In this document: positions 1-64,000 of the stretch, piece by piece
Layout of the letters: each line of letters begins with the position of its first letter
How positions within the stretch are numbered: the stretch's first letter is position 1
DNA from: Shinella sp. WSJ-2
GTDB lineage: Bacteria > Pseudomonadota > Alphaproteobacteria > Rhizobiales > Rhizobiaceae
Reading direction: 5' to 3'
NCBI RefSeq assembly: GCF_003432075.1
Contig: NZ_QWBU01000009.1
Coordinates: 1 to 64,000, forward strand
DNA length: 64,000 nt
Translations under genes and position numbers: made by a program
The notes under the pieces: model-generated
What the model was told of the DNA's origin: nothing
Database searches by the model: none
The model's input: only the letters and a program-made list of their open reading frames with translations

Positions 1-72
1 GCTCATGAGCCCAAAACGACGAAGGAGAAAAGGAAGAGCTTGACCGCAACCACCGACCCGAACGACATCTAA
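1..72 (+). CDS. C-terminal end of an IS21-family gene (IstB-like), partial
   Basis: An open frame runs in from the left edge and stops at 70-72. The 23 visible residues are basic and hydrophilic and show no domain. I call it the tail of an IS21 helper ATPase (IstB) only from context: it stops just before a sequence with the layout of an IS21-type terminus, and in IS21 elements istB is the last gene before the right end. The residues themselves do not prove it. Confidence 0.45.
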   Translation, partial: AHEPKTTKEKRKSLTATTDPNDI

Positions 73-77
73 TAGGC

Positions 78-127
78 GGGTCAATTCTCGGTGGAAATGC
101 CGGGTCAGTTCTCAGTGGCAATCAACA
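78..127 (+). mobile_element. Right terminus of an IS21-family element
   Basis: Two near-identical direct repeats lie here, GGGTCAATTCTCGGTGG (78-94) and GGGTCAGTTCTCAGTGG (102-118), followed by a CA end at about 127. Internal direct repeats of this form next to a CA tip are characteristic of IS21-family termini, where the transposase binds repeated sites. The reading frame of the next gene opens straight after it, so the element has inserted into that gene. The other end lies outside the window. Confidence 0.6.
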
Positions 128-1288
128 ATCCGGCCCAACGAATACTATGAGCTAACGGCGAAGAAGAAGAAGCTCGAAATCGAGAAGGCAGTCTTCGAGC
201 AGGATCGAGCAATCGTTTGCAAGGCCCGTGACAAGCTCAAGCTTCAACCGGAATTCTCGGGCCTCGAGCTTAGCGCTGAAGAGCACGAGAAGGCTATTGA
301 CGAACTCCTGGTGCGATTGCGGTCGCTTCTCACGACCCGGCAGGCGAGGGCGATCGAGCTTGCCGATATTCTCGACCAGCGGGCGAGCCTCGACCAGCAG
401 ATCGCCATGGTCCAGGCCTCCGCCAACGAACTGGCAGAGGACGCCGCGTGGGCCGCAGATCAGGCGGACGAAATCATGTGTCCTACGTGCGGGGTCGTCC
501 ACGCAAACGATTTCAGGAACCGCTTCGCGATCCTTGCAGATCGCGAGGAGTGCTTTGAGTTCCTGAACGGCGCGCAGCAGAAGCGGCGCCACTTAGCCGA
601 CAAGGTTGGCGAGCTCCAGCTCATGATCCGGGAGACAGACTCGACGATCGCCGGGATGCAGCGAGTCCTTGAAGAGAAGCGTGGAGAGCTCACTCTCGAG
701 GACGTCATTGAGGCACGGGGACGGGCGGCGGCGTATGAAGTGTTCCAGGAGCAGATCAAGGAGCTTGAACACTCGATCGGCGAAAAGGCCGGTGAGATCT
801 CGGACGCGGAGGGCGAGATCGAGAAGCTCAAGGACCCCGCCCGGCGGGACATGATCGAGAGCTACTATGCGAAGCTCATGGGCACCTACATGCGAAATCT
901 GAACGTGCAGGAAGCCGACAACGACGCGGTCACGAAGATCGCCGGCAACGTGGTCGAGACCGGAAGCGAGCAACCGCGTCTCCTCCTCTCCTATGTTCTT
1001 GCGCTTGCGGATACCATTCAGAAGTACACAACGGCCTTCAGCGCGCCGCTCGTTATCGACAGTCCAGTTCAGCAGGAGCAGGACATGAGCAACGCTCCCG
1101 CGATTATTCGACAAGTGATTTCTAAGCGGCCGAACGGTGGCCAGACCATCATTGGAACGATCTCGCTTCATGGCAATAATCCGCTTGATGCTGATGTTAT
1201 CACGTTCACTGAAAACAGGTCGGTCTTGCGAGCATCTGAGTACGACGCAACTTTCCGGAAGCTAGAGCCAATGCTCTTGGTAATGTAA
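128..1288 (+). pseudogene. 5'-truncated SMC/Rad50-like coiled-coil ATPase with zinc hook
   Basis: The frame is open from inside the IS21 end to the stop at 1286-1288. An internal GTG at 311 could start a shorter protein, but coding character (LTAKKKKLEIEKAVFEQ) extends upstream of it, so the 5' part has been lost. What remains is charged, heptad-like coiled coil interrupted by CPTC (near 478), the CxxC form of a Rad50-type zinc hook. A second coiled coil follows, then a C-terminal ATPase lobe with the Walker-B-like segment PLVIDSP. The Walker A half is absent, so the product should not hydrolyse ATP. Family knowledge: SMC-like ATPases of this build act in DNA repair and in several anti-phage systems such as Lamassu. 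I cannot say which system this belonged to. Confidence 0.6.
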
Positions 1289-1353
1289 GCCACTCCGGAC
1301 TGCGAGCTATTGCTATCTCAAGGTGAGAGCGGAACGTAATAGGCATCGCATCC

Positions 1354-1375
1354 CCCGCAACGGTTGTGGGTTTTT
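1354..1375 (+). terminator. Possible rho-independent terminator
   Basis: CCCGCAA and TTGTGGG can pair (one G.T pair) around a short loop and are followed by five T residues. It sits 65 bp after the truncated ATPase gene and would end its transcription. Confidence 0.5.
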
Positions 1376-1463
1376 ACGTATCATTCTTCAAGCGGGTTGG
1401 CGCTATTTCCACATTGAGATTTTTGAGTCATTCGAGCGGCAGCTTTGTATGGCTCGACGTTAA

Positions 1464-2255
1464 GAAGTTGCCGTTCCGGTTCCGGCCCCCTTGAAGAGCC
1501 CGCTGAGCAGGCGAGCCAACGAGGACAAGCGACAGACCGAGTTGCTCCTGAAGGCATGGGAAGAAAGCGGGAAGGTCTACGGTTATCGCAAGCTGCACGA
1601 CGATCTTCTCGATCAGGGCGAGATGTGCTGCCCGAACCGGGTCGCGCGTCTGACGCGTCTCGCCGGGATCAAGGCGCAGATCGGCTACAAACGCCGTCCC
1701 GGCATCTATGGTGACAGACCGTCTGTCGTCGTCGATAATACGCTCGACCGGCAATTCGACGTGACGGCTCCAGACAAGGCCTGGGTGACGGACATCACCT
1801 ACATTCGAACCTGCGAGGGCTTCGCCTATCTCGCCGTCGTCATCGACCTCTATTCGCGTCGTGTGATCGGCTGGGCACTGCAGAGCCGCCAAACCACCGA
1901 CGTCGTGTTGCAGGCTCTGCTCATGGCTGTGTGGAGGCGCAAGCCGAAGGAAAAGGTGCTGATCCACTCGGACCAGGGCTCACAGTTCACCAGCATGGAC
2001 TGGGCCTCGTTCCTGAAGCACCACAATCTGGTTCACTCGATGAGCCGACGCGGCAACTGCCATGACAATGCGGTGGCCGAGAGCTTCTTCAATCTTCTGA
2101 AGCGAGAGCGGATACGCCGCAGGGTCTACCGTTCACGCGATGAAGCTCGCCAGGACGTGTTCGACTACATCGAAATGTTCTACAACCCGAAACGCAAGCA
2201 CGCCAGAAACGGGATGCTGTCGCCCGTAGAGTTCGAGAAGCAGCAGAAAATCTAA
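1464..2255 (+). pseudogene. IS3-family transposase (OrfB) remnant
   Basis: Encodes most of an integrase-core transposase. The HTH_21-like segment YGYRKLHDDL is near the start, then the rve core with all three acidic residues visible: D in VTDITYI, D in HSDQGSQF and E in AVAESFFNLLK. It ends with the usual SPVEFEKQQ motif. A stop at 1461 closes the frame, no OrfA is present, and the first part of OrfB looks lost, so the copy is 5'-truncated. A plausible right end of the element lies just downstream at about 2262-2287 (GTGTCTACGAAACTCGGGG, then ATTCA). The core could fold, but without OrfA or a left end the element should be immobile on its own. Confidence 0.8.
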
Positions 2256-2289
2256 CCCGAGGGTGTCTACGAAACTCGGGGCTATTCAT

Positions 2290-2635
2290 CTGGACTCTCT
2301 GCTGCCGTCGGAGGCTTAGCCATCGAGGAGTGAGAAATCCAGTCTGTCCGTGGCTGTTCCTTGCCGACAAAGGCTATGATGGCGACTTCCTGCGCGAGGA
2401 ACTGCTGATCCACGGGATCAGGCCTGTGATCCCGCCGAAGGTCAATCGTAAGAACCCACCCGCCTGCGACGTCAGGGCCTACAAGGATCGAAACTGCATC
2501 GAGCAGATGTTCAACCGCCTCAACCAGTTCCGTCGCGTCGCGACGCGATACGACAAGGCCCGAAAATCCTTCTCAGCACTCCTCGCCCTGGCCGCAGCTA
2601 AGATATGGCTGCCATACTTTGTCAACAGGACCTAG
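2290..2635 (+). pseudogene. IS5-family (IS427-like) transposase C-terminal remnant
   Basis: About 100 codons starting with an opportunistic GTG at 2330 match the C-terminal part of small IS5-family DDE transposases: ADKGYDGDFLRE, IPPKVNRKNP, then KDRNCIEQMFNRLNQFRRVATRYDK, which carries the catalytic E and the Y(2)R-type pattern. The N-terminal half with the first aspartate is missing. TCAACAGGACCTA at its end resembles the terminal repeat of this group. It abuts the IS3 remnant, so insertions have piled up at this edge of the accessory region. Confidence 0.75.
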
Positions 2636-2727
2636 GATAAGCGATTTTGCGATCATGGGACAGTCTGCAATTGGCGCGAAGCGGTCATGCGTGCGGTGAC
2701 TCGTCATATGGTCAACTGGCCCGGAAA

Positions 2728-2781
2728 GCGGAAATTATTTCCGTCCCGCGCCCCATATTGACTGATATCCAAAGCCAGGAA
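2728..2781 (+). repeat. 305-bp dispersed repeat, copy A (left 54 bp only)
   Basis: Starts with GCGGAAATTATTTCCG and continues through TTGACTGATATCCAAAGCCAGG, which matches the left end of the full copies at 5699 and 12793 base for base over most of its length. Similarity stops at about 2781. It lies between the IS debris and the first gene module. Same orientation as the other copies. Confidence 0.75.
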
Positions 2782-2919
2782 ATTATAAGCATGAATCCAT
2801 TTATTATTAGCATAAACAAAACGCGAACATCTCGTTACTCTATAAACATTGGAACAACAATTTCAGTAACGCGTTGTCGAGCTGCCCTGCGAGTTCGTCG
2901 CCGGATACAGGATACATCC

Positions 2920-4611
2920 ATGCTTCCGAGAATTGCGATCATCGGAACCGGCCCGACCGGTCTCTACACGTTCAAACAACTCATTGGCTCCTCCGATCCT
3001 TTGTCGATCACGCTTTTTGAGGCGGAGGGCGAACCGGGCAAGGGCACGCCCTATCATCCTGATATGAACGACCCGGCGATGCTCTCGAACATTCCGAGTA
3101 TCGAGCTTCCGGCTTTTACCGAAACGCTGGGCGACTGGTTGCGGCGACAGGATGACGACACGCTGATGCGCCATGGCATCCGTAGGGAGGCGATCGACGA
3201 GCGTGAATTCTACCCGCGCTTGGTGCTTGGCGACTACATGCAGGCACAGTTCCAGCGCATGCTGCAGCAGGCGGCCGATCGCGGGCATCTGGTGACTGTT
3301 CTAGCGCGCCACAAGGTCACCGATATCGAAATCCAGGCAGAGGCCATCCGGCTCAGGATCGCTGATCTTGATGGCGAGGACGATGCATTCTTTGACCACG
3401 TCGTCATGGCGACGGGCCATAACTGGCCGGAAAGCACCGAAATCCGCCCCGGATATTTCGTCTCGCCCTGGCCGGCAAGCATCCTGAAGTCGGTGCGCAA
3501 CGAGGCGGTCGGCATTCTCGGTACGTCTCTAAGCGGCATCGACGCGCTGATGACGGTCGCGACAGCACACGGCATGTTCTACGCAGATGCCGCCGGCGAC
3601 CTGCAGTATCATCCTGTTCCCGGCACGGAAGAGTTCCGCGCGACGCTGATGTCGCGCAAGGGCATCCTGCCGGAGGCCGATTTCTACTGCCCGCTCCCCT
3701 ATGTGACGCCGCTTGTCTGCACGGAAGGAGCCGTGGATGCCCTGATCGCGACAGGTCGTCACGACCTGCTCGATGACGTCTTCGAGGTGTTCCGCGGAGA
3801 GATCGTCGCGCGCGACCCCGACTATGCCGCCCGGATCGGCCTTTCGCAATTAACTGTCGAGACCTTCGCCGCCGCCTATTACGCGGACCGGACGGAGAGC
3901 GATCCCTTCGTCTGGGCGGCCAAGAACCTGGCCGAAGCCGAGGATAACAGGCAGAAGCGTTACACGGTGCCGTGGCGCTACGCGATCCTGATCACCCACG
4001 AGATCGTGGCAAAGGTCATTCCTCACCTCGACGAAAACGACCTGAAGCGCTTTCATCGGCACTTCAAGGGCATTTTCATCGACGACTATGCAACCGTGCC
4101 GCTGATGTCGATCCGCAGGCTGCTGGCGCTGTCCCGTGCCGGCAAGCTCTCGATCCTGAAGCTCGGCGAGGATTACCGGATCCGCACGGCGGAAGATGGG
4201 CTGGAGCGCGGCGCCGAGGTCGAAGTGGATGGCGAGGTCCATCGCTTCGGCGCCTTCATAGACGCGACGGGCCAGGAGACACTCTCGGCCACGGATCTTC
4301 CATTCCCGACGCTGGTTGCCCAAGGCGGCGTGCAGGAATCGGCGACCCCGAGGGCGGCTGCGATCCGGCAACCGGACCGCGATCCCGATATGGTCCGCAC
4401 CGGCGGCATCGACGTCGACGCAGCCTATCGGCCACGTCTTGGCCTGATGTCGGAAGGCCGGCTCTATTGCGCGGCGATCGCCTTTTTGCTGCACAAGGAG
4501 CCCTTCGTGCAGGGCATCACCAGCGCGCGCGACATCGGTGAAACGGTTGGCCGCGCGATCCTGAGCGATATCACCGACGAGAAAACGCCGCTGTTTCAGA
4601 TCTGCGCGTAA
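2920..4611 (+). CDS. FAD/NAD(P)-binding oxidoreductase (NAD_binding_9 type)
   Basis: The frame is open from 2647, but the protein fold begins at the ATG at 2920: IAIIGTGPTGLYTFKQL is a dinucleotide-binding Rossmann loop (GxGxxG) followed about 45 residues later by GKGTPYHPDMNDPAMLSNIPS, the typical second motif of PF13454-like flavoproteins. This gives 563 residues, a normal length for the group. A second nucleotide-binding region (AVGILGTSLSGIDALM) and a C-terminal FIDATGQE motif are visible. Family members are soluble flavin oxidoreductases, many of unknown substrate. I see nothing that names one here. It converges with the MOSC gene and overlaps its 3' end by 16 bp. Confidence 0.75.
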   Translation: MLPRIAIIGTGPTGLYTFKQLIGSSDPLSITLFEAEGEPGKGTPYHPDMNDPAMLSNIPSIELPAFTETLGDWLRRQDDDTLMRHGIRREAIDEREFYPRLVLGDYMQAQFQRMLQQAADRGHLVTVLARHKVTDIEIQAEAIRLRIADLDGEDDAFFDHVVMATGHNWPESTEIRPGYFVSPWPASILKSVRNEAVGILGTSLSGIDALMTVATAHGMFYADAAGDLQYHPVPGTEEFRATLMSRKGILPEADFYCPLPYVTPLVCTEGAVDALIATGRHDLLDDVFEVFRGEIVARDPDYAARIGLSQLTVETFAAAYYADRTESDPFVWAAKNLAEAEDNRQKRYTVPWRYAILITHEIVAKVIPHLDENDLKRFHRHFKGIFIDDYATVPLMSIRRLLALSRAGKLSILKLGEDYRIRTAEDGLERGAEVEVDGEVHRFGAFIDATGQETLSATDLPFPTLVAQGGVQESATPRAAAIRQPDRDPDMVRTGGIDVDAAYRPRLGLMSEGRLYCAAIAFLLHKEPFVQGITSARDIGETVGRAILSDITDEKTPLFQICA

Positions 4612-5324
4612 ACCGGATCGCCGACACGGATGGTGACGGGCTCGGCGGGCGTGGCATAGACTCCGAGATTGCGCTTGTTGTGGCGCATGATGCCGCGCAG
4701 CACGTCGGGCTCTTCCGCGAGGCCGGGCTGGGCGACCAGCGTCATGCCGCAGCGGCGCGAAGCTTCCGTGACGCGGATATCCGCGTCCCCGATGCGCAAC
4801 GTATGGCCCACCCAGTCGTTCTCGATGAAGCCTTCACCATCGTCCGTTTCGATCAGCACGGAGGGCCGGAACCGTCTTGCGTCGAGCGGCGGGAGGCCTG
4901 TCACCGCGGCGAGCGCCTCCGCCGAGGCGGTTGTCACCAGGTGAAGCGGCGCTGCCTTGTAGCGGTTGGAGACGACGGGGAAACGGTGGTCTCCCGCGCC
5001 GACGAGGCCGACTGAAACGGCAAAACCGAAATGCTCTGCCAGGCGGTCCGGCAAGGCCCCGTCATCGAGCGAATGCTCGGCGCCGTCGGCAAAGCGCAGC
5101 ACCGGCAGTCCGGAGGGCGGTTGCGAGGCGGTGATGAAAAGGGCGGGACGCCAGCGCGTTTCCTTTTCGGGCGCGGCGGCAAGACCCGTATTCGGATCGA
5201 AAAGCGCAAATCGCCGGTCGCCTATGATGCCTTCTGGCGAGACGGAGATAAAGGCGAGCGTCTCCCCGCCAAGAGAACTCACCGGATAGCGCCAGACTTC
5301 CCGCACTCGACCGATTTTTCGCAT
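4596..5324 (-). CDS. MOSC domain protein with MOSC_N beta-barrel
   Basis: The 242-residue protein begins IGRVREVWRYPVSSLGGE, the MOSC_N beta-barrel signature, and continues to a MOSC domain with the conserved cysteine in EASRRCGMT. MOSC proteins are thought to handle sulfur or the molybdenum cofactor, as in YcbX/mARC detoxification of N-hydroxylated compounds. Here the length is right for the stand-alone YcbX-like form without a ferredoxin domain, so it would need a separate electron donor. The flavoprotein next to it could fill that role, but this is a guess from proximity; the two genes are convergent, not an operon. Confidence 0.75.
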   Translation of the reverse strand: MRKIGRVREVWRYPVSSLGGETLAFISVSPEGIIGDRRFALFDPNTGLAAAPEKETRWRPALFITASQPPSGLPVLRFADGAEHSLDDGALPDRLAEHFGFAVSVGLVGAGDHRFPVVSNRYKAAPLHLVTTASAEALAAVTGLPPLDARRFRPSVLIETDDGEGFIENDWVGHTLRIGDADIRVTEASRRCGMTLVAQPGLAEEPDVLRGIMRHNKRNLGVYATPAEPVTIRVGDPVYAQI

Positions 5325-5698
5325 AGTGGTGCCCCGTTTCTCACTATACGCCGAACATCGTTTGGTGTTCCAGAAAAGTGCGACCGGGGGCGAAGTTCGG
5401 GCTATTATTGAGAAGTTGAGGCCACCAAACGAGGGCTTCCGGGTGGGCTCAAATGGTGTCGCCGTATGTGAGACGCCGCGATTAATGGAGATTGGTTCAC
5501 CAGATCGACCGCAAGCTACTCCCGAGGAAACTACGGCTATGTCGCCTAAGGGTCACCGTCCAACACGTTGCACGTTTCTGACGCATCGGGCGCAATGTCT
5601 GCTTTTAGGCAGATGCGACGACGGCCTGTATGACAGAAATGGGGGCGCAAAGCTGCCGGGCGCTCTGTGCTGCCTCACCGCAAACTTCAGGCCCGAAG
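5325..5698. other. Intergenic stretch, no feature recognised
   Basis: Between the start of the MOSC gene and repeat copy B. Short open frames exist but none has a ribosome binding site or protein character. It should contain the MOSC promoter on the minus strand; I cannot point to it with confidence. Confidence 0.4.
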
Positions 5699-6005
5699 GC
5701 GGAAATTATTGCCGTTAGACCGTCTAGTTGACTGATGCCCAAAGCCAGGGCACAAAGGTTGCATCCACGGTCGCTCGCGATTGGAAAACAGAGGGAATTT
5801 CAATACTTCTGCTCTAAGTCATTGAAATCATGTGAGAATCCAGGTCTCCCAGGCAGGTCATTTTGGATCAATTTCGTAACCTAAATCGGAAATTATTTCC
5901 TTGTCCGAAAAGTGACGTCTTCTCAATACGTTGAGTAATTTCGGCCGCAGTTCCTTGGACCGTTCGCCATGTTTGAAGGCGGCTTGGAAAACTGGCTGGG
6001 GACCC
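5699..6005 (+). repeat. 305-bp dispersed repeat, copy B (full length)
   Basis: 307 bp from GCGGAAATTATTGCCG to TGGCTGGGGACCC. Shared blocks with the other copies: CCCAAAGCCAGGGCACAAAG, then TCCACGGTCGCTCGCG, TTGAAATCATGTGAGAATCC and GACGTCTTCTCAA. Sequence outside both ends is unrelated between copies. No open reading frame of credible coding quality is kept across copies. Confidence 0.9.
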
Positions 6006-6192
6006 AGCGACCCTGCAATAACCTTCCTTCGCCGCGGGCCAGACGCTTTGCTTTAGAAGTGCGTCGATCGAGCGTGCTGCGGCTGGCCCTTTTTGGATGC
6101 CGTTTGGCACGAACAGCATCCTCGTCCTGTTTGAATTAGGGATCGTAAGGAGCGACTGTCGGCGTCATCAACGTCCCCTTCAAGGAGAAGAC

Positions 6193-6843
6193 ATGACCGA
6201 CATTCCCGCCATCATTGCAGGTATCAAGATTCCCGACAGCTCAATGGCCACAGCCGCGACCGAGCTTGTTCGAGACACGGAGACCGACCTGCTCTACCAC
6301 CACTCGCGACGGGTCTTCCTGTTCGGCGCCCTGACTGGGGATCGCAAGGGCCTGAGTTACGACGCCGAATTGCTCTACATCGGCGCAATGTTCCATGACA
6401 TGGGCCTCATGGATTCGCATGCAAGCGAGACGGAACGGTTTGAGGTCGACGGAGCGAATGCGGCGCGGGATTTCCTGAGCGCTTACGAAATATCCGATCG
6501 CGACGTCGATGATGTCTGGGACTCGATTGCTCTCCACACCACGCCGGGCATTCCGCAGCACAAGCGTCCGACCGTCGCGCTTGTGACCGCCGGCGTCGAA
6601 ATGGACGTGCTCGGCATCGGCTACGATGACTTTACAGATCAACAGCGGGAAGAAGTGTGCGCCTGCCATCCGCGGGGCCTGAAGTTCAAGCACGGCATCC
6701 TGTCTTCCTTCTGCCTGGGAACGATCCGGAAGCCGGAGACGACCTTTGGCAACGTGAAAGCCGACGTGCTTTCCAAGATGGATCCGACGTATCGGCGCGT
6801 CGACTTTGCTGATCTGATCCTCAGCTCGAAGTGGGAAAGCTAG
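6193..6843 (+). CDS. HD-domain protein, cyanamide-hydratase-like (paralogue 1)
   Basis: Start chosen at ATG 6193 because AAGGAG lies 6 bp upstream; 216 residues. Metal-binding HD residues are visible in order: H in YHHSRRVF, HD in AMFHDMGL and H in ALHTTPG. The pattern HHSRRVFLFG...MFHDMGL resembles fungal cyanamide hydratase and its bacterial HD relatives, which hydrate nitrile-like or cyanamide substrates or act as phosphohydrolases. The protein ends cleanly at LILSSKWES, which is the reference point for its two paralogues at 10358 and 11031. It is separated from them by two regulators and two small enzymes, all inside one repeat-bounded module. Confidence 0.75.
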   Translation: MTDIPAIIAGIKIPDSSMATAATELVRDTETDLLYHHSRRVFLFGALTGDRKGLSYDAELLYIGAMFHDMGLMDSHASETERFEVDGANAARDFLSAYEISDRDVDDVWDSIALHTTPGIPQHKRPTVALVTAGVEMDVLGIGYDDFTDQQREEVCACHPRGLKFKHGILSSFCLGTIRKPETTFGNVKADVLSKMDPTYRRVDFADLILSSKWES

Positions 6844-6873
6844 AAGGCGGGAACCACCTCGTCGGCGGAGTGG

Positions 6874-7836
6874 TTAGTCGTCCAATCGCTGGAAGCTCAC
6901 TCTGTACTGACCGGGGGTGACGCCCAGCCTCCTTGAGAAGACCTGCCGCATGCGGTGCGGCGATCCGAATCCGCATTTGTAGGCGATCTCCTTAAGCGCC
7001 AGATGGCTTCCCTCCAGAAGGTTGCGGGCGGCGTCCAGCCGAGCGTTTTCGACGAACTCGGCCGGCGTCGTTCGCGTCTGTTCCGAAAAAAGGCGGGCAA
7101 AGCTCCTGCGGCTCATGTGGAGGTGGTCGGCAAGCTCGTCCACCGTCAGGCGTGACCTCAGGTTTGCCATGACGAAGTCAGAGATTGCTGCCAGCGGAGA
7201 CTCCGGATCCGCCGGAGCGACAATGTATGGGCTGAATTGCGACTGACCTCCCTGGCGCTGGGCGACCACGACGAGACGTTTTGCGACCGCGAGGGCAGTC
7301 TCCGGTCCGCAATCCTCCCTGACGATAGCCAGCGCAAGATCGATCCCGGCCGTCACTCCGGCCGAAGTCAGCAGATTGCCGTCCTTGACGTAAATTCGGT
7401 CTCGGTCCACGATGGCGTCTGGGAAGCACTCCGCCAAAGCGTCAGCATTCTGCCAGTGCGTCGTTACCCGCTTTCCACCGAGAAGACCTGCATGTCCAAG
7501 CACGAACGCGCCCGTGCAGACCGATCCCGTTCGTGCTGAAATCTTCGACAAGCGCCGGATGCAATCCAGCATGGCCGTATCCGGGAGTTCATCGGGCAGT
7601 TTCGGCCCGCCAGCTACAAGCACAAGATCGTAGCCGGCGACGGCTTCGTCATATGTCCGGTGGGCTTCCATCCGCATCCCATTCGAGGCCGTGAACGTGC
7701 CCTTCGGCCCGACGACCTCAACCTTATACCGGTCAGCCTGTGGCAAAAACGCGTTGGCTTCCTCAAACACGTCCATCGGACCGGAGACGTCAATGGCCTG
7801 AACGCCGGGAAAGACGACGACAGCTACTGAGCGCAT
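6874..7836 (-). CDS. GlxA-family transcriptional regulator (DJ-1/PfpI plus AraC)
   Basis: An upstream TTG at 7863 is possible, but ATG 7836 has GGGAG 6 bp before it and begins MRSVAVVVFPGVQAIDVSGPMDVFEEAN, the normal start of this family; 320 residues. Residues 1 to about 190 form a DJ-1/PfpI fold (SVCTGAFVLGHAGLLGGKRVTTHW carries the nucleophile-elbow cysteine). The C-terminal 100 residues form an AraC double helix-turn-helix (MSRRSFARLFSEQTRTTPAEF, IAYKCGFGSPHRMRQVF). Such regulators activate catabolic genes for choline, carnitine or nitrile compounds in other bacteria. It converges on the HD gene at 6193 and likely regulates within this module. Confidence 0.85.
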   Translation of the reverse strand: MRSVAVVVFPGVQAIDVSGPMDVFEEANAFLPQADRYKVEVVGPKGTFTASNGMRMEAHRTYDEAVAGYDLVLVAGGPKLPDELPDTAMLDCIRRLSKISARTGSVCTGAFVLGHAGLLGGKRVTTHWQNADALAECFPDAIVDRDRIYVKDGNLLTSAGVTAGIDLALAIVREDCGPETALAVAKRLVVVAQRQGGQSQFSPYIVAPADPESPLAAISDFVMANLRSRLTVDELADHLHMSRRSFARLFSEQTRTTPAEFVENARLDAARNLLEGSHLALKEIAYKCGFGSPHRMRQVFSRRLGVTPGQYRVSFQRLDD

Positions 7837-7944
7837 GCGAAGCTCCCGCCGTGGAATTGCCAAATGAGCACGATAGCCAACCCTGTATACAATGGGGAGC
7901 CCCCGACCCTGAAGAAGCGTTGAGTAATATGATTTGGCTGCACC

Positions 7945-9357
7945 TTACGAACATCGCATGATTGTCTCGATCAGGCGCTCGCACGTCCGCACCACGTTCT
8001 TGACAGGTGCGGTCGCGACGCCGAGCAGCAGCCCGGCCTCGGCCATTTCAGCGGACGCGTACCAAGGCGAAAGCGGTGCGGGAAACGTGCCGAAGGTCAA
8101 TGCATCCCTGGCAATCGCGACGTCGGACGCGCCCCTAGGCAGTTTAAGGAAGACCGACAGCCCCGGAGCTGAGACCTTCTCAGGACCCAGAGCGTCGCGG
8201 AAATACTCAAGAACCGGCTGCCGGGCCGCTGCATAGGCACGTTTGATCCTCCTTAAGTGCCGCATGTAGTGTCCTTCTCGAATGAACTCGGCAATCGCCA
8301 ACTGAACCGACGGACCGGGAGGCGGAGACAGGCAGGCCGCCACTTCGGCGAACCGCCCTGCGAGTTCAGCAGGAGCGATAACGAAACCGAGCCGCAGGGC
8401 CGGACTGATCGTCTTGCTGAACGAACCGATGTGAATCACACGGCCGCCGTTATCGATCGAGGCGAGCGCCGGCGCAGCCCGCCCGCTCAATTGGAGTTCG
8501 CTCAGATAGTCGTCCTCAATAATCCAGGCTTCGGCGTCCTCCGCCCATGCGAGAAGTTGCAGGCGTCGCTGCAGAGAAAGCGTTGCGCCGAGTGGTGCCT
8601 GCTGGCCCGGCGTCAGCACCGCTAGCGCCGCTTCGGGGCAGTTGCGTATCCCGTGGTCGACGTTGAGCCCTTCGCCGTCGACCGGGATCGGAACCGGGAG
8701 CACGTGAGCAAGCTCCAACGCTCGCCTTGTCCACGGAAATCCTGGATCCTCGAACCACGCCTTCTGGCCGCTCAGTGCAAGCACGTTCAGGGTCAATCCA
8801 AAGCCGCCGGCGAACCCACTGGTGACGATGACCTGAGACGGCGAGCAGTTGATACTTCTTGCTACGGCCAGATACGCTGCAATCTCCCGTCTCAACTCGA
8901 GCTCTCCGCGAGGATCCGGGTACAGAGGCGGCGCGCTCAGCTCGGCGCGAACAGCACTTGCGCGCAGCCGGGCAAGCAATTTGGAGGGCATGGTATGAGA
9001 TGCCGGAATGCCCATCTGAAACAATGCCGGCCCCTGAGTCATCTCAAGATACATCTCAATAAATGAGCCTGCAGACGGCGACGTCCCCCTTTTGGGAGCG
9101 GAGCGGGGACGGTCGGCCACACGCGTTCCCGCGGCCCCCGCCGCTTCGATCAACTGCGCTGCTGCGAGCTTCTCGTAGGCAGTTCGGACCGTTCCCCGTG
9201 CGACGCCAAGCTGGACCGCAAGATCCTGCCACGACGGGAGCCGTGCACCTGGTTCAAGTACCCCGTCATCTATGGCTCGGGCAATTCCTCCGCGGATCTG
9301 CTCGGACAGGGACTGCACCTGCGTCCGGTCCACGGTCAACTTCAGCAACGTGTTCAT
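7945..9357 (-). CDS. MocR-family regulator (GntR HTH fused to aminotransferase-like domain)
   Basis: About 470 residues. The N-terminal winged helix is seen as LSEQIRGGIARAIDDGVLEPGARLPSWQDLAVQLGVARGTVRTAYEKL. After a linker comes a fold-type-I aminotransferase-like domain with the PLP-lysine motif GSFSKTISPALRLGFV. MocR proteins usually repress or activate a divergent neighbour in response to PLP or an amino compound. Here the divergent neighbour is the cupin gene at 9451, only 93 bp away, so the operator should lie in that gap. The start could also be the GTG at 9372; I prefer the ATG at 9357, where conserved sequence begins (MNTLLKL). Confidence 0.85.
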   Translation of the reverse strand: MNTLLKLTVDRTQVQSLSEQIRGGIARAIDDGVLEPGARLPSWQDLAVQLGVARGTVRTAYEKLAAAQLIEAAGAAGTRVADRPRSAPKRGTSPSAGSFIEMYLEMTQGPALFQMGIPASHTMPSKLLARLRASAVRAELSAPPLYPDPRGELELRREIAAYLAVARSINCSPSQVIVTSGFAGGFGLTLNVLALSGQKAWFEDPGFPWTRRALELAHVLPVPIPVDGEGLNVDHGIRNCPEAALAVLTPGQQAPLGATLSLQRRLQLLAWAEDAEAWIIEDDYLSELQLSGRAAPALASIDNGGRVIHIGSFSKTISPALRLGFVIAPAELAGRFAEVAACLSPPPGPSVQLAIAEFIREGHYMRHLRRIKRAYAAARQPVLEYFRDALGPEKVSAPGLSVFLKLPRGASDVAIARDALTFGTFPAPLSPWYASAEMAEAGLLLGVATAPVKNVVRTCERLIETIMRCS

Positions 9358-9450
9358 CCGGTCATGGTACACTAATTCTTCGAGTTCTTGGTTCTTTTTT
9401 CTGGATCATGATGAGGGCATCTTGAGTGCGTCTCTGAAGGAGAATGAACC

Positions 9451-9870
9451 ATGAAACAATCAATAATACGCGCCGCAGCCGCAATCACGGCGGCGATCTC
9501 GCTTGTCGGACCCGCACCTGCTCACGACACCGAGCGAGAAAGCGTCACGCCGAAGTTCGCGCACGCGCTCGACAACATTCCTGGCAAGTCACTGCGGGTT
9601 GTCGAGGTTGACTACGCGCCCGGCGCTTCCTCGCTCCCGCACACGCACGCTCCGTCCGCCTTCATCTACGCCTACGTCCTCGCGGGCGAGGTAGAGTCGA
9701 AGGTCAACGACGGGGAAACCCATCGGTACAAAGCGGGCGAAAGCTGGTTTGAGCCACCCGGCGCCCTTCACTCCATCAGCCGTAACGCCAGCGACACTGT
9801 GCCGGCAAAACTGCTTGCCGTCTTCGTCGTCGATACCGACGACACTAAGCTGACCACTCCCCTCAAGTGA
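9451..9870 (+). CDS. Exported cupin-domain protein
   Basis: 139 residues, preceded by AAGGAG at good distance. Residues 1-24 form a signal peptide ending ...VGPAPAHD. The rest is one cupin barrel with the metal-ligand patterns PHTHAPSAFIYAYVLAGEVE and AGESWFEPPGALHSISRN (two histidines, glutamate, and a later histidine). Small periplasmic cupins of this build are common beside AhpD-like and SDR genes; their substrates are mostly unknown. First gene of a probable operon 9451-12529 with close spacing, divergent from the MocR gene. Confidence 0.75.
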   Translation: MKQSIIRAAAAITAAISLVGPAPAHDTERESVTPKFAHALDNIPGKSLRVVEVDYAPGASSLPHTHAPSAFIYAYVLAGEVESKVNDGETHRYKAGESWFEPPGALHSISRNASDTVPAKLLAVFVVDTDDTKLTTPLK

Positions 9871-9888
9871 AACAAGGAGACTGAAACG

Positions 9889-10344
9889 ATGACAAGAAGG
9901 CTCGACTATAATCAGGTTGCGCCCAACGGCGCCAAAGCGCTTGGCGGCGTCTATGGCTATGTGCTGCAGAGCGGTCTGCCGGGTGAACTGGTGGACCTCG
10001 TCTATCTCCGGGTATCCCAGATCAACAACTGCGCCTACTGCCTCGACATGCATACCCGCGAACTCCTGAAGCGCGGCGTGAAGATCGAAAAGCTCGCGCT
10101 GGTTCAGGCATGGCAGGAAGGCGGCAACCTCTTCAGTGAGGGCGAGCGCGCTGCGCTCGCTTGGGCCGAAACCGTGACTCTTGTTGCGGAGACAGGCGTA
10201 CCGGACGGCGCATACGAGGCGGCACGCCAAGTCTTCGACGAGAAACAGCTTGTCGATCTGACGATCGCCATCAGCCTGATGAATAGCTACAATCGCATGG
10301 CGATCAGCTTCCGCAACACGCCTCAAGCGGTCCTCGAGGCCTGA
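9889..10344 (+). CDS. AhpD-like carboxymuconolactone decarboxylase family protein
   Basis: 151 residues with AAGGAG upstream of the ATG. The redox motif CAYCLDMH (CxxC followed by a histidine) after a helical segment marks the AhpD/CMD fold. Proteins with both cysteines are usually alkylhydroperoxidase-type rather than true decarboxylases. It follows the cupin gene by 18 bp and precedes the second HD gene by 13 bp, so the three should be co-transcribed. Confidence 0.8.
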   Translation: MTRRLDYNQVAPNGAKALGGVYGYVLQSGLPGELVDLVYLRVSQINNCAYCLDMHTRELLKRGVKIEKLALVQAWQEGGNLFSEGERAALAWAETVTLVAETGVPDGAYEAARQVFDEKQLVDLTIAISLMNSYNRMAISFRNTPQAVLEA

Positions 10345-10357
10345 CGGAGGGCGGAAC

Positions 10358-11020
10358 ATGGCCGGTGTTGAAATCTCTGGCATCAGGCTTCCGGACAGCC
10401 GACTCGCCCGCGAAGCGAGCAAGTTCGTCCGGGAGACGGAGAGTGTGTTGCTGTTCGAGCACTCCACGCGCGTCTACTTCTGGGGCGCGATGGCCGGGCA
10501 GCGCAGAGCCCTGAAGTTTGATCACGAACTGCTCTACACGGCGGCCATGTTCCACGACGTTGGCCTCACGGACGCCTTCAATGAGAGCAGACTACGCTTT
10601 GAAGTAGACGGTGCGAATGCCGCCCGTGACTTCCTTCGCGGCCACGGCATCTCGGAAGACGACATGCAGAAGGTCTGGCTCGCAATCGCGCTGCACACGA
10701 CGCCGGGTATTCCGGCACATCTGGACCCTATCGCGTGCCTGACCGCCGAAGGTGTCATGATGGACCTCGTCGGCGCCGGCTACGACGGTTTCGACGAAAA
10801 CCAGCGGGCTGCCGTCGAAGCAGCGTATCCGCGCGGAGCCGACTTTGCTGAAGGCCTGCTCCAAGCCCTTTACGATGGCCTGGAGCACCGACCGGAGGTC
10901 ACTCAGGGAACAGGTCTCGCCGACGTGATGGCTGACAAGAACCCACATTTCCACCGCCGCAATTTCTGCTGCCTGACGCGGAGTTCCCCATGGGCATGCA
11001 GCGATTGCAGCTCCAGCTAA
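10358..11020 (+). CDS. HD-domain protein, cyanamide-hydratase-like (paralogue 2)
   Basis: 220 residues, GGAGGG upstream. Carries the same metal motifs as paralogue 1 (FEHSTRVYFWG, MFHDVGLT, ALHTTPG) and the shared FEVDGANAARDFL segment. The last 20 residues (FCCLTRSSPWACSDCSSS) differ from the ends of the other two copies and are cysteine-rich, so a late frameshift or a replaced tail is possible, but the catalytic core is intact. It sits 10 bp before paralogue 3. Confidence 0.75.
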   Translation: MAGVEISGIRLPDSRLAREASKFVRETESVLLFEHSTRVYFWGAMAGQRRALKFDHELLYTAAMFHDVGLTDAFNESRLRFEVDGANAARDFLRGHGISEDDMQKVWLAIALHTTPGIPAHLDPIACLTAEGVMMDLVGAGYDGFDENQRAAVEAAYPRGADFAEGLLQALYDGLEHRPEVTQGTGLADVMADKNPHFHRRNFCCLTRSSPWACSDCSSS

Positions 11021-11030
11021 GAGGTGTTCC

Positions 11031-11711
11031 ATGTCTAAAATTCGAGAAGGCGTACGTATTCCTGACAGCCAGATCGCCCGTGACGTCACTGAATTCATCC
11101 GTGACACCGAAAGCGACCTGCTCTTTCATCACTCCGTCCGGGTCTACTTCTGGGGAGCGATGACCGGAAACAGAAAGCGCATGATCTTCGATCCTGAACT
11201 GCTTTACACAGCTTGCATGTTCCACGACCTCGGACTGACGGGACAGTATGGCGACAGCCAACTCCGCTTCGAGGTCGATGGCGCCAATGCCGCAGCCGAG
11301 TTCCTCCGAAGCCGTGGGATCGCGTCGGAGCATATTGAGATCGTCTGGAACGCTGTCGCGCTTCACACAACTCCCGGCATTCCGGAATTCATGCGCCCGG
11401 AGGTCGCACTGGTTCAGGCGGGTGCCGGAATGGACGTCGTCGGACGTGGTTTCGACGAGTTTTCGCCCGCGGAACGCGAGGCTGTCGTCGCAGCATATCC
11501 TCGCGAGGACACCTTCGCAGACGGCATCATTGACGCCTTCTATCATGGAATGAAGCATCGTCCTCAGAGCACGTTCGGTACATTCAACGACGACGTCCTC
11601 GCGTTTAAGGATCCAACGTTCCAGCGCGTCGACATTTGCAAGGCGATATTCAGCTCCCGATGGACAGTCGGACCTTGCCGCTCCGGAAACGCTTGCGATC
11701 ACGCTCATTGA
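11031..11711 (+). CDS. HD-domain protein, cyanamide-hydratase-like (paralogue 3)
   Basis: 226 residues, following paralogue 2 with a 10-bp gap and AGAGGTG before the ATG. Motifs FHHSVRVYFWGAMTG, CMFHDLGLTG and ALHTTPGIPEF are all present. The residue line-up with paralogues 1 and 2 runs over the whole length up to IFSSRW; the tail beyond is unique to it. Three related copies in one module suggest duplication followed by divergence in substrate range. Confidence 0.75.
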   Translation: MSKIREGVRIPDSQIARDVTEFIRDTESDLLFHHSVRVYFWGAMTGNRKRMIFDPELLYTACMFHDLGLTGQYGDSQLRFEVDGANAAAEFLRSRGIASEHIEIVWNAVALHTTPGIPEFMRPEVALVQAGAGMDVVGRGFDEFSPAEREAVVAAYPREDTFADGIIDAFYHGMKHRPQSTFGTFNDDVLAFKDPTFQRVDICKAIFSSRWTVGPCRSGNACDHAH

Positions 11712-11803
11712 GCAAATGAAAATTTCTGGGTCCGACCATCACCTGCGCTTCCTACCGCGGATGCTGGATTGTCGAGCCCAGCGCATTCGATAAGAGGAAA
11801 AAT

Positions 11804-12529
11804 ATGACCATGAAGACACGAACGTTTCTCGTCACCGGTGCGACCAGAGGCATTGGCAGATCGCTATCACATCGCCTTGCCGAAGCCGGCCATCTGGTTG
11901 TCGGCATCGCACGTGGGAAGGACTCGACCTTCCCTGGAGAGCTGGCCGCTATCGATCTCGATGACGACAGAGCTGCCGCCGAGGCATTGGCAGACATCGC
12001 GAAGAAATACTCCTTTGACGGCGTGGTGAACAATGTCGGGATGGCCAAACTCCACCGTCTCGGGGAGATCGATCTGGCCGACGTCGACGATATGCTCCGC
12101 TTGAATATCCACTCGACAATCCTGACCACTCAGGCCGTCCTGCCAGGTCTCATGGAGAAGAGATGGGGAAGGATTGTCAACGTGACGAGCCTTGTGACGA
12201 CCGGGACACCGCTCAGGAGCGGATATGCGGCTGCGAAGGCTGCGGTCAACAGTCTCACTCGAACGTGGGCGATGGAACTCGCCGAGACCGGCGTTACCGT
12301 CAACGCGGTTGCGCCCGGTCCAACCGAGACCGAGATGTTTCGGCGAAACACCCCCGCCGGCAGTGAGGCCGAAGCTCGCTTTCTTTCACTGATTCCGATG
12401 AGGCGCCTGGGTAAGCCGGAGGAGATTGCCGCCGCAATCGCCTTTCTTCTCTCGGAGGACGCATCCTTCATCACTGGACAGATCCTCTTTGCGGACGGTG
12501 GCGGCTCTGTAGGACGAGCCTCAGTCTGA
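11804..12529 (+). CDS. Short-chain dehydrogenase/reductase
   Basis: 241 residues. Shows the classical SDR pattern: TGATRGIG cofactor loop near the N-terminus, NNVG, then serine in VTSLVTTG and YAAAK for the catalytic tyrosine and lysine, and a C-terminal ITGQILFADGG. The basic residue in GATRGIG fits NADPH. Last intact gene of the likely operon beginning at 9451. Substrate not deducible. Confidence 0.85.
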   Translation: MTMKTRTFLVTGATRGIGRSLSHRLAEAGHLVVGIARGKDSTFPGELAAIDLDDDRAAAEALADIAKKYSFDGVVNNVGMAKLHRLGEIDLADVDDMLRLNIHSTILTTQAVLPGLMEKRWGRIVNVTSLVTTGTPLRSGYAAAKAAVNSLTRTWAMELAETGVTVNAVAPGPTETEMFRRNTPAGSEAEARFLSLIPMRRLGKPEEIAAAIAFLLSEDASFITGQILFADGGGSVGRASV

Positions 12530-12549
12530 CAGTTCATAAAGAGCGGGCC

Positions 12550-12711
12550 GTCGACACTGACCGGATTTCACCATACGTCCGACAGCACGGAGCGACAGGC
12601 ACCAAAACAATGGCGCACTTCGCAGTGGCCGAGGCCGTGAACGGAAGTTCGGTGACATGGATGGAGAAGCCGTCAGACGACGAATACGAAAAAGGTTCGC
12701 TCGCTGATTGA
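12550..12711 (+). pseudogene. 3' remnant of a cupin gene
   Basis: In one frame the sequence reads QHGATGTKTMAHFAVAEAVN and then SSVTWMEKPSDDEYEKG before the stop at 12709-12711. This matches the C-terminus of cupin proteins annotated as (R)-mandelonitrile-lyase-like (HGA.P.TAMTHIAIQE...VTWMEKVSDEEY). Everything upstream, including the cupin barrel, is missing. The remnant fits the cupin/AhpD/SDR set before it and implies the operon was once longer; it was cut before repeat copy C. Confidence 0.6.
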
Positions 12712-12792
12712 TTAGCGGGTCACGATGGGATCGGTTTGCCCGTCGTGACTTTCCAACGTCCTCTATTCTTCCGCATAATTTCCACCCAGTAA

Positions 12793-13097
12793 GCGGAAAT
12801 TATTGCCGCTCGCCCGTCTGTTGACTGATGCCCAAAGCCAGGGCACAAAGGTGGTGTCCACGGTCGCTCGCGATGGGAAAACACAGGAAATTTCAAGGCT
12901 TTTCTGCTAAGCTATTGAAATCATGTGAGAATCCAGGTTCTCCAGGCGGGCCATTTTAGGCCAGTCATTCGCTGAAAATCAGCGACTATTTCTCACAGAA
13001 AAAAGCGACGCCTTCTCAACAACTTGCGCAATCGTAGCTGCTGTGTTTGAGGTCATCCGTCGTGCTGAAGTGGGTCTCGCAAATTTGGCTGGGGACC
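12793..13097 (+). repeat. 305-bp dispersed repeat, copy C (full length)
   Basis: 305 bp with the same ends as copy B (GCGGAAATTATTGCCG to TGGCTGGGGACCC). Two hairpins are clear: GAGAA/TTCTC around TCCAGG, and CGCTGA/TCAGCG around AAA near 12971. By eye about 80 percent identical to copy D. It separates the HD/cupin module from the ugp module. Confidence 0.9.
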
Positions 13098-13314
13098 CAG
13101 AAGGTAGCATCCGTTTGGGGAGTCAAGAGCCGATGGCTGGGGTTGCGAGGTGATCTAGGCTCCCACGATTAGAGCAGCGTGGAAAGCCCGCAATTAAATT
13201 GAGTTCATGTTTTCGGAAGCCCTCCCATCTGCGCCCATTGATTGTGCACAGCTTGATACAACTGCCCGTCATAATTTCGTTGCAGGTTCATTTGTTTCCA
13301 TTTTGAATGAAAGA

Positions 13315-13330
13315 CGCTTCGAACGAAGCG
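13315..13330. promoter_or_regulatory. Inverted repeat upstream of ugpB
   Basis: CGCTTCG and CGAAGCG separated by AA, 86 bp upstream of the ugpB start. It could be an operator for the ugp operon. No regulator gene for it is identifiable nearby. The rest of 13098-13415 shows nothing else I can name. Confidence 0.35.
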
Positions 13331-13415
13331 CGATTAAGTCAGTTCTGGGAGGTTCTGGCGCACCAAATTTCTGGTCAGCATCACGCTGGATCAGATGGAA
13401 CATTAGGGAGGCATC

Positions 13416-14723
13416 ATGTCTACGAAACCTTTCGCTGCATCAGCAGCGACCCTCGCACTTTCGCTTTCTTTCGGCGCTTCTGCCTTTGCAGCGACGGAGC
13501 TGCAGTGGTGGCATGCCATGACCGGCGCAAACAATGAAGTTGTCGATCAGCTTGCCAAGGAATTCAATGAGAGCCAGAGCGACTATAAGATCACACCCGT
13601 CTTCAAGGGCACCTATCCGGAAACGTTGAATGCCGGCATTGCCGCATTCCGTTCCAAGCAACCACCGGCAATCATCCAGGTCTTTGATGCCGGTTCGGGC
13701 GTGATGATGGGCGCAGAAGGCGCGATCGTTCCAGTTGCGGAAGTGCTGCAGAAAGGCGGCTTCGAATTCAACAAGTCGGACTATTTGGCCGGCATTGTTG
13801 CCTATTATTCGAAGCCGGACGGCACCATGCTGTCCTTCCCCTACAATTCGTCCTCGCCAGTTTTGTACTACAACAAGGACGCCTTCACGAAGGCCGGCCT
13901 CGATACAGAAAACCCGCCGAAGACCTGGCCTGAAGTCTTCGAAGCAGCGCGTAAGATCAAGGACAGCGGTGCTGCGCCCTGTGGTCTGACCTCGACCTGG
14001 CTGACCTGGATCCAGACCGAGAATTTTGCCGCCTGGAACAACGTCTCCTATGGCACCAACGAGAACGGCCTTGCCGGCGGCACCGTCGAACTGAAGGTCA
14101 ATTCTGATCTATTCGTCCAGCACTTCCAGTCGATCGCCGATCTGGCCAAGGATGGTGCGTTCCGCTACGGCGGCCGCACATCGGAAGCCAAGCAGCTTTT
14201 CCTCTCTGGCGAATGCGCGATCATGACCGAATCCTCGGGTGGTCTCGGTGATATCGTGAAGTCCGGCATGAACTACGGGATTGGCCAGCTTCCCTATTAC
14301 GAAGGGAATGGTCCGCAGAACACCATCCCGGGCGGCGCGAGCCTCTGGGTCTTCGGTGGCAAGAGCGATGAAGAATACAAGGGGATCGCCCAGTTCTTCA
14401 ACTTCCTGTCCCAGACGGAAATCCAGGCACGCCTGCATCAGGTTTCCGGCTATCTACCGGTCACCAATGCAGCTTACGAGGCAACCAAGTCCTCGGGCTT
14501 CTACGAAAAGAACCCGGCCCGCGAAACACCGATCCTGCAGATGACCGGTAAAGCACCGACCGAAAACTCGAAGGGCGTGCGTCTGCCGAACCTGCCGCAG
14601 GTTCGCGACATCATGAACGAAGAGTTCGAAGCCATGCTGTCAGGCTCGCAGGATGCCAAGACGACGCTCGACCGCATCGTCGAGCGCGGCAATGCAGCCA
14701 TCGCTGCCGTCTCCAGCAACTGA
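13416..14723 (+). CDS. ugpB: sn-Glycerol-3-phosphate ABC transporter, binding protein
   Basis: 435 residues with GGGAGG before the ATG. Signal peptide of about 25 residues (ends SAFAATE). The mature start ELQWWHAMTGANNEVVDQLAKEFNES and the segment YKITPVFKGTYPETLNAGIAAFRSKQPPAIIQVFDAGS follow E. coli UgpB closely. It captures glycerol-3-phosphate or glycerophosphodiesters in the periplasm. First gene of ugpBAEC; a hairpin lies between it and ugpA. Confidence 0.9.
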   Translation: MSTKPFAASAATLALSLSFGASAFAATELQWWHAMTGANNEVVDQLAKEFNESQSDYKITPVFKGTYPETLNAGIAAFRSKQPPAIIQVFDAGSGVMMGAEGAIVPVAEVLQKGGFEFNKSDYLAGIVAYYSKPDGTMLSFPYNSSSPVLYYNKDAFTKAGLDTENPPKTWPEVFEAARKIKDSGAAPCGLTSTWLTWIQTENFAAWNNVSYGTNENGLAGGTVELKVNSDLFVQHFQSIADLAKDGAFRYGGRTSEAKQLFLSGECAIMTESSGGLGDIVKSGMNYGIGQLPYYEGNGPQNTIPGGASLWVFGGKSDEEYKGIAQFFNFLSQTEIQARLHQVSGYLPVTNAAYEATKSSGFYEKNPARETPILQMTGKAPTENSKGVRLPNLPQVRDIMNEEFEAMLSGSQDAKTTLDRIVERGNAAIAAVSSN

Positions 14724-14739
14724 TCTGACTGAATGACAA

Positions 14740-14769
14740 CACTGCCCGTGTCTAATGATGCGGGCAGTG
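14740..14769 (+). terminator. Intercistronic hairpin after ugpB
   Basis: CACTGCCCG pairs perfectly with CGGGCAGTG across a 12-nt loop, followed by CTGTTTCTC. Such hairpins between a binding-protein gene and permease genes usually stabilise or partly terminate the message so that more binding protein than permease is made. Confidence 0.6.
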
Positions 14770-14800
14770 CTGTTTCTCTGACCGGCTGAGGAGCTTTACC

Positions 14801-15682
14801 TTGCACACGGTTCACTTCCCGAACAAAATCCTGCCTTACCTGCTCTTGGCGCCTCAGATCATCCTGACGCTGGTATTCTTCTTCTGGCCGGCAAGCCAGG
14901 CGATCTACCAGTCGATGCTCAGGGAGGATCCGTTTGGGCTGAAAAGCACCTTTGTCGGCTTCGCCAATTTCTCCGACATTCTCTCGGACCCCAACTACCT
15001 GCATTCGTTTCAGGTTACGATCGTCTTCAGCGTGTTGACGGCGCTCGTCTCAATGGCGGTCGCCTTGCTTCTGGCCACCGCCGCCGACAAGGTTGTGCGC
15101 GGCCAGACCTTCTACCGCACGCTGCTGATCTGGCCCTATGCCGTGGCGCCTGCCGTTGCGGGCATGCTGTGGCTCTTCATGTTCAACCCGGCCATGGGAA
15201 CGCTTGCTTATCTCTTACGCTCCACAGGGTTCGAATGGGATCCGCTTCTGAAGGGCGATCAGGCCATGGCGCTCATCGTCTTTGCTGCTGCCTGGAAGCA
15301 GATCAGCTACAATTTCCTCTTCTTCGTTGCAGGTCTCCAGGCGATCACGAAGTCGCTGATCGAAGCGGCCGCGATCGACGGTGCCCGCGGTAGCAGACGG
15401 TTCTGGACGATCATCTTCCCGCTTCTGGCACCGACAACCTTCTTCCTTCTAGTCGTCAACACGGTATACGCCTTCTTCGATACCTTCGGCATCATCCATG
15501 CCGTCACCGGCGGCGGCCCGGCAAAAGCGACCGAAACGCTGGTCTACAAGGTTTATAATGATGGCTTCGTCAACCTGAACCTTGGCTCATCCGCAGCGCA
15601 GTCGGTCATCCTGATGATCATCGTCATCGGCCTGACGGCCTTCCAGTTCCGCTTCGTCGAGAAGCGGGTTCATTACGGCTGA
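14801..15682 (+). CDS. ugpA: sn-Glycerol-3-phosphate ABC transporter permease UgpA
   Basis: 293 residues from a TTG start with GAGGAG upstream; no better in-frame start gives the normal N-terminus ([24 protein letters not shown]). About six membrane helices are visible, plus the permease loop [24 protein letters not shown] that contacts the ATPase. The sequence tracks E. coli UgpA along its length. Confidence 0.9.
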
Positions 15683-15691
15683 GGATCGGAC

Positions 15692-16540
15692 ATGATTGAA
15701 AAACGCCCCATCGCCAATCTGATCGGCCATCTGATCCTCGTCATCGGCATCATCGTCGTTGCCTTTCCGATCTACTACACCTTCATTGCGTCCTCGATGA
15801 GCTCGCAGGAGATCATCCGGCCGCCCATGTCCCTGCTGCCGGGCGACCATCTGGTCGATAACTACTCGGAAGCCATGTCAGGCGGCGTCGAGCGTGTCGT
15901 CGGCGTCAGCCTCGAACGGCTGCTGTTCAATTCCTTCGTGGTCGCGATTGCGATTGCTGTCGGCAAGATCATCATTTCGTTCCTCTCGGCATTTGCGATC
16001 GTCTTCTTCCGCTTCCGGTTCCGGATGTTCTTCTTCTGGATGATTTTCATAACGCTGATGCTGCCGGTCGAGGTGCGCATTCTGCCCACCTACAAAGTGA
16101 TCGTGGATCTCGGTCTGATCGACACCTATGCGGGGCTCACGCTTCCGTTGATGGCTTCGGCGACGGCAACATTCCTGTTCCGGCAGTTCTTCCTGACGAT
16201 ACCGGGCGAGCTGGTGGAAGCCGCGCGCATCGACAATGCAGGGCCGTTCCGCTTCATGAAGGACATTCTGCTGCCGCTGTCGACCACCAACATTGCAGCC
16301 CTCTTCGTGATCCTCTTCATCTATGGCTGGACCCAGTATCTCTGGCCGCTCCTAGTGACGAACGACGCCAAGATGAACACCATCATCATCGGCTTGCGCC
16401 GGATGGTCGATTTCACCGACGCCTCCACGCCCTGGAATTACGTCATGGTTACGGCGATCCTTGCCATCATCCCTCCCATCGTCGTTGTGGTCTTGATGCA
16501 GCGATGGTTCGTCAAAGGTCTTGTGGAGACAGAAAAGTAA
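15692..16540 (+). CDS. ugpE: sn-Glycerol-3-phosphate ABC transporter permease UgpE
   Basis: 282 residues, 9 bp after ugpA. MalG-type inner-membrane permease with six predicted helices and the loop [22 protein letters not shown]. Segment [28 protein letters not shown] is typical of UgpE. Its stop overlaps the ugpC start in TAATG, indicating translational coupling. Confidence 0.9.
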
Positions 16541-17589
16541 TGGCCCAGATTGTTTTGAACGATGTGCGCAAGATGTATGGCAATGTTGAAGCCATCAAAG
16601 GCGTGTCTCTGGAAATCGCCGATGGGGAACTCGTGGTTCTCGTCGGCCCGTCAGGCTGCGGCAAGTCTACGCTGTTGCGCATGATTGCCGGGCTTGAGAG
16701 CATTTCGGGCGGGGAGATCTCGATCGGCGACCGGGTGGTGAACCAGTTGGAGCCCTCAGAACGCGATATCGCCATGGTGTTCCAGAACTATGCGCTCTAT
16801 CCGCATATGACCGTTCGCCAGAACCTCGCCTACGGATTGAAGAACCGCAATACACCGAAGGACGAGATCGACCGCCGTATCGAACAAGCCGCCAAGGCGC
16901 TTGAGATCGAGCAGTTCCTCGAGCGCAAACCGCGTCAATTGTCCGGCGGCCAGCGCCAGCGGGTTGCCATGGGGCGGGCGATCGTGCGCGAACCGGCGGC
17001 CTATCTCTTCGACGAGCCGCTGTCGAACCTTGATGCGAAGCTGCGCGTACAGATGCGCGTCGAAATCAAGCGGCTGCAGCGGTCGCTCGCCACGACCAGC
17101 GTCTACGTGACCCACGACCAGATGGAAGCGATGACGCTGGCTGACAGGCTAGTGGTGCTGAATGCCGGGCGCATCGAACAGGTCGGCAGGCCGATCGAGC
17201 TCTACGAGCGTCCGGCAACGACCTTCGTGGCAACCTTTATCGGTTCCCCATCGATGAACCTGCTTCAGATGGCAAAGTCGACCGAGAGCTGGTCGATGAC
17301 ATCAGATGCGGCGGTTCCGTCAGGCACGGCTAACCTCGGTATCCGCCCCGAAGACCTGCACCTGACCACGCAGGTGCCGGGGGGCGAGATCTTCACTGCA
17401 AGCGTCAAGGTCGCCGCAGTCGAGTTGGTCGGGGCCGAGAGCTACGTGCATGGAACGCTGGCCGATGGCAGCGACATCGTCTTCCGGGTAGCTGGTCGCT
17501 CGCGGATCGAGATGGATGACATTGTGCAAATCGGTGCGAAGGCATCGGACCTGCACTTCTTCGGGTCAGACGGCGCCCGTCTCAACTGA
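16540..17589 (+). CDS. ugpC: sn-Glycerol-3-phosphate ABC transporter ATPase UgpC
   Basis: 349 residues starting at the ATG that overlaps the ugpE stop. Walker [11 protein letters not shown]-loop, signature [14 protein letters not shown], Walker [16 protein letters not shown] and switch histidine in YVTHDQ are all intact. The C-terminal 110 residues form an OB-type regulatory domain as in MalK/UgpC. Last gene of the operon, followed by a strong hairpin. Confidence 0.85.
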
Positions 17590-17608
17590 TGCCATCCGGC
17601 CAAATGTA

Positions 17609-17633
17609 AAGCGGGGCCTCCTCGGCCCCGCTT
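17609..17633 (+). terminator. Hairpin between convergent genes
   Basis: AAGCGGGGCC and GGCCCCGCTT pair perfectly around TCCTC, 20 bp after ugpC and before the 3' end of the convergent phosphatase gene. There is no long T tract, but the stem is strong and symmetrical and could act for both directions. Confidence 0.7.
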
Positions 17634-17665
17634 GAACACGACGAAGAGACGATGCGGCTGCGGTC

Positions 17666-18469
17666 TTAGAGATTGCTCGTGTGCAAATCCAAGAGCTCAT
17701 CGTAGCAGGACCGATTTGCCGCCAGGACCGGATGGCCTTGAAGGAACTCTTCGCCACGTCCTGGGAAAGGGAGGTTTTGGCCTCCAGCTTCCCGGACAAG
17801 GCAGAAGCCAGCCATGCAGTCCCAAGCGCGCATATGCGGCTCGTAATATCCGACCAGGCGGCCAGCCGCGACATAGGCCAGCATCAAGGCACCCGAGCCG
17901 TTGCGGATGAAATTACCGCCCTGCTCCATCAGGCCTGCGATAATCGCACCGACGCGTTCGGGTGTGACGAAGTTGTTGCAGCCTATCCCCGTCATTGCAT
18001 TCTGCAGATTGCGGGTGGGATCGAGGTGCAGGAACTTGCCATTCAGCGTCGCACCGAAACCGAGCGCCGAGGCGTAAAGCTCATCCGAGCAGGGCACATG
18101 GATCACGCCCACGACCGGCTCCCCATCCCGGACGATCGCAACGGAAACACACCAGGTCGGCATGCCGTTGACGAAGGGAGCGGTGCCGTCGATCGGGTCG
18201 ACAACCCAGGTGAAGCCGGAGGAGCCTTCGTCGTGGCCGAACTCCTCTCCCAGGAAACCGTCATTTGCGTAGATTTCGGCAACGCGCTCCTTCAGGAAGG
18301 TTTCAACATTGCGGTCCGCGATCGACACCACATCCTGTAGATCGCGCTTCGTTTCAATCACTAGCGTATCGCGCCGGTTGAAGTAGTCGAGCGCCATGGC
18401 TCCCGCTTCCGCCGCCAGCGTCTTGGCCAGGGCAAACCGCGCTGCGAGTGCCGTATCATTCACTGTCAT
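17666..18469 (-). CDS. Inositol-monophosphatase-family phosphatase
   Basis: 267 residues, GGGAG before the ATG. Metal-site motifs of the IMPase family are complete: GEE in FLGEEFGHD, WVVDPIDGTAPFVNG (DPIDGT) and AWDCMAGFCLVREAGG. Members dephosphorylate inositol phosphates, histidinol phosphate or sugar phosphates. Placed as the last gene after an AfuABC-like importer on the same strand (33-bp gap), it most likely removes phosphate from the imported sugar phosphate in the cytoplasm; that is inferred from the neighbours. Confidence 0.8.
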   Translation of the reverse strand: MTVNDTALAARFALAKTLAAEAGAMALDYFNRRDTLVIETKRDLQDVVSIADRNVETFLKERVAEIYANDGFLGEEFGHDEGSSGFTWVVDPIDGTAPFVNGMPTWCVSVAIVRDGEPVVGVIHVPCSDELYASALGFGATLNGKFLHLDPTRNLQNAMTGIGCNNFVTPERVGAIIAGLMEQGGNFIRNGSGALMLAYVAAGRLVGYYEPHMRAWDCMAGFCLVREAGGQNLPFPGRGEEFLQGHPVLAANRSCYDELLDLHTSNL

Positions 18470-18502
18470 TCTCTTTCTCCCTGGTCTTCTTTAAAAAAAT
18501 CA

Positions 18503-19561
18503 TCAGCCGCTAATGACGGAAATGCCACGGGTCTTGAACGCCAATGTGACGTCGCTCGCGGCGGCATGAGCATGATCAACGTCGTGATCTATGACAAAGA
18601 GCGTGCCGACATCGGTCTCGACCTCATATTCGACATGACCGCCGAGATAGGCGGAGTGCAGGACGCGGCCCCTCAGGCCCTCTGCGCCGGCAGCGTCGAT
18701 CCGGATGGCACCGGGCCGCACGGCGAGTTTGGCAGGGCCCCGGCCCGCCTTGGCCTGCAGGCGATGCTCAAGAGTGCTGACACGCACCAAGACTTGGCCA
18801 CCTTCAGATTGGACCACCTCGCAGGGCAGCACATTCGCCTCCCCCATGAAGTCGGCAATGAAGGGCGAGGCCGGCGCTTCGTAGAGTTCGCGCGGTGCCC
18901 CCGACTGGGCGATCTCGCCATCCTTCATCACGATAATCCGGTCGGAGACGGCAAGCGCCTCGTCCTGATCATGGGTCACATAGACGGCTGTGAAGCCCAG
19001 ACGCTGCTGGAGGTCGCGGATTTCGGTTCGCACTCGGCGCCTCAAGCGTGCATCGAGGTTGGAGAGCGGCTCGTCGAGCAGCAGCACCTGCGGCTCGAGA
19101 ACCAATGCACGGGCGACGGCCACGCGCTGCTGCTGACCACCCGAAAGCTCGGCCGGAAGGCGATGCCCCATGCCGGCAAGGCCAACGAGTTTGAGGCCTT
19201 CCTCGGCCTTCTCACGCGCCTCCTTCTTGCCCAGTCCTGACGACTGAAGGCCGTAGGCGACGTTTTCGAGCGAGGTCATGTGTGGAAAGAGCGCATAGGA
19301 TTGGAAGACCATCGAGACGTCGCGTTCGTTGGCCGGCAGCATGGTGACATCCTTTCCGCCGATCAGGATCTTTCCGGAGGTCGGATGCTCAAGCCCCGCC
19401 AGCATGCGCAAAGTTGTCGTCTTGCCGCAGCCGGAGGGGCCAAGCAGGGTGACAAGCGTTCCCGGCTCGATCGTGAGTGAAAGATCATGGATGGCGGTGA
19501 AGGCGCCGAAGGTCTTGCGGACGTTCTGGAAGGTGACGGATCCGGCTTTGACGGTGATCAT
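18503..19561 (-). CDS. ABC transporter ATPase, AfuC/FbpC-like
   Basis: 352 residues. Walker A GPSGCGKTT, signature LSGGQQQRVAVARAL, Walker [17 protein letters not shown] and the switch H in YVTHDQDEA are present, with a C-terminal TOBE-like domain. Overlaps the upstream permease gene by 4 bp (ATGA), so the two are coupled. ATPases of this subgroup were long annotated as iron(III) or putrescine importers, but the Actinobacillus AfuABC system carries hexose phosphates, which fits the phosphatase next to it. Confidence 0.8.
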   Translation of the reverse strand: MITVKAGSVTFQNVRKTFGAFTAIHDLSLTIEPGTLVTLLGPSGCGKTTTLRMLAGLEHPTSGKILIGGKDVTMLPANERDVSMVFQSYALFPHMTSLENVAYGLQSSGLGKKEAREKAEEGLKLVGLAGMGHRLPAELSGGQQQRVAVARALVLEPQVLLLDEPLSNLDARLRRRVRTEIRDLQQRLGFTAVYVTHDQDEALAVSDRIIVMKDGEIAQSGAPRELYEAPASPFIADFMGEANVLPCEVVQSEGGQVLVRVSTLEHRLQAKAGRGPAKLAVRPGAIRIDAAGAEGLRGRVLHSAYLGGHVEYEVETDVGTLFVIDHDVDHAHAAASDVTLAFKTRGISVISG

Positions 19562-21801
19562 GCGGTTTTCTCCTGACCGAGAGGAACGGGACTGTTGTTG
19601 CCGAGACCGGCAATGCGGTTTTCGCGACGCAGCTTGCGTTCGCCGACGAGGAGTTGGAAACCACCGATGACGGTGATCATCACGACGATCAGCATCGAGG
19701 AATAGGCAATCGCCACGCCGTATTCGCCATTTTCAACCAGGCCGACGATGTAAGAGGTAGCCATGTTGTGTTCGGCACTGACGAGGAAGATGACCGCACT
19801 GATCGAGGTGATGGCTCGCACGAAGGAGTAGACGAGCGCGGCGGTGATCGCCGGGCGCAAAAGCGGCAGGATGATCTTGCGCACCGTGCGGAAGCTGTCG
19901 GCTCGAAGCGTGAGAGAGGCTTCATCCAGGCTCTTGTCGAGCTGGCTCATCGCCGCGATCCCGCCGCGTACGCCGACCGGCATGTTGCGGAAGACGAAGC
20001 AGGCAATCAGGATCAGCGCCGAGCCGGTCATTTCGAGCGGCGGCAGGTTGAAGGCCATGATGTAGCTGACGCCGATGACCGTGCCCGGAATGGCAAAGCT
20101 CATCATCAGGGCGAACTCGAAGAGGTTCCGGCCGGCAAACTTCTGCCGGACGATGATGTAGGCGGTCAGAAGTCCGACGGCTGCGGTCAACGGCGCGGAG
20201 ATGAGCGAGATCTCCATGGTCGTCCAGAAGGAGTTCCAGGCAACACCCGTCCAGGCAATCGAGCCGTTCTGGATGCTGACGGAAAAGGCTCGGGCGTAAT
20301 GTTCGAGGGTCAGCGTATTGTCGAGGCCCCAAGTGGTCACGAAGCCTCCGACGAGGATCATGCCGTAGATGACGACGGTGAAGATTATCCAGGGGATAAC
20401 GAGAGCATGTACGCCAATCGATATGCCGCGCGGCAGGGCAATATGGGCGCCGCTGTCTCCCTTACCGGTGACGGTCGCGAAATTCTTCCCCGACAGCCAG
20501 AGGCGCTGGGCAAGAAAGGCCGACAGCGTGAAGAAGAGGAGGACGAGCGCGAGCACGGCAGCGCGCGACGGATCGTTCTGCGAGCCGACCACGGCGAAGA
20601 AGATTTCGGTCGAAAGCACGCCATTGCTGCCGCCGAGCACCAGCGGATTGCCGAAATCGGCCATGCTTTCGATGAAGCCGATCAGGAAGGCATTAGCGAG
20701 ACCCGGCTTCATGAGAGGCAGCGAGACGCGCCAGAAGGTGCGCCAGCGGTCGGCTCTCAGCGTCTGCGAAGCCTCCTCCATCGATGGGCTGACGCCCTCG
20801 ACGACACCGATCAGGACGAGAAACGATATCGGGGTGAAGGATAGGACCTGGGCGATCCAGATGCCTGTCAGGCCGTAAAGCCAGCGCCCAGGCTCAATGC
20901 CGAACAGACTGGACAGGGTCTCGGTAACTACACCAGCGCGACCGAACAGCAGCACGAGGGCAAGGCCAATGACAAAGGGCGGAGTGATGATCGGCAGGAC
21001 GGTGAGAAGCCGCAGCCCCTTCTTGAACGGAAAGCGCGTGCGGGTCGCCACAAGTGCGAAGGCAAGGCCCAGCAACGTGGAGGCGGACGCCGTCATGATG
21101 GCGAGCGTGAAGGTGCGCCAGGCGACGCCGCAGCGGCCCTCACCCACTAGGCAGCTCAGGCTCCAGATGCCCGGATCCTGCAGGTTGCGGATGAAGCCAT
21201 CCGGCTTGAAGGAACCGTCGAAATCCTGGACGGCCGCCACCAGCATGCTGCCGATCGGATAAAAAACGAAGACGAAGACGAGGAAGACAAGCAGCGAGAT
21301 CGACCCAACGACGAAGGCATCGCCCTTCATCACGCCGCGCTCCACGAGGCCGAAGGCGAACATGAGCACGAAGACGATCGCCATGGTGACGGCGCCAGCG
21401 CCCATGGAGGGTTGCCCATCGGATAGCGCTCCGAAAAGGGTTTCACTGATCCCCCAGGTCCAGCCGGAGAAGCCGACCGCAAGCCCCTGCAGGCAGAGAT
21501 AGACGAGGCCTGCCGCACCTGCTGCCGCAAAAAATGCACCACGGCGCATCGGGTCGGCGATGAAGCGCGCGACAGCACCAAGACCGAAGAAGAGGATGAC
21601 CCCGAACAGCCAGAGACGGCCGAAGGCCAAAAGCTGCAAGATCCCTGGGGCGGTCTCCTCGGCGAAAGGAAAGCTGCCGAGCCAGCTCAGGCCGAAAAAG
21701 CCGGCTTCTTGCCGATACCAGGGAAGCAATATGAAGGACGCGGCTCCAAATGCCAGCAACAGGTCCAGTCTGCGGTTGCCATGTCTCATGGTCGACCTCA
21801 T
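19558..21801 (-). CDS. Double-domain ABC permease, AfuB/FbpB-like
   Basis: 747 residues, long because it carries two permease domains in one chain. Each has its own ATPase-contact loop: EEASQTLRADRWRTFWRVSLPLMKP in the first half and DEASLTLRADSFRTVRKIILPLLRP in the second. Four extra membrane helices precede the first domain. One such chain replaces the usual pair of permease subunits. Start taken at 21801; ATG 21789 is an alternative and neither has a clear ribosome binding site. Confidence 0.8.
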   Translation of the reverse strand: MRSTMRHGNRRLDLLLAFGAASFILLPWYRQEAGFFGLSWLGSFPFAEETAPGILQLLAFGRLWLFGVILFFGLGAVARFIADPMRRGAFFAAAGAAGLVYLCLQGLAVGFSGWTWGISETLFGALSDGQPSMGAGAVTMAIVFVLMFAFGLVERGVMKGDAFVVGSISLLVFLVFVFVFYPIGSMLVAAVQDFDGSFKPDGFIRNLQDPGIWSLSCLVGEGRCGVAWRTFTLAIMTASASTLLGLAFALVATRTRFPFKKGLRLLTVLPIITPPFVIGLALVLLFGRAGVVTETLSSLFGIEPGRWLYGLTGIWIAQVLSFTPISFLVLIGVVEGVSPSMEEASQTLRADRWRTFWRVSLPLMKPGLANAFLIGFIESMADFGNPLVLGGSNGVLSTEIFFAVVGSQNDPSRAAVLALVLLFFTLSAFLAQRLWLSGKNFATVTGKGDSGAHIALPRGISIGVHALVIPWIIFTVVIYGMILVGGFVTTWGLDNTLTLEHYARAFSVSIQNGSIAWTGVAWNSFWTTMEISLISAPLTAAVGLLTAYIIVRQKFAGRNLFEFALMMSFAIPGTVIGVSYIMAFNLPPLEMTGSALILIACFVFRNMPVGVRGGIAAMSQLDKSLDEASLTLRADSFRTVRKIILPLLRPAITAALVYSFVRAITSISAVIFLVSAEHNMATSYIVGLVENGEYGVAIAYSSMLIVVMITVIGGFQLLVGERKLRRENRIAGLGNNSPVPLGQEKTA

Positions 21802-21865
21802 CAGTAGAAGCGGAAGAAGGAAGGGGGCCGGCGGTCCAGAAACCGCCGGCGGATAGGATCAGGCG

Positions 21866-22891
21866 TCAGTTGGCGACGGCACCGATTTCACGGTCCCAGC
21901 GCTCGAGCAGTACCTTGCGCTTTTCCGGATCACCATAGGTCTTGAAGTCGTAGTCGATGAGCTTAATGTCCTCGAAGCGCGGCGCTTCCTTGGGGATCTC
22001 CGCCGTCTTGTTCGAGGGAAGCTGGAAGGACTTGGCGTCCTTCATGCGCGACTGCACTTCAGGCTGCAGCGACCAGTCGTACCAGGTCTTGGCATTCTCC
22101 ATGTTGCGAGCGCCCTTGACGATCGACATGGAGCCGATCTCGTAGCCGGTGCCTTCGCAAGGTGCGATCGACTTGACCGGAAAGCCCTCGGCCGTCTGGG
22201 CCACCGCATCATGCATGAAGACGATACCGAGGCCGGTCTCACCGCGGGCAGCCGCCTTCACCGGCGCGGAGCCGGACTTGGTGTATTGCGAAATGTTGGC
22301 GTTGAGTGACTTCAGATATTCGAAGGCCTTGTCTTCGCCCATGATCTGCACGAGCGAGGCGAGCGCGGTATAGGCGGTTCCGGAGGAGTTCGGGTTAGCG
22401 ATCTGGATCTCGCCCTTCAGTTCCGGCGCCAGGAGGTCGGCCCAGCAAACCGGTTCTTTATATCCCTTCTGCTTGAATATCTCGGTGTTGTAACCCCAGC
22501 CGAGCGCGCCGGCATAGACGCCCACGGTCTTGAAGCCCGAGCTTTCGGCCTGGTTCTTTGCCCAATCCTGCAACTGGTCTAACATCGGCGACTTGTATTC
22601 TTCCGTCAGCCCTTCGGAAGCGGCCTGGAGATGAGGGTCGCCGGTGCCGGCCCACCAGAGGTCGGTCTTCGGATTGCGGGCTTCGGCGCGGATCTTGGCA
22701 TAGGCCTCACCGGAGGACATGCGGACCATGTTGACCTTGATGTCATGGGCCTTTTCGAAATCGCCCTTCATCTGTTCGCAGATGACGACATCGGCGGCGC
22801 AGATGAGGTTGAGCTCGCCGGCAGCCATGGCCGAACCGGCAGCCAGGCTCGTGCCGGCAAAGAGAAGGGTGGAAAGAAGTTTCAGTCGCAT
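21866..22891 (-). CDS. AfuA-like periplasmic binding protein 1
   Basis: 341 residues with AGGAGG before the ATG and a signal peptide ending SAMAAGE. Mature segments LNLICAADVVICEQMKGDFEK, VRMSSGEAYAKIRAE and CEGTGYEIGSMSIVKGARN place it with type-II binding proteins of the AfuA/Fbp group; no tyrosine pair typical of iron(III) binding is evident where FbpA has it. Upstream of the double permease and therefore its likely partner. Related along its length to the protein encoded at 23000. Confidence 0.75.
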   Translation of the reverse strand: MRLKLLSTLLFAGTSLAAGSAMAAGELNLICAADVVICEQMKGDFEKAHDIKVNMVRMSSGEAYAKIRAEARNPKTDLWWAGTGDPHLQAASEGLTEEYKSPMLDQLQDWAKNQAESSGFKTVGVYAGALGWGYNTEIFKQKGYKEPVCWADLLAPELKGEIQIANPNSSGTAYTALASLVQIMGEDKAFEYLKSLNANISQYTKSGSAPVKAAARGETGLGIVFMHDAVAQTAEGFPVKSIAPCEGTGYEIGSMSIVKGARNMENAKTWYDWSLQPEVQSRMKDAKSFQLPSNKTAEIPKEAPRFEDIKLIDYDFKTYGDPEKRKVLLERWDREIGAVAN

Positions 22892-22999
22892 GGGTATCCT
22901 CCTGTTGCTTGCGTCTGATGGAAGTCAAAGAAATGGGACAAGCCTTCGGCGGCGGTGCCGAGAGGGCACGGTTTCCGGGATCGTCCGGTTGGCGGAAAA

Positions 23000-24022
23000 T
23001 CAGTTGGTCGGGTTGATCTCGCGATCGAAGCGGCTCAAGAGCCGACTTCGCTGTTCGGGTGATCCGAAGGTGGCAAAATCATAGTCCACCATCTTGATCA
23101 TCGAGATGTCGGGAGCGGCGGGCGGCAGCACGGCCCGGGCATTGGACGGCACCTGGTTCTGGCCCGCGGCAGCGCCGGTCGCCTGCCCTTCTGGGCTCAG
23201 CGCAAAATCGACGAAGCGCCGCGCCTCTTCCAGATTGCGACTGCCTTTGACGATGCTGACCGCTCCGATTTCGTAGCCGGTGCCCTCGCAAGGCGCGACG
23301 ATCACGAGGGGAGCGCCCGCCTCCTTTTGCGTGACGGCATCATGCATGAAGGAGATGCCGATCGTGATCTCTCCCCTGCCCGCCGCCTTGACCGGCTCTG
23401 CACCGGCCTTTGTATATTCGGTGATGTTCTGGCCGAGTTCGCGCATATAGCCAAAAGCCTCGTCTTCGCCGAGCAACTGCACGAGCGTCACCAGCGTTGT
23501 GAAGGCGGTGCCTGACGAATGCGGGTTTCCAGACAGAATGTGGCCGCGATAGATCGGCTTGGCGAGATCCTTCCAGCAGTTGGGCGCCGGCAATCCTGCA
23601 GCCGCCAGAAGCTCACCGTTATAAGCGAATCCAAGTGCGCCGGCATAAAGGCCGACGGACGTGCCGCCGGACAAGGAAAAGAAGTTCCGAGCCCAGGGCA
23701 GAAGGTCTACTTCTTGCTGGGGACGATAGGGTTCAAGCAATCCTTCATAGGCTGCCTGCAGATGCGTGACTCCGGTGCCGCCCCACCAGACATCGACCGT
23801 CGACGCGTCTTGCTCAGCCCGCACACGGTCGAGAATTTCTCCGGTGCTCATCCGCGGCATGTTGATGGCAAGCCCGGTCTTCGCCTCGTAGGTCTTTTCC
23901 ATGACGGCGCACCAGACCTCGTCGACACCGCACAGAATGTTGAGCGTGTCTGCTGCCCGCGAACTCGTAGCCGTGGCAAGGGTCACAAGCACCCCTGCGC
24001 CGATGACGGTCAATAACTTCAC
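23000..24022 (-). CDS. AfuA-like periplasmic binding protein 2
   Basis: 340 residues from a GTG with AGGGAGG at good spacing; signal peptide ends SSRAADT. Aligns with binding protein 1 throughout (PRMSTGEILDRVRAEQ, WWGGTGVTHLQAAYEG, CEGTGYEIGAVSIVKGSRN). It is divergent from the response regulator gene across 215 bp. In Salmonella PgtC and staphylococcal HptA, a binding protein of this kind senses the phosphorylated substrate for a two-component system. By analogy this copy may be a sensor rather than a transporter subunit. Confidence 0.75.
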   Translation of the reverse strand: MKLLTVIGAGVLVTLATATSSRAADTLNILCGVDEVWCAVMEKTYEAKTGLAINMPRMSTGEILDRVRAEQDASTVDVWWGGTGVTHLQAAYEGLLEPYRPQQEVDLLPWARNFFSLSGGTSVGLYAGALGFAYNGELLAAAGLPAPNCWKDLAKPIYRGHILSGNPHSSGTAFTTLVTLVQLLGEDEAFGYMRELGQNITEYTKAGAEPVKAAGRGEITIGISFMHDAVTQKEAGAPLVIVAPCEGTGYEIGAVSIVKGSRNLEEARRFVDFALSPEGQATGAAAGQNQVPSNARAVLPPAAPDISMIKMVDYDFATFGSPEQRSRLLSRFDREINPTN

Positions 24023-24237
24023 GTCGTCCTCCCTTGGAACCTCCCCGTTCCAATGACCGAAGCATGTCTATATCGGTTCCGGCTGGCAACCCGGAGAATG
24101 GTTACCGATCTTTCAACAGGGCCGCCTCCATGCGTTTCAGGGATTTCAAATATTACAATTGTGACGTCCAGCGATAACCAGCAAATCTTTGGCGTTTTCT
24201 CCCTGCCCGGTTATGATGCTGATGGGAGGACTGCAAC

Positions 24238-24978
24238 GTGTTGAACCAAAAGGTGAAAATTCTGATCGTCGAAGACGATCCGGATATGGCGGAGCTTATC
24301 TGTGATCTGGTGGAGGCAGAGGGTTGGATACCCGTGACGGCGCCCTCCGCCGAGGCAGCGCAAGATCGATTGCTGCACGAGACGGTTCAACTGGTTCTGG
24401 TCGACCACAATCTGCCGGGCCTCTCCGGCCGAGCCTTTGCGCAGCGTTTGAGGGCGCAGACCGATGTCGGCATTGTCATGGTGACGGCAGCGGGAAGCGC
24501 GACGGATCGGGTGCTGGGGCTGGAGACGGCTGCGGACGACTACGTGGTCAAACCGTTCGAACCCAACGAACTCACCGCCCGGATCAAGGCGGTTCTCCGT
24601 CGTACCCATCCCCAGCTACGCCACGAGAGGGAGAGTGAGCGTGAACAGCCGTCAACGGCGCTCAGGCTCGGCGAATGGGCCGTGGATCTCGGTCAACGCC
24701 GCGCCGTTTGCCTCGCCGATCCGACGAAGACGCTGACGTCCGCCGAATTCGCCTTGCTGGAGATCCTCGCCGAGACCCCGAATACGCCTGTCAGCCGCGC
24801 GCAGATCCTCGACCGCATGGGGGCCGACTCTGATCGTTTCGTGGATCGAAACGTCGATGTTCTGGTCCTGCGGCTCAGGCGTAAGATCGAGCGCAACCCC
24901 GACCTGCCCCGCCATATCCAAACGCGACGCGGCAAGGGTTATGTGCTGCACACCGATGAAGCCGGATTATCACCTTGA
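24238..24978 (+). CDS. OmpR/PhoB-type response regulator
   Basis: 246 residues. Receiver domain residues 1-125: acidic pair in VEDDPD, phospho-acceptor D in LVLVDHNLPG, T in VMVTAAG and K in VVKPFEP. Winged-helix domain about 145-240 (LTSAEFALLEILAETPNTPVSRAQILDRM ... VLRLRRKIERNPDLPRHIQTRRGKGYVL). Coupled to the kinase by a 4-bp overlap (TTGA). Divergent from binding protein 2 and the transporter operon, the natural targets. Confidence 0.85.
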   Translation: MLNQKVKILIVEDDPDMAELICDLVEAEGWIPVTAPSAEAAQDRLLHETVQLVLVDHNLPGLSGRAFAQRLRAQTDVGIVMVTAAGSATDRVLGLETAADDYVVKPFEPNELTARIKAVLRRTHPQLRHERESEREQPSTALRLGEWAVDLGQRRAVCLADPTKTLTSAEFALLEILAETPNTPVSRAQILDRMGADSDRFVDRNVDVLVLRLRRKIERNPDLPRHIQTRRGKGYVLHTDEAGLSP

Positions 24979-27125
24979 TCAACCGCGCCTTCCTCTCCTC
25001 CATCGCCTTTCGATTGCCCTTCGCAATCGCCTTCATCTGCGTCTCGGTTGTCATACTTTCGACCGTCGCCATCTACGGCCTGCAGAGGGCGCGCAGTGAA
25101 ATGTCGGCCTACAGCGTGCAGGCCTTTTCAAGCCTCGCCAAGGCCTCGCTGGTATCTAGGCAAGTTTCCGACCTTGTTTCGAGCGCGCCATTCCTGATGA
25201 ATGCCACTTCTCCCTATCGTGTTTCGAGCGAAAGCCGCGCCGTGGTCGCGCAGGTAGAGACACTTCTGGAGACCATGGCACCGGATAAGTCCGGCGCTGC
25301 CATACCGGGCACCGGCGCGCACCGGATCATTGAACTGCTCGAGAGCATCGAGGCCCAGACACTGGCACTTGCGGCAAATGCAGATGCCGCACAGGTACAC
25401 AAGGCCGAAGCGGCCGTCGCACTCGGAGAGATCGCGACCGCTCGCGCCATTCAGGATCAGGAGCTACGGCAGCGTCTGAACGACATCGCACAATCAGCCT
25501 CCACCTCGGACAGTCTTTTCCAGCTTGGCGAACTTCAACGACGTTTCGTCGCCGAGACGACCGTCCGAATGCTGGTACCAGGCCCCAACTTGAGGGTCTC
25601 GCCTGAGCAACTGGAACCCTACCGTCGGATCTTTGAGGCACAGACCCGTTACCTGCTGGAGATGTTCACCATCCGCGCATCGGTCTCACGGCTGCACACA
25701 GTCTCGCGCGACCTTTCGCATGCAACCGAAACCCAGAGCGCATTCGTTGCCAGCGCGCTGAACAAGAATCTCGAAGCCACCTCAAGCGCATTGCGCCAAC
25801 TGCTTGTCATGATCGTGCTCGCATCCTTCGCGGTCGTTATCCTCGCTATTCTCTCAATTCGCTCAGTTATGCGCGTTTCACACGGAATAGGTGACCTCTC
25901 GCGCGGCATGAATGCGCTGGCTCGCGGAGAGGAAAATGTCGGGCCGCCCGTTTATGCTGGGACTGAAACGGAGCTGATCCGCTTGCTTGACGCCTTTCGC
26001 GCTTTCAAGGAGAGCGTCGATCGCGTGTCCCGTCTGAGACGCACGGCAGAAGCGGCTGCTCGGACGATCCGATCCACTTTCCGGACAATGAATGAAGGCA
26101 TCGCCCTCTTCGATCCGACAGGTAGGCCGATCACCATGAACCGCCGCATCATCGAACTGATGCGGCAAACGGGATCCTCGCGAAAAATGTCGCTGAGACG
26201 GTTCGTTGGAACGGTCCCGGAGATCGATCCCCTTCTTATGCCCACCGAAAATGAGAGCGGATCGCTTGTCGAGCGTCAGATGCTGCGGCACCGGTTTGCT
26301 GACGACCAGGTGGTGGAGATTTCTGCATCAAGGCAACCTGACGGCGGCGTGGTGCTGCTCGCCCGCGACGTGACGGCCATGGATCGCCAGGAGATCGAGG
26401 CGGCCCGCGCCCAGCGCCTGGATGTGGTCATGCGCATGACGCATCAGGTAAGCCACGAGGTTGGCAACATGATCGGGATCATCACCGGTAGTCTTGGCCT
26501 ACTGGAGCGCGAACCAGAGTTCACCGAACGGCAGAAGCGGCACCTCGGGCGCATACGAAAGGCCGCTGAACGAGGGCGCGCACTCGCCTCCAGCATGTTA
26601 TCCGTCGGTAGCCAGCAGCAGATACGGCCAGCCTCGATAGACATCGCCACGATCCTTCAAGGGATGGCCGATGTTCTGGAAATGGCAATTGGCGCCCGCA
26701 ATCGTCTGGAGCTGGAGCTCGCCACCAATCTGCCAACCGTTAGCCTTGATCCTGCGCTGCTCGAGCAATCCATTCTGAATCTTTGCCTCAACGCGTCGGC
26801 CGCCATGCCGGATGGCGGAACAGTCCGAATTGAAGCGCGCGGGGAGGCAAACACGGTCACCATCGCAGTCATCGACGAAGGTGTCGGCATGTCGCCCGAA
26901 GTTCTCGACCAAGCGATGGAACCCTACTTCACTACGAGGTCGAAAACCGGAGGATCAGGCCTCGGGCTCGCCATGGTCTATGGGTTCGTCCGCCAGTCTG
27001 GTGGTGAAGTTAGGATTACCTCTCGCTTAGGCGAAGGCACACGCGTGGAGCTTTGTTTCCTTCCGTCGAAGTCGGATGCGACGTCGTGGCAGGCTGAACA
27101 CGAGCGGGTCCGAGCTCACCATTGA
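24975..27125 (+). CDS. Membrane sensor histidine kinase
   Basis: 716 residues from a TTG overlapping the response regulator stop. One helix near residues 11-33, a sensor region of about 240 residues, a second helix (LLVMIVLASFAVVILAILSI), a HAMP-like region, a PAS-like segment (ALFDPTGRPITMNRRIIELM), then DHp with the phospho-acceptor H in THQVSHEVGNMIGIITGS and a HATPase domain (NLCLNASAAMPDGG, DEGVGMSPEV, SGLGLAMVYGFV). The large periplasmic domain leaves room for contact with a binding protein such as that at 23000. Signal inferred, not shown: a phosphorylated sugar. Confidence 0.85.
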   Translation: MINRAFLSSIAFRLPFAIAFICVSVVILSTVAIYGLQRARSEMSAYSVQAFSSLAKASLVSRQVSDLVSSAPFLMNATSPYRVSSESRAVVAQVETLLETMAPDKSGAAIPGTGAHRIIELLESIEAQTLALAANADAAQVHKAEAAVALGEIATARAIQDQELRQRLNDIAQSASTSDSLFQLGELQRRFVAETTVRMLVPGPNLRVSPEQLEPYRRIFEAQTRYLLEMFTIRASVSRLHTVSRDLSHATETQSAFVASALNKNLEATSSALRQLLVMIVLASFAVVILAILSIRSVMRVSHGIGDLSRGMNALARGEENVGPPVYAGTETELIRLLDAFRAFKESVDRVSRLRRTAEAAARTIRSTFRTMNEGIALFDPTGRPITMNRRIIELMRQTGSSRKMSLRRFVGTVPEIDPLLMPTENESGSLVERQMLRHRFADDQVVEISASRQPDGGVVLLARDVTAMDRQEIEAARAQRLDVVMRMTHQVSHEVGNMIGIITGSLGLLEREPEFTERQKRHLGRIRKAAERGRALASSMLSVGSQQQIRPASIDIATILQGMADVLEMAIGARNRLELELATNLPTVSLDPALLEQSILNLCLNASAAMPDGGTVRIEARGEANTVTIAVIDEGVGMSPEVLDQAMEPYFTTRSKTGGSGLGLAMVYGFVRQSGGEVRITSRLGEGTRVELCFLPSKSDATSWQAEHERVRAHH

Positions 27126-27180
27126 AGGCCTCTAGCCCTCACCATTCAACCGAGCATCACAGGAACATGGATAACCGAAA

Positions 27181-27486
27181 GCGGAAATAATTGCCGCTCT
27201 CGCCATGTTGACGTCGGCCCAAAGCCAGGGCACAAAGATGGCATCCACGGTCGCTCACGGCAGGAAAACACAGGGAAAATCAAAGGCCGCTTACTTAAGC
27301 CTTTGAAATCATGTGAGAATCCAGGTTCTCCAGGCAAGCTATTTTAGGCCGGCTTTCTGCTGAAAATCAGCGACTGTTTCTCACAGAAAAAAGCGGCACC
27401 TTCTCAACAACTTGAGCATTCGTGGCTGGTGTTCTTGAGGCCATCCGTCGTGCTAAAACGGGGTCTCGCAAAATGGCTGGGGACCC
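27181..27486 (+). repeat. 305-bp dispersed repeat, copy D (full length)
   Basis: 306 bp from GCGGAAATAATTGCCGCT to TGGCTGGGGACCC, 55 bp after the kinase stop. Best match to copy C. The GCTGA/TCAGC hairpin near 27360 and the GAGAA/TTCTC hairpin near 27315 are both kept. The stretch 27487-27700 that follows shows no gene. Confidence 0.9.
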
Positions 27487-27707
27487 TCTAGCGATGACCG
27501 CAACGGAGGCCAGTGGTTAGATCAAAAACACAGCACGGGGCCAAGAAGCTACGCAAACCTGTAACCGGATGCTGCCGAAGCGCTTGGCGGCGTTGTATCT
27601 AGACAGGCTTACGCGTCTTCCCAATGCGGCTCTATGAGGTTGCGCCACGACGCGCTGGAGCCTACTCACCTGCGGGCTCCAAAGGCCCCAAACAACCACT
27701 ATTTCGG

Positions 27708-27945
27708 TTAGCAGGATTTCATCGATAAGTTTGTGCTCGGCATAATATGATCCAGGATCGGACAAACATATGGCTCATTTTGCATGGCGGTTTGCCACTC
27801 GTCCTTCGCTTTAGCTAAAAGGTCTGGTGAGGTCGCCAGATCCAAACCAGTCGAAGCGAGAGCTTTTGCTGCGTGCACCATTGCTTTATGAGCGGCCGGA
27901 TTTCTTCCCTGCGCTACCACCTGCCACGTATGCTGTCGATTCCTT
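27708..27945 (-). pseudogene. C-terminal remnant of an M20 peptidase (AbgB-like)
   Basis: On the minus strand one frame reads HTWQVVAQGRNPAAHKAMVH, continues AAKALASTGLDLATSPDLLAKAKDEW and ends near PYVCPI. This is the C-terminus of AbgB-type M20D amidohydrolases (GHSWQ..AQGKS..HKGM...LAKAKAEF). An in-frame TGA just upstream ends the match, and the metal-binding first two thirds are absent, so the gene is dead. Confidence 0.6.
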
Positions 27946-27973
27946 CAGCTCGGTTACTGAAGCCCGCTTCTCG

Positions 27974-28825
27974 TCACGGCATGTCCTTTCGAGGAGGTGC
28001 ACCGAACTGAGCCGTGTATTCTCTGCTGAATTGAGAGGCGCTTTCATAGCCAACAGCAAAGGCAACGCTGGACACAGTCCGCGCCTCCAGAAGGAGACGA
28101 CGTGCCTCGTGGAGCCGGACCATCTTGTGGTAGGCGCCCGGGCTGAGATTTGTCACAGATTTGAAGCGCCGATGAAACGTCGTAACTCCCATTCCCGCGA
28201 TCTTTGCCAGCAGATCGATGCTCACTTTTTCTCGGGAATTGGCCTTGATCCAGTCGATGGCACGTTGAATCTGCGCCGACTGGCCACCTACCCGTAGCGC
28301 ATCTCGCAGATGATGGCCCTGCGGGCTCTGGCCTACGCGATACAGCAGTTCGCGCGTGTAGAGAGGGGCAAGATGAGCTGCATCTGCCGGCATCTCCATC
28401 AATGCGGTCAGGCGCGTCAGAACATCGGCGATTGGCCCTGACATAGAGCCAACTGCGAAGGCAGGGCCCGCTTCCAGCGGCAGAGCGGGAAGCATCTCAA
28501 GAGCGCCTTCGCGGGCGAGGTCACGTGAAAGCCTGATCTCGATCCCGAGAAAAGGCTTCTCACTCGACGCCTGCAAGACCCGTGCATTTACCGGGACGTC
28601 CACCGACAGGATGAGAAAGTGCGCTGCGCCATAGGTGAGTGATTCACGGCCAATCGAAAGCTGTTTTTCTCCTTGAAGCACGAAATAAATCATCGGCTCA
28701 TACATCAGCGCCTCGTAGCCGGTCGTTCGCTCGGTCCTGCGAAGAGCGAGGTTCGGGATGAGGTTCGGGAGTACGGCGTGCTTGCTAAGCCGGTCAGTCA
28801 AATTGCGCAGTTCTGATAGGCTCAT
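27974..28825 (-). CDS. AraC-family transcriptional regulator (AraC_N type)
   Basis: 283 residues. The N-terminal part (YEPMIYFVLQGEKQLSIGRESLTYGAAHFLILSVDVPV) is the AraC_N cupin-like sensor typical of regulators beside oxidoreductases and hydrolases. The C-terminal HTH pair is seen as LLAKIAGMGVTTFHRRFKSVTNLSPGAYHKMVRL and VSSVAFAVGYESASQFSREYTAQFG. It is divergent from the hydrolase gene at 28962 with a 136-bp gap and probably activates it. Confidence 0.85.
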   Translation of the reverse strand: MSLSELRNLTDRLSKHAVLPNLIPNLALRRTERTTGYEALMYEPMIYFVLQGEKQLSIGRESLTYGAAHFLILSVDVPVNARVLQASSEKPFLGIEIRLSRDLAREGALEMLPALPLEAGPAFAVGSMSGPIADVLTRLTALMEMPADAAHLAPLYTRELLYRVGQSPQGHHLRDALRVGGQSAQIQRAIDWIKANSREKVSIDLLAKIAGMGVTTFHRRFKSVTNLSPGAYHKMVRLHEARRLLLEARTVSSVAFAVGYESASQFSREYTAQFGAPPRKDMP

Positions 28826-28961
28826 AGCGATGACTAATCACGGAAGATGAACAATAACGGCAGAATTGGCAGGATCGGGCAAGACGAAGGCAGGATCTGG
28901 CTCATGGATGCTTTCTCATGCCCCCACATCAGCGGTGTTACCAATGGAGGGAATGAACACC

Positions 28962-29900
28962 ATGACTCATTTCGCTGAAACCCCTGCTTCGGAAGAAACA
29001 CGCGAAACGCTCAAAGGGATTGCCACACAGATCGGCTACCCGATCCGTGCACCTCTGCTCAAGAGCCCGCAAGACTATGGCCTCCGGTATGAGAGAGTAT
29101 CTTTTCTCTCGCTTGACGGAGTGCCACTTGAGGCTTGGTTCATCCCACGCGAGGGATCAGACAAACTCATCATCGCCAATAACCCCTTATGGTTCAACCG
29201 CTATGGTCTGCCTGCCCACCTCGAGCCTTGGAAGTCGATCGGCGGCCCTCTCAACGCATTTGAGGTGAATTACGTCCCCGACTACAAGATCCTGCACGAC
29301 GAAGGATACAATGTGCTCGCTTATGACATGCGCAATCTCGGACAGAGCGGCAGCGCCAATGGTGGGATCAGCAGCGGAGGCCGCTTTGAAGCGCGAGATG
29401 TTCTTGGATCGATCCAGTATGCCCGAACCAACCCGCGGCTTAGGGATATGATCATCGGGCTGTTCAGCCGCTGCCAGGGCTGCAATGCGACCATTTATGC
29501 CATGGCGGAGTCTCCTGATGCATTTGAAGGAGTTCGCTGCATGGTGGCCCCTCAGCCTCTGTCCGTGCGTGTGGCGATCGAACAGCTTCTCGCGGCCATG
29601 GGCCTGGATGAACACATCAACACTGTCGAGCAAGAACTGATGGCGATCAACAGCTTCAGGCTGGATGAGATGTCCCCGGTACCATTTGCAAGACACGTCC
29701 GGATTCCCACGCTTCTCTATCAGGTGAAGGACGACGCCTTGACAAGGCCTGATGACATTCAGGGCATGTTCGACAACATCCCCATCCCGGAAAAGGAGCT
29801 GATCTGGATCGAGGGAACCTCGTCACGCTGGGACGGCTACTTGTATTTTCAGCGGAAGCCTGAACGCATGATCGCTTGGTTCAATCAGTACATGAACTGA
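28962..29900 (+). CDS. Alpha/beta hydrolase with cysteine at the nucleophile elbow
   Basis: About 312 residues. Start is uncertain: ATG 28962 lies 9 bp after AGGGA, while ATG 28953 is nearer. Segments LDGVPLEAWFIPRE, NVLAYDMRNLGQSGSANGG and the elbow LFSRCQGCNATIY identify an alpha/beta hydrolase. In the elbow the usual GxSxG serine position reads SRCQG, so a cysteine may be the nucleophile, as in dienelactone hydrolase. Substrate unknown. Divergent AraC regulator and downstream SnoaL gene suggest a small detoxification or secondary-metabolite unit. Confidence 0.65.
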   Translation: MTHFAETPASEETRETLKGIATQIGYPIRAPLLKSPQDYGLRYERVSFLSLDGVPLEAWFIPREGSDKLIIANNPLWFNRYGLPAHLEPWKSIGGPLNAFEVNYVPDYKILHDEGYNVLAYDMRNLGQSGSANGGISSGGRFEARDVLGSIQYARTNPRLRDMIIGLFSRCQGCNATIYAMAESPDAFEGVRCMVAPQPLSVRVAIEQLLAAMGLDEHINTVEQELMAINSFRLDEMSPVPFARHVRIPTLLYQVKDDALTRPDDIQGMFDNIPIPEKELIWIEGTSSRWDGYLYFQRKPERMIAWFNQYMN

Positions 29901-29962
29901 TGGAAGCCGAAAGCTCAAGGCATTGGGAGGGCCTCCAATTGCAAAAGAGATAAAACGCACCT

Positions 29963-30001
29963 ATAAACGATATATACAGTCAGACTGTATATATCGTTTA
30001 T
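29963..30001. promoter_or_regulatory. 39-bp perfect palindrome, likely operator
   Basis: TAAACGATATATACAGTC at 29964-29981 is repeated exactly inverted at 29983-30000 around a single A, and one more base on each side also pairs. It ends 17 bp before the SnoaL-like gene, where a repressor would block transcription or translation. The AT-rich palindrome suits a winged-helix dimer such as the MarR protein encoded at 30438. As RNA it would form a 19-bp hairpin just before the start codon. Confidence 0.75.
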
Positions 30002-30017
30002 CCTTGAAGGGTCGACA

Positions 30018-30428
30018 ATGTCTAATGAGAACAAGGAAGTGGTCCGCCGCTTCAACATCGAAGTGATCCAGAATGGCAACGAAGCCGTGTTTCAGGCTCT
30101 GATGTCTCCCAGCTTCATAAATCACTCCGCCCCCCAAAACATGCCTCGCGGTCCTGAAAGCATGTGGAACACCTTTGAGAGCGTTCTACGTCCCGCTCTG
30201 TCGAACCTGAAAATAGAGATCCACGACCAGATCGCTGAGGGAGACAAGGTCACCACCCGGAAAACCATCAGCGGAATTCACTCTGGCCCGCTGTTCGACA
30301 TTCCGGCGACAGGACGAGAGGTGACAATTAGCGTCATCGATATCGTGAGAATTGAAGGCGGCAGATATGCGGAGCATTGGGGCTTGAACACGCTGTCGAA
30401 CGTGATTGCCGCTCTGTCGAAGGACTGA
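30018..30428 (+). CDS. SnoaL-like ester cyclase / NTF2-fold protein
   Basis: 136 residues with GAAGGG before the ATG. VRRFNIEVIQNGNEAVFQALMSPSFINHSA and VTTRKTISGIHSGPLFDIPATGREVTISVIDIVRIEGGRYAEHWGLNT follow the SnoaL/NTF2 pattern, including the late H in EHWG. Members close polyketide rings or act as hydratases or small-ligand binders. No polyketide genes are here. Its expression is probably set by the palindrome directly upstream. Confidence 0.8.
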   Translation: MSNENKEVVRRFNIEVIQNGNEAVFQALMSPSFINHSAPQNMPRGPESMWNTFESVLRPALSNLKIEIHDQIAEGDKVTTRKTISGIHSGPLFDIPATGREVTISVIDIVRIEGGRYAEHWGLNTLSNVIAALSKD

Positions 30429-30437
30429 TCTGTCTCG

Positions 30438-30866
30438 CTAGCAGAGCCGTTCGATGATGCGGATGGCCGCTTCGAGCGTTCGTCTGTCCTCTTCGGACAG
30501 GCGCTCCTCGATCCGTTCGGCGATCTGCGCCGTTCGGGCTTGGCGGGCGCGGGTTAACCGCGCACGCCCCTCCTCAGTGAGGAAAAGAAGTTCGCTGCGC
30601 CGGTCCGCCGGATTGGGCATCTTGTCAATGAGGCCCTCGATTTCCAACTGACCGACAACCAGCCGCATGCTTTGGTGGCGAACGTTGCGACGGTCGGCCA
30701 GTTGGGCAACACTGAGTGGCCCCTCCCGATCCAAAAGCGACAGTGTTTCTGACTGCGAAGTTGTCGGTGTCTGTGCCCCGGACCTTATGTCGCGGATGAA
30801 GCTGCCGAGCGCATGACGGAGCGTTTCAGCAAGCGTGAGCGCATCTATCTGACTACTGGAGCTCAT
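30438..30866 (-). CDS. MarR-family transcriptional regulator
   Basis: 142 residues from ATG 30866 (MSSSSQIDALTLAETL); an upstream in-frame ATG at 30968 adds 34 residues without MarR character. The winged helix is clear: TSQSETLSLLDREGPLSVAQLADRRNVRHQSMRLVVGQLEIEGLIDKMPNPADRRSELLFLTEEGR, including the wing DxR. It is convergent with the SnoaL gene (9-bp gap) and is the best candidate to bind the palindrome at 29963. Confidence 0.85.
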   Translation of the reverse strand: MSSSSQIDALTLAETLRHALGSFIRDIRSGAQTPTTSQSETLSLLDREGPLSVAQLADRRNVRHQSMRLVVGQLEIEGLIDKMPNPADRRSELLFLTEEGRARLTRARQARTAQIAERIEERLSEEDRRTLEAAIRIIERLC

Positions 30867-31101
30867 CTTTTGATTTTCATTTCTTCGGTGCGACCTCAGG
30901 ACAGCGATTCCGCAACCCTTCGCAGTGCGAGGATCAACCGCAGGATGACTGCCAGAAATAGGCATCATAAGTAATAGCAGTCTGCAAGAAGGGAAGCAGA
31001 CCGAGTGCTTTCAGGTCAAGATACAGCTAGCCCCAACGTCACTCGAAGGGCGAAGCGGTTGCACGGAATTGCTCGCCACAGCTCCGACCTCGCACTCCGG
31101 A

Positions 31102-31406
31102 GCGGAAATCATTGCCGCTCTCCCGCCATGTTGACGTCAGCCCAATGCCAAGCATAAAGATGGCATCCAACGGCGCCCTCGGCGGAAAGATATAGGGAAA
31201 TCAAAGGCTATATTGTTGAGCCTCTGACATCATCTGAGAACCCAGGTCTTCGAGGCAGACTGTTGTAGATCGGTTTTCCGCTGAAACTCCGCGTCCGTTT
31301 CTCACAAGAAAAAGTAATGCCTTCTCAACAATCTGAGCAGCCCTGGCCGCCGTTCTTCATGCCATCGTTGTGCGCAAGCAGGCCTCCTAAAGTTGACTGG
31401 GGACCC
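31102..31406 (+). repeat. 305-bp dispersed repeat, copy E (full length, most diverged)
   Basis: 305 bp from GCGGAAATCATTGCCGCT to TGACTGGGGACCC. Same length and block order as the other full copies but with more substitutions; the hairpins at the middle are partly broken. The flanks 30867-31101 and 31407-31539 contain no gene. Confidence 0.85.
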
Positions 31407-31539
31407 GAAAGCAATTAATTTACGGAAACAAACAGTCGGCTATTGGCGCAACGCATAAGATGAAGCATGCATTTCAAATGCCGATTAATCTGCATGATGT
31501 CTTCGTCATGCAGGAAGTGCGAGAGCCCAATCACTGCAA

Positions 31540-32469
31540 CTAAACCGGCACATGACCCGACCCTGCCTGAGCGAGCGGCACAGTCCTGCGGTTTGCCGAC
31601 AGTTTCCGGTACCTTGTCGGCGTGAGATTGTGGTGTCGGAGAAAGACACGATTGAAGTTCGAGAGATTGCGATAGCCCACTTCGAAGCAGATGTCCGTGA
31701 TCGGCATCGAGGTATCGGTCAGTAGCTGGCCCGCCTTCCAGATCCGAAGCTTATTGACATGGTCAGTAAAGCTGTTGCCGCTGTTCTTCTTGAAAAATCT
31801 CGAAAAGGAACTGTCGCTCATACCGACCATTCGTGCCATGTCCGGCAAGCGGATATCTTCCGAGAGATTTGCGAAGATATATGCAAAGACCTGTTGCAAG
31901 GCTTCGAGGGAACCATAGCTCAGGTCCGGCACATAAGCCTCCGAAGACAGGATATCGACTTCGTCAGTGTCGCGCAGCAGCGAGAGCAATGACAAAAAGG
32001 TCGCAAGGCGTGCCGATCCCGTCTGAAACTCCATGTCGAGTATCAGCGCTTCTGCCTTTTCCCTCGCCCGCCCCTTGAATGAGAGCCCACGTTGCGCGCG
32101 GACGAAGAAATCGCGCAGCCCCGCAAGTTCCGGAAGAAACGCAGAGGCCTGCTCCAGCTTTGACGGCAAGAACTGGATGACAATATCGCGCCCAGGAATG
32201 CGCTCACCGTCACCAAGTGGCGTGACCCAGTCATGCGGCAGGTTGCTTCCGATCAAGGAAATATGGCCCGGCGTAAACGCGCCGACATGATCACCTGCAA
32301 GCAGAACACCGCTGGCATTGGGAATGTAATGGATCTCCACCTCCGGGTGGAAATTCCAGACATTGCGTTCCCACGGATAGTCGTCACGGCGCCAGAGGAA
32401 TGTCTCGTCAGCGCCAGTCAACACATATTCAAATCTCGCGACCGTTGGCGAAACAACCGATATGGCCAC
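31540..32469 (-). CDS. AraC-family regulator with N-terminal cupin sensor
   Basis: 309 residues. The N-terminal cupin ([42 protein letters not shown]) matches AraC_binding sensors of sugar regulators. HTH pair at the C-terminus: [33 protein letters not shown] and [33 protein letters not shown]. It is divergent from the polyol transporter operon at 32706 and should control it in response to the pentitol. Confidence 0.85.
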
Positions 32470-32705
32470 CCCTCCCCTGGCTTTCCAGACTTCGCATCAC
32501 GTCGACAATCGGTATTAGATTGTGCAACGCACACAAGATTTCATGGATATTCCTGAGATCTCGCGCATTAAAGTATCAGTATGGCGCAACGCCGACGCTT
32601 GTGTCCACCCCGTCTTTCCAGAAGTATCGAGGTCCGTTGAGCGCGTCGGAGGAGAGTTTAGCACGCACAACCGGAGCGATTTCGCGATCCAAATGGAGGA
32701 GAACA

Positions 32706-34136
32706 ATGAATAATTTTGCAAAAGCCGTGGGCGTCGGCTTCGTCTCGCTTGGCCTTTGGAGTTCAACCGCGCTTGCGCAGGATTCCTGGTGGAAGACTGC
32801 CGCGGAGCCGTATCAGGGCGCGACCATTCGGGGCATTTCCGAATCCACCCCGGCGTCGAAATATGTCGAGCAGGTCCTCGGCCCGAAATTTACCGAGGAG
32901 ACCGGGATCAAGGTCGAATTTGAGGCCACGTCTTGGGACCAGATGTACGACAAGGCGATCAAGGACATGGAGGCCAATACCGGCATCTACGACTTCGTCT
33001 ACATCGAGCAGGACATTGTCTACACCTATCTGGCCCGCCACTTCCTGGTGGATATCACCAAGTCGCTCGCCGACAACGCAAAGATCGCGTCGCCGGACTT
33101 CAAGCCGGAGAACTTCACCACGTTCCTGAACTATTTCAAGGATCCGAAGTCAGGCAACGTCATGGGCGTGCCCATGGAAGCATTCATCAAGCCTTATCTC
33201 TACCGCAAGGATCTGTTCGAGGATCCCGCGATCCAGAAAGCCTACAAGGATGCGACCGGTGCGGATCTGAAGCCCGCGACCACGCATGAGGAATACACCC
33301 AGATCGCCCAGTTCTTCACGCAATATGGCGCAGACAAGGAGCTTTGGGGCACGACCGTACAGGCCTCGTCGAGCCATCCCGCTGCCTTCTACGAGTTCTT
33401 CGAGTCGGTCGCGCCGACCTTTGGCGTCTACAATTGGGGCATCGATGGCACGACCTTCGCCGCCACGGAAGCCAACGGCGGCCAAATGAACTCCGCCGCG
33501 GCGAAGAAGGCGCTCAACTACTGGGTCGACCTCCTGAAATACGCGCCGCCGGAATCGACGTCGTCCACTTGGGACGAGGTTGCCGGCACATTTGCCGCCG
33601 GCCGCGCCGCCCAGGGCCTCGTCTACGGCGAGAACGCTGCGTGGATCGCGACCGACGAAAGCAAATCGACCGTCGTCGGCAAAGTGGGCGTGGCATTGCC
33701 GCCGGTTGAGGCAGGCGTGATGGAAGCGGCCGCATCCGGCAAGGGGTACATCGGCTACTACGATGGCGGCGCCTTCGGCATCCCGCATTCTTCCAAGAAC
33801 AAGGACGCCTCACTGCTCTTCCTGCAGTATATCGGGCAGGCTTCCGTGCAGACCAATTGGGCGCTGGCCGGCTCCCGCATCGTCATGAACTCGACCTATG
33901 ACGACCCCAAAATCGTCGAGCAGGACAAGAAGATGAACGGTTACTACACGCTAATGCGTGACGACGGAAAGCTCTTCGCCGGAGCGCCGCCATACCCGTT
34001 CCACTCGCAAGTCCTGCAGGTGGTCGCGCCGTTCATCTACAAGGCGATCGTTGGCGAGATCAAGCCGGACGACGCTCTGGACCAGGCCGCCGCTGCGGCC
34101 GAAGCTGAACTCGTGAAGCTCGGCTACCGCAAGTAA
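32706..34136 (+). CDS. ABC transporter binding protein for a sugar or polyol
   Basis: 476 residues from ATG 32706, preceded by GGAGGAG; the frame opens further upstream but the signal peptide (ends STALAQDS) fixes this start. Family SBP_bac_1 by [32 protein letters not shown] and DYEQ-like repeats later. Followed by two permeases, an ATPase and pentitol dehydrogenases, so the ligand is most likely ribitol, xylitol or arabitol. Confidence 0.8.
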
Positions 34137-34158
34137 GAAGCCGCCCCTCCCAGCGGTT

Positions 34159-34186
34159 GGCGGCCGCCTTCAGCAAGGTGGCCGCC
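34159..34186 (+). terminator. Intercistronic hairpin after the binding-protein gene
   Basis: GGCGGCCGCCTT pairs with AAGGTGGCCGCC around CAGC (one G.T pair), then CCTTCCTC. Same position as the hairpin after ugpB; likely raises binding-protein output relative to the permeases. Confidence 0.65.
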
Positions 34187-34265
34187 CCTTCCTCACTGGA
34201 GGTTGCGGACTTGTTCACAAAGCTGCTGGTCGAATTGATACCAATGACGTCTGACGGAGCGTAGG

Positions 34266-35144
34266 ATGAGACAATCCAACATCGGATGGCTGTTTCTAGC
34301 GCCAGCCACCCTAATCCTGTTCGTTGTCGGGTTCATTCCCTTCATTTACATCCTATATGTCGGTTTCTTCGACTGGAACACCAATGCGCTCGATCCCACC
34401 CTGCGCTGGGCTGGTCTGCAGAATTACCGCAACCTCGTCTTTGACACGACATTCCTGAACTCGCTTGCGCGCACGCTGGTCTTCGCCTTCATCGTGGTCA
34501 TCAGCGAGCTGTTGCTGGGCTATGTGCTGGCCCGCGCGCTGATGGCAGACCGTTTGTGGGGCCGCCAGTTCTTTCGGACCATCCATACGCTGCCGATCGT
34601 TGTCGCGCCCATTGCAGTCGGCGCGACCTGGCGGCTGCTCTGCGTTCCGGGATTCGGCATCGTTCCCTATTACCTGAAACTGTGGTTCGGCATCGACTAC
34701 AACATTTCGACCAATGCCTATCACGCCTTCGGCACGGCGATCATCATGGACCTTTGGCACTGGACGCCGTTTGTCACGCTGTCGCTGATGGCGGGGCTCA
34801 CCGCCCTGCCGAAAGAACCACTCGAGCAGGCGCAGATCGACGGCGGCAACAAGCTGCAGATCTTCTGGTACGTGATCGTGCCGATGCTGAAGCCGGTGTT
34901 GCTGACTACCGTCTTCATCCGGCTGATGGACGCCCTTCGCTCCGTCGATGAAATCTGGATGCTGACCAAAGGCGGCCCCGCCGAGGCGACCCGATTCATT
35001 GGCCTTCATATCTGGATCAACGTCTTTCCGAAGACGGACTATGGCTACGGCGCCGCCATGTCCCTTCTCACGCTTTACGTCACGATCGTTTTGAGCTGGC
35101 TGCTCTTCGTCGCAATGACCGGCCGCAAGGGAGGCGCACAATGA
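34266..35144 (+). CDS. ABC sugar/polyol permease, MalF-like
   Basis: 292 residues with six predicted membrane helices, starting [32 protein letters not shown]. ATPase-contact loop [24 protein letters not shown] is intact. Its stop overlaps the next permease start by 4 bp, so both are made together. Confidence 0.85.
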
Positions 35145-35974
35145 GACGCTCCGGTATAGGTTCCTTCGTCCTCTGGATTGGCTTGACCTTCCTGACGCTT
35201 CTTCCGGTCTGGTGGATGCTGGTCGTTTCGATGCGGCCTCGGGTGAAGCTGTATTCGAAATCAGTCCTCATCGACGATCTCTACTGGGACAATTTTCTGG
35301 CCGTCCTGAACAGCTCGACCTTCCTGCAATATCTCTGGAATTCGATGGTCGTGGCGACATCGAATGCAGCGCTTGTCTGCGCGCTCGGCCTGCTCGCTGC
35401 GTTCGGGCTGTCGCGTTACAAGATCAGCGGCGGTGACAACGTATTCTTCTGGCTGATCACCAACCGCATGGCGCCGCCTGCCGTCTTTCTGTTGCCGCTC
35501 TTTTTGCTGTTCACCAAATGGTTCGTCTTCGGCGACTTCATGTTGTTCGACACGAAAATCGGTCTGATCCTCCTTTACTGTGTGTTCAACCTGCCCTTCG
35601 CCATCTGGCTCCTGAAAGGCATGCTGGACGGGATACCGCTGGAGCTGGACGAAGCGGCACGCGTCGATGGGGCGACAACCGGCCAAGTGCTCTCCCACGT
35701 CATCCTGCCGCTGGCACGCCCCGGATTGGCCGTCACCTTCATCCTCACCTGGATCTTCGCCTGGAATGAGTACTTGTTCGCAGCAACGCTCACCTCGTCG
35801 GCTGACGCCAGAACCGTGACGACAGCGCTCGCCGAATATGTCTCGGTCACCGGAACGAACTGGGGCGAGATGGCGGCCATGGCGTTCCTGACCACGCTCC
35901 CGGCTCTGGTCGTGCTCGGCTTCGTCCAGAAGCACATCGTGACCGGCCTGACGTTCGGCGCATTGAAAGGATAA
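35141..35974 (+). CDS. ABC sugar/polyol permease, MalG-like
   Basis: 277 residues, six predicted helices. Loop [26 protein letters not shown] matches the MalG group. Pairs with the permease at 34266. Confidence 0.85.
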
Positions 35975-35978
35975 ATTG

Positions 35979-36182
35979 ATGGCTGCCATTCAACCCCAGA
36001 AATCCGAGCGCGACGGGTTCCTACCGATCCGCACCAACGGCTTCGACAGAGGCTTCATCTCGGTCGTGATCCTGATCCTGGTGCATCTTCTGTGGATGCG
36101 CTTTCTTGAGGGCGTGCTGCCTCTGTGGGTGGCGACGGTGCTCTGCCTGGCCCTCGCCGCATTCATTATCCGAAAGGGCTGA
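35979..36182 (+). CDS. Small membrane protein in the transporter operon
   Basis: 67 residues from ATG 35979 (a TTG one codon earlier is possible). A short cytoplasmic start, then two hydrophobic stretches ([16 protein letters not shown] and [19 protein letters not shown]). It sits 4 bp after the second permease and 4 bp before the dehydrogenase. Small two-helix proteins occur in other alphaproteobacterial polyol ABC operons; their role is not established. Confidence 0.65.
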
Positions 36183-36186
36183 ACAT

Positions 36187-37227
36187 ATGAGATCGCTCGT
36201 TCTCGAACGAAAAGACGAACTGCGCATTCGCGACCTGGACCCGAAAGAGGTGCTCGGTCCCACCGACGTGCGCATTGCCATCAAGACCGTGGGGGTCTGC
36301 GGATCGGACGTTCATTATTATACGCACGGCGCCATCGGTCCCTTCGTCGTCCGCGAGCCGATGATCCTCGGCCATGAAGCAGCCGGCATCATCGAAGAGG
36401 TCGGCAGCGCGGTCCAGAACCTGAAGGTCGGCGACCGCGTGTGCATGGAGCCCGGCATTCCCGACCCTCAAAGTCGCGCGTCGCGGCTGGGTCTCTACAA
36501 TCTCGATCCGGCAGTGCGCTTTTGGGCGACCCCCCCGGTGCATGGCGTATTGAGGCCGAGCGTAGTCCACCCGGCGGCCTTTACCTTCAAGCTTCCGGAC
36601 AATGTTTCCTATGCCGCCGGCGCCATGGTCGAGCCGCTCGCCGTAGGCTTCCACGCTGTCGCCAAGGCAAGGCTGACGCCCGGGGCCATCGCACTGGTTA
36701 CGGGTGCGGGACCGATTGGCATGGTGACGGCAATCGCGGCACTGTCGGCTGGCTGCGCCAAAGTCATCGTCACCGACGTGGTCGACGAGAAACTTGCCGT
36801 GGCGCGCAAGCTCAGCTCAGCCATCGTGACCGTCAACGTGCGATCGCAGGACCTGCAGAGTGTTATCGCCCGGGAAACCGACGCCTGGGGCGTCGATGTG
36901 GTTTTCGAATGCTCAGGCGCGGCCGACGTCGTCGCAGACACCGTCCATCATGCCTGCCCCGGCGGCGCCCTTATCTTCGTGGGTATGCCGGTGAAGCCGG
37001 TTCTGTTCGATGTCGTCATCTCACAAACCAAGGAACTGCGCGTCGAACATGTATTCCGTTACGCCCATGTCTACCCGCGCATCATTGCGCTCCTGGGCTC
37101 CAACCAGATCAACGTCGATGCTCTGATCACCGACACCTACGCCTTCGAGGATTCCATTGAGGCGTTTGACTACGCGGTGCGGCCGAAGCCGTCCTCCGTC
37201 AAGATCCAGATCCAACTCGGCACCTGA
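36187..37227 (+). CDS. Xylitol-dehydrogenase-like zinc alcohol dehydrogenase
   Basis: 346 residues from ATG 36187. Medium-chain dehydrogenase with catalytic-zinc residues in [11 protein letters not shown] (C), GHEAAG (H, E) and MVEPLAVG (E). The structural-zinc lobe lacks the four cysteines of many relatives and instead reads [32 protein letters not shown], a segment typical of bacterial xylitol dehydrogenases. NAD loop GAGPIG. Expected reaction: pentitol oxidation to the 2-ketopentose. Which pentitol is not readable from sequence. Confidence 0.75.
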
Positions 37228-37349
37228 AATGGATCGACGGACATCGGATCGCAGCACCCCAGGCAGGACACAAGCCATGCTGAAGCTGACCGTTTACCCA
37301 TCCCGAAAGACCGGCGGCCTCGCCGCTTCAACTGACTGAGGATTGAGAT

Positions 37350-38420
37350 ATGGCGACGATAGAGCTCGACCAGGTCGACAAATATTACGGCTCTTACCAC
37401 GCACTGCGCAACATCTCGTTCGACATCGCGGATGGTGAATTCGTGGTGCTGGTAGGACCTTCTGGTTGCGGCAAGTCTACATTGCTTAGGACCCTTGCCG
37501 GCCTCGAAGAAATCACCGGTGGCACGATCAAGCTCGGTGGACATCGCGTCGACAACATCGCAGCGAAGGACCGTGACGTAGCCATGGTGTTCCAGAACTA
37601 CGCGCTTTATCCGCATATGACGGTCCGGGAGAATATGGCTTTCGCGTTGAAGCTGCGCGGAGAGAACCTGGCCGATCGCAACGCCAAGGTCGACAAGGCT
37701 GCAGAGATGTTGCGGCTTACGCCCTATTTGGACCGATATCCGAAAGCGCTCTCCGGTGGTCAGCGGCAGCGTGTCGCCATGGGACGCGCAATGGTTCGTA
37801 GTCCAAAAGCGTTCTTTTTCGACGAGCCTTTGTCGAACCTCGACGCCGCACTGCGCGTGGACATGCGTTCAGAGATCAAGGCTCTTCACCAGCGCCTCGG
37901 CGCCACATCAGTCTATGTTACGCACGACCAGATCGAAGCCATGACCATGGCGGATCGCATTGTCGTGCTGCGCAGTGGCAAGGTGGAGCAGATCGGGGCG
38001 CCTCTGGAGCTTTACGACAGACCGGCCAACACCTTTGTCGCCGGATTCATCGGGTCGCCAGCGATGAACATGCTGCCGGCCACGATCGACCTTGCCTTGA
38101 ACTCAGCGCGGCTTGCGGACGGGTCGACCCTCCCTCTTCCGCAAGGCACCCGGGCGACCAACGGGCAAGACGTCATCTATGGCGTTCGCCCTGACCAGTG
38201 GGTTCTGCACCATGGCGAGATGGGCGTACCGGCGACCGTCGAACTGATCGAGCCGACGGGGGCAGAAATACTCCTCGCTGCCCAATTGGCCGGGCAGCGG
38301 ATCTTGTGCGCCTTTCGCGAGCGCCACCCGTTGAGGCCGGGGGACAGGATTAGGCTCGATGTCGATCCTGCCGCGGCCCATGTGTTCGACAGGCAAACCG
38401 AACTGAGAATCTCACCCTGA
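37350..38420 (+). CDS. ABC sugar/polyol transporter ATPase, MalK/SmoK-like
   Basis: 356 residues. Walker [10 protein letters not shown], signature [15 protein letters not shown], Walker [16 protein letters not shown] and YVTHDQIEAMTMADR are intact, with a C-terminal OB regulatory domain. Energises the permeases at 34266 and 35141. The 122 bp before it hold no gene I can support. Confidence 0.85.
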   Translation: MATIELDQVDKYYGSYHALRNISFDIADGEFVVLVGPSGCGKSTLLRTLAGLEEITGGTIKLGGHRVDNIAAKDRDVAMVFQNYALYPHMTVRENMAFALKLRGENLADRNAKVDKAAEMLRLTPYLDRYPKALSGGQRQRVAMGRAMVRSPKAFFFDEPLSNLDAALRVDMRSEIKALHQRLGATSVYVTHDQIEAMTMADRIVVLRSGKVEQIGAPLELYDRPANTFVAGFIGSPAMNMLPATIDLALNSARLADGSTLPLPQGTRATNGQDVIYGVRPDQWVLHHGEMGVPATVELIEPTGAEILLAAQLAGQRILCAFRERHPLRPGDRIRLDVDPAAAHVFDRQTELRISP

Positions 38421-38444
38421 GCAAGACGCATCGAGGGATCATCC

Positions 38445-39173
38445 ATGTCAGACTTCACCGGGAAGACGATCATAATTACGGGCGCCGGCAAGGGTATAGG
38501 CCGCGCCTGCGTTGAATTGTTCACTCGTCGTGGCGCGCGCATCATCGGGCTTTCGCGCTCCCAGGCCGATCTTGATCATTTGGCGCAAGCCTTTGGCACG
38601 ACCGTCATTTCGGTCGATCTCGCCGACAATGCCGCAGCACGCGACGCCATGAAGAAGGCAGGGCTCGCAGACGCTCTCGTCAATTGCGCGGGAACGAATG
38701 TGCTCGAGAGCGTTCTCGACATGACTGAAAAGGGCTATGAACAGGTTCTCGGCATCAATCTGCGGGCCGCGCTGATTTGTGCTCAGGAATTTGCCCGGGC
38801 CCGCATTGCCAACGGCGGAGGCGGTACGATCGTAAACGTGACCTCAATCGCCGGGCATCGTGGTTTCGTGGACCACGTGGCCTATGCCGCTTCGAAGGCC
38901 GGACTGGAGGGCGCAACCCGCGTTATGGCCAAGGAACTCGGCGCGCGCGGCATCCGCGTCAATGCAGTGGCGCCGACGGTGACCATGACGGAACTTGCCG
39001 CGAAAGCATGGTCAGAGCCCTCCAAACGAGACCCGATGATGGTTCGCCACCCGATGGCGCGTTTCGCAGAGGTCGATGATGTCGCGCGCTCGATCGCGAT
39101 GCTGATTTCAGAGGACGCGGCCATGATCAGTGGCGCCGTCCTGCCCGTCGACGGCGGCTTCCTTGCCGTCTGA
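38445..39173 (+). CDS. SDR, L-xylulose-reductase-like (DCXR type)
   Basis: 242 residues. TGAGKGIGRACV loop, NCAG, SIAGHRGFVDHVAYAASKAG (S, Y, K) and SGAVLPVDGG. The start FTGKTIIITGAGKGIGR...GLSRSQADLDHL and internal VDLAD follow dicarbonyl/L-xylulose reductases, which interconvert L-xylulose and xylitol with NADPH. In this operon it would handle a ketopentose or its reverse. Assignment to the exact sugar is inference. Confidence 0.75.
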   Translation: MSDFTGKTIIITGAGKGIGRACVELFTRRGARIIGLSRSQADLDHLAQAFGTTVISVDLADNAAARDAMKKAGLADALVNCAGTNVLESVLDMTEKGYEQVLGINLRAALICAQEFARARIANGGGGTIVNVTSIAGHRGFVDHVAYAASKAGLEGATRVMAKELGARGIRVNAVAPTVTMTELAAKAWSEPSKRDPMMVRHPMARFAEVDDVARSIAMLISEDAAMISGAVLPVDGGFLAV

Positions 39174-39196
39174 AAAACCAAAAGCGAGAGAAGAAG

Positions 39197-39925
39197 ATGA
39201 CGAAACCACTCGAAGGAAAGATCGCTGCAGTTACCGGCGCAGCTTCTGGGATTGGGCTTGCAACGACCCGCGCCCTGATCGATGCTGGCGCTAGGGTCGT
39301 GATGGTCGACTACAACGGACAGGCGCTCGAGTCCTTCGCCGCCGAGTTTGGTGAGGCTGTTGTCATACAGGTGACCGACCTTCTGGACACAGCAAGCTGT
39401 GCAGCCATGGTGCCGGAAATCCTGGCGAAGGTGGACCACATCGATATCCTGCACTGCAATGCAGGATCCTATATTGGCGGCGATCTGATCGAAACCGATG
39501 GGGCAGCAATCGATCGGATGCTCAATCTCAACGTGAACGCGGTCATGAAGAACGTGCACGCTGTCGCTCCGCATATGATCGAGCGGGGGACCGGGGACAT
39601 CCTCGTCACCTGCTCCGTCGCCGGCCATGCGCCGATCCCATGGGAGCCGGTCTATTCCAGTTCCAAATGGGCGATCACCGGTTTCGTGCAGATCATGCGC
39701 CGGCAGTTGAAGAACCACGGCATCAGAGTGGGCCAGGTCTCGCCCGGCCCAGTGGTCTCCGCTCTGCTTGCCGATTGGCCCGCGGAGAACCTCGAAAAAG
39801 CCAAGGCCAACGGGAGCCTGATTGAGCCCACTGAAGTCTCCGAGGCGATCATCTTCATGTTGACCCGACCGCGCAACGTTACGATCCGGGACATGATTGT
39901 CTTGCCGACCAATTTCGACGTGTAG
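39197..39925 (+). CDS. rbtD: Ribitol 2-dehydrogenase
   Basis: 242 residues. Very close in pattern to Klebsiella RbtD: KIAAVTGAASGIGLATT, DILHCNAGSYIGGDLIETDG, WEPVYSSSKWAITGFVQIMRRQ, GPVVSALLADWPAENLEKAKANGSL and the ending NVTIRDMIVLPTNFDV. SDR enzyme oxidising ribitol to D-ribulose with NAD. This is the strongest clue to the substrate of the operon. No ribulokinase is present in the window, so the kinase step must be encoded elsewhere. Confidence 0.85.
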   Translation: MTKPLEGKIAAVTGAASGIGLATTRALIDAGARVVMVDYNGQALESFAAEFGEAVVIQVTDLLDTASCAAMVPEILAKVDHIDILHCNAGSYIGGDLIETDGAAIDRMLNLNVNAVMKNVHAVAPHMIERGTGDILVTCSVAGHAPIPWEPVYSSSKWAITGFVQIMRRQLKNHGIRVGQVSPGPVVSALLADWPAENLEKAKANGSLIEPTEVSEAIIFMLTRPRNVTIRDMIVLPTNFDV

Positions 39926-40159
39926 GTCTGGAGAACAAGTCGGTGGAGGCGCGGGATGTCAGGTACTGCGAAGTGACCTGCGGTAGTAACAAGACCCTTC
40001 CGCAGGACTGGGGCACTAAGGCGGGGCGTTTCGCCACCACAAAGTCATATGAAGCGCAGGTTCCGCTTCTGCGACAAGCGGCACCTGTGAAACGTCGACG
40101 AAGCGGGCGCGATGCCGTGTCGGCAGGTGCTCGCCTCACGTGCGGCCTGGCGCTCCCGA

Positions 40160-40315
40160 GCGGAAATAATTGCCGCTCTCCCGCCATGTTGACGTCGGCC
40201 CAAAGCCAGTGCACAAAGATGGCATCCACGGTCGCTCGCGGCGGGAAAACAGAGGAAAATCAAAGGCTATTTTGCTAAGACTTTGAAATCATGTGAGAAT
40301 CCAGGTTCCCCAGCC
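40160..40315 (+). repeat. 305-bp dispersed repeat, copy F (left half only)
   Basis: About 155 bp from GCGGAAATAATTGCCGCT through TTGAAATCATGTGAGAATCC. It then departs from the other copies and runs into the 5' region of a recombinase gene fragment. The stretch 39926-40159 before it has no gene. Confidence 0.9.
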
Positions 40316-40430
40316 AATCTCCTCCTAAGTCACTTAAATCGGTCGAATGCCTCACGCCAACGTCGGCGGATGCAGGCTTTTTGCTACAATCCGCTGCTAC
40401 AAAACCGCCTCAAGGCGGCTGGCGGAACCC

Positions 40431-40640
40431 TTGGCAATATCGAACGTCATCCGCCGTGGCGGAACCTACCATTTCCGGCGAGCGGTGCCGGTCGAGCTTC
40501 GTCAACGGATCAGCAGGCGCGAACTGGTTTGCAGCCTCGGAAGCTGCAACGCGAAGACCGCACGGCTTTTTCGGATCAGCTATTCATTCATAGCGTCTCT
40601 TGTTTCCCGTCTCTGCCCGGCTTTGGCGCGGGCGCCTGTT
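40431..40640 (+). pseudogene. N-terminal fragment of a phage-type tyrosine recombinase
   Basis: From a TTG at 40431 the frame reads AISNVIRRGGTYHFRRAVPV and then ELRQRISRRELVCSLGSCNA. This is the N-terminal module (DUF6538-like) of site-specific tyrosine integrases, normally MxxIxRRGxxYYFRRxVPxxLR...SLGT. Around 70 codons remain; the SAM-like and catalytic domains with R-H-R-Y are absent. Its position directly after repeat copy F links the repeat family to an integrase. Confidence 0.65.
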
Positions 40641-40686
40641 AATAGGCCGCCCTCGCAGTCAGGGGCCGGCACGTCAAATCGGCCTG

Positions 40687-40887
40687 TCATTTCAAGTGAA
40701 GGGCGACGATCGACTGTGTGATCAGCCGCATTTGCACGCTGGGGACATGGCGTACCCCGCGCGGTGCGATCTCGTGCATTGCAAGCAACTCGACCGCGGC
40801 ATCGCGGGTGGCCGCAAACGACGTGGTCTGTTCGTCAAATATCACGAGGCTGGCTTCATCTTTCCAAGCCAAAGGGCGACCTGTCAT
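40687..40887 (-). CDS. Small hypothetical protein, faintly DUF982-like
   Basis: 66 residues. PLAWKDEASLVIFDEQTTSFAATRDAAVELLAMHEI has the spacing of the small rhizobial DUF982 proteins (W...V.I.......RDAAE.LL), but the conserved W-P after it is missing. No clear ribosome binding site. It may be a decaying gene in this debris zone. Confidence 0.35.
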   Translation of the reverse strand: MTGRPLAWKDEASLVIFDEQTTSFAATRDAAVELLAMHEIAPRGVRHVPSVQMRLITQSIVALHLK

Positions 40888-41286
40888 GACTTGTCGTACA
40901 ACACACCATCATGTCTTTCCCGAACCTCCACCACGCAACGATCCCGTCGTTGTGTCGCGAGATCATGGATGTGATTCAATTTTGGGTTCATCCGCTCGCG
41001 GCTCGGTTCTTATATTGATCCTGCCTGCTGACACTGGTTAAGAGGAACCAGATCCCAAGGACACCCCATGAAATCAGCCATCTACCGCCTGCGGGCGCCA
41101 CCGTCGCATAGCTGATGTGAAACAGACCCCGAATGTCGGCGGCATGTGCGCCATCCTCATTCGGATACCCGACAGAGATATCCATACTCTCCCGGCGGCG
41201 GCGCGGTAGCGACGTCCGCCATCGACGCGGCGTGGCCCGTAAACACTGGTTCCGCACACTCGATACGAACACTAGGAGCCGTCCAT
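40888..41286. other. Intergenic stretch before the RTX gene
   Basis: About 400 bp with no gene I can support on either strand. It should contain the promoter of the RTX gene. Open frames here lack ribosome binding sites and recognisable domains. Confidence 0.4.
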
Positions 41287-44200
41287 ATGACCACGTTTGC
41301 CGAGATAGAGGCCAATATCCAACCCGGCCTGCCATCGCAAATAATCAATCTGGGCGACAACAGAGCCAGCCTTACCATCGCACAGGCCGAACTGCTCGTG
41401 TCGCAAGGTGTGGTATTCGCCGGCGACGACCTGATTTCGATCAAGGACTTGGCAGGCAGCATCGAGAGCCTGAGCGCTGCGCGCATCGCCGCTCTGAAAT
41501 CCTTGGGCGTATCGCAAATTCTGGCCACGGACGGCGGCCTCTCCCTCGGCCTCGACCAGATCAACGCTCTCGCAGCGAGTGACATTAGCACCGGAACGCA
41601 ATACGAAACGATGAGCGCTGCCTCGGCGGACGATATCCTGGTTGGACGCGGAATCGGATCGGGAATAGGGCAGTCCATCGTCGCGTTGGCCGATGGATCC
41701 TATGTCGTTGTCTATCGGGGCCCGACGGACGAAGGCATCGGTCGTAACATCTACGCCCAGCACTATGGCGCCTCCGGCCAAGCGCTGGGAGCGGTGGCCC
41801 GCGTCAGCGGGACGGAGCTCACGAACGAATCGCAGGCGACCGTGGCTGGGCTGGCCGACGGAGGATATGTCATTGTCTGGTCGCACAACAGCAAGTCGAT
41901 TTACGCGCAAAGGTTCGATGCGGACGGCGATGCCGTCGGCGGTCCAACCCCGTTGTCAACAGCCCTGCGTATCTTCGCTCCGAACGTGACCGGACTTTCA
42001 GATGGCGGTTACCTGATCACCGCCTATCAAAACACCGGGTCTGGCTACGCGCTGACTGCTCTGCGCTACGATGTCAATGGCCAGCCAATCGGCACGGTCC
42101 AGACTCTCACGCCGTCATTCGATATGAGCATTTCTCCCAACGATGAGGGCGCGAAGATCACGGACAGCGTGGAAATGTCCGACGGCCGCGTCATGATTAT
42201 ATGGCGTGCGTCGGACAGCAGCGACGGGGGTCTTGCCGCCCAGATCATCGACACCAACGGGGAAAAGTTGGGAGACGCCTTCTTCATCAACACGCATACA
42301 GAATATTCGCAGGAGGCGCCATCTGTGGCCTCTCTTGCGGATGGTCGTTTTGCTGTCGCATGGATCAGCTACACCCACGAAAATTCGATCCTCGTCCAGC
42401 GTTTCGACGATGAAGGTAAAAAGCTCGGCTCCGAAATAACCATCAATTCCAGCAATTACGCGCAGGATCCGCCGAAGATAACCGCGCTGGAAAACGGACG
42501 CTACGTTACCACCTGGACATGGTATGGTCAGGATAATCCGAACGCGACCTCCGGCCAGCACGGCGGCATCTATTCGCAGATTATCGATGCCGACGGAACG
42601 AAAATCGGCGCCGTCTCGCTTATCAACACGACGGTTGTCGGCGACCAATTCGATCCGCAGATCGTCGCGCTCGCCGGGGGCGGCTATGTGGTCGTCTGGT
42701 CGGAGCATGTCGATACGAGAGGCGATCTATTCGAAATCAACGCGCAGGTTTTCAGTGCCGCTGGCAGCAAGGTTGGCGAGGAACTGGAAGTCACCGTAAA
42801 GCACTCAGGTAACCAATGGTTCCAAAAAATCGCGGCGCTAGCGGATGGCGGCTTTGCCATCGCATGGCATGACGCCGACGACGGGAAATATTATACCCGC
42901 ACCTTTCAGAACGACGCGGAAAAAGCGACGATGAGCGGGACCGCGTCGGCGATTTCCGCGCTTACCGTTTCAGAGGTAGCAAACCTCCGTGAACTCCATA
43001 TCGACACCATAACGGTCTCCAACGGCGGCGACATCACACTTACCCAGGCAGTTGCGGCCGCCCTTATTGATATTTCCGATTTTCGCATCATTGGCGCCAG
43101 TGGCGTCGTGGTCAGTGGTACGGGCGCGGTGCTGGACGACTTTTCCGTTACCGATATCGCCAAACTCAATACGCTGGGCGTGACGGGTCTCGACGCCATC
43201 GACGACAAGATCACACTGGCCCTTGATCAGGCCATGGCCTATGTCAACGCGGGCATTACGCTTGCCAGCGGCGATACGGCGACGGTTGAGATGACATTCC
43301 TTCAGCTCGTGGCGCTGGACAGCGATATCAATGCGTTGACCACCTTCGGCATGAAAATCATCGATCTTGCAGAGAACGAGATCGCCCTCGGCCTGGTTGG
43401 ATACCGCTATCTCGACAGCATCGGCGTGCGCTTTGCAGCCTCAGATGTACTGACACTGACCGACTACAAGTTCAACATCGTCAACCTGACGGTGGCACAA
43501 ATCGCCGAACTAGCCGAATGGGGCGTAACGAAAATCGACACGCATGTCGCTGAAACGGAACCGGCTGTTCTCTCCCTGCCGCAAGCGAGGGCTTTCGCCG
43601 CCGGCGGTATCAGCTTCGCCGCTGACGAGCTGGTTCATCTTTCCGACAGCGTTACGGCCTTGTCCGGCCTCAGTGCTTCCGACATTGCCGATCTCGCGAC
43701 TGTCGGCGTTTCCAAGGTAGTCGCTGAGCAGGATCTGGCGCTCACTGTTTCGCAGTTCGCCGCCTATGCCCAGCACGATGTCCGTATAGAATCCGTGAAC
43801 GGTACTGTTTCGGTACAAGACAGCGGAGCCAATTTCGCTGCACTCGCTACCGACCGGATCGCTGGTCTTTCGGTCCTCGGCATCACAGCGCTCGACGCGA
43901 CGGACGACAAGGCCGTGCTTTCGCTGGCCGCCGTCAAGGCCTTTTCGGCCGTAAATGCTCATTTCGCCGACGGCGACCGCATCGTCATGGGCGTGACGAC
44001 CGCATCGCTTGCGCAGATGAGCAGCAACGACCTCTCCCGGGTGAAGGCTTTTGGAATTGCCGCGATTACCACGGCGGAGCTCAGTTTGGATCTCACCGTC
44101 GCAACAGCCAGGACGGTCAAAAATGCTGGCTTGCCGCTCGATTCGGATTTTACCGCCCGCATCGCCGATACGGCGACTAATCTTCTCACGGTCAGCTTCC

Positions 44201-46449
44201 AAGACGTTTCCAACTATCGCGAGATGGGGGTGGATATTCTCAGGCTGGTCGATAGTAGCAGCGCGATCGCTGGCCTGTCACTTGCCAACATCGCAAATCT
44301 CGCAGGCAGGAGCGTCAGCGAAGTCGATGTTAGCAACGGCGCCGTGACGCTGAGCCTCGCGCAGGCAAACCAGTTTGCCGCTTCGGAAATCGTCTTCGAC
44401 GCTGCCGATACCGTCGTCGTCACCGCTTCCTCGGTGACACTAAGCGACCCGGATACGCTCGATCTCATCGGGTTGGCGGCCATTCATATCGACCGGGTCG
44501 ATGCCTCGGACAACAAGCTTACCCTGACACTTGCCGCAGCCCGGACCTATTTGGGCGCCGGCATCGGGTTCACGGCCGCCGATGCCGTGACGGTAAAGAT
44601 AGGTTATGCCGAAGCAAAAACGCTTACCAAGGCGATGGGCAGCGCACTGCATGCCGCCGGTGTGGATCGTATTGACATTGATATGACGGCGGGCGAGCTG
44701 CAAGCGCTGACCTATGCCGAGTTGAAGGCTTTCGTCGCCGCGGGCGTGGATGGCATAACGGGGTTGACGAGTATCGCCTTCTCCAACCTCACCTACGATC
44801 TGGCTACCCATAGCGCGAACTACAATCCCGTCATCACCTCCAACGGTGGTGGTGCGACCGCCGCCGTCGCCATCGCCGAGAACACGAAAGCCGTCACCAC
44901 CCTCAAAGCCACCGACAAGGAAGCGGCAACGCTCACCTATTCCATCGTAGGCGGTGCGGACAAAGCTTTCTTCACAATCAACGCCCAGACCGGGGCGCTC
45001 GTCTTCAAGGCCGCTCCCGACTACGAGACCCCAAAAGACGCAGGAAAGAACAATATTTATGATATCATCCTACAGGTCAGCGACGGAAAGCTGGTCGATA
45101 CGCAGACGCTCGCGGTAAGCGTGAAAAACGTTAACGAGGCCCCCTCCATTCCCACTCTCTCGGGCACTTCCACCAAGGAGAACGTCGCGACGGGAACCCT
45201 TGTCGGAATCTTCGCGTCGAAAGACCCGGAAGGCAAGGCGCTGAGCTACAAGCTGCTCGATACGGCAGGTGGCCTCTTCAAGCTCTCGGGCTCCAAACTG
45301 GTGACGGCGCAGGCGATCGATTACCAGAAGGTGCAGAAGGACACGGTTACGATCGAGGTTTCGGATGGTGTGAACAAGGTGACGAAAGTGTTCACCATCA
45401 CCATAGGCGATATTCTCGAAACCATCATCGGCACGACAAAAGGCGACGTCCTCAGGGGCGGCATCGGCATGGACCGCATCCTCGGCCTTGCAGGCAACGA
45501 TACGCTGTACGGATATGGCGGCAGCGATCTTCTGGAAGGTGGCGACGGCAATGACGTGCTGGTTGGTGGGGCCGGTGCGGACCGTCTCCTTGGCGGCAAT
45601 GGCATCGACACCGCGTCCTATGCGGGTGCGGCGACGGGTGTCGTGGCAAGCCTCGCCAACCCTTTGATCAACACGGGTGACGCCAAGGGCGATACCTATT
45701 CGTCAGTCGAAAATCTTATCGGCTCGTCCTATGCCGACAGATTGATCGGCGACGGAAAGACTAACATGCTCGACGGCGGCGCCGGCGACGATCTGCTCGA
45801 GGGTGGCGATGGAGACGATGTATTGATCGGCGGCATCGGTGCAGATCGTCTTATCGGCGGCGCCGGAACCGACACGGCATCTTATGCAGGTGCGAAAGCA
45901 GGGGTCGTGGCTAACCTATTGAAACCCTCTGTCGGCACCGGCGACGCCAAAGGTGACACCTATTCGTCTATCGAGAACCTCGCCGGCTCCTCCTATGCCG
46001 ATCGTCTCACGGGCGATGCAAAGGCCAACATCATCGATGGCGGTGCGGGAGACGATGTACTTTCTGGCGGTGCGGGAAATGACCGGCTCATCGGTGGTGC
46101 AGGTTTCGACGATCTCTACGGCGGTGCGGGCAGCGACCGCTTCGTCTTCCGGTCGGCAAAGGAACTCGGAGCATCGAAAACCGCGACGGACACGATTCTT
46201 GACTTCTCACAGAAGGAGAAGGATGTGATCGATTTCACCGAAATCGATGCGAGCCTGAAAAAAGCAGGAGATCAAGCCTTTGCTTTCATCGGTACGGCCA
46301 AATTCTCAAACACCGCAGGCGAGCTCCGCTACGAAAAGGCGAAGGCTGACACTTACGTCTATGGTGATATCAATGGTGACGGAAAAGCTGATTTCGTCCT
46401 GCATATCGACGCTGCCCTCAACCTCAAGGCGGCCGACTTCCTGCTGTAA
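41287..46449 (+). CDS. Giant RTX surface/secreted protein with propeller-like and cadherin-like regions
   Basis: 1720 residues from ATG 41287 (AGGAG 8 bp upstream; the frame is open further upstream without protein character). About 131-541: repeats of the form LADGGYVVVW...IYAQRFDADG...G, likely a beta-propeller. About 551-1171: repeats of roughly 100 residues built on LSLxQAxAFAxxGxxFAAxDxVxLxDS and LSxxDIAxLAxxGVxKID. About 1178-1376: two cadherin-like domains. About 1388-1590: calcium-binding GGxGxDxL nonapeptides in three blocks, each block spaced by TASYAGAxxGVVAxL. The end (FADFVLHIDAALNLKAADFLL-like) is a type I secretion signal. No secretion ABC/MFP genes are nearby. A role in adhesion or biofilm is likely by family. 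Confidence 0.8.
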   Translation: MTTFAEIEANIQPGLPSQIINLGDNRASLTIAQAELLVSQGVVFAGDDLISIKDLAGSIESLSAARIAALKSLGVSQILATDGGLSLGLDQINALAASDISTGTQYETMSAASADDILVGRGIGSGIGQSIVALADGSYVVVYRGPTDEGIGRNIYAQHYGASGQALGAVARVSGTELTNESQATVAGLADGGYVIVWSHNSKSIYAQRFDADGDAVGGPTPLSTALRIFAPNVTGLSDGGYLITAYQNTGSGYALTALRYDVNGQPIGTVQTLTPSFDMSISPNDEGAKITDSVEMSDGRVMIIWRASDSSDGGLAAQIIDTNGEKLGDAFFINTHTEYSQEAPSVASLADGRFAVAWISYTHENSILVQRFDDEGKKLGSEITINSSNYAQDPPKITALENGRYVTTWTWYGQDNPNATSGQHGGIYSQIIDADGTKIGAVSLINTTVVGDQFDPQIVALAGGGYVVVWSEHVDTRGDLFEINAQVFSAAGSKVGEELEVTVKHSGNQWFQKIAALADGGFAIAWHDADDGKYYTRTFQNDAEKATMSGTASAISALTVSEVANLRELHIDTITVSNGGDITLTQAVAAALIDISDFRIIGASGVVVSGTGAVLDDFSVTDIAKLNTLGVTGLDAIDDKITLALDQAMAYVNAGITLASGDTATVEMTFLQLVALDSDINALTTFGMKIIDLAENEIALGLVGYRYLDSIGVRFAASDVLTLTDYKFNIVNLTVAQIAELAEWGVTKIDTHVAETEPAVLSLPQARAFAAGGISFAADELVHLSDSVTALSGLSASDIADLATVGVSKVVAEQDLALTVSQFAAYAQHDVRIESVNGTVSVQDSGANFAALATDRIAGLSVLGITALDATDDKAVLSLAAVKAFSAVNAHFADGDRIVMGVTTASLAQMSSNDLSRVKAFGIAAITTAELSLDLTVATARTVKNAGLPLDSDFTARIADTATNLLTVSFQDVSNYREMGVDILRLVDSSSAIAGLSLANIANLAGRSVSEVDVSNGAVTLSLAQANQFAASEIVFDAADTVVVTASSVTLSDPDTLDLIGLAAIHIDRVDASDNKLTLTLAAARTYLGAGIGFTAADAVTVKIGYAEAKTLTKAMGSALHAAGVDRIDIDMTAGELQALTYAELKAFVAAGVDGITGLTSIAFSNLTYDLATHSANYNPVITSNGGGATAAVAIAENTKAVTTLKATDKEAATLTYSIVGGADKAFFTINAQTGALVFKAAPDYETPKDAGKNNIYDIILQVSDGKLVDTQTLAVSVKNVNEAPSIPTLSGTSTKENVATGTLVGIFASKDPEGKALSYKLLDTAGGLFKLSGSKLVTAQAIDYQKVQKDTVTIEVSDGVNKVTKVFTITIGDILETIIGTTKGDVLRGGIGMDRILGLAGNDTLYGYGGSDLLEGGDGNDVLVGGAGADRLLGGNGIDTASYAGAATGVVASLANPLINTGDAKGDTYSSVENLIGSSYADRLIGDGKTNMLDGGAGDDLLEGGDGDDVLIGGIGADRLIGGAGTDTASYAGAKAGVVANLLKPSVGTGDAKGDTYSSIENLAGSSYADRLTGDAKANIIDGGAGDDVLSGGAGNDRLIGGAGFDDLYGGAGSDRFVFRSAKELGASKTATDTILDFSQKEKDVIDFTEIDASLKKAGDQAFAFIGTAKFSNTAGELRYEKAKADTYVYGDINGDGKADFVLHIDAALNLKAADFLL

Positions 46450-46617
46450 ACAACCGGAACTGCCGTGCAGCAATGCATGAACTATGTCATCGCCGATATC
46501 GCTGCTCAAGCCAAGCGGTGGGGAAAGCCGACAAATGCGTAGGAGACAGATGTCATAGACACCCTGCCGCACGGCACCCTCTTCACTCCGTAAATTATTG
46601 TATCAGCTTACTTTCTG

Positions 46618-46647
46618 CCTCCTATTAACGAAATAGGGGGCTTTTCT
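46618..46647 (+). terminator. Rho-independent terminator of the RTX gene
   Basis: CCTCCTATT pairs with AATAGGGGG around AACGA (one T.G pair), followed by CTTTTCTT. 168 bp after the stop. Confidence 0.65.
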
Positions 46648-46649
46648 TC

Positions 46650-47036
46650 CCGCTATTCATTTTCTTCCAGATTTTTCCGTCCGCTCGCATAGGAGCGTGG
46701 GCGGGCTTCAGTTCCTGCACTTAGCACCACCACTTCCAAATTGATTGGTGAGCTCCGAATAAACGCGAGGATGACGGCATTCGCGACGCGGAAATCCGGT
46801 CTACACATCAAGCGAGAGCTTCACCAACGATGTGAAGGATAACCACGTAACCAAGTTTTATTGCGACCCGCAGTCAATCGTGGCGGACCTTCCAAGTATA
46901 CGCGCTTGCGCCGCAACACGGTTCAGGCGGCAGATCCGACTAATAAACAAGTGTTTTGAAACGCTCTCTTGTCAGCGCTGCCGGCGGCTGGCAGGTTACT
47001 CGTGTCTGATTCACACCTGCACGGAGGCAAAGGCCC
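46650..47036. other. Intergenic stretch at the edge of the accessory region
   Basis: About 390 bp without a supportable gene, repeat copy or tRNA. Downstream the gene content changes to ordinary rhizobial chromosome, so the junction of accessory and core DNA is probably here or within the end of the RTX gene region. Confidence 0.4.
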
Positions 47037-47225
47037 ATGGCGCACAAGTTCGAGATCTACAAGGACAAGGCTGGCGAGTTTCGTGTTCGCTTCAAGTACA
47101 ACAGCGAAGTGATGTTCTCGACGGAAGGTTATTCCTCGAAGGCCAGCGCGCAGAACGCCATCGACTCCATCAAGAAGAACGGTCCCGGCGCGCCTGTCGA
47201 AGACAACACGACGCCGCAGGCCTGA
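47037..47225 (+). CDS. YegP-family (DUF1508) protein
   Basis: 62 residues with GGAGG well placed. HKFEIYKDKAGEFRVRFKYNSEVMFSTEGYSSKASAQNAIDSIKKN is one complete DUF1508 unit (FxxYKDxxGxxRxRxxxxNxxxxxxxEGYxxKxxxxxxIxSxK). Function unknown; E. coli YegP has two such units in tandem. Confidence 0.85.
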   Translation: MAHKFEIYKDKAGEFRVRFKYNSEVMFSTEGYSSKASAQNAIDSIKKNGPGAPVEDNTTPQA

Positions 47226-47241
47226 TTGATCTTGCCTCTTG

Positions 47242-47267
47242 AAAAGCCCGCCTCCGGCGGGCTTTTT
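47242..47267 (+). terminator. Rho-independent terminator of the YegP gene
   Basis: GCCCGCC pairs with GGCGGGC around TCC and is followed by five T; preceded by AAAA. It lies 17 bp after the stop. Confidence 0.85.
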
Positions 47268-47283
47268 GCATTTCAGGCCATTG

Positions 47284-47832
47284 TCAGAAGGTCGGCGGAG
47301 TGCAGGCGCTGATGACCTCGCAGGGCACCGGGCCGACGCAGCGGAAGCGGTGCGGGCGGCGGCTTTCAAAATAATAGGCGTCACCGGGGCCGAGAATGCG
47401 GCGTTCGTCGTCGACGGTCACTTCCAGCCGGCCGGACAGCACGATGCCGCCCTCCTCGCCCTCGTGCACTAGCAGCACCTTCCCGGTGTCGGCGCCGGGC
47501 TGGTAGCATTCCTTCAGGATCTGCAGGCTGCGGCCGAAGGTGTTTTCGCCGATCTGGCGGAAAGAAATCGGGCCTTTGCCGATCTCCACCAGTTCGTCAG
47601 CGCGGTAGAACGCCTTTTTCGGGCGGTCCGGTTCGAAGGCGAAGAATTCGGCAAGGCCGATGGGGATGCCGTCGAGGATGCGCTTCAGCGCGCCCACCGA
47701 GGGATTGGAGGCGTTCGATTCGATCAGCGAGATCGTCGAATTGGTCACGCCGGCCCGTTTGGCGAGCTCGCGCTGGGAGAGATTGTGGGCCATGCGCAGG
47801 TGACGCAGCCTACCCCCGATATCGACCGACAT
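47284..47832 (-). CDS. XRE-cupin transcriptional regulator, PuuR-like
   Basis: 182 residues from ATG 47832; 17 further codons upstream are open but outside the fold. HTH: LRHLRMAHNLSQRELAKRAGVTNSTISLIESNASNPSVGALKRIL. C-terminal cupin: VLLVHEGEEGGIVLSGRLEVTVDDERRILGPGDAYYFESRRPHRFRC. PuuR-type regulators repress polyamine or amine catabolism. It is divergent from the aminotransferase at 47977 and likely represses it. Confidence 0.85.
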   Translation of the reverse strand: MSVDIGGRLRHLRMAHNLSQRELAKRAGVTNSTISLIESNASNPSVGALKRILDGIPIGLAEFFAFEPDRPKKAFYRADELVEIGKGPISFRQIGENTFGRSLQILKECYQPGADTGKVLLVHEGEEGGIVLSGRLEVTVDDERRILGPGDAYYFESRRPHRFRCVGPVPCEVISACTPPTF

Positions 47833-47976
47833 GGCATTTCCTGTTCTAGATGTTCGAAATAGCGAAAAATGTCCTTTCCGCATCCTTTGATTTCAAAGGC
47901 TTGACGTCAACCAGAAAAGGACTTGTTCGGCATGGCAAATCATGGCGTCTATCGCGCCAGCCAGAGGAGATCTGCC

Positions 47977-49314
47977 ATGAACGCCCATAATAAACCCAAT
48001 GCACCGGTGCTCGACAGCTACTGGATGCCCTTTACCGCCAACCGTCAGTTCAAGGCAGCCCCGCGCCTGCTCGCGAGTGCCGAAGGCATGTATTACACCA
48101 GCGCCGACGGCCGGAAGGTGCTTGATGGCACCGCCGGCCTGTGGTGCGTCAATGCCGGCCATGGCCGCCGGCAGATCGCATCCGCCGTCGAGCGCCAGCT
48201 GACGCAGATGGATTTCGCGCCCTCCTTCCAGATGGGCCATCCGATCGCCTTCGATTTCGCTGAACGCCTCGCCGAGATTGCCCCCGGCCCCGCGGGCGCC
48301 AAGCTCGACCGCGTGTTTTACACCGGCTCCGGCTCCGAATCGGTCGACACCGCGCTGAAGATGGCGATCGCCTACCAGCGCGCCATCGGCCAGGGCACGC
48401 GCACGCGCCTCATCGGCCGCGAGCGTGGCTATCACGGTGTCGGCTTCGGCGGCATCTCGGTCGGCGGCATTCTCAACAACCGCCGCGTCTTCCCGCAGCT
48501 CAACGGCTCCGACCATCTGCGCCACACGCATGACCTCGCCAAGAACGCCTATGTGAAGGGCATGCCCGAGCACGGCGCCGAGCTTGCCGACGATCTCGAG
48601 CGGCTGGTCGCGCTGCATGGCGCCGAGACGATCGCCGCCTGCATCGTGGAACCCGTTGCCGGCTCCACCGGCGTGCTGATCCCGCCGAAGGGCTATCTCG
48701 AAAAGCTGCGCGCGATCTGCGACAAGCACGGCATCCTGCTGATCTTCGATGAAGTCATCACCGGTTTCGGCCGCCTTGGCGCCGCTTTCGCGACGGATTA
48801 TTTCGGCGTGACGCCCGATCTCGTCACCACCGCCAAGGGCCTAACCAATGGCGCGATCCCGATGGGAGCGGTCTTCTCCAGCCGCAAGGTGCACGATGCG
48901 CTGATGCATGGTCCGGAAAACGCGATCGAGCTCTTCCACGGCTACACCTATTCCGGCCATCCGGCCGCATGCGCCGCCGGCATCGCGACGCTCGACATCT
49001 ACCGCGACGAGGGCCTCCTGACCCGCGCCGTCGAGCTGCAGGACGACTGGCATGCCGCGATGCATTCGCTGAAGGGCCTGCCGCATGTCATCGACATCCG
49101 CACGATCGGCCTCATCGCCGGCATCGAGCTTGCCCCGCGCGATGGCGCCGTCGGCGCGCGCGCCTATGACGTCTTCGTCGATTGCTTCGAGAAGGGCCTG
49201 CTCATCCGTGTGACCGGCGACATCATCGCATTTTCGCCGCCGCTGATCGCCGAAAAGAAGCACTTCGAGGATATCGTCTCGATCCTTGGCGACGCGCTGA
49301 AGCGCGCAGCTTAA
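47977..49314 (+). CDS. Class III omega-aminotransferase (beta-alanine:pyruvate type)
   Basis: 445 residues from ATG 47977 with AGAGGAG upstream. SYWMPFTANRQFKAAPRLL and GMYYTSADGRKVLDGTAGLWCVNAGHGR are typical of beta-alanine/omega-amino-acid:pyruvate transaminases. PLP contacts: GSGSESVDTALKMA, ERGYHGVGFGG, IFDEVITGFGR and the lysine in TTAKGLTNGAIPMGAV. It would pass amino groups from beta-alanine or a polyamine product to pyruvate. Confidence 0.85.
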   Translation: MNAHNKPNAPVLDSYWMPFTANRQFKAAPRLLASAEGMYYTSADGRKVLDGTAGLWCVNAGHGRRQIASAVERQLTQMDFAPSFQMGHPIAFDFAERLAEIAPGPAGAKLDRVFYTGSGSESVDTALKMAIAYQRAIGQGTRTRLIGRERGYHGVGFGGISVGGILNNRRVFPQLNGSDHLRHTHDLAKNAYVKGMPEHGAELADDLERLVALHGAETIAACIVEPVAGSTGVLIPPKGYLEKLRAICDKHGILLIFDEVITGFGRLGAAFATDYFGVTPDLVTTAKGLTNGAIPMGAVFSSRKVHDALMHGPENAIELFHGYTYSGHPAACAAGIATLDIYRDEGLLTRAVELQDDWHAAMHSLKGLPHVIDIRTIGLIAGIELAPRDGAVGARAYDVFVDCFEKGLLIRVTGDIIAFSPPLIAEKKHFEDIVSILGDALKRAA

Positions 49315-49374
49315 ACTTCCCACGGCGCAAAACGCTGTTATATCTGGGCCCGTATCCAGTACGGGCCCATTTTC

Positions 49375-49734
49375 ATGTCAGCATCCGGCAAAAGCGAACC
49401 GAAACTCATCTTCCGCCTGCAGTTCGACCCGGAGGGTCGGATCGGGCGCGGCAAGATCGAGCTCCTGGCGCACATCAAGGAAACCGGTTCGATTTCCGCC
49501 GGCGGCCGCGCAATGGACATGTCCTATCGCCGGGCCTGGCTTCTGGTCGACGAAATGAACCGATTGTTTCGCGAGCCGGTGGTGGAATCGCAACGCGGCG
49601 GCAAGCAGGGCGGCGGCGCGGTGCTCACACCCTTCGGGAAGGCGTTGATCGCGCATTATCAAGCCATGGAAGAGAAGGCACGGGCGGCACTTGCCGACGA
49701 GATCAACTGGATCGTCGCCAATCTCGCGGACTAA
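49375..49734 (+). CDS. modE: ModE-type molybdate-responsive regulator, short form
   Basis: 119 residues. LELLAHIKETGSISAGGRAMDMSYRRAWLLVDEMNRLF is the ModE winged helix. The two TOBE molybdate-binding domains of E. coli ModE are missing, as in many alphaproteobacteria; sensing must then differ. Converges on modC with a 4-bp gap. Confidence 0.8.
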   Translation: MSASGKSEPKLIFRLQFDPEGRIGRGKIELLAHIKETGSISAGGRAMDMSYRRAWLLVDEMNRLFREPVVESQRGGKQGGGAVLTPFGKALIAHYQAMEEKARAALADEINWIVANLAD

Positions 49735-49738
49735 GAGC

Positions 49739-50812
49739 CTATTCCAGAGCAACCGTTTTAATGACGGCATGAACCGGCAGGCCCGGCGTGAGGCCAAGCC
49801 GCTCGATCGACCAAGCGGTGATGCGGGCGCGCACATGATCGCCGCCGCAGGCCAGGCGCAGGCTCGCCATGCCCTCCCCGTCGGGCTCGATGGCCTCCAC
49901 CACGCCTTCCAGAATGTTGAGCGCGCTCAAGCCTTCCGGACGCACCGTCGCCACCATCACGTCGCGGGCGGGGACACGCAGGCGCACCGCGTCACCCGGA
50001 GACACCATGGCGCCCGGCACGAGGATAGCGGAGCCGCCATCGAGGCGGATGGTAGCGAGGCCATGTTCGGCATCGCGCGCCTCAACGCGGCCCGCCAGCA
50101 CGCTACCGGCCTCGCGGCGATCGATGGCGGAGGCAAGGCGCGGACCGCCGAGCACATCGGAAACCGAGCCGACGGCTTCGACGCGGCCGCCAGACATCAG
50201 TACCACCCTATCAGCAAGCCGCGCGACCTCCGCGACGGAATGGCTGACATAGACGATGGGAATGCGGGCTTCGTCGCGCAGGCGTTCGAGATAAGGCAGG
50301 ATTTCGGCCTTGCGCTCCTCGTCCAATGCGGCGAGCGGCTCATCCATCAGCAGCAGACGCGGGGATGCCAGCAGCGCGCGGCCGATGGCGACGCGCTGTT
50401 TCTCGCCGCCCGAGAGGTTTGCCGGCTGGCGGTCGATCAGGTCGCCGATGCCGAGCAGATCGATGACGCGGCCGGGGTTTTCCGAGCCGGCACCCTTCGG
50501 TGAGAACCAGCGGCCGTAATTCAGGTTCTGTCGCACCGTGAGATGCGGGAACAGACGCGCTTCCTGAAACACATATCCGAATCGACGGCGGTGCGGCGGC
50601 ACGAAGAGGCGGCGGCTCGTATCTACCAGCACGTCGTTGCCGAGCTGCACGCGGCCTTCGGACGGCCGCGTCAGGCCGGCGATAATGCGGATGAGCGAGG
50701 TCTTGCCCGAACCCGAGCGGCCGAACAGGGCGGTCACGCCGCCCTCGGCGATGAAGCCGGCATCCAGCGAGAAATCGCCGAACCGGTGGCGGGCTGCGAC
50801 CACGAGGCTCAT
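49739..50812 (-). CDS. modC: Molybdate ABC transporter ATPase
   Basis: 357 residues. Walker [10 protein letters not shown], signature [15 protein letters not shown], Walker [16 protein letters not shown] and [15 protein letters not shown]. The C-terminal domain ([23 protein letters not shown] ... [15 protein letters not shown]) is the TOBE molybdate-binding domain, diagnostic for ModC. Overlaps modB by 4 bp. Confidence 0.9.
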
Positions 50813-51510
50813 TCGAGGTGTACCTTTCGGCCGAGGCGCTGCGCCAGGATTTCGGAGGCGAGCAGCGCGACCATGGAAATGGCGATGGCGACGAGCGTGA
50901 GGCGCAGCGCGCCGGCATCGCCACCCGGCACCTGGGTGAAGGTGTAGATCGCGGCCGACAGCGTCTGCGTCTCACCGGGAATGTTGGAGACGAAGGTGAT
51001 GGTGGCGCCGAACTCGCCCATTGCCTTGGCAAAGGCGAGGATCATGCCGGCGAGGATGCCGGGCAGGGTCAGCGGCAGGGTCACGGTGAGAAAGACCCAG
51101 GCGGGGCTCGCACCCAGCGTGCCGGCCGCCTCTTCCAACTTGTAGTCGACGGCCTCGATGGAGAGCCGGACGGAGCGCACCATCAACGGGAAACCCATCA
51201 CGCCGCAGGCGAGTGCCGCACCCGTCCAGCGGAAGGAGAGTACGATGCCGAACCAGTCGTTGAGGAACGCGCCCACGGGGCCACGCCGGCCGAACAGGAT
51301 GAGCAGAATGAAGCCGACGACAACGGGCGGCAGGATGAGCGGCAGATGAACGATACCGTTGAGCAAGGATTTGCCCCAGAACCGGCCGCGCGCCAGCGCC
51401 AACGCCACGAGAATGCCGAGCGGCAGGCTGACGAGCACGGCCACCGAAGAAACCCGAAGGCTCAGCCGGATCGCCGTCCACTCCTCATCGCTCAGTGTTA
51501 GCCAGTCCAC
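50809..51510 (-). CDS. modB: Molybdate ABC transporter permease
   Basis: 233 residues from GTG 51510, which has AAGGAA upstream and gives the usual start [20 protein letters not shown]; a longer frame to 51585 looks non-coding. Five or six membrane helices, loop [26 protein letters not shown] and the [25 protein letters not shown] segment conserved in ModB. Confidence 0.9.
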
Positions 51511-51622
51511 TCGATTTCCTTCTAAAAAGCGAAAGCCCCGGCAACAAGACCGGACCAGACGTCGGCAAGGCCCTCGATCAACCAAGACGGGTGTAACGCC
51601 CTGACCTATCGCGAGGCTCGCC

Positions 51623-52396
51623 TCACTTCAGGATGGTGAAACCCTGCTCAGTGAAGAACAGCGCGGCCTTGTCGGACTTCAGGAAATCCAGGTAGGCGGC
51701 AGCGGCGGCACTCTTGGATTCCGAGAGAATGGCGGCTGGGTAGATGATCGGCGGGTGGCTGTTTTCCGGGAACGTGCCGACCACGGCGACGCCCGGATCC
51801 GCGGCAGCATCCGTCTGGTAGACGATGCCGTAGGGCGCTTCGCCACGTGAGACGAGCGCGAGCGCGGCGCGCACGCTTTCCGCGCCAGCAACCTTGCCCT
51901 CGACGGACGACCAGACGCCGAGCTTTTCCAGCGCCGCCTTGCCATATTTGCCGGCCGGCACGCTGTCGACCGCGCCCATGGCGAGCTTGCCGTCGCCGAC
52001 GAGACCGGCGAGATCGAAGCCTTCCTTGATCTCGACCGTCGAGGCCTTGTCCTTGGGGGCGACGAGCACAATGCGGTTGCCGAGCAAGTTGACGCGGGTG
52101 TCGTCCTTGACCAGCTTCTTCTCGGCGACATAGTCCATCCAGGCAAGATCGGCCGAGATGAAGAGATCGGCGGGCGCCGCGGCCTCGATCTGCTTGGCGA
52201 GCGCCGAGCTTGCCGCGTAAGAGACGGTCGTTTCGTTGCCGCTGTCCTTCGACCAGGCGGCATTGGCGGCATCCAACGCATTCTTGAGGCTGGCGGCGGC
52301 GAAGACGGTGACCTTTTCGGCAGCGGCGGCCGGCAGGGCCAGCGGCAGGGATGCGAAGGCTGCGACCACGAGTTTCAAAATCAGGCGACGATTCAT
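51623..52396 (-). CDS. modA: Molybdate-binding periplasmic protein
   Basis: 257 residues, GGGAGAG before the ATG, signal peptide ending PAAAAEK. VTVFAAASLKNALDAANAAW, SYAASSALAKQIEAAAPADLFISAD and KYGKAALEKLGVW are hallmark ModA segments with the serines that ligate molybdate. First gene of modABC; a possible ModE box is upstream. Confidence 0.9.
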   Translation of the reverse strand: MNRRLILKLVVAAFASLPLALPAAAAEKVTVFAAASLKNALDAANAAWSKDSGNETTVSYAASSALAKQIEAAAPADLFISADLAWMDYVAEKKLVKDDTRVNLLGNRIVLVAPKDKASTVEIKEGFDLAGLVGDGKLAMGAVDSVPAGKYGKAALEKLGVWSSVEGKVAGAESVRAALALVSRGEAPYGIVYQTDAAADPGVAVVGTFPENSHPPIIYPAAILSESKSAAAAAYLDFLKSDKAALFFTEQGFTILK

Positions 52397-52427
52397 TCCG
52401 GCTCTCCCTTATCCTGCTTTCCAGCAG

Positions 52428-52451
52428 CGTGATATCTTATTGGATATATCG
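52428..52451. promoter_or_regulatory. Possible ModE box upstream of modA
   Basis: CGTGATATC and GATATATCG are separated by TTATTG, a partial inverted repeat of the TATA-rich kind bound by ModE, about 32 bp before the modA start. Agreement with the E. coli consensus is partial. Confidence 0.45.
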
Positions 52452-52574
52452 GCATTTACGGCTTGGCCAGCGCTATATTTTCAAAAATACAGGGAAACAG
52501 ACTCGTAAAAAGCCTGTGATGGCCAGGTTGAAAACGCGGCAATTGAGGATTGAGAGGTAAAGCAGGGCCCAGAA

Positions 52575-52740
52575 ATGGAAAAGCCTGCCGCGGGAGGAGG
52601 TGCGGCAGGCTTTCCGATAGAACCGAATGGCGACTGGGAGGAGGAGTGCCGCCATTCCCGCAGTCGGCCCTGGGAGGAGGAGTGGGCCTTCTGCACAATC
52701 GAAGCTTCGTGGGAGGAGGTACGTTGCTTCGATAAATATG
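52575..52740 (-). ncRNA. Small RNA with four CCTCCTCCC hairpin loops
   Basis: On the minus strand four consecutive hairpins each show CCTCCTCCC in the loop (plus-strand GGGAGGAGG at 52711-52719, 52672-52680, 52636-52644 and 52592-52600). The stems differ (CGAAGC, GGCCC, ATGGCG and GCCTGCCGC arms), so only the loop is conserved. The last hairpin is followed by TTTT and serves as terminator. Loops of this sequence match the anti-Shine-Dalgarno motif of the alpha-r14/NfeR1 and CcsR ('cuckoo') RNAs, which pair with ribosome binding sites with Hfq. The 5' end is estimated; an AT-rich TATAGT near 52745 may be the -10 region. Confidence 0.75.
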
Positions 52741-52861
52741 ACTATATCCGATTCTTGATCATTTCATAGGCATCGTTTTGCAATGCAGCTATGCGCTATG
52801 CGCGGATCGAATATCTCAACTCGCCGAACCAATCCCGATCGCGGAGAAGTTGTTCGCACAT

Positions 52862-52890
52862 GCAAAAACGCCCACCGGAAGGTGGGCGTT
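52862..52890 (-). terminator. Rho-independent terminator of the DUF1127 gene
   Basis: On the minus strand AACGCCCACC pairs with GGTGGGCGTT around TTCC and is followed by TTTGC. It ends 30 bp downstream of the DUF1127 stop. Confidence 0.85.
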
Positions 52891-52919
52891 CCAAATTCTG
52901 CGGCTTTGCAGCCCGTCGA

Positions 52920-53066
52920 TCAGAAACCGACGGCAGCGCGGGCGACGGTCTTGATTTCCGAACGTTCGATGCCGAGATCGCGCAGTTCACGCGTGGTCAT
53001 GCGGTCGAGTTCGTTGACGGTCTGACGGTACTTGCGCCAATTGTTGAAGGAACGTGCCATGTTCAT
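52920..53066 (-). CDS. DUF1127 small protein
   Basis: 48 residues, start MNMARSFNNWRKYRQTVNELDRMTTRELRDLGIERSEIKTVARAAV; a longer open frame upstream is not coding in character. RxxxELxxLsDxeLxDIGlsRseI is the DUF1127 pattern. These short arginine-rich proteins affect phosphate, polyamine and stress responses in Agrobacterium and can bind RNA. GGGG precedes the start. Confidence 0.85.
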   Translation of the reverse strand: MNMARSFNNWRKYRQTVNELDRMTTRELRDLGIERSEIKTVARAAVGF

Positions 53067-53229
53067 GATGATCCCCTTTCCGGAGGCTCTCTGTTCGGCA
53101 CCGGTCCGTGGCGCCGCGTCTTTCGATGACCGCGTTATAGCTTTATGCTGCAATGCGGAACAGCGCTGAGATAGCAGAACACCCATGCGAATGGCGCATG
53201 GGTGTCGCAAGCCTTCGTTAAGGAAGCGT

Positions 53230-54366
53230 TCAGGCGGCCCGTGCTGCCTGCTCCTTCCTGAGGAACGCGGAGATTCGCTGGAGACCCTCGTGCAGCACGG
53301 CTTCGCCATTGGTGTAGCCGATGCGCAGATGCCCTTCCATATCCATGGCACTGCCGGGCGTGAGCATCACCCCTGTGGTCTCCAGAAGCTTGGTGCAAAA
53401 GGCTTCCGACGTCATGGGCAGGTCGTATTTCAAAAGCGCCGTCGTGCCGGATTTAGGCTTCACCCAAGATATCAACGGCTCGTTCTCCACCCATTCGGCG
53501 AGGATGGCGAGGTTGGTGCGGGTGATGGCATGGCTGCGCGCAAGAATCTTGTCGCGGTTTTCCAGCGCGATTGCCGCGAAATGATCGTCGAGCATACCGA
53601 CGCTGATCGTGTTGTAGTCGCGGTGGATGGAGACGGCATGCAGCAGCGCCTGCGGCCCGACGATCCAGCCGAGGCGCAGGCCGGCCAGCGAATAGGTCTT
53701 GGACATGCTGCCCGTAGAAATTCCCTTCTCGTAGAGATCGGCAATCGAGATTGTCATGCCGTCGCCGTCCTGGTCCGTGCCGCGATAGACCTCGTCGCAG
53801 AGGATCCAGGCACCGGCGGCGCGGGCGATCTCGACGACCTGAAGCAGGAAGTCGCGGTCCATCAGCGAACCGGTCGGGTTGTTCGGATTGTTGAGGCAGA
53901 TCAATTTGGTGCCCGGCGTGGCGAGACGGCGCAGTTCCTCGAGATCCGGCAGAAAGCCGTGTTCGGCCGTCAGCTTGAGTATCTGCACGTCGGCGCCGAA
54001 ACTTTCCGGGATGGAATAATGCTGCTGGTAGGTCGGCAGGACCGAGATCACGCGATCGCCCGGCTCCACCAGCGTTTCATGCACCAATGCGTTGGCGCCG
54101 ATCGCGCCGTGGGTGACGACGACGTTTTCCAGCCCCTGCTTTTCATAGAGGCCGCAGATCAGCCGGCGCAGCCGCTCGCTGCCTTCGATGGCGCCATAGG
54201 TCAACTTCATCGGCAACAGCTCGGCAAGGATGACCTCCTTCTTACCGGCCATATCGAGCAATTCCTCCACCGTCAGCGATTCCACGCAGGTTTCGGCAAG
54301 GTTCAACTCGCAATGGTTTTCATAGCGGTTCATCCAGATCTCTACGCCGAAATCACGTATCTTCAT
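53230..54366 (-). CDS. PLP-dependent class I/II aminotransferase
   Basis: 378 residues. Fold-type-I features: TYGAIEGSERLRRLI, LPTYQQHYSIPESFGA, CLNNPNNPTGSLMD, CDEVYRG and the PLP lysine in SMSKTYSLAGLRLGWI. It resembles aminotransferases of the capreomycidine-synthase group, but the substrate is not readable. It is divergent from an XRE-cupin regulator 60 bp away, the same arrangement as the pair at 47284/47977. Confidence 0.8.
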   Translation of the reverse strand: MKIRDFGVEIWMNRYENHCELNLAETCVESLTVEELLDMAGKKEVILAELLPMKLTYGAIEGSERLRRLICGLYEKQGLENVVVTHGAIGANALVHETLVEPGDRVISVLPTYQQHYSIPESFGADVQILKLTAEHGFLPDLEELRRLATPGTKLICLNNPNNPTGSLMDRDFLLQVVEIARAAGAWILCDEVYRGTDQDGDGMTISIADLYEKGISTGSMSKTYSLAGLRLGWIVGPQALLHAVSIHRDYNTISVGMLDDHFAAIALENRDKILARSHAITRTNLAILAEWVENEPLISWVKPKSGTTALLKYDLPMTSEAFCTKLLETTGVMLTPGSAMDMEGHLRIGYTNGEAVLHEGLQRISAFLRKEQAARAA

Positions 54367-54426
54367 GGCGGGCTCCTTTCGGGTTAGAAGGTGTCATGCG
54401 GCAATGCCGATTTTTCAACAAACGAT

Positions 54427-54996
54427 ATGAGCAGTATATTGCACAGTCAAGAACGCAGTGACGTCCTCACCCACGTGTCCGGCAATTTGCGACGTCTGCG
54501 TCAGAGGGCAGGCCTCAGCCAGGCAGCCCTTGCGGAGGCCTCCGGCATCAGCCGGCGCATGATCGTGGCGGTCGAAGGGGGCGATGCAAATATCAGCCTG
54601 TCGAGCCTCGACAAGCTCGCAGCCGCCATCGGCGTCGGCTTCGTCGATCTGGTGCGCGACCCCACCCGCCCGCCATCGTCGGAGATCAACGAGGTGACGT
54701 GGCGCGGCGCAAACGAGGAGAGCGCCGCCGTGCTGCTCGGCTCTGCACCCGCAACGACCGAGGCGCAGATGTGGCACTGGTCGCTCGGGCCGGGCGAACG
54801 TTACGAAGCCGAGCCGGACCCGGCAGGCTGGCACGAGATGATCTTCGTCACCGAGGGCACGCTGCGGCTGGACCTGTCCGGCACCGCGAAGGATTTTCCG
54901 GCGGGCAGCTTTGCCGTCTATGCCACCGACCAGCGCTATTCCTATCTCAATGCCGGCGACGGCGTGGTTCGGTTCGTGCGCAATGTGGTGGTCTAA
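54427..54996 (+). CDS. XRE-cupin transcriptional regulator
   Basis: 189 residues from ATG 54427. HTH: NLRRLRQRAGLSQAALAEASGISRRMIVAVEGGDANISLSSLDKLAAAIG. C-terminal cupin: GWHEMIFVTEGTLRLDLSGTAKDFPAGSFAVYATDQRYSYLNAG. Likely controls the divergent aminotransferase gene. Its 3' end nearly meets that of chrA (3-bp gap). Confidence 0.85.
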   Translation: MSSILHSQERSDVLTHVSGNLRRLRQRAGLSQAALAEASGISRRMIVAVEGGDANISLSSLDKLAAAIGVGFVDLVRDPTRPPSSEINEVTWRGANEESAAVLLGSAPATTEAQMWHWSLGPGERYEAEPDPAGWHEMIFVTEGTLRLDLSGTAKDFPAGSFAVYATDQRYSYLNAGDGVVRFVRNVVV

Positions 54997-54999
54997 GAC

Positions 55000-56397
55000 C
55001 TAAAGAAGTGTCCAGAGCATGCCGGCAAACGCCGAGAGGCCGAGGACCAGCAGCACCGAGATCTTGAACCGGAAGAGCGCGACGGCGGCGGCCACGGCCA
55101 GCAGCGCCGACGGCAGGATGATCGTGGCCGGCGCCGGCAGTTCGAGGCGAAGCGGCCCGGCGACAAGCACCGTTACCTGGCCGAACAGCGTGTGCACGGC
55201 AAACCAGACGGCGAGATTGAGGATGACACCGACGACGGCGGCGGTGATTGCCGAAAGCGCGCCGGACAGCGCCGCATTACCGCGCAGCCGCTCGATGAAG
55301 GGCGCGCCGAGGAAAATCCACAGGAAGCAGGGCACGAAGGTGACCCAGGTGGTGAGGATCGCCGCCAGCGTTGCCGCCGCCATGGGGCTGAGGCTTCCGG
55401 GATCACGGTAGGCGCCGAGAAAACCGACGAATTGCAGCACCATGATCAGCGGCCCCGGCGTCGTCTCGGCCATGCCGAGGCCGTCGAGCATCTCGCCGGG
55501 CTTCAGCCAGCCATAGTGCTGCACCGCCTCCTGCGCGACATAGGCAAGCACCGCGTAGGCGCCGCCGAAAGTGACGACCGCCATCTTGCTGAAGAAGATG
55601 CCGATCTGCGCGAAGACGCTGTTACCGCCGGCGACGAACCAGATGAGCGCGACCGGCAGCAACCAGAGGCAGAGCAGCGTGCCCGAGATTTTCAGCGACC
55701 AGCCAAGACCGGGCCGCGCATGGGCGGGCATCGCCTCGCCGAGCAGCGAATCGCGATCTTGCAAGATCGCGCCGTTCGCCGCGGCATGGCCGCCGGCGGT
55801 GCGAAACAGGCGCGAGCCGGATTTCGAGCCGAGATAGCCGATCACACCGGCCAGAAGCACGATGAGCGGGAACGGCACCCTGAAGGCGAAGATGGCGATG
55901 AAGGCGATTGCGGCAATCGCGAGCATGGCCGGATTGGTGAGCGCCCGGCTGCCGATGCGGAACACCGCCTGCACGACGATGGCGAGCACCGCCGCCTTCA
56001 GCCCGAAGAACAGGCCCTCCACCACGCTCGCATCGCCGAAGATGACATAGACATAGCTCAGCGCGAGGATCGACAGGAAGCCGGGCAGGATGAACAGCAG
56101 GCCGGCGATGAGACCGCCAAGCGTCCTGTGCATCAGCCAGCCGAAATAGACGGCGAGTTGCTGCGCCTCCGGTCCCGGCAGAAGCATGCAATAGTTGAGC
56201 GCATGGAGGAAGCGGCCCTCGCCGATCCAGCGTTTTTCATCGACGACAATGCGGTGCATGACCGCGATCTGCCCCGCCGGCCCGCCGAAACTCAGCGCCG
56301 CCACCCGCGCCCAGACCTTTAACGCCTCGCCGAAGGAGACCCCGTGGGCCGATTGAGGAGAAGCCAGATCGGCCTGCGCCGCCGTGTCGTTCACCAA
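55000..56397 (-). CDS. chrA: Chromate transporter, long form
   Basis: 465 residues with two homologous halves of about five helices each, as in long-chain ChrA. First half: LSFGGPAGQIAVMHRIVVDEKRWIGEGRFLHALNYCMLLPGPEAQQLAVYFG. Second half: VTFGGAYAVLAYVAQEAVQHYGWLKPGEMLDGLGMAETTPGPLIMVLQFVGF. ChrA exports chromate by proton exchange. It is preceded by 279 bp before the next gene at 56677, with no other feature noted. Confidence 0.9.
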   Translation of the reverse strand: MVNDTAAQADLASPQSAHGVSFGEALKVWARVAALSFGGPAGQIAVMHRIVVDEKRWIGEGRFLHALNYCMLLPGPEAQQLAVYFGWLMHRTLGGLIAGLLFILPGFLSILALSYVYVIFGDASVVEGLFFGLKAAVLAIVVQAVFRIGSRALTNPAMLAIAAIAFIAIFAFRVPFPLIVLLAGVIGYLGSKSGSRLFRTAGGHAAANGAILQDRDSLLGEAMPAHARPGLGWSLKISGTLLCLWLLPVALIWFVAGGNSVFAQIGIFFSKMAVVTFGGAYAVLAYVAQEAVQHYGWLKPGEMLDGLGMAETTPGPLIMVLQFVGFLGAYRDPGSLSPMAAATLAAILTTWVTFVPCFLWIFLGAPFIERLRGNAALSGALSAITAAVVGVILNLAVWFAVHTLFGQVTVLVAGPLRLELPAPATIILPSALLAVAAAVALFRFKISVLLVLGLSAFAGMLWTLL

Positions 56398-56676
56398 TTC
56401 CCCTCCCCTTGCCGATGCGCCCCGCGCTCTACCCCGTCGATATATAGCAAATGTGACAGGCGATGCCCGGCATGGGTTTCCAAAGTCAAGGTGCCGCGCG
56501 CAAAGCGCAACTCACGAAAACCGTTGCGCGGGCAGGATGATCCGCTAGGGTCGGCTTACCAGACACGGGCCGGACAGGGCACTGTCGGAACTGGTCGCAG
56601 CCCCGTCGCAGACAGGCTTTAATGGCGCAAACACAGGCCCTAAGATCGGCCGCAATATTTCATCGGGGTCCAGCAC

Positions 56677-59238
56677 ATGGCAGAGTTTCCGCAAAAGGCG
56701 AAGGTCGTCATCATCGGTTTGGGTGGCATCGTCGGCGCGTCCATCGCCCATCATCTCATCGAGCGCGGATGGGACGATATCGTAGGCATCGACAAGTCGG
56801 GCATTCCGACCGACATCGGTTCGACGGCACATGCCTCCGACTTCTGCTACACGACGAGCCACGACTATCTCTCGGTCTGGACCACGCAGTACTCGATCGA
56901 TTTCTACGAGAAGATGGGTCACTACGCCCGCATCGGCGGCCTGGAAGTCGCGCGCACCGGCGACGACACCTGGATGGAAGAGATCAAGCGCAAGCTCTCC
57001 TCCGCCAAGGCGTTCGGCACCCGCGCGCACTATGTTTCCCCCGCCGAGATCAAGGAAATGTTCCCGCTGATCGAGCAGGATCAGGTGATGGGCGGCATGT
57101 TCGATCCGGACGCCGGCCTTGTCATCCCGCGCTCGCAGACCGTCGCCGGCAAGCTGGTCGATGCCGCCGAAAAATCCGGCAAGCTGCAGGTTTACGGCAA
57201 CACGCCGGCCCAGTCGCTGATCGTCGAGGGTGGCCGCATCAAGGGCGTTGTCACCCATCGCGGCACGATCATGGCCGATCACGTCATCGTCTGCGCCGGC
57301 ATCTGGGGCCGCCTGATTGCCGAAATGGTCGGCGAGGATCTGCCGGTCATGCCGGTCGACCACCCGCTGACCTTTTTCGGTCCGTACAACGAGTTCGAAG
57401 GCACCGGCAAGGAAATCGGCTTCCCGCTTTTGCGCGACCAGGGCAACTCCGCCTATATGCGCGACACGGGCGACCCGAAGACCACCGAGGGCGGCCAGAT
57501 CGAGTGGGGCTATTACGAGCAGACCAATCCGCGCCTCTGCCACCCGCGTGACATTCTCGAAAAGCACGAGGCGCGCCTGTCGCCCTCGCAACGCGACCTC
57601 GACATGGAGCAGATCCTCGAGCCGCTCGAAAAGGCCATGGAACTGACGCCGATCCTCGGCGAACTCGGCTATAACGAAGGCCATTCCTTCAACGGCTTGC
57701 TGCAGGTTTCCGCCGCTGGCGGCCCGTCCTGCGGCGAGAGCCAGAAGGTGCGCGGCCTGTGGTATTGCGTCGCCATCTGGGTCAAGGACGGCCCCGGCTA
57801 CGGCAAGCTCATCGCCGACTGGATGACGGACGGCCGCACCGAGATCGACCACAACTCCATCGACTATGCGCGCTTCTACCCGCACCAGCTGACGGAAGAG
57901 TTCATCGAGGGCCGCAGCTACGAGGCCGCCCAGAAGATCTACTTCCCGGCCGTGCACAACCGCGAACCCTATGCCACGGGCCGTGGCGCCAAGCGTTCGC
58001 CGTTCTACGAGCGCGAGGTCGAGCTCGGCGGCTACTTCATGGAACTGGGCGGCTGGGAGCGTGCACATGGCTACGCCGCCAACGAGCACCTCCTGGAAAA
58101 ATACGGCGACCGCGTGCCGGTGCGCGAGAACGAATGGGACAGCCGCCATTTCTGGCGCGTTTCCAATGCCGAGCACCTGGCGCTCAGCGAAGATGTCGGC
58201 ATCATCAACCTCTCGCACTTCCACATGGTGGATATCGAAGGGCCCGATCATGTCGAGCTCTTGGAATGGCTCTGCGCGGCGAAGATCGGCGGCGACGGCA
58301 ATATCGGCAAGGGCATCTACACCCACTTCCTCGACGACGAGGGCATGGTGCGTGCCGACTTCACGGTCTTCCGCATGGCCGACCGCTGCCGCCTCGTCAA
58401 CGGCGCCGATGCCGGCCCGCGCGACTTCCATTACATGAAGCGCGTCGCGCAGGATCGCGGCCTTGATGTCACCATCACCGACACGTCGGAAAAGTACATC
58501 ACCATCGGCATCTGGGGCCCGAATGCCCGCGAGAACCTGAAGAAGGTGGTCGCCGATCCCGCCGGTCTCGACCCGGAGAACTTCGCCTTCGCCGCGATCA
58601 AGCAGATCGAGATCGCCGGCAAAAACGTCACCGCCTTCCGCATCTCCTATGTCGGCGAGCAGGGCTGGGAACTGCACATGAAATACGAGGACGGTCTGGC
58701 CGTCTGGGACGCGCTGCGCTCCACGGGCGCGATGGCCGTCGGCGTCGAGACCTATGCCAACTCGCGCCGCATGGAAAAGAGCCTGCGCCTTCAGAACGCG
58801 GACCTGCTCACCCAGTACAACCTCATCGAGGCGGACCTTGCCCGTCCCAAGGTCAAGGAAGCGGACTTCCGCGGCAAGGCCAAGCATCTGGAATACAAGG
58901 CTCGGCCCCACCAGCCCGCCATGCTCTGCACGCTGGTCATGACGGAGAACACGGACAGGAACGGTGTGAAGCGCTACCCGCTTGGCAATCTGCCGGTCAT
59001 GGATCCGGCAACCGGCGAAGTCCTCATCGACGAACTCGGCCGCCGCTCCTACACGACCTCCATCGCCTTCGGCCCGACCATCGGCAAGAACATCGCGCTG
59101 GCCTACCTGCCGCACGCCTATTGCCAGGAAGGCCGCAAGCTCAACATCTCGTATTTCGACGAGATCTACCCGGTCGAGGTGGTCGGCATCGGCTACAAGC
59201 CGCTCTACGACCCCGAAAACCTGAAGCCGCGCACGTAA
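56677..59238 (+). CDS. FAD-dependent dehydrogenase with GcvT domain (dimethylglycine/sarcosine dehydrogenase type)
   Basis: 853 residues. N-terminal DAO/FAD domain (VVIIGLGGIVGASIAHHLIERGWDDIVGIDKSG, then about 400 residues), followed by a C-terminal folate-binding GcvT domain (NLSHFHMVDIEGPDHVELLEWLCAAKIG ... VGEQGWELHMKYEDGLAVWDAL). This layout oxidises N-methyl groups of dimethylglycine, sarcosine or a related amine and hands the carbon to tetrahydrofolate. Which substrate is not certain. Strong terminator follows. Confidence 0.8.
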   Translation: MAEFPQKAKVVIIGLGGIVGASIAHHLIERGWDDIVGIDKSGIPTDIGSTAHASDFCYTTSHDYLSVWTTQYSIDFYEKMGHYARIGGLEVARTGDDTWMEEIKRKLSSAKAFGTRAHYVSPAEIKEMFPLIEQDQVMGGMFDPDAGLVIPRSQTVAGKLVDAAEKSGKLQVYGNTPAQSLIVEGGRIKGVVTHRGTIMADHVIVCAGIWGRLIAEMVGEDLPVMPVDHPLTFFGPYNEFEGTGKEIGFPLLRDQGNSAYMRDTGDPKTTEGGQIEWGYYEQTNPRLCHPRDILEKHEARLSPSQRDLDMEQILEPLEKAMELTPILGELGYNEGHSFNGLLQVSAAGGPSCGESQKVRGLWYCVAIWVKDGPGYGKLIADWMTDGRTEIDHNSIDYARFYPHQLTEEFIEGRSYEAAQKIYFPAVHNREPYATGRGAKRSPFYEREVELGGYFMELGGWERAHGYAANEHLLEKYGDRVPVRENEWDSRHFWRVSNAEHLALSEDVGIINLSHFHMVDIEGPDHVELLEWLCAAKIGGDGNIGKGIYTHFLDDEGMVRADFTVFRMADRCRLVNGADAGPRDFHYMKRVAQDRGLDVTITDTSEKYITIGIWGPNARENLKKVVADPAGLDPENFAFAAIKQIEIAGKNVTAFRISYVGEQGWELHMKYEDGLAVWDALRSTGAMAVGVETYANSRRMEKSLRLQNADLLTQYNLIEADLARPKVKEADFRGKAKHLEYKARPHQPAMLCTLVMTENTDRNGVKRYPLGNLPVMDPATGEVLIDELGRRSYTTSIAFGPTIGKNIALAYLPHAYCQEGRKLNISYFDEIYPVEVVGIGYKPLYDPENLKPRT

Positions 59239-59259
59239 GCGGTTTCAAGGCGCAAAAAG

Positions 59260-59288
59260 AAAGGGCGTGCCGATGGCGCGCCCTTTTT
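59260..59288 (+). terminator. Rho-independent terminator
   Basis: AAAGGGCGTGCC pairs with GGCGCGCCCTTT around GAT (one T.G pair) and continues into five T. It serves the FAD/GcvT gene and may also serve the convergent amidohydrolase gene. Confidence 0.85.
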
Positions 59289-59295
59289 GATTGGG

Positions 59296-60495
59296 TCAGC
59301 GGATGACGGCACCGTTCTCGGCGACCAGTCGTCCGCCCTTGAACACCCGGCGGCCTTTCGGCACGGCCACCACCGCCTCGGGCACATGCTCGGCATCGAG
59401 CGTCACGAAATCCGCCTTCGCGCCGACAGCAATACCGTAGCCTTCGAGGCTAAGCGCCTTCGCACTCGCTGCCGTCACCACGTCGAAGGCGGCGCTCAGT
59501 TCCTCGTCGGTGTAGAAGCCGGAGCGGTAGCCGATCATCATCGCGCGGCCGAGCATGTCGCCGTCGCCATAGGGCCACCAGGAATCGCGGATATTGTCGC
59601 TGCCGGCGAAGACGTTGACGCCCTCCGCGCGCAACAGCGCGACCGGCGGGAAGGCGTGGTCGCCGGGGGCGTTGGTCATGATGGAGACGCCCGCGGCGGC
59701 GATTTTCGCGCCGATATGGCGGGCGCCATCCGCATCGAGATTGCCGAGACCATAGGCGTGACTGATCGCCACCTTGCCCTGCAGGCCGAGCGCCATCGTG
59801 CGGGCGCAGATTTCCTCAACGGTGAAGACGCCGAGCGAACCGAAATCGTGCAGATGGATATCGACGCCGACGCCGCGCTTCTCCGCCACGCCGAAGACGA
59901 CATCGAGATGGCCTTGCAGGTCGCGATCAAAACTTGCCGGGTCGAGGCCGCCGACGAGATCGGCGCCCATCGCGATCGCCTCGTCCAGCAGTTCGTCCGT
60001 GCCGGGGCTCTTGAGGATGCCGCTCTGCGGGAAGGCGACGAGCTGGATATCGATGATATCGCGATATTCTTCGCGGATCGCCAGGATCGTCTCCAGCGAT
60101 TTCAGGCCGACCGACGCATCGACCATGACGTGGCTGCGCATGGAGAGGGAGCCGTGGCCGACGCAGAGCTCCAGCTGCTTGCGCGCGCGTTCCGCCATCG
60201 GCGCTGCCTGCGCCATGTTCTGAGCCTGGAAAGCCACGCGCTCATGCACGTCGAAACCATTGGTGCAGGCTTTGTGAGGTATCCACTTGTCGCCGTAGAA
60301 GCTGGTATCGAGATGGATATGCCCCTCGACGAAGGCCGGCACAAGAAGCGCACCGGCAATGTCCACGCTATGCGCCGCATCGGCCGCCGAACCTGCCGGC
60401 GCAATGGAGACGATGCGGCCGCCGGCAACGCCGATATCGTTCAGCGTGCCATCCGCCAGCTTCGCATTGGTGAACAGGGTTTCGATGCCGGCCAT
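59296..60495 (-). CDS. Cytosine-deaminase-like amidohydrolase
   Basis: 399 residues from ATG 60495 with GGAG 9 bp upstream; a start 7 codons earlier is possible. Metal ligands are in FVEGHIHLD, HLHD, ISHAYGLG and FAGSDNIRDSWWPYGDGDM, as in the codA/atzC branch. It hydrolyses an amine or amide on a ring compound; the ligand is not readable. Stands alone between a terminator and an L,D-transpeptidase gene. Confidence 0.8.
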   Translation of the reverse strand: MAGIETLFTNAKLADGTLNDIGVAGGRIVSIAPAGSAADAAHSVDIAGALLVPAFVEGHIHLDTSFYGDKWIPHKACTNGFDVHERVAFQAQNMAQAAPMAERARKQLELCVGHGSLSMRSHVMVDASVGLKSLETILAIREEYRDIIDIQLVAFPQSGILKSPGTDELLDEAIAMGADLVGGLDPASFDRDLQGHLDVVFGVAEKRGVGVDIHLHDFGSLGVFTVEEICARTMALGLQGKVAISHAYGLGNLDADGARHIGAKIAAAGVSIMTNAPGDHAFPPVALLRAEGVNVFAGSDNIRDSWWPYGDGDMLGRAMMIGYRSGFYTDEELSAAFDVVTAASAKALSLEGYGIAVGAKADFVTLDAEHVPEAVVAVPKGRRVFKGGRLVAENGAVIR

Positions 60496-60583
60496 ATTGT
60501 CGCGCTCCATTTGCATAGGGATCGGCCCGCCCCTGAAGGGCAGACTGAAATTGTATGCAATAACACGCGAAAATCGTATTCAG

Positions 60584-61291
60584 TCAATAGGCCGCGGCGA
60601 CGGCCGCGTTGCCCAGCACGACGATGGGCGTGCCGCTCTGGACTCGGTTGAACAGATCCACCACGTCTTGGTTGATCATGCGCACGCAGCCGGACGAGAC
60701 GGACTTGCCGATCGTCCACCACTCCGGCGAGCCATGGATGCGGTAGAGCGTGTCTTCCTTGTCCTTGAAGATATACATGGCGCGCGCACCAAGCGGGTTC
60801 TTCAGGCCCGGCTCCATGCCGCCGTTGCGGGAGCTATAAGGTTCCAGTTCTGGCTGGCGGGCGATCATCTCGTCCGGCGGCGTCCAGCGCGGCCAAGCGC
60901 GCTTGTACTGGATGACGCCGCGGCCGGCCCATTCGAAACCGGCGCGGCCGAGGCCGACGCCGTAGCGCATCGCCTGCCCATCTTCATAGGTCAGGTAGAG
61001 GAAATGGCTCGCCGTATCGACGACGATGACGCCGGCGCGTTCACCCGTCGGGTTGGGCACCATTTGGCGATAAAAGCGCGGATCGATCTTCTGGTAGGGA
61101 ATGGCAGGCAGCGGATAGGGCTCATCGTCCTTCGGGCCATACATGGCAGCGTAGATGCTGTTGTCGACGACCGGTTCGGGCCTTATCGCGACCCGCTCGC
61201 GCACTGGCGTCGTGCAGCCGGCCAAAACTGTGGTTGCCAATCCTGCACTACCGAGCAGGAAGGAGCGGCGGGTTACGCTTTCACCAGTCAA
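60584..61291 (-). CDS. L,D-transpeptidase lipoprotein (YkuD)
   Basis: 235 residues. Lipobox TTVLAGC near residue 26, after a twin-arginine-like TRRSFLLGS. YkuD active site IHGSPEWWTIGKSVSSGCVRM with the catalytic cysteine. It cross-links peptidoglycan 3-3 or attaches proteins to it in the periplasm. A second transpeptidase gene lies 16 bp upstream on the same strand. Confidence 0.85.
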   Translation of the reverse strand: MTGESVTRRSFLLGSAGLATTVLAGCTTPVRERVAIRPEPVVDNSIYAAMYGPKDDEPYPLPAIPYQKIDPRFYRQMVPNPTGERAGVIVVDTASHFLYLTYEDGQAMRYGVGLGRAGFEWAGRGVIQYKRAWPRWTPPDEMIARQPELEPYSSRNGGMEPGLKNPLGARAMYIFKDKEDTLYRIHGSPEWWTIGKSVSSGCVRMINQDVVDLFNRVQSGTPIVVLGNAAVAAAY

Positions 61292-61307
61292 GGAATGCCC
61301 TCACACC

Positions 61308-62351
61308 TCAATCGTCATAGGGATCGGCGAGCGCGGCATCGGGCCGGCTGACCGGGTATTTCGTGCGCGAAATGCGGGCGGCCATGCCCTTCGCGCCCTG
61401 CTGCTTCAGGAGCGAGCGGAAGCTCGGATGCATACCGCCGTCCACATAGGCGAAGCTCGAAACCGGTGTGGCGCTCGCAAAAGCCGCATCCAGCTTCTTT
61501 TGTTCCGCACCGATCTTCGCGATCACATCATTTTGAGCACCGTCAACCGTGGCGGGGCACTGGGCGAGCGGATCGCTCGGCTCGCCGCCCGCGAATTCCC
61601 GGTTGAATACATAGCGGCCGCCGCAGACGGAGACCTTCGGCTGCTTGCGCGTGAAGGCGAAGGCATCATAGCCCTCCTTCAGCGTGCGCCAGAACGGCAT
61701 GTTGGGATCACCCTTATGCTTGGCCATGTTTTCCGTGGTCATGCGGAAGGGATAGGCCTGGACCTGGAAACGCTCCTGACCACCCTCCAGCGCCTTCTGC
61801 ACGATGGCATAGATCTCGCCCACGCCCTGATCCGTCATGGCATAGCAGCCCGACGACGAGCAGGCGCCATGCACCATCAGCGCCTCGCCGGAATAGCCGA
61901 GCGCCGATTCCAGCCGGTTCGGATAACCGAGGTTGAACGAGACGTAGTACTGAGAGTTCGGGTTCAGCATGCCGGCGGAGACATGGTAAAACCCTTCCGG
62001 CGCCTGGCGGTCGCCGCTCTTCGTCTTCGGTCCGAGTTTTCCGGACCAGCGGCACATCGGATAGGTCTTGAACAGCGCATATTGGCCGCTCGCATTGACC
62101 TTCCAGACCTCGAGCTCGCTCTCCTGCTTGAAGATACGCACCAGCACCGGGCTTTCCGGCCGCATCTTCTTGGCCGCCATCTCCGCCTTCACCTTGCTGG
62201 ACAGCTGCGGCGCTTCGGCGAGCGAGGCGACATCCATGGCCATGCAGCCGGCCAGCAGGCTGCCGGCGACCGTCGCGGCGGCAAGGCGAGCGACAAGCGA
62301 GAGACGCGGGCGGGTGGTTTCACGAGAAAGGAGATGGCGAAGCGCAAACAT
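61308..62351 (-). CDS. L,D-transpeptidase family lipoprotein (YafK-like)
   Basis: 347 residues, lipobox GSLLAGC. Active site LMVHGACSSSGCYAMTD (HGxxSSSGCxAM) marks the YafK/DpaA group. In E. coli DpaA removes Braun lipoprotein from peptidoglycan, so this may cut rather than form cross-links. A C-terminal extension past the catalytic domain is present. Confidence 0.8.
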   Translation of the reverse strand: MFALRHLLSRETTRPRLSLVARLAAATVAGSLLAGCMAMDVASLAEAPQLSSKVKAEMAAKKMRPESPVLVRIFKQESELEVWKVNASGQYALFKTYPMCRWSGKLGPKTKSGDRQAPEGFYHVSAGMLNPNSQYYVSFNLGYPNRLESALGYSGEALMVHGACSSSGCYAMTDQGVGEIYAIVQKALEGGQERFQVQAYPFRMTTENMAKHKGDPNMPFWRTLKEGYDAFAFTRKQPKVSVCGGRYVFNREFAGGEPSDPLAQCPATVDGAQNDVIAKIGAEQKKLDAAFASATPVSSFAYVDGGMHPSFRSLLKQQGAKGMAARISRTKYPVSRPDAALADPYDD

Positions 62352-62579
62352 GGGTCGGTTTCGATTGCTGGGGCCGGTCTTGGAAATCGGGGCGCCGGTA
62401 TCGGCGGCGCATCTTAGGCCTAGAGTCCAAGCGATTGCTTAGAACTTCGTTAATCTTATGACCCGGAAGGGCCGCTGCCCGGCATCATGCCGTGGGAATG
62501 CCGCGAATCCGGCATCGATCTTGCGGGGAGCTTAAACCCTCAAGCTGCTTGAGCTTCAAGACCAGCTTTGCGGCTTTCT

Positions 62580-62603
62580 TTCGTCGCGGGGTCACGCGAC
62601 GAA
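62580..62603. other. Inverted repeat in the gap before the GFA gene
   Basis: TTCGTCGCG and CGCGACGAA are perfect inverted repeats around GGGTCA, 51 bp before the GFA start. It could be an operator or a terminator remnant. The 300-bp gap 62352-62654 contains nothing else I can name. Confidence 0.35.
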
Positions 62604-62654
62604 CAAAAAATCGTTAGAATAGTTCTCCTCTTCAGGAATCTGGAGGTGAACGAC

Positions 62655-63047
62655 ATGGAACGCATGACCGGCGGCTGTCTGTGTGGCAATGTCCGCCTTG
62701 AGACGTCGGGATCTCCCTACCGGGTCGGGGTCTGCCATTGCCTCGATTGCCGCAAGCATCACGGTGCGCTGTTTCACGCCTCGGCGATCTTCCCGCGCGA
62801 GGCGGTGAGCGTGACGGGGGAGACGCGCGACTATGCCGGGCGCTACTTCTGCCCGCGCTGCGGCTCGCCGGTCTTTGCCTGCACCGGCGATGAAATCGAG
62901 GTCAATCTCGGCGTGCTCGATGAGCCCGACCGGTTCACCCCGACCTATGAGCTCTGGACGATCCGCCGCGAAGCCTGGCTGCCACCGTTTCCGCTGGCGC
63001 GGCATTATGACCGGGACCGGGAGAACCCCGGTCGCAGCGAGCCTTAG
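62655..63047 (+). CDS. GFA-family (CENP-V/GFA) zinc protein
   Basis: 130 residues from ATG 62655, GGAGG upstream. Zinc ligands GGCLCGNVRLE, VGVCHCLDCRKHHG and YFCPRCGSPVF are complete for the GFA fold. The family includes glutathione-dependent formaldehyde-activating enzyme but most members have unknown function. Confidence 0.85.
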   Translation: MERMTGGCLCGNVRLETSGSPYRVGVCHCLDCRKHHGALFHASAIFPREAVSVTGETRDYAGRYFCPRCGSPVFACTGDEIEVNLGVLDEPDRFTPTYELWTIRREAWLPPFPLARHYDRDRENPGRSEP

Positions 63048-63118
63048 CCGAGCGACGACGCTTGATTTACAAACCGTCCCGGCACATCTGTGGGGAGTGC
63101 GTTTCAGGAGGGCAGACC

Positions 63119-63535
63119 ATGCTGACGATCGGCGATCTTTCCAAGGCCACGGGCGTCAAGGTTCCGACCATCCGCTATTACGAGCAGATGGGCCTGCTTT
63201 CCCATGCCGAGCGATCGGAGGGCAACCAGCGGCGCTATTCCAGCGGCGAGCGTGACCGGCTCACCTTCATTCGCCACGCCCGCGATCTCGGGCTGACCAT
63301 CGATGCAATCCGCGAGCTGATCGAGCTCAGCCAGCATCCCGAACGCCCCTGCCACGACGCCGACCGCATCGCCGCCGAGCAGCTGACGACCGTGCGGCGC
63401 AAGATCGAGCGCCTGCAGAAGCTGGAGGCAGAGCTGGTGCGCATCACCAGCCATTGCCATTCCGACCAGATCCGCGACTGCTACGTCATCCGCGCGCTGG
63501 CGAACCACGATCTCTGCCAGGACGAACACGATTAG
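63119..63535 (+). CDS. MerR-family transcriptional regulator
   Basis: 138 residues from ATG 63119, CAGGAGGG upstream. HTH: LTIGDLSKATGVKVPTIRYYEQMGLLSHAERSEGNQRRYSSGERDRLTFIRHARDLGLTIDAIRELIELS. The C-terminus has cysteine/histidine-containing ends (RPCHDAD, HCHSDQIRDC), consistent with metal sensing. Overlaps the convergent SCO gene by 4 bp. Confidence 0.85.
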   Translation: MLTIGDLSKATGVKVPTIRYYEQMGLLSHAERSEGNQRRYSSGERDRLTFIRHARDLGLTIDAIRELIELSQHPERPCHDADRIAAEQLTTVRRKIERLQKLEAELVRITSHCHSDQIRDCYVIRALANHDLCQDEHD

Positions 63536-64000
63536 GACGCGGCAAGCCGCTTCAATTTCTGAAGCTGCGCCGCGCGGGGCTCATGCATATCCAGCATGCC
63601 CTGCAACCGGCCATCCGCGCGGATGAGGAAAAGCCCGGCGGTGTGCTCCATCGTGTAGCTGCCCGATTCCGTTGCAACCTTCCTGTAAAAGGCGGAAAAC
63701 GCCTCCGCCGCCACCTTGGTCTGGGCGGCATCGCCGCGCAGCGCGATAATGCGCGGATCGAAGGACGTCATGTAAAGCTTCAGAAGCTGCGCCGTGTCGC
63801 GCTCGGGATCGATGGAGATGAAGAGCGGCGTGATGCGATCCGCCGCCGGGCCGATATCCTTGAGCAGGCCGCTCAGTTCGAAAAGCGCGGTCGGGCAGAC
63901 ATCCGGACAATGGGTGAAACCGAAAAAGGCGAGGTAGGGTTTTCCCGCGAGATCGGCCGAGCCGAAGGGCTTGCCATCCACCGTCTGCAAGGTGAAGACG
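63532..64000 (-). CDS. SCO1/SenC copper chaperone, partial
   Basis: The 5' end lies outside the window; about 155 residues are seen. CPDVCPT (CxxxC) and the late H in MEHTAGLFLIRADG are the copper ligands. LVDHTGKPFGSADLAGKPYLAFFGFTHC-type start. It delivers copper to cytochrome oxidase or acts as a thiol reductase. Confidence 0.85.
   Translation of the reverse strand, partial: VFTLQTVDGKPFGSADLAGKPYLAFFGFTHCPDVCPTALFELSGLLKDIGPAADRITPLFISIDPERDTAQLLKLYMTSFDPRIIALRGDAAQTKVAAEAFSAFYRKVATESGSYTMEHTAGLFLIRADGRLQGMLDMHEPRAAQLQKLKRLAAS

Follow-up and report, generated by a model that had tools for sequence, protein, structure and literature searches.

Clustered repeats in Shinella sp. WSJ-2 as probable attachment-site ends of a genomic-island family at tRNA-Gln

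Introduction

Direct repeats are clustered in one stretch of contig NZ_QWBU01000009.1 (C29) of Shinella sp. WSJ-2, which raises the question of what these non-coding repeats are and how the genes between them came together. We analysed the whole stretch of 64,000 nucleotides, hereafter the window. A sequence-only reading of this DNA had offered two possibilities, stepwise accretion at a shared site or a non-autonomous mobile repeat. We conclude, with a probability of roughly 0.87, that the copies are attachment-site ends of a family of genomic islands whose integrase targets the 3′ end of tRNA-Gln, the full copies being putative joints between modules. The case is strong for the nature of the repeat and the location of its site; how single modules move is put forward as a hypothesis.

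Results

Repeat copies and modules in the window

We found four full copies, one half copy and one short start, all on the forward strand, as placed by the sequence-only reading. When the copy at 12793 was used as a blastn query, six places were found in the 5.14-Mb genome, all six inside the window, with E-values of 3e-81 (27181), 1e-49 (5699), 8e-42 (40160), 2e-32 (31102) and 2e-4 (2728); the repeat is therefore beyond chance, the 2728 fragment least clearly. An arm of ~137 bp (arm A) opens every full or half copy and is followed by the string GAATCCA, read by eye and one base off in one copy. Full junction 1 (5699-6005) consists of arm A, GAATCCA (5836-5842), an altered core, segment B and an inverted, tRNA-end-like edge, TGGCTGGGGACCC (5993-6005). 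Junction 2 (12793-13098) has GAATCCA at 12929-12935 and the inverted edge at 13086-13098, junction 3 (27181-27486) has them at 27317-27323 and 27474-27486, and junction 4 (31102-31406), the most diverged, has GAACCCA (31238-31244) and the edge TGACTGGGGACCC (31394-31406). The common left edge proposed earlier is a palindrome-like GCGGAAATwATTkCCG, and the common right edge of the full copies is TGGCTGGGGACCC, with 1 base different in the 31102 copy. The proposed left half copy is present at 40160-40316, although its terminus had to be redefined: arm A is followed there by the 20-bp 3′ end of tRNA-Gln (40297-40316, GAATCCAGGTTCCCCAGCCA), and we refer to this form as attR. At 2728-2780 only the first 52 bp of arm A remain (nhmmer E-value also 2e-4), near the contig start and an IS3-type transposase gene (1491-2252, rve and HTH_21 Pfam matches). 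Weak conservation reaches ~80 bp further left of the repeat's left edge. At junction 2 the left flank, this extension and A are closer to a copy in genome G270 than B is.

The full copies and attR bound four modules, in none of which tblastn found a homologue of the family integrase described below. By Pfam, module 1 (6006-12792) includes among others HD domain, AraC/DJ-1 regulator, GntR/aminotransferase and SDR genes; module 2 (13099-27180) contains the genes of two ABC uptake systems, a response regulator and a histidine kinase; module 3 (27487-31101) contains an AraC regulator, an alpha/beta hydrolase, a SnoaL-like protein and a MarR regulator; and module 4 (31407-40159) contains an AraC regulator, ABC transporter genes, a zinc dehydrogenase and SDRs. 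The idea that each interval holds one coherent gene set is thus roughly right, except that the 14-kb interval mixes two ABC importers with a two-component system. Module genes occur on both strands.

The integrase and its tRNA-Gln target

The terminus of the half copy is the exact 3′ end of tRNA-Gln, and tRNA-Gln precedes most intact genes of the family integrase. Among the best 80 of 94 integrase loci, a complete tRNA-Gln lies just upstream in 67 (62 CTG, 5 TTG), only the core in 10 and arm A in 3. The integrase has ~670-750 aa, a DUF6538 N-terminus and tyrosine-recombinase motifs, with RR, HxxRHG and Y invariant in 29/29 integrases. A PHROGs integrase family matched two members (E 3e-9 and 4e-16), the Pfam Phage_integrase model did not match, predicted-fold matches to Cre and XerH were weak (best E 0.05) and PDB sequence searches gave nothing useful. 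Arm A resembles the integrase's left arm: for each of five arms (5/5), at most 3 of 2000 shuffles equalled it. A point against the island reading comes from CP016500, where a tyrosine recombinase is annotated 4.4 kb to the right of a copy.

Comparison between genomes showed, at the level of sequence, that the island's left end is tRNA-Gln with the integrase gene and its right end attR, and that tRNA-Gln of congeners stands directly before the window's flank. The att core is identical to the tRNA-Gln 3′ end at both island ends. The flank at 40317-40583 (forward strand) is similar to what lies immediately past tRNA-Gln in congeners (89% in G010, 80% in G015); 4 of 20 other congeners match the window from 40317 onward at most 10 nt from the tRNA end, and 7 further congener loci match 46.96-48.5 kb of the window within 1.5 kb of the tRNA. 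Against the island reading, neither window flank was within 1.5 kb of the tRNA in 9/20 other congeners. Congeners carry a tRNA-Gln site free of the repeat array, and some loci hold just one A-type copy; the sequence-only reading had proposed looking for single-copy empty sites.

Our own genome contains a single tRNA-Gln(CTG) match, a single attR and a single gene of the family integrase, the reading frame of which is broken near residue 558. It should be noted that the two island ends sit on two contigs, which, like the broken frame, counts against the island reading: tRNA-Gln(CTG), then the integrase gene, on C22 and the window on C29. From the similar starts of the two contigs (80% over 60 bp) and the single tRNA and attR matches, we infer that the island's left end on C22 adjoins the window on C29. 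A near-identical island was found in two species: identity is ~100% from the tRNA through the integrase gene, and the 28.6 kb that lead to the core are 99.98% identical. Its flanks differ, with 55-94% to the left of the tRNA (in 200-bp windows) and 75-85% past the core on the right. This one whole island would fit mobilisation together with an adjacent element.

Occurrence, order and strand in family genomes

The repeat was found in 40 of 394 sampled family genomes, and the ~300-bp site is conserved in many genera. Of the 25 genomes with an integrase match below E 1e-24 (394 searched, 64-aa query, cut-off placed at a gap in the match list), 23 belong to these 40. Repeat and strong integrase match share a contig in 16 of the 23, and in all of these (16/16) the integrase precedes the repeat on the same strand. 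Counting against the island reading, 17 of the 40 repeat-bearing genomes have no strong integrase match and 13 of these 17 have none even at E 1e-3, using the 64-aa query. In all multi-copy loci (19/19) the copies are clustered on one strand, and attR copies come after full ones in 13/13 loci which have both, some of these loci being close kin. This survey of order and strand covered 47 contigs or records, including some near-duplicates, with 75 copies of at least 120 bp (37 full, 26 attR, 12 neither). It took in regions from 30 of the 40 repeat-bearing genomes and 14 of 23 plasmid records; ten genomes, mostly with weak matches, were left out (G122, G161, G299, G323, G357, G372, G396, G406, G439 and G449), as was a 75-bp match in G067:C75. 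Copies scattered at random intergenic sites were not seen. The suggestion of a non-autonomous mobile repeat is not supported: keeping to one strand and lying downstream of the integrase where both share a contig, the copies behave like the termini of larger insertions.

Altered core, segment B and the state of the full junctions

The four full copies of the window carry the altered core and segment B. Across the 394 genomes, 13/13 exact matches to the altered core lie behind A and 0 behind a tRNA, a count which tests for B without A by exact pattern only; as most searches used a single query copy (12793), they find B without A poorly. Since B lacks the tRNA 3′ end, a B module inserted immediately after the tRNA would damage it, which would account for the restriction of the altered core to sites behind A.

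If the copies are island ends, the full copies could still be old, now inert joints, and modules would have been assembled and exchanged not by the integrase (Int) but through IS activity, deletion and homologous recombination of one A arm with another. We consider this a plausible version of the island reading, though at somewhat below even odds. The only strain-level difference that we found, 14.5 kb between locus L091 and L176-L179, is bounded by an IS-like end; a clean module loss was rejected here and the difference is not counted as proof of one. The limits of the cargo near B and near A are not constant: the aligned part of the two best plasmid matches to module 3 stops 81 and 183 bp before A (blastn), and the five best matches to module 4 in other genomes start ~130-155 bp past B's edge. 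A profile search revealed an internal deletion in one G270 copy, and no arm-like sites were found in the one segment B tested. Two comparisons count against exchange at the core, namely L021/L022 and L067/L069, where identity jumps at B's right edge instead, and so does L020/L050, where left-cargo homology ends ~80 bp before A. In pairs where the break was read at the core, A identity is 79-88%, which falls within the spread among unrelated copies (mean 81, with a 5-95% range of 72-89), so that these comparisons lend modest support. In the analysis that gave this background, the 90 bp adjoining A on its left had been trimmed ahead of the left-cargo comparison, the distances of which therefore begin at 90. 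Speaking against inert joints, B and its right-hand neighbour are similar together (77-84% vs a mean of 59) in L052/L092 vs the L091 group while A is at background, the neighbour match being just ~70 bp long. In addition, B's right end hardly varies: when small changes are allowed, it is kept in 30 of 31 full copies, suggesting selection on the whole site.

A bolder version of the island reading, which we regard as rather unlikely, is an integron-like platform of the Rhizobiaceae anchored at tRNA-Gln, in which Int would insert at the tRNA and also collect integrase-less, operon-sized modules at A-core sites. The joint class (A, altered core, B) would be kept off the tRNA, being unable to restore it. 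The order of integrase, full copies and attR, the confinement of the altered core behind A and the conservation of the ~300-bp site across many genera all favour it. So does the finding that no homologue of this integrase is encoded in any of the 21 modules that follow full copies and range from 1.7 to 15 kb (tblastn, this integrase only). Against it, neither circles nor clean module gain or loss were seen, and the tested B has the same lack of arm-like sites.

Least probable by far is that the repeat is a MITE-like non-autonomous mobile element or an RNA or regulatory element between operons: it is non-coding, multi-copy and sharp-edged, but it keeps to one strand per locus downstream of one integrase gene, its attR copies terminate in the 3′ end of the tRNA, and neither an Rfam match nor, in one copy, a folding signal was found. 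Clustering and single orientation in the multi-copy loci rule against an insertion sequence or MITE. Non-coding RNA was rejected as no Rfam family matches the repeat at gathering score (the sole window match was ar14 at 52576-52700) and one full copy folded no better than shuffles (z -0.56). A shared operator of operons was set aside, with module genes on both strands and half copies ending in the tRNA core.

Discussion

In our reading, the array is a stack of modules that lack the integrase, anchored at a tRNA and held together by a type of joint of its own. Arm A would be the island's right end; recombination, probably inside GAATCCA, would join it to the displaced tRNA 3′ end, giving attR at 40160-40316, and the island's left arm would restore the tRNA ahead of the integrase gene. 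The full copies may then link stacked B-cargo-A modules to one another, with B as a putative att-like left end and A present as the right end. Accretion would add modules where an A end was already present, and modules could be exchanged at the core, via Int in trans or through homologous recombination of one A arm with another. The other possibility raised at the outset, stepwise accretion at a shared site, fits with this, the shared site being the tRNA-Gln 3′ end.

Among open-licence PMC papers we found no published description of this array. The ssrA-specific genomic islands of Dehalococcoides lie in tandem downstream of one RNA gene, with repeats of its 3′ end as their boundaries. Of 31 such islands, 15 have no integration module and may move with their neighbours by accretion (PMC3146451). 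Both systems have several tandem blocks behind one RNA gene. The Dehalococcoides islands use a serine recombinase, an ssrA target and a 20-bp repeat with a 15-bp neighbour motif (PMC3146451). In contrast, here we see tyrosine-recombinase motifs, tRNA-Gln, a ~137-bp arm and, in addition, another type of joint that contains segment B and an altered core. CIMEs and ICE accretion were reportedly treated by Pavlovic in 2004 and Bellanger in 2011. In ICE/IME accretion, CIMEs are elements without integration genes which lie between att sites and are stacked at one target (PMC5704250). The modules here likewise carry no integrase homologue (21/21), with att sites partly inferred and conjugation genes outside the comparison; unlike CIMEs, their joints are a conserved divergent class and not plain attL/attR copies. 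Tandem integration is also known from tRNA-borne genomic islands of Sinorhizobium meliloti, which have flanking direct repeats and include one case of sequential integration in one tRNA gene (PMC11476347). The tRNA target, direct repeats at the ends and repeated integration at one tRNA are shared with our array, whereas the available part of that paper describes no long internal repeat and a text search of it did not find 'Gln' (PMC11476347). Rhizobium-specific intergenic mosaic elements are likewise non-coding repeats of rhizobia, a likeness by description alone. Integrons combine a single recombinase with a one-strand array of recombinase-less modules. Our array differs in its modules of 1.7-15 kb and its tRNA anchor, and attC-type folding, checked as RNA in the one copy mentioned above, gave the same z of -0.56.

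We therefore regard the array as a probable variant of an established mode of gene acquisition in bacteria, akin to the Dehalococcoides ssrA islands and to CIME accretion, with a joint type of its own. An unexplained repeat would become a map of island joints, in which the end of A marks the end of one acquired block, and this may offer a way to delimit modules in those rhizobial genomes which carry the repeat. With the integrase and its target named, the idea of accretion becomes testable in soil bacteria with metabolic cargo.

Repeat copies in the window and across the family

A search of the Shinella sp. WSJ-2 genome (5.14 Mb) found six repeat places, every one of them in the window, whose sequence covers the initial 64 kb of a contig of 191,876 bp (C29). 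These are four full copies of 305–307 bp (5699–6005, 12793–13098, 27181–27486 and 31102–31406), one half copy (40160–40316) and one 52-bp start (2728–2780), all on the plus strand. Full and half copies share a palindrome-like left edge, GCGGAAATwATTkCCG. On the right, the full copies end in TGGCTGGGGACCC, with TGACTGGGGACCC in the copy at 31102, and the half copy terminates in GAATCCAGGTTCCCCAGCCA (40297–40316).

The repeat was matched in 40 of 394 family genomes and in 23 records of the plasmid collection, with BLAST coverage below 80% of the query in 19 of these 23 records. A profile over the fetched loci separated two kinds of copy: full (arm A, an altered core and segment B) and half (arm A and the tRNA core). 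The 47 contigs or records held 75 copies, including 37 full copies, 26 half copies (attR) and 12 which were neither. Multi-copy contigs or records had their copies on one strand (19/19), and the half copy came after the full ones wherever both kinds occurred (13/13), one of these (G353) having a 57-bp fragment after the half copy. Genome G034 has no full copy, and a second A-type copy follows its attR. At locus L060 (12304–12466) an A–B copy is in two pieces (profile 1–47 and 185–306), its core gone by internal deletion.

We consider it very probable (about 0.87) that the copies are attachment-site ends of an island family at the tRNA-Gln 3′ end, the full copies being putative joints of stacked modules.

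The integrase and its tRNA-Gln site

The start of an integrase-like gene was found behind half copies in six loci (L051, L055, L059, L068, L091 and L092); in the loci read, this gene was broken or cut short. Using a 64-aa piece of the integrase as query, we found matches in 76 of the 394 family genomes at E 1e-3 and in 25 below 1e-24. The repeat was also present in 23 of these 25, on the same contig as the integrase in 16 and on separate contigs in 7, and in all 16 shared-contig genomes the integrase was upstream on the same strand. Among the 40 repeat-bearing genomes, 17 lacked a strong integrase match, 13 of them lacking any match.

tRNA-Gln lies upstream of most intact integrase genes, and its 3′ end also closes the half copies. 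In a separate set, the best 80 of 94 integrase loci, a complete tRNA-Gln was just upstream in 67 (62 CTG, 5 TTG), the core alone in 10 and arm A in 3. The half copy is thus attR, with A as the island's right arm. Integrase relatives (39–40% identity) in Ochrobactrum, Brucella tritici and Falsochrobactrum (L216–L220) stand behind tRNA-Gln(TTG), not CTG. In two loci, L235 (10424) and L243 (10390), the match to the integrase ends about at the start of arm A, which would fit a deletion reaching from the integrase gene to A's left edge. Extra tRNA-Gln 3′ remnants in two genomes (G017:C1:2374320–2374365, 46 bp; G018:C30:357126–357178, 53 bp) may be attR marks left by another element that used this tRNA.

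The integrase has an N-terminal DUF6538, and its residues RR, HxxRHG and a C-terminal Y, as in tyrosine recombinases, did not vary among the aligned proteins (29 of 29). Two members fall in a PHROGs integrase family (E 3e-9 and 4e-16), and Cre and XerH were the top, weak predicted-fold matches (best E 0.05; mean pLDDT 70.6, pTM 0.38). Pfam Phage_integrase did not match the integrase, and its search of the WSJ-2 genome gave six places, none on C29. The WSJ-2 integrase frame breaks near residue 558.

A 778-aa protein convergent with the integrase gene in one locus (L131, 3836–6169, minus strand) had no match in Pfam or PADLOC; several islands have similar DNA behind their integrase. Deeper inside are defence-like genes (AAA/IetA-like, HNH, type IV restriction and type I specificity). 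In Agrobacterium sp. RAC06 plasmid CP016500 (L090), an annotated tyrosine-type recombinase (19664–20296, minus strand) is found 4.4 kb to the right of one copy of the repeat.

Arms and core

The A consensus is similar to the left arm of the integrase and has direct repeats of the TGATGCCCA type; in each of five arms, no more than 3 of 2000 single-base shuffles scored as well. The one B tested showed no such likeness. GAATCCA, read by eye as the string that the tRNA and attR share with the main altered cores, is the putative overlap; it stands unchanged in 33 of 37 full copies, 22 of 26 attR copies and 4 of the 12 others. To its right, full copies mostly have GGTTCTCCAGGC, GGTCTCCCAGGC or AGGTCCCCAGGC (and variants) in place of GGTTCCCCAGCCA, followed by B. 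In all full copies the end of B (e.g. 5993–6005) is nearly invariant and looks like an inverted tRNA 3′ end, and conservation past this right edge is only weak. An altered-core pattern accepting either tRNA or A in front had 13 exact places in 9 of the 394 genomes, all behind A, which fits B being unable to restore the tRNA end.

The probable insertion in WSJ-2

Sequence like the window from 40317 onward follows tRNA-Gln within 10 nt in 4 of 20 other Shinella genomes (89% over 265 bp in G010, 80% over 266 bp in G015, and about 75 bp in each of the other two). At seven further loci, the tRNA or a remnant of it has window 46.96–48.5 kb no more than 1.5 kb away, and neither flank was found near tRNA-Gln in 9 of the 20. 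The single WSJ-2 match to tRNA-Gln(CTG), with the integrase behind it, is on another contig (C22:9589–9662), and the only attR is in the window. Both contigs start with a similar 60-bp stretch (80%) resembling an IS end. From this we infer that C22 and the window are adjacent, positions 1–40,316 apparently forming the right-hand portion of an insertion that begins on C22.

Behind attR, in the tRNA-Gln flank, is a reading frame of 1767 aa that carries RTX and cadherin repeats (41146–46446, plus strand). Since window 47 kb follows the tRNA within 1.5 kb in several congeners, the stretch with this frame may have been inserted separately. The best plasmid match to 40319–48318 (H24, Sinorhizobium sp. 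RAC02) covered 66% at 82% identity. The Alphaproteobacterial sRNA ar14 (Rfam RF02344) was found at 52576–52700 (minus strand).

Modules and transfer

The stretches from a full copy to the copy that follows it make 21 modules of 1.7–15 kb; tblastn with 11 integrases at 1e-3 gave no match in any of them or in the window. The window modules carry ordinary metabolism, transport and regulation, and parts of modules 1, 3 and 4 (6006–12792, 27487–31101 and 31407–40159) have relatives elsewhere.

There is modest support for units of B, cargo and A joined at the core. The 12793 junction matches a G270 copy in the left flank (82% over 146 bp), the extension (88%) and A (87%) more than in B (63%); in the group that sets L052/L092 against L091, B (77–84%) matches together with some 70 bp on its right side, with A at background. 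A identities in neighbour comparisons were within the background range. Contrary to core joints, the change lies at B's right edge in two pairs and some 80 bp to the left of A in another. Only one difference between strains was found, and it was IS-bounded.

Rhizobium sp. NFR03 and Ferranicluibacter rubi CRRU44 share an island that is 99.98% identical along the 28.6 kb that end at the core, with about 100% identity from the tRNA through the integrase, vs 55–94% (200-bp windows) left of the tRNA and 75–85% right of the core. By this comparison the island moved between the two lineages in one piece, bounded by these two ends.

Comparison of loci shows the family inserting at tRNA-Gln and leaving A-core at its right end. 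Later modules would have been added at A-core ends, either by the integrase in trans or through homologous recombination of A arms, so that each module in the stack has its own joint. The closest published case we found is the Dehalococcoides ssrA islands, which are tandem, bounded by ssrA 3′ repeats and without integration genes in 15 of 31 (PMC3146451); CIME accretion is the general concept covering stacked elements (PMC5704250). Open-licence PMC literature yielded no description of a tRNA-Gln array with B joints. Set against the ssrA islands, the array differs in its tRNA-Gln target, different recombinase type, long conserved arm and second joint class with B.
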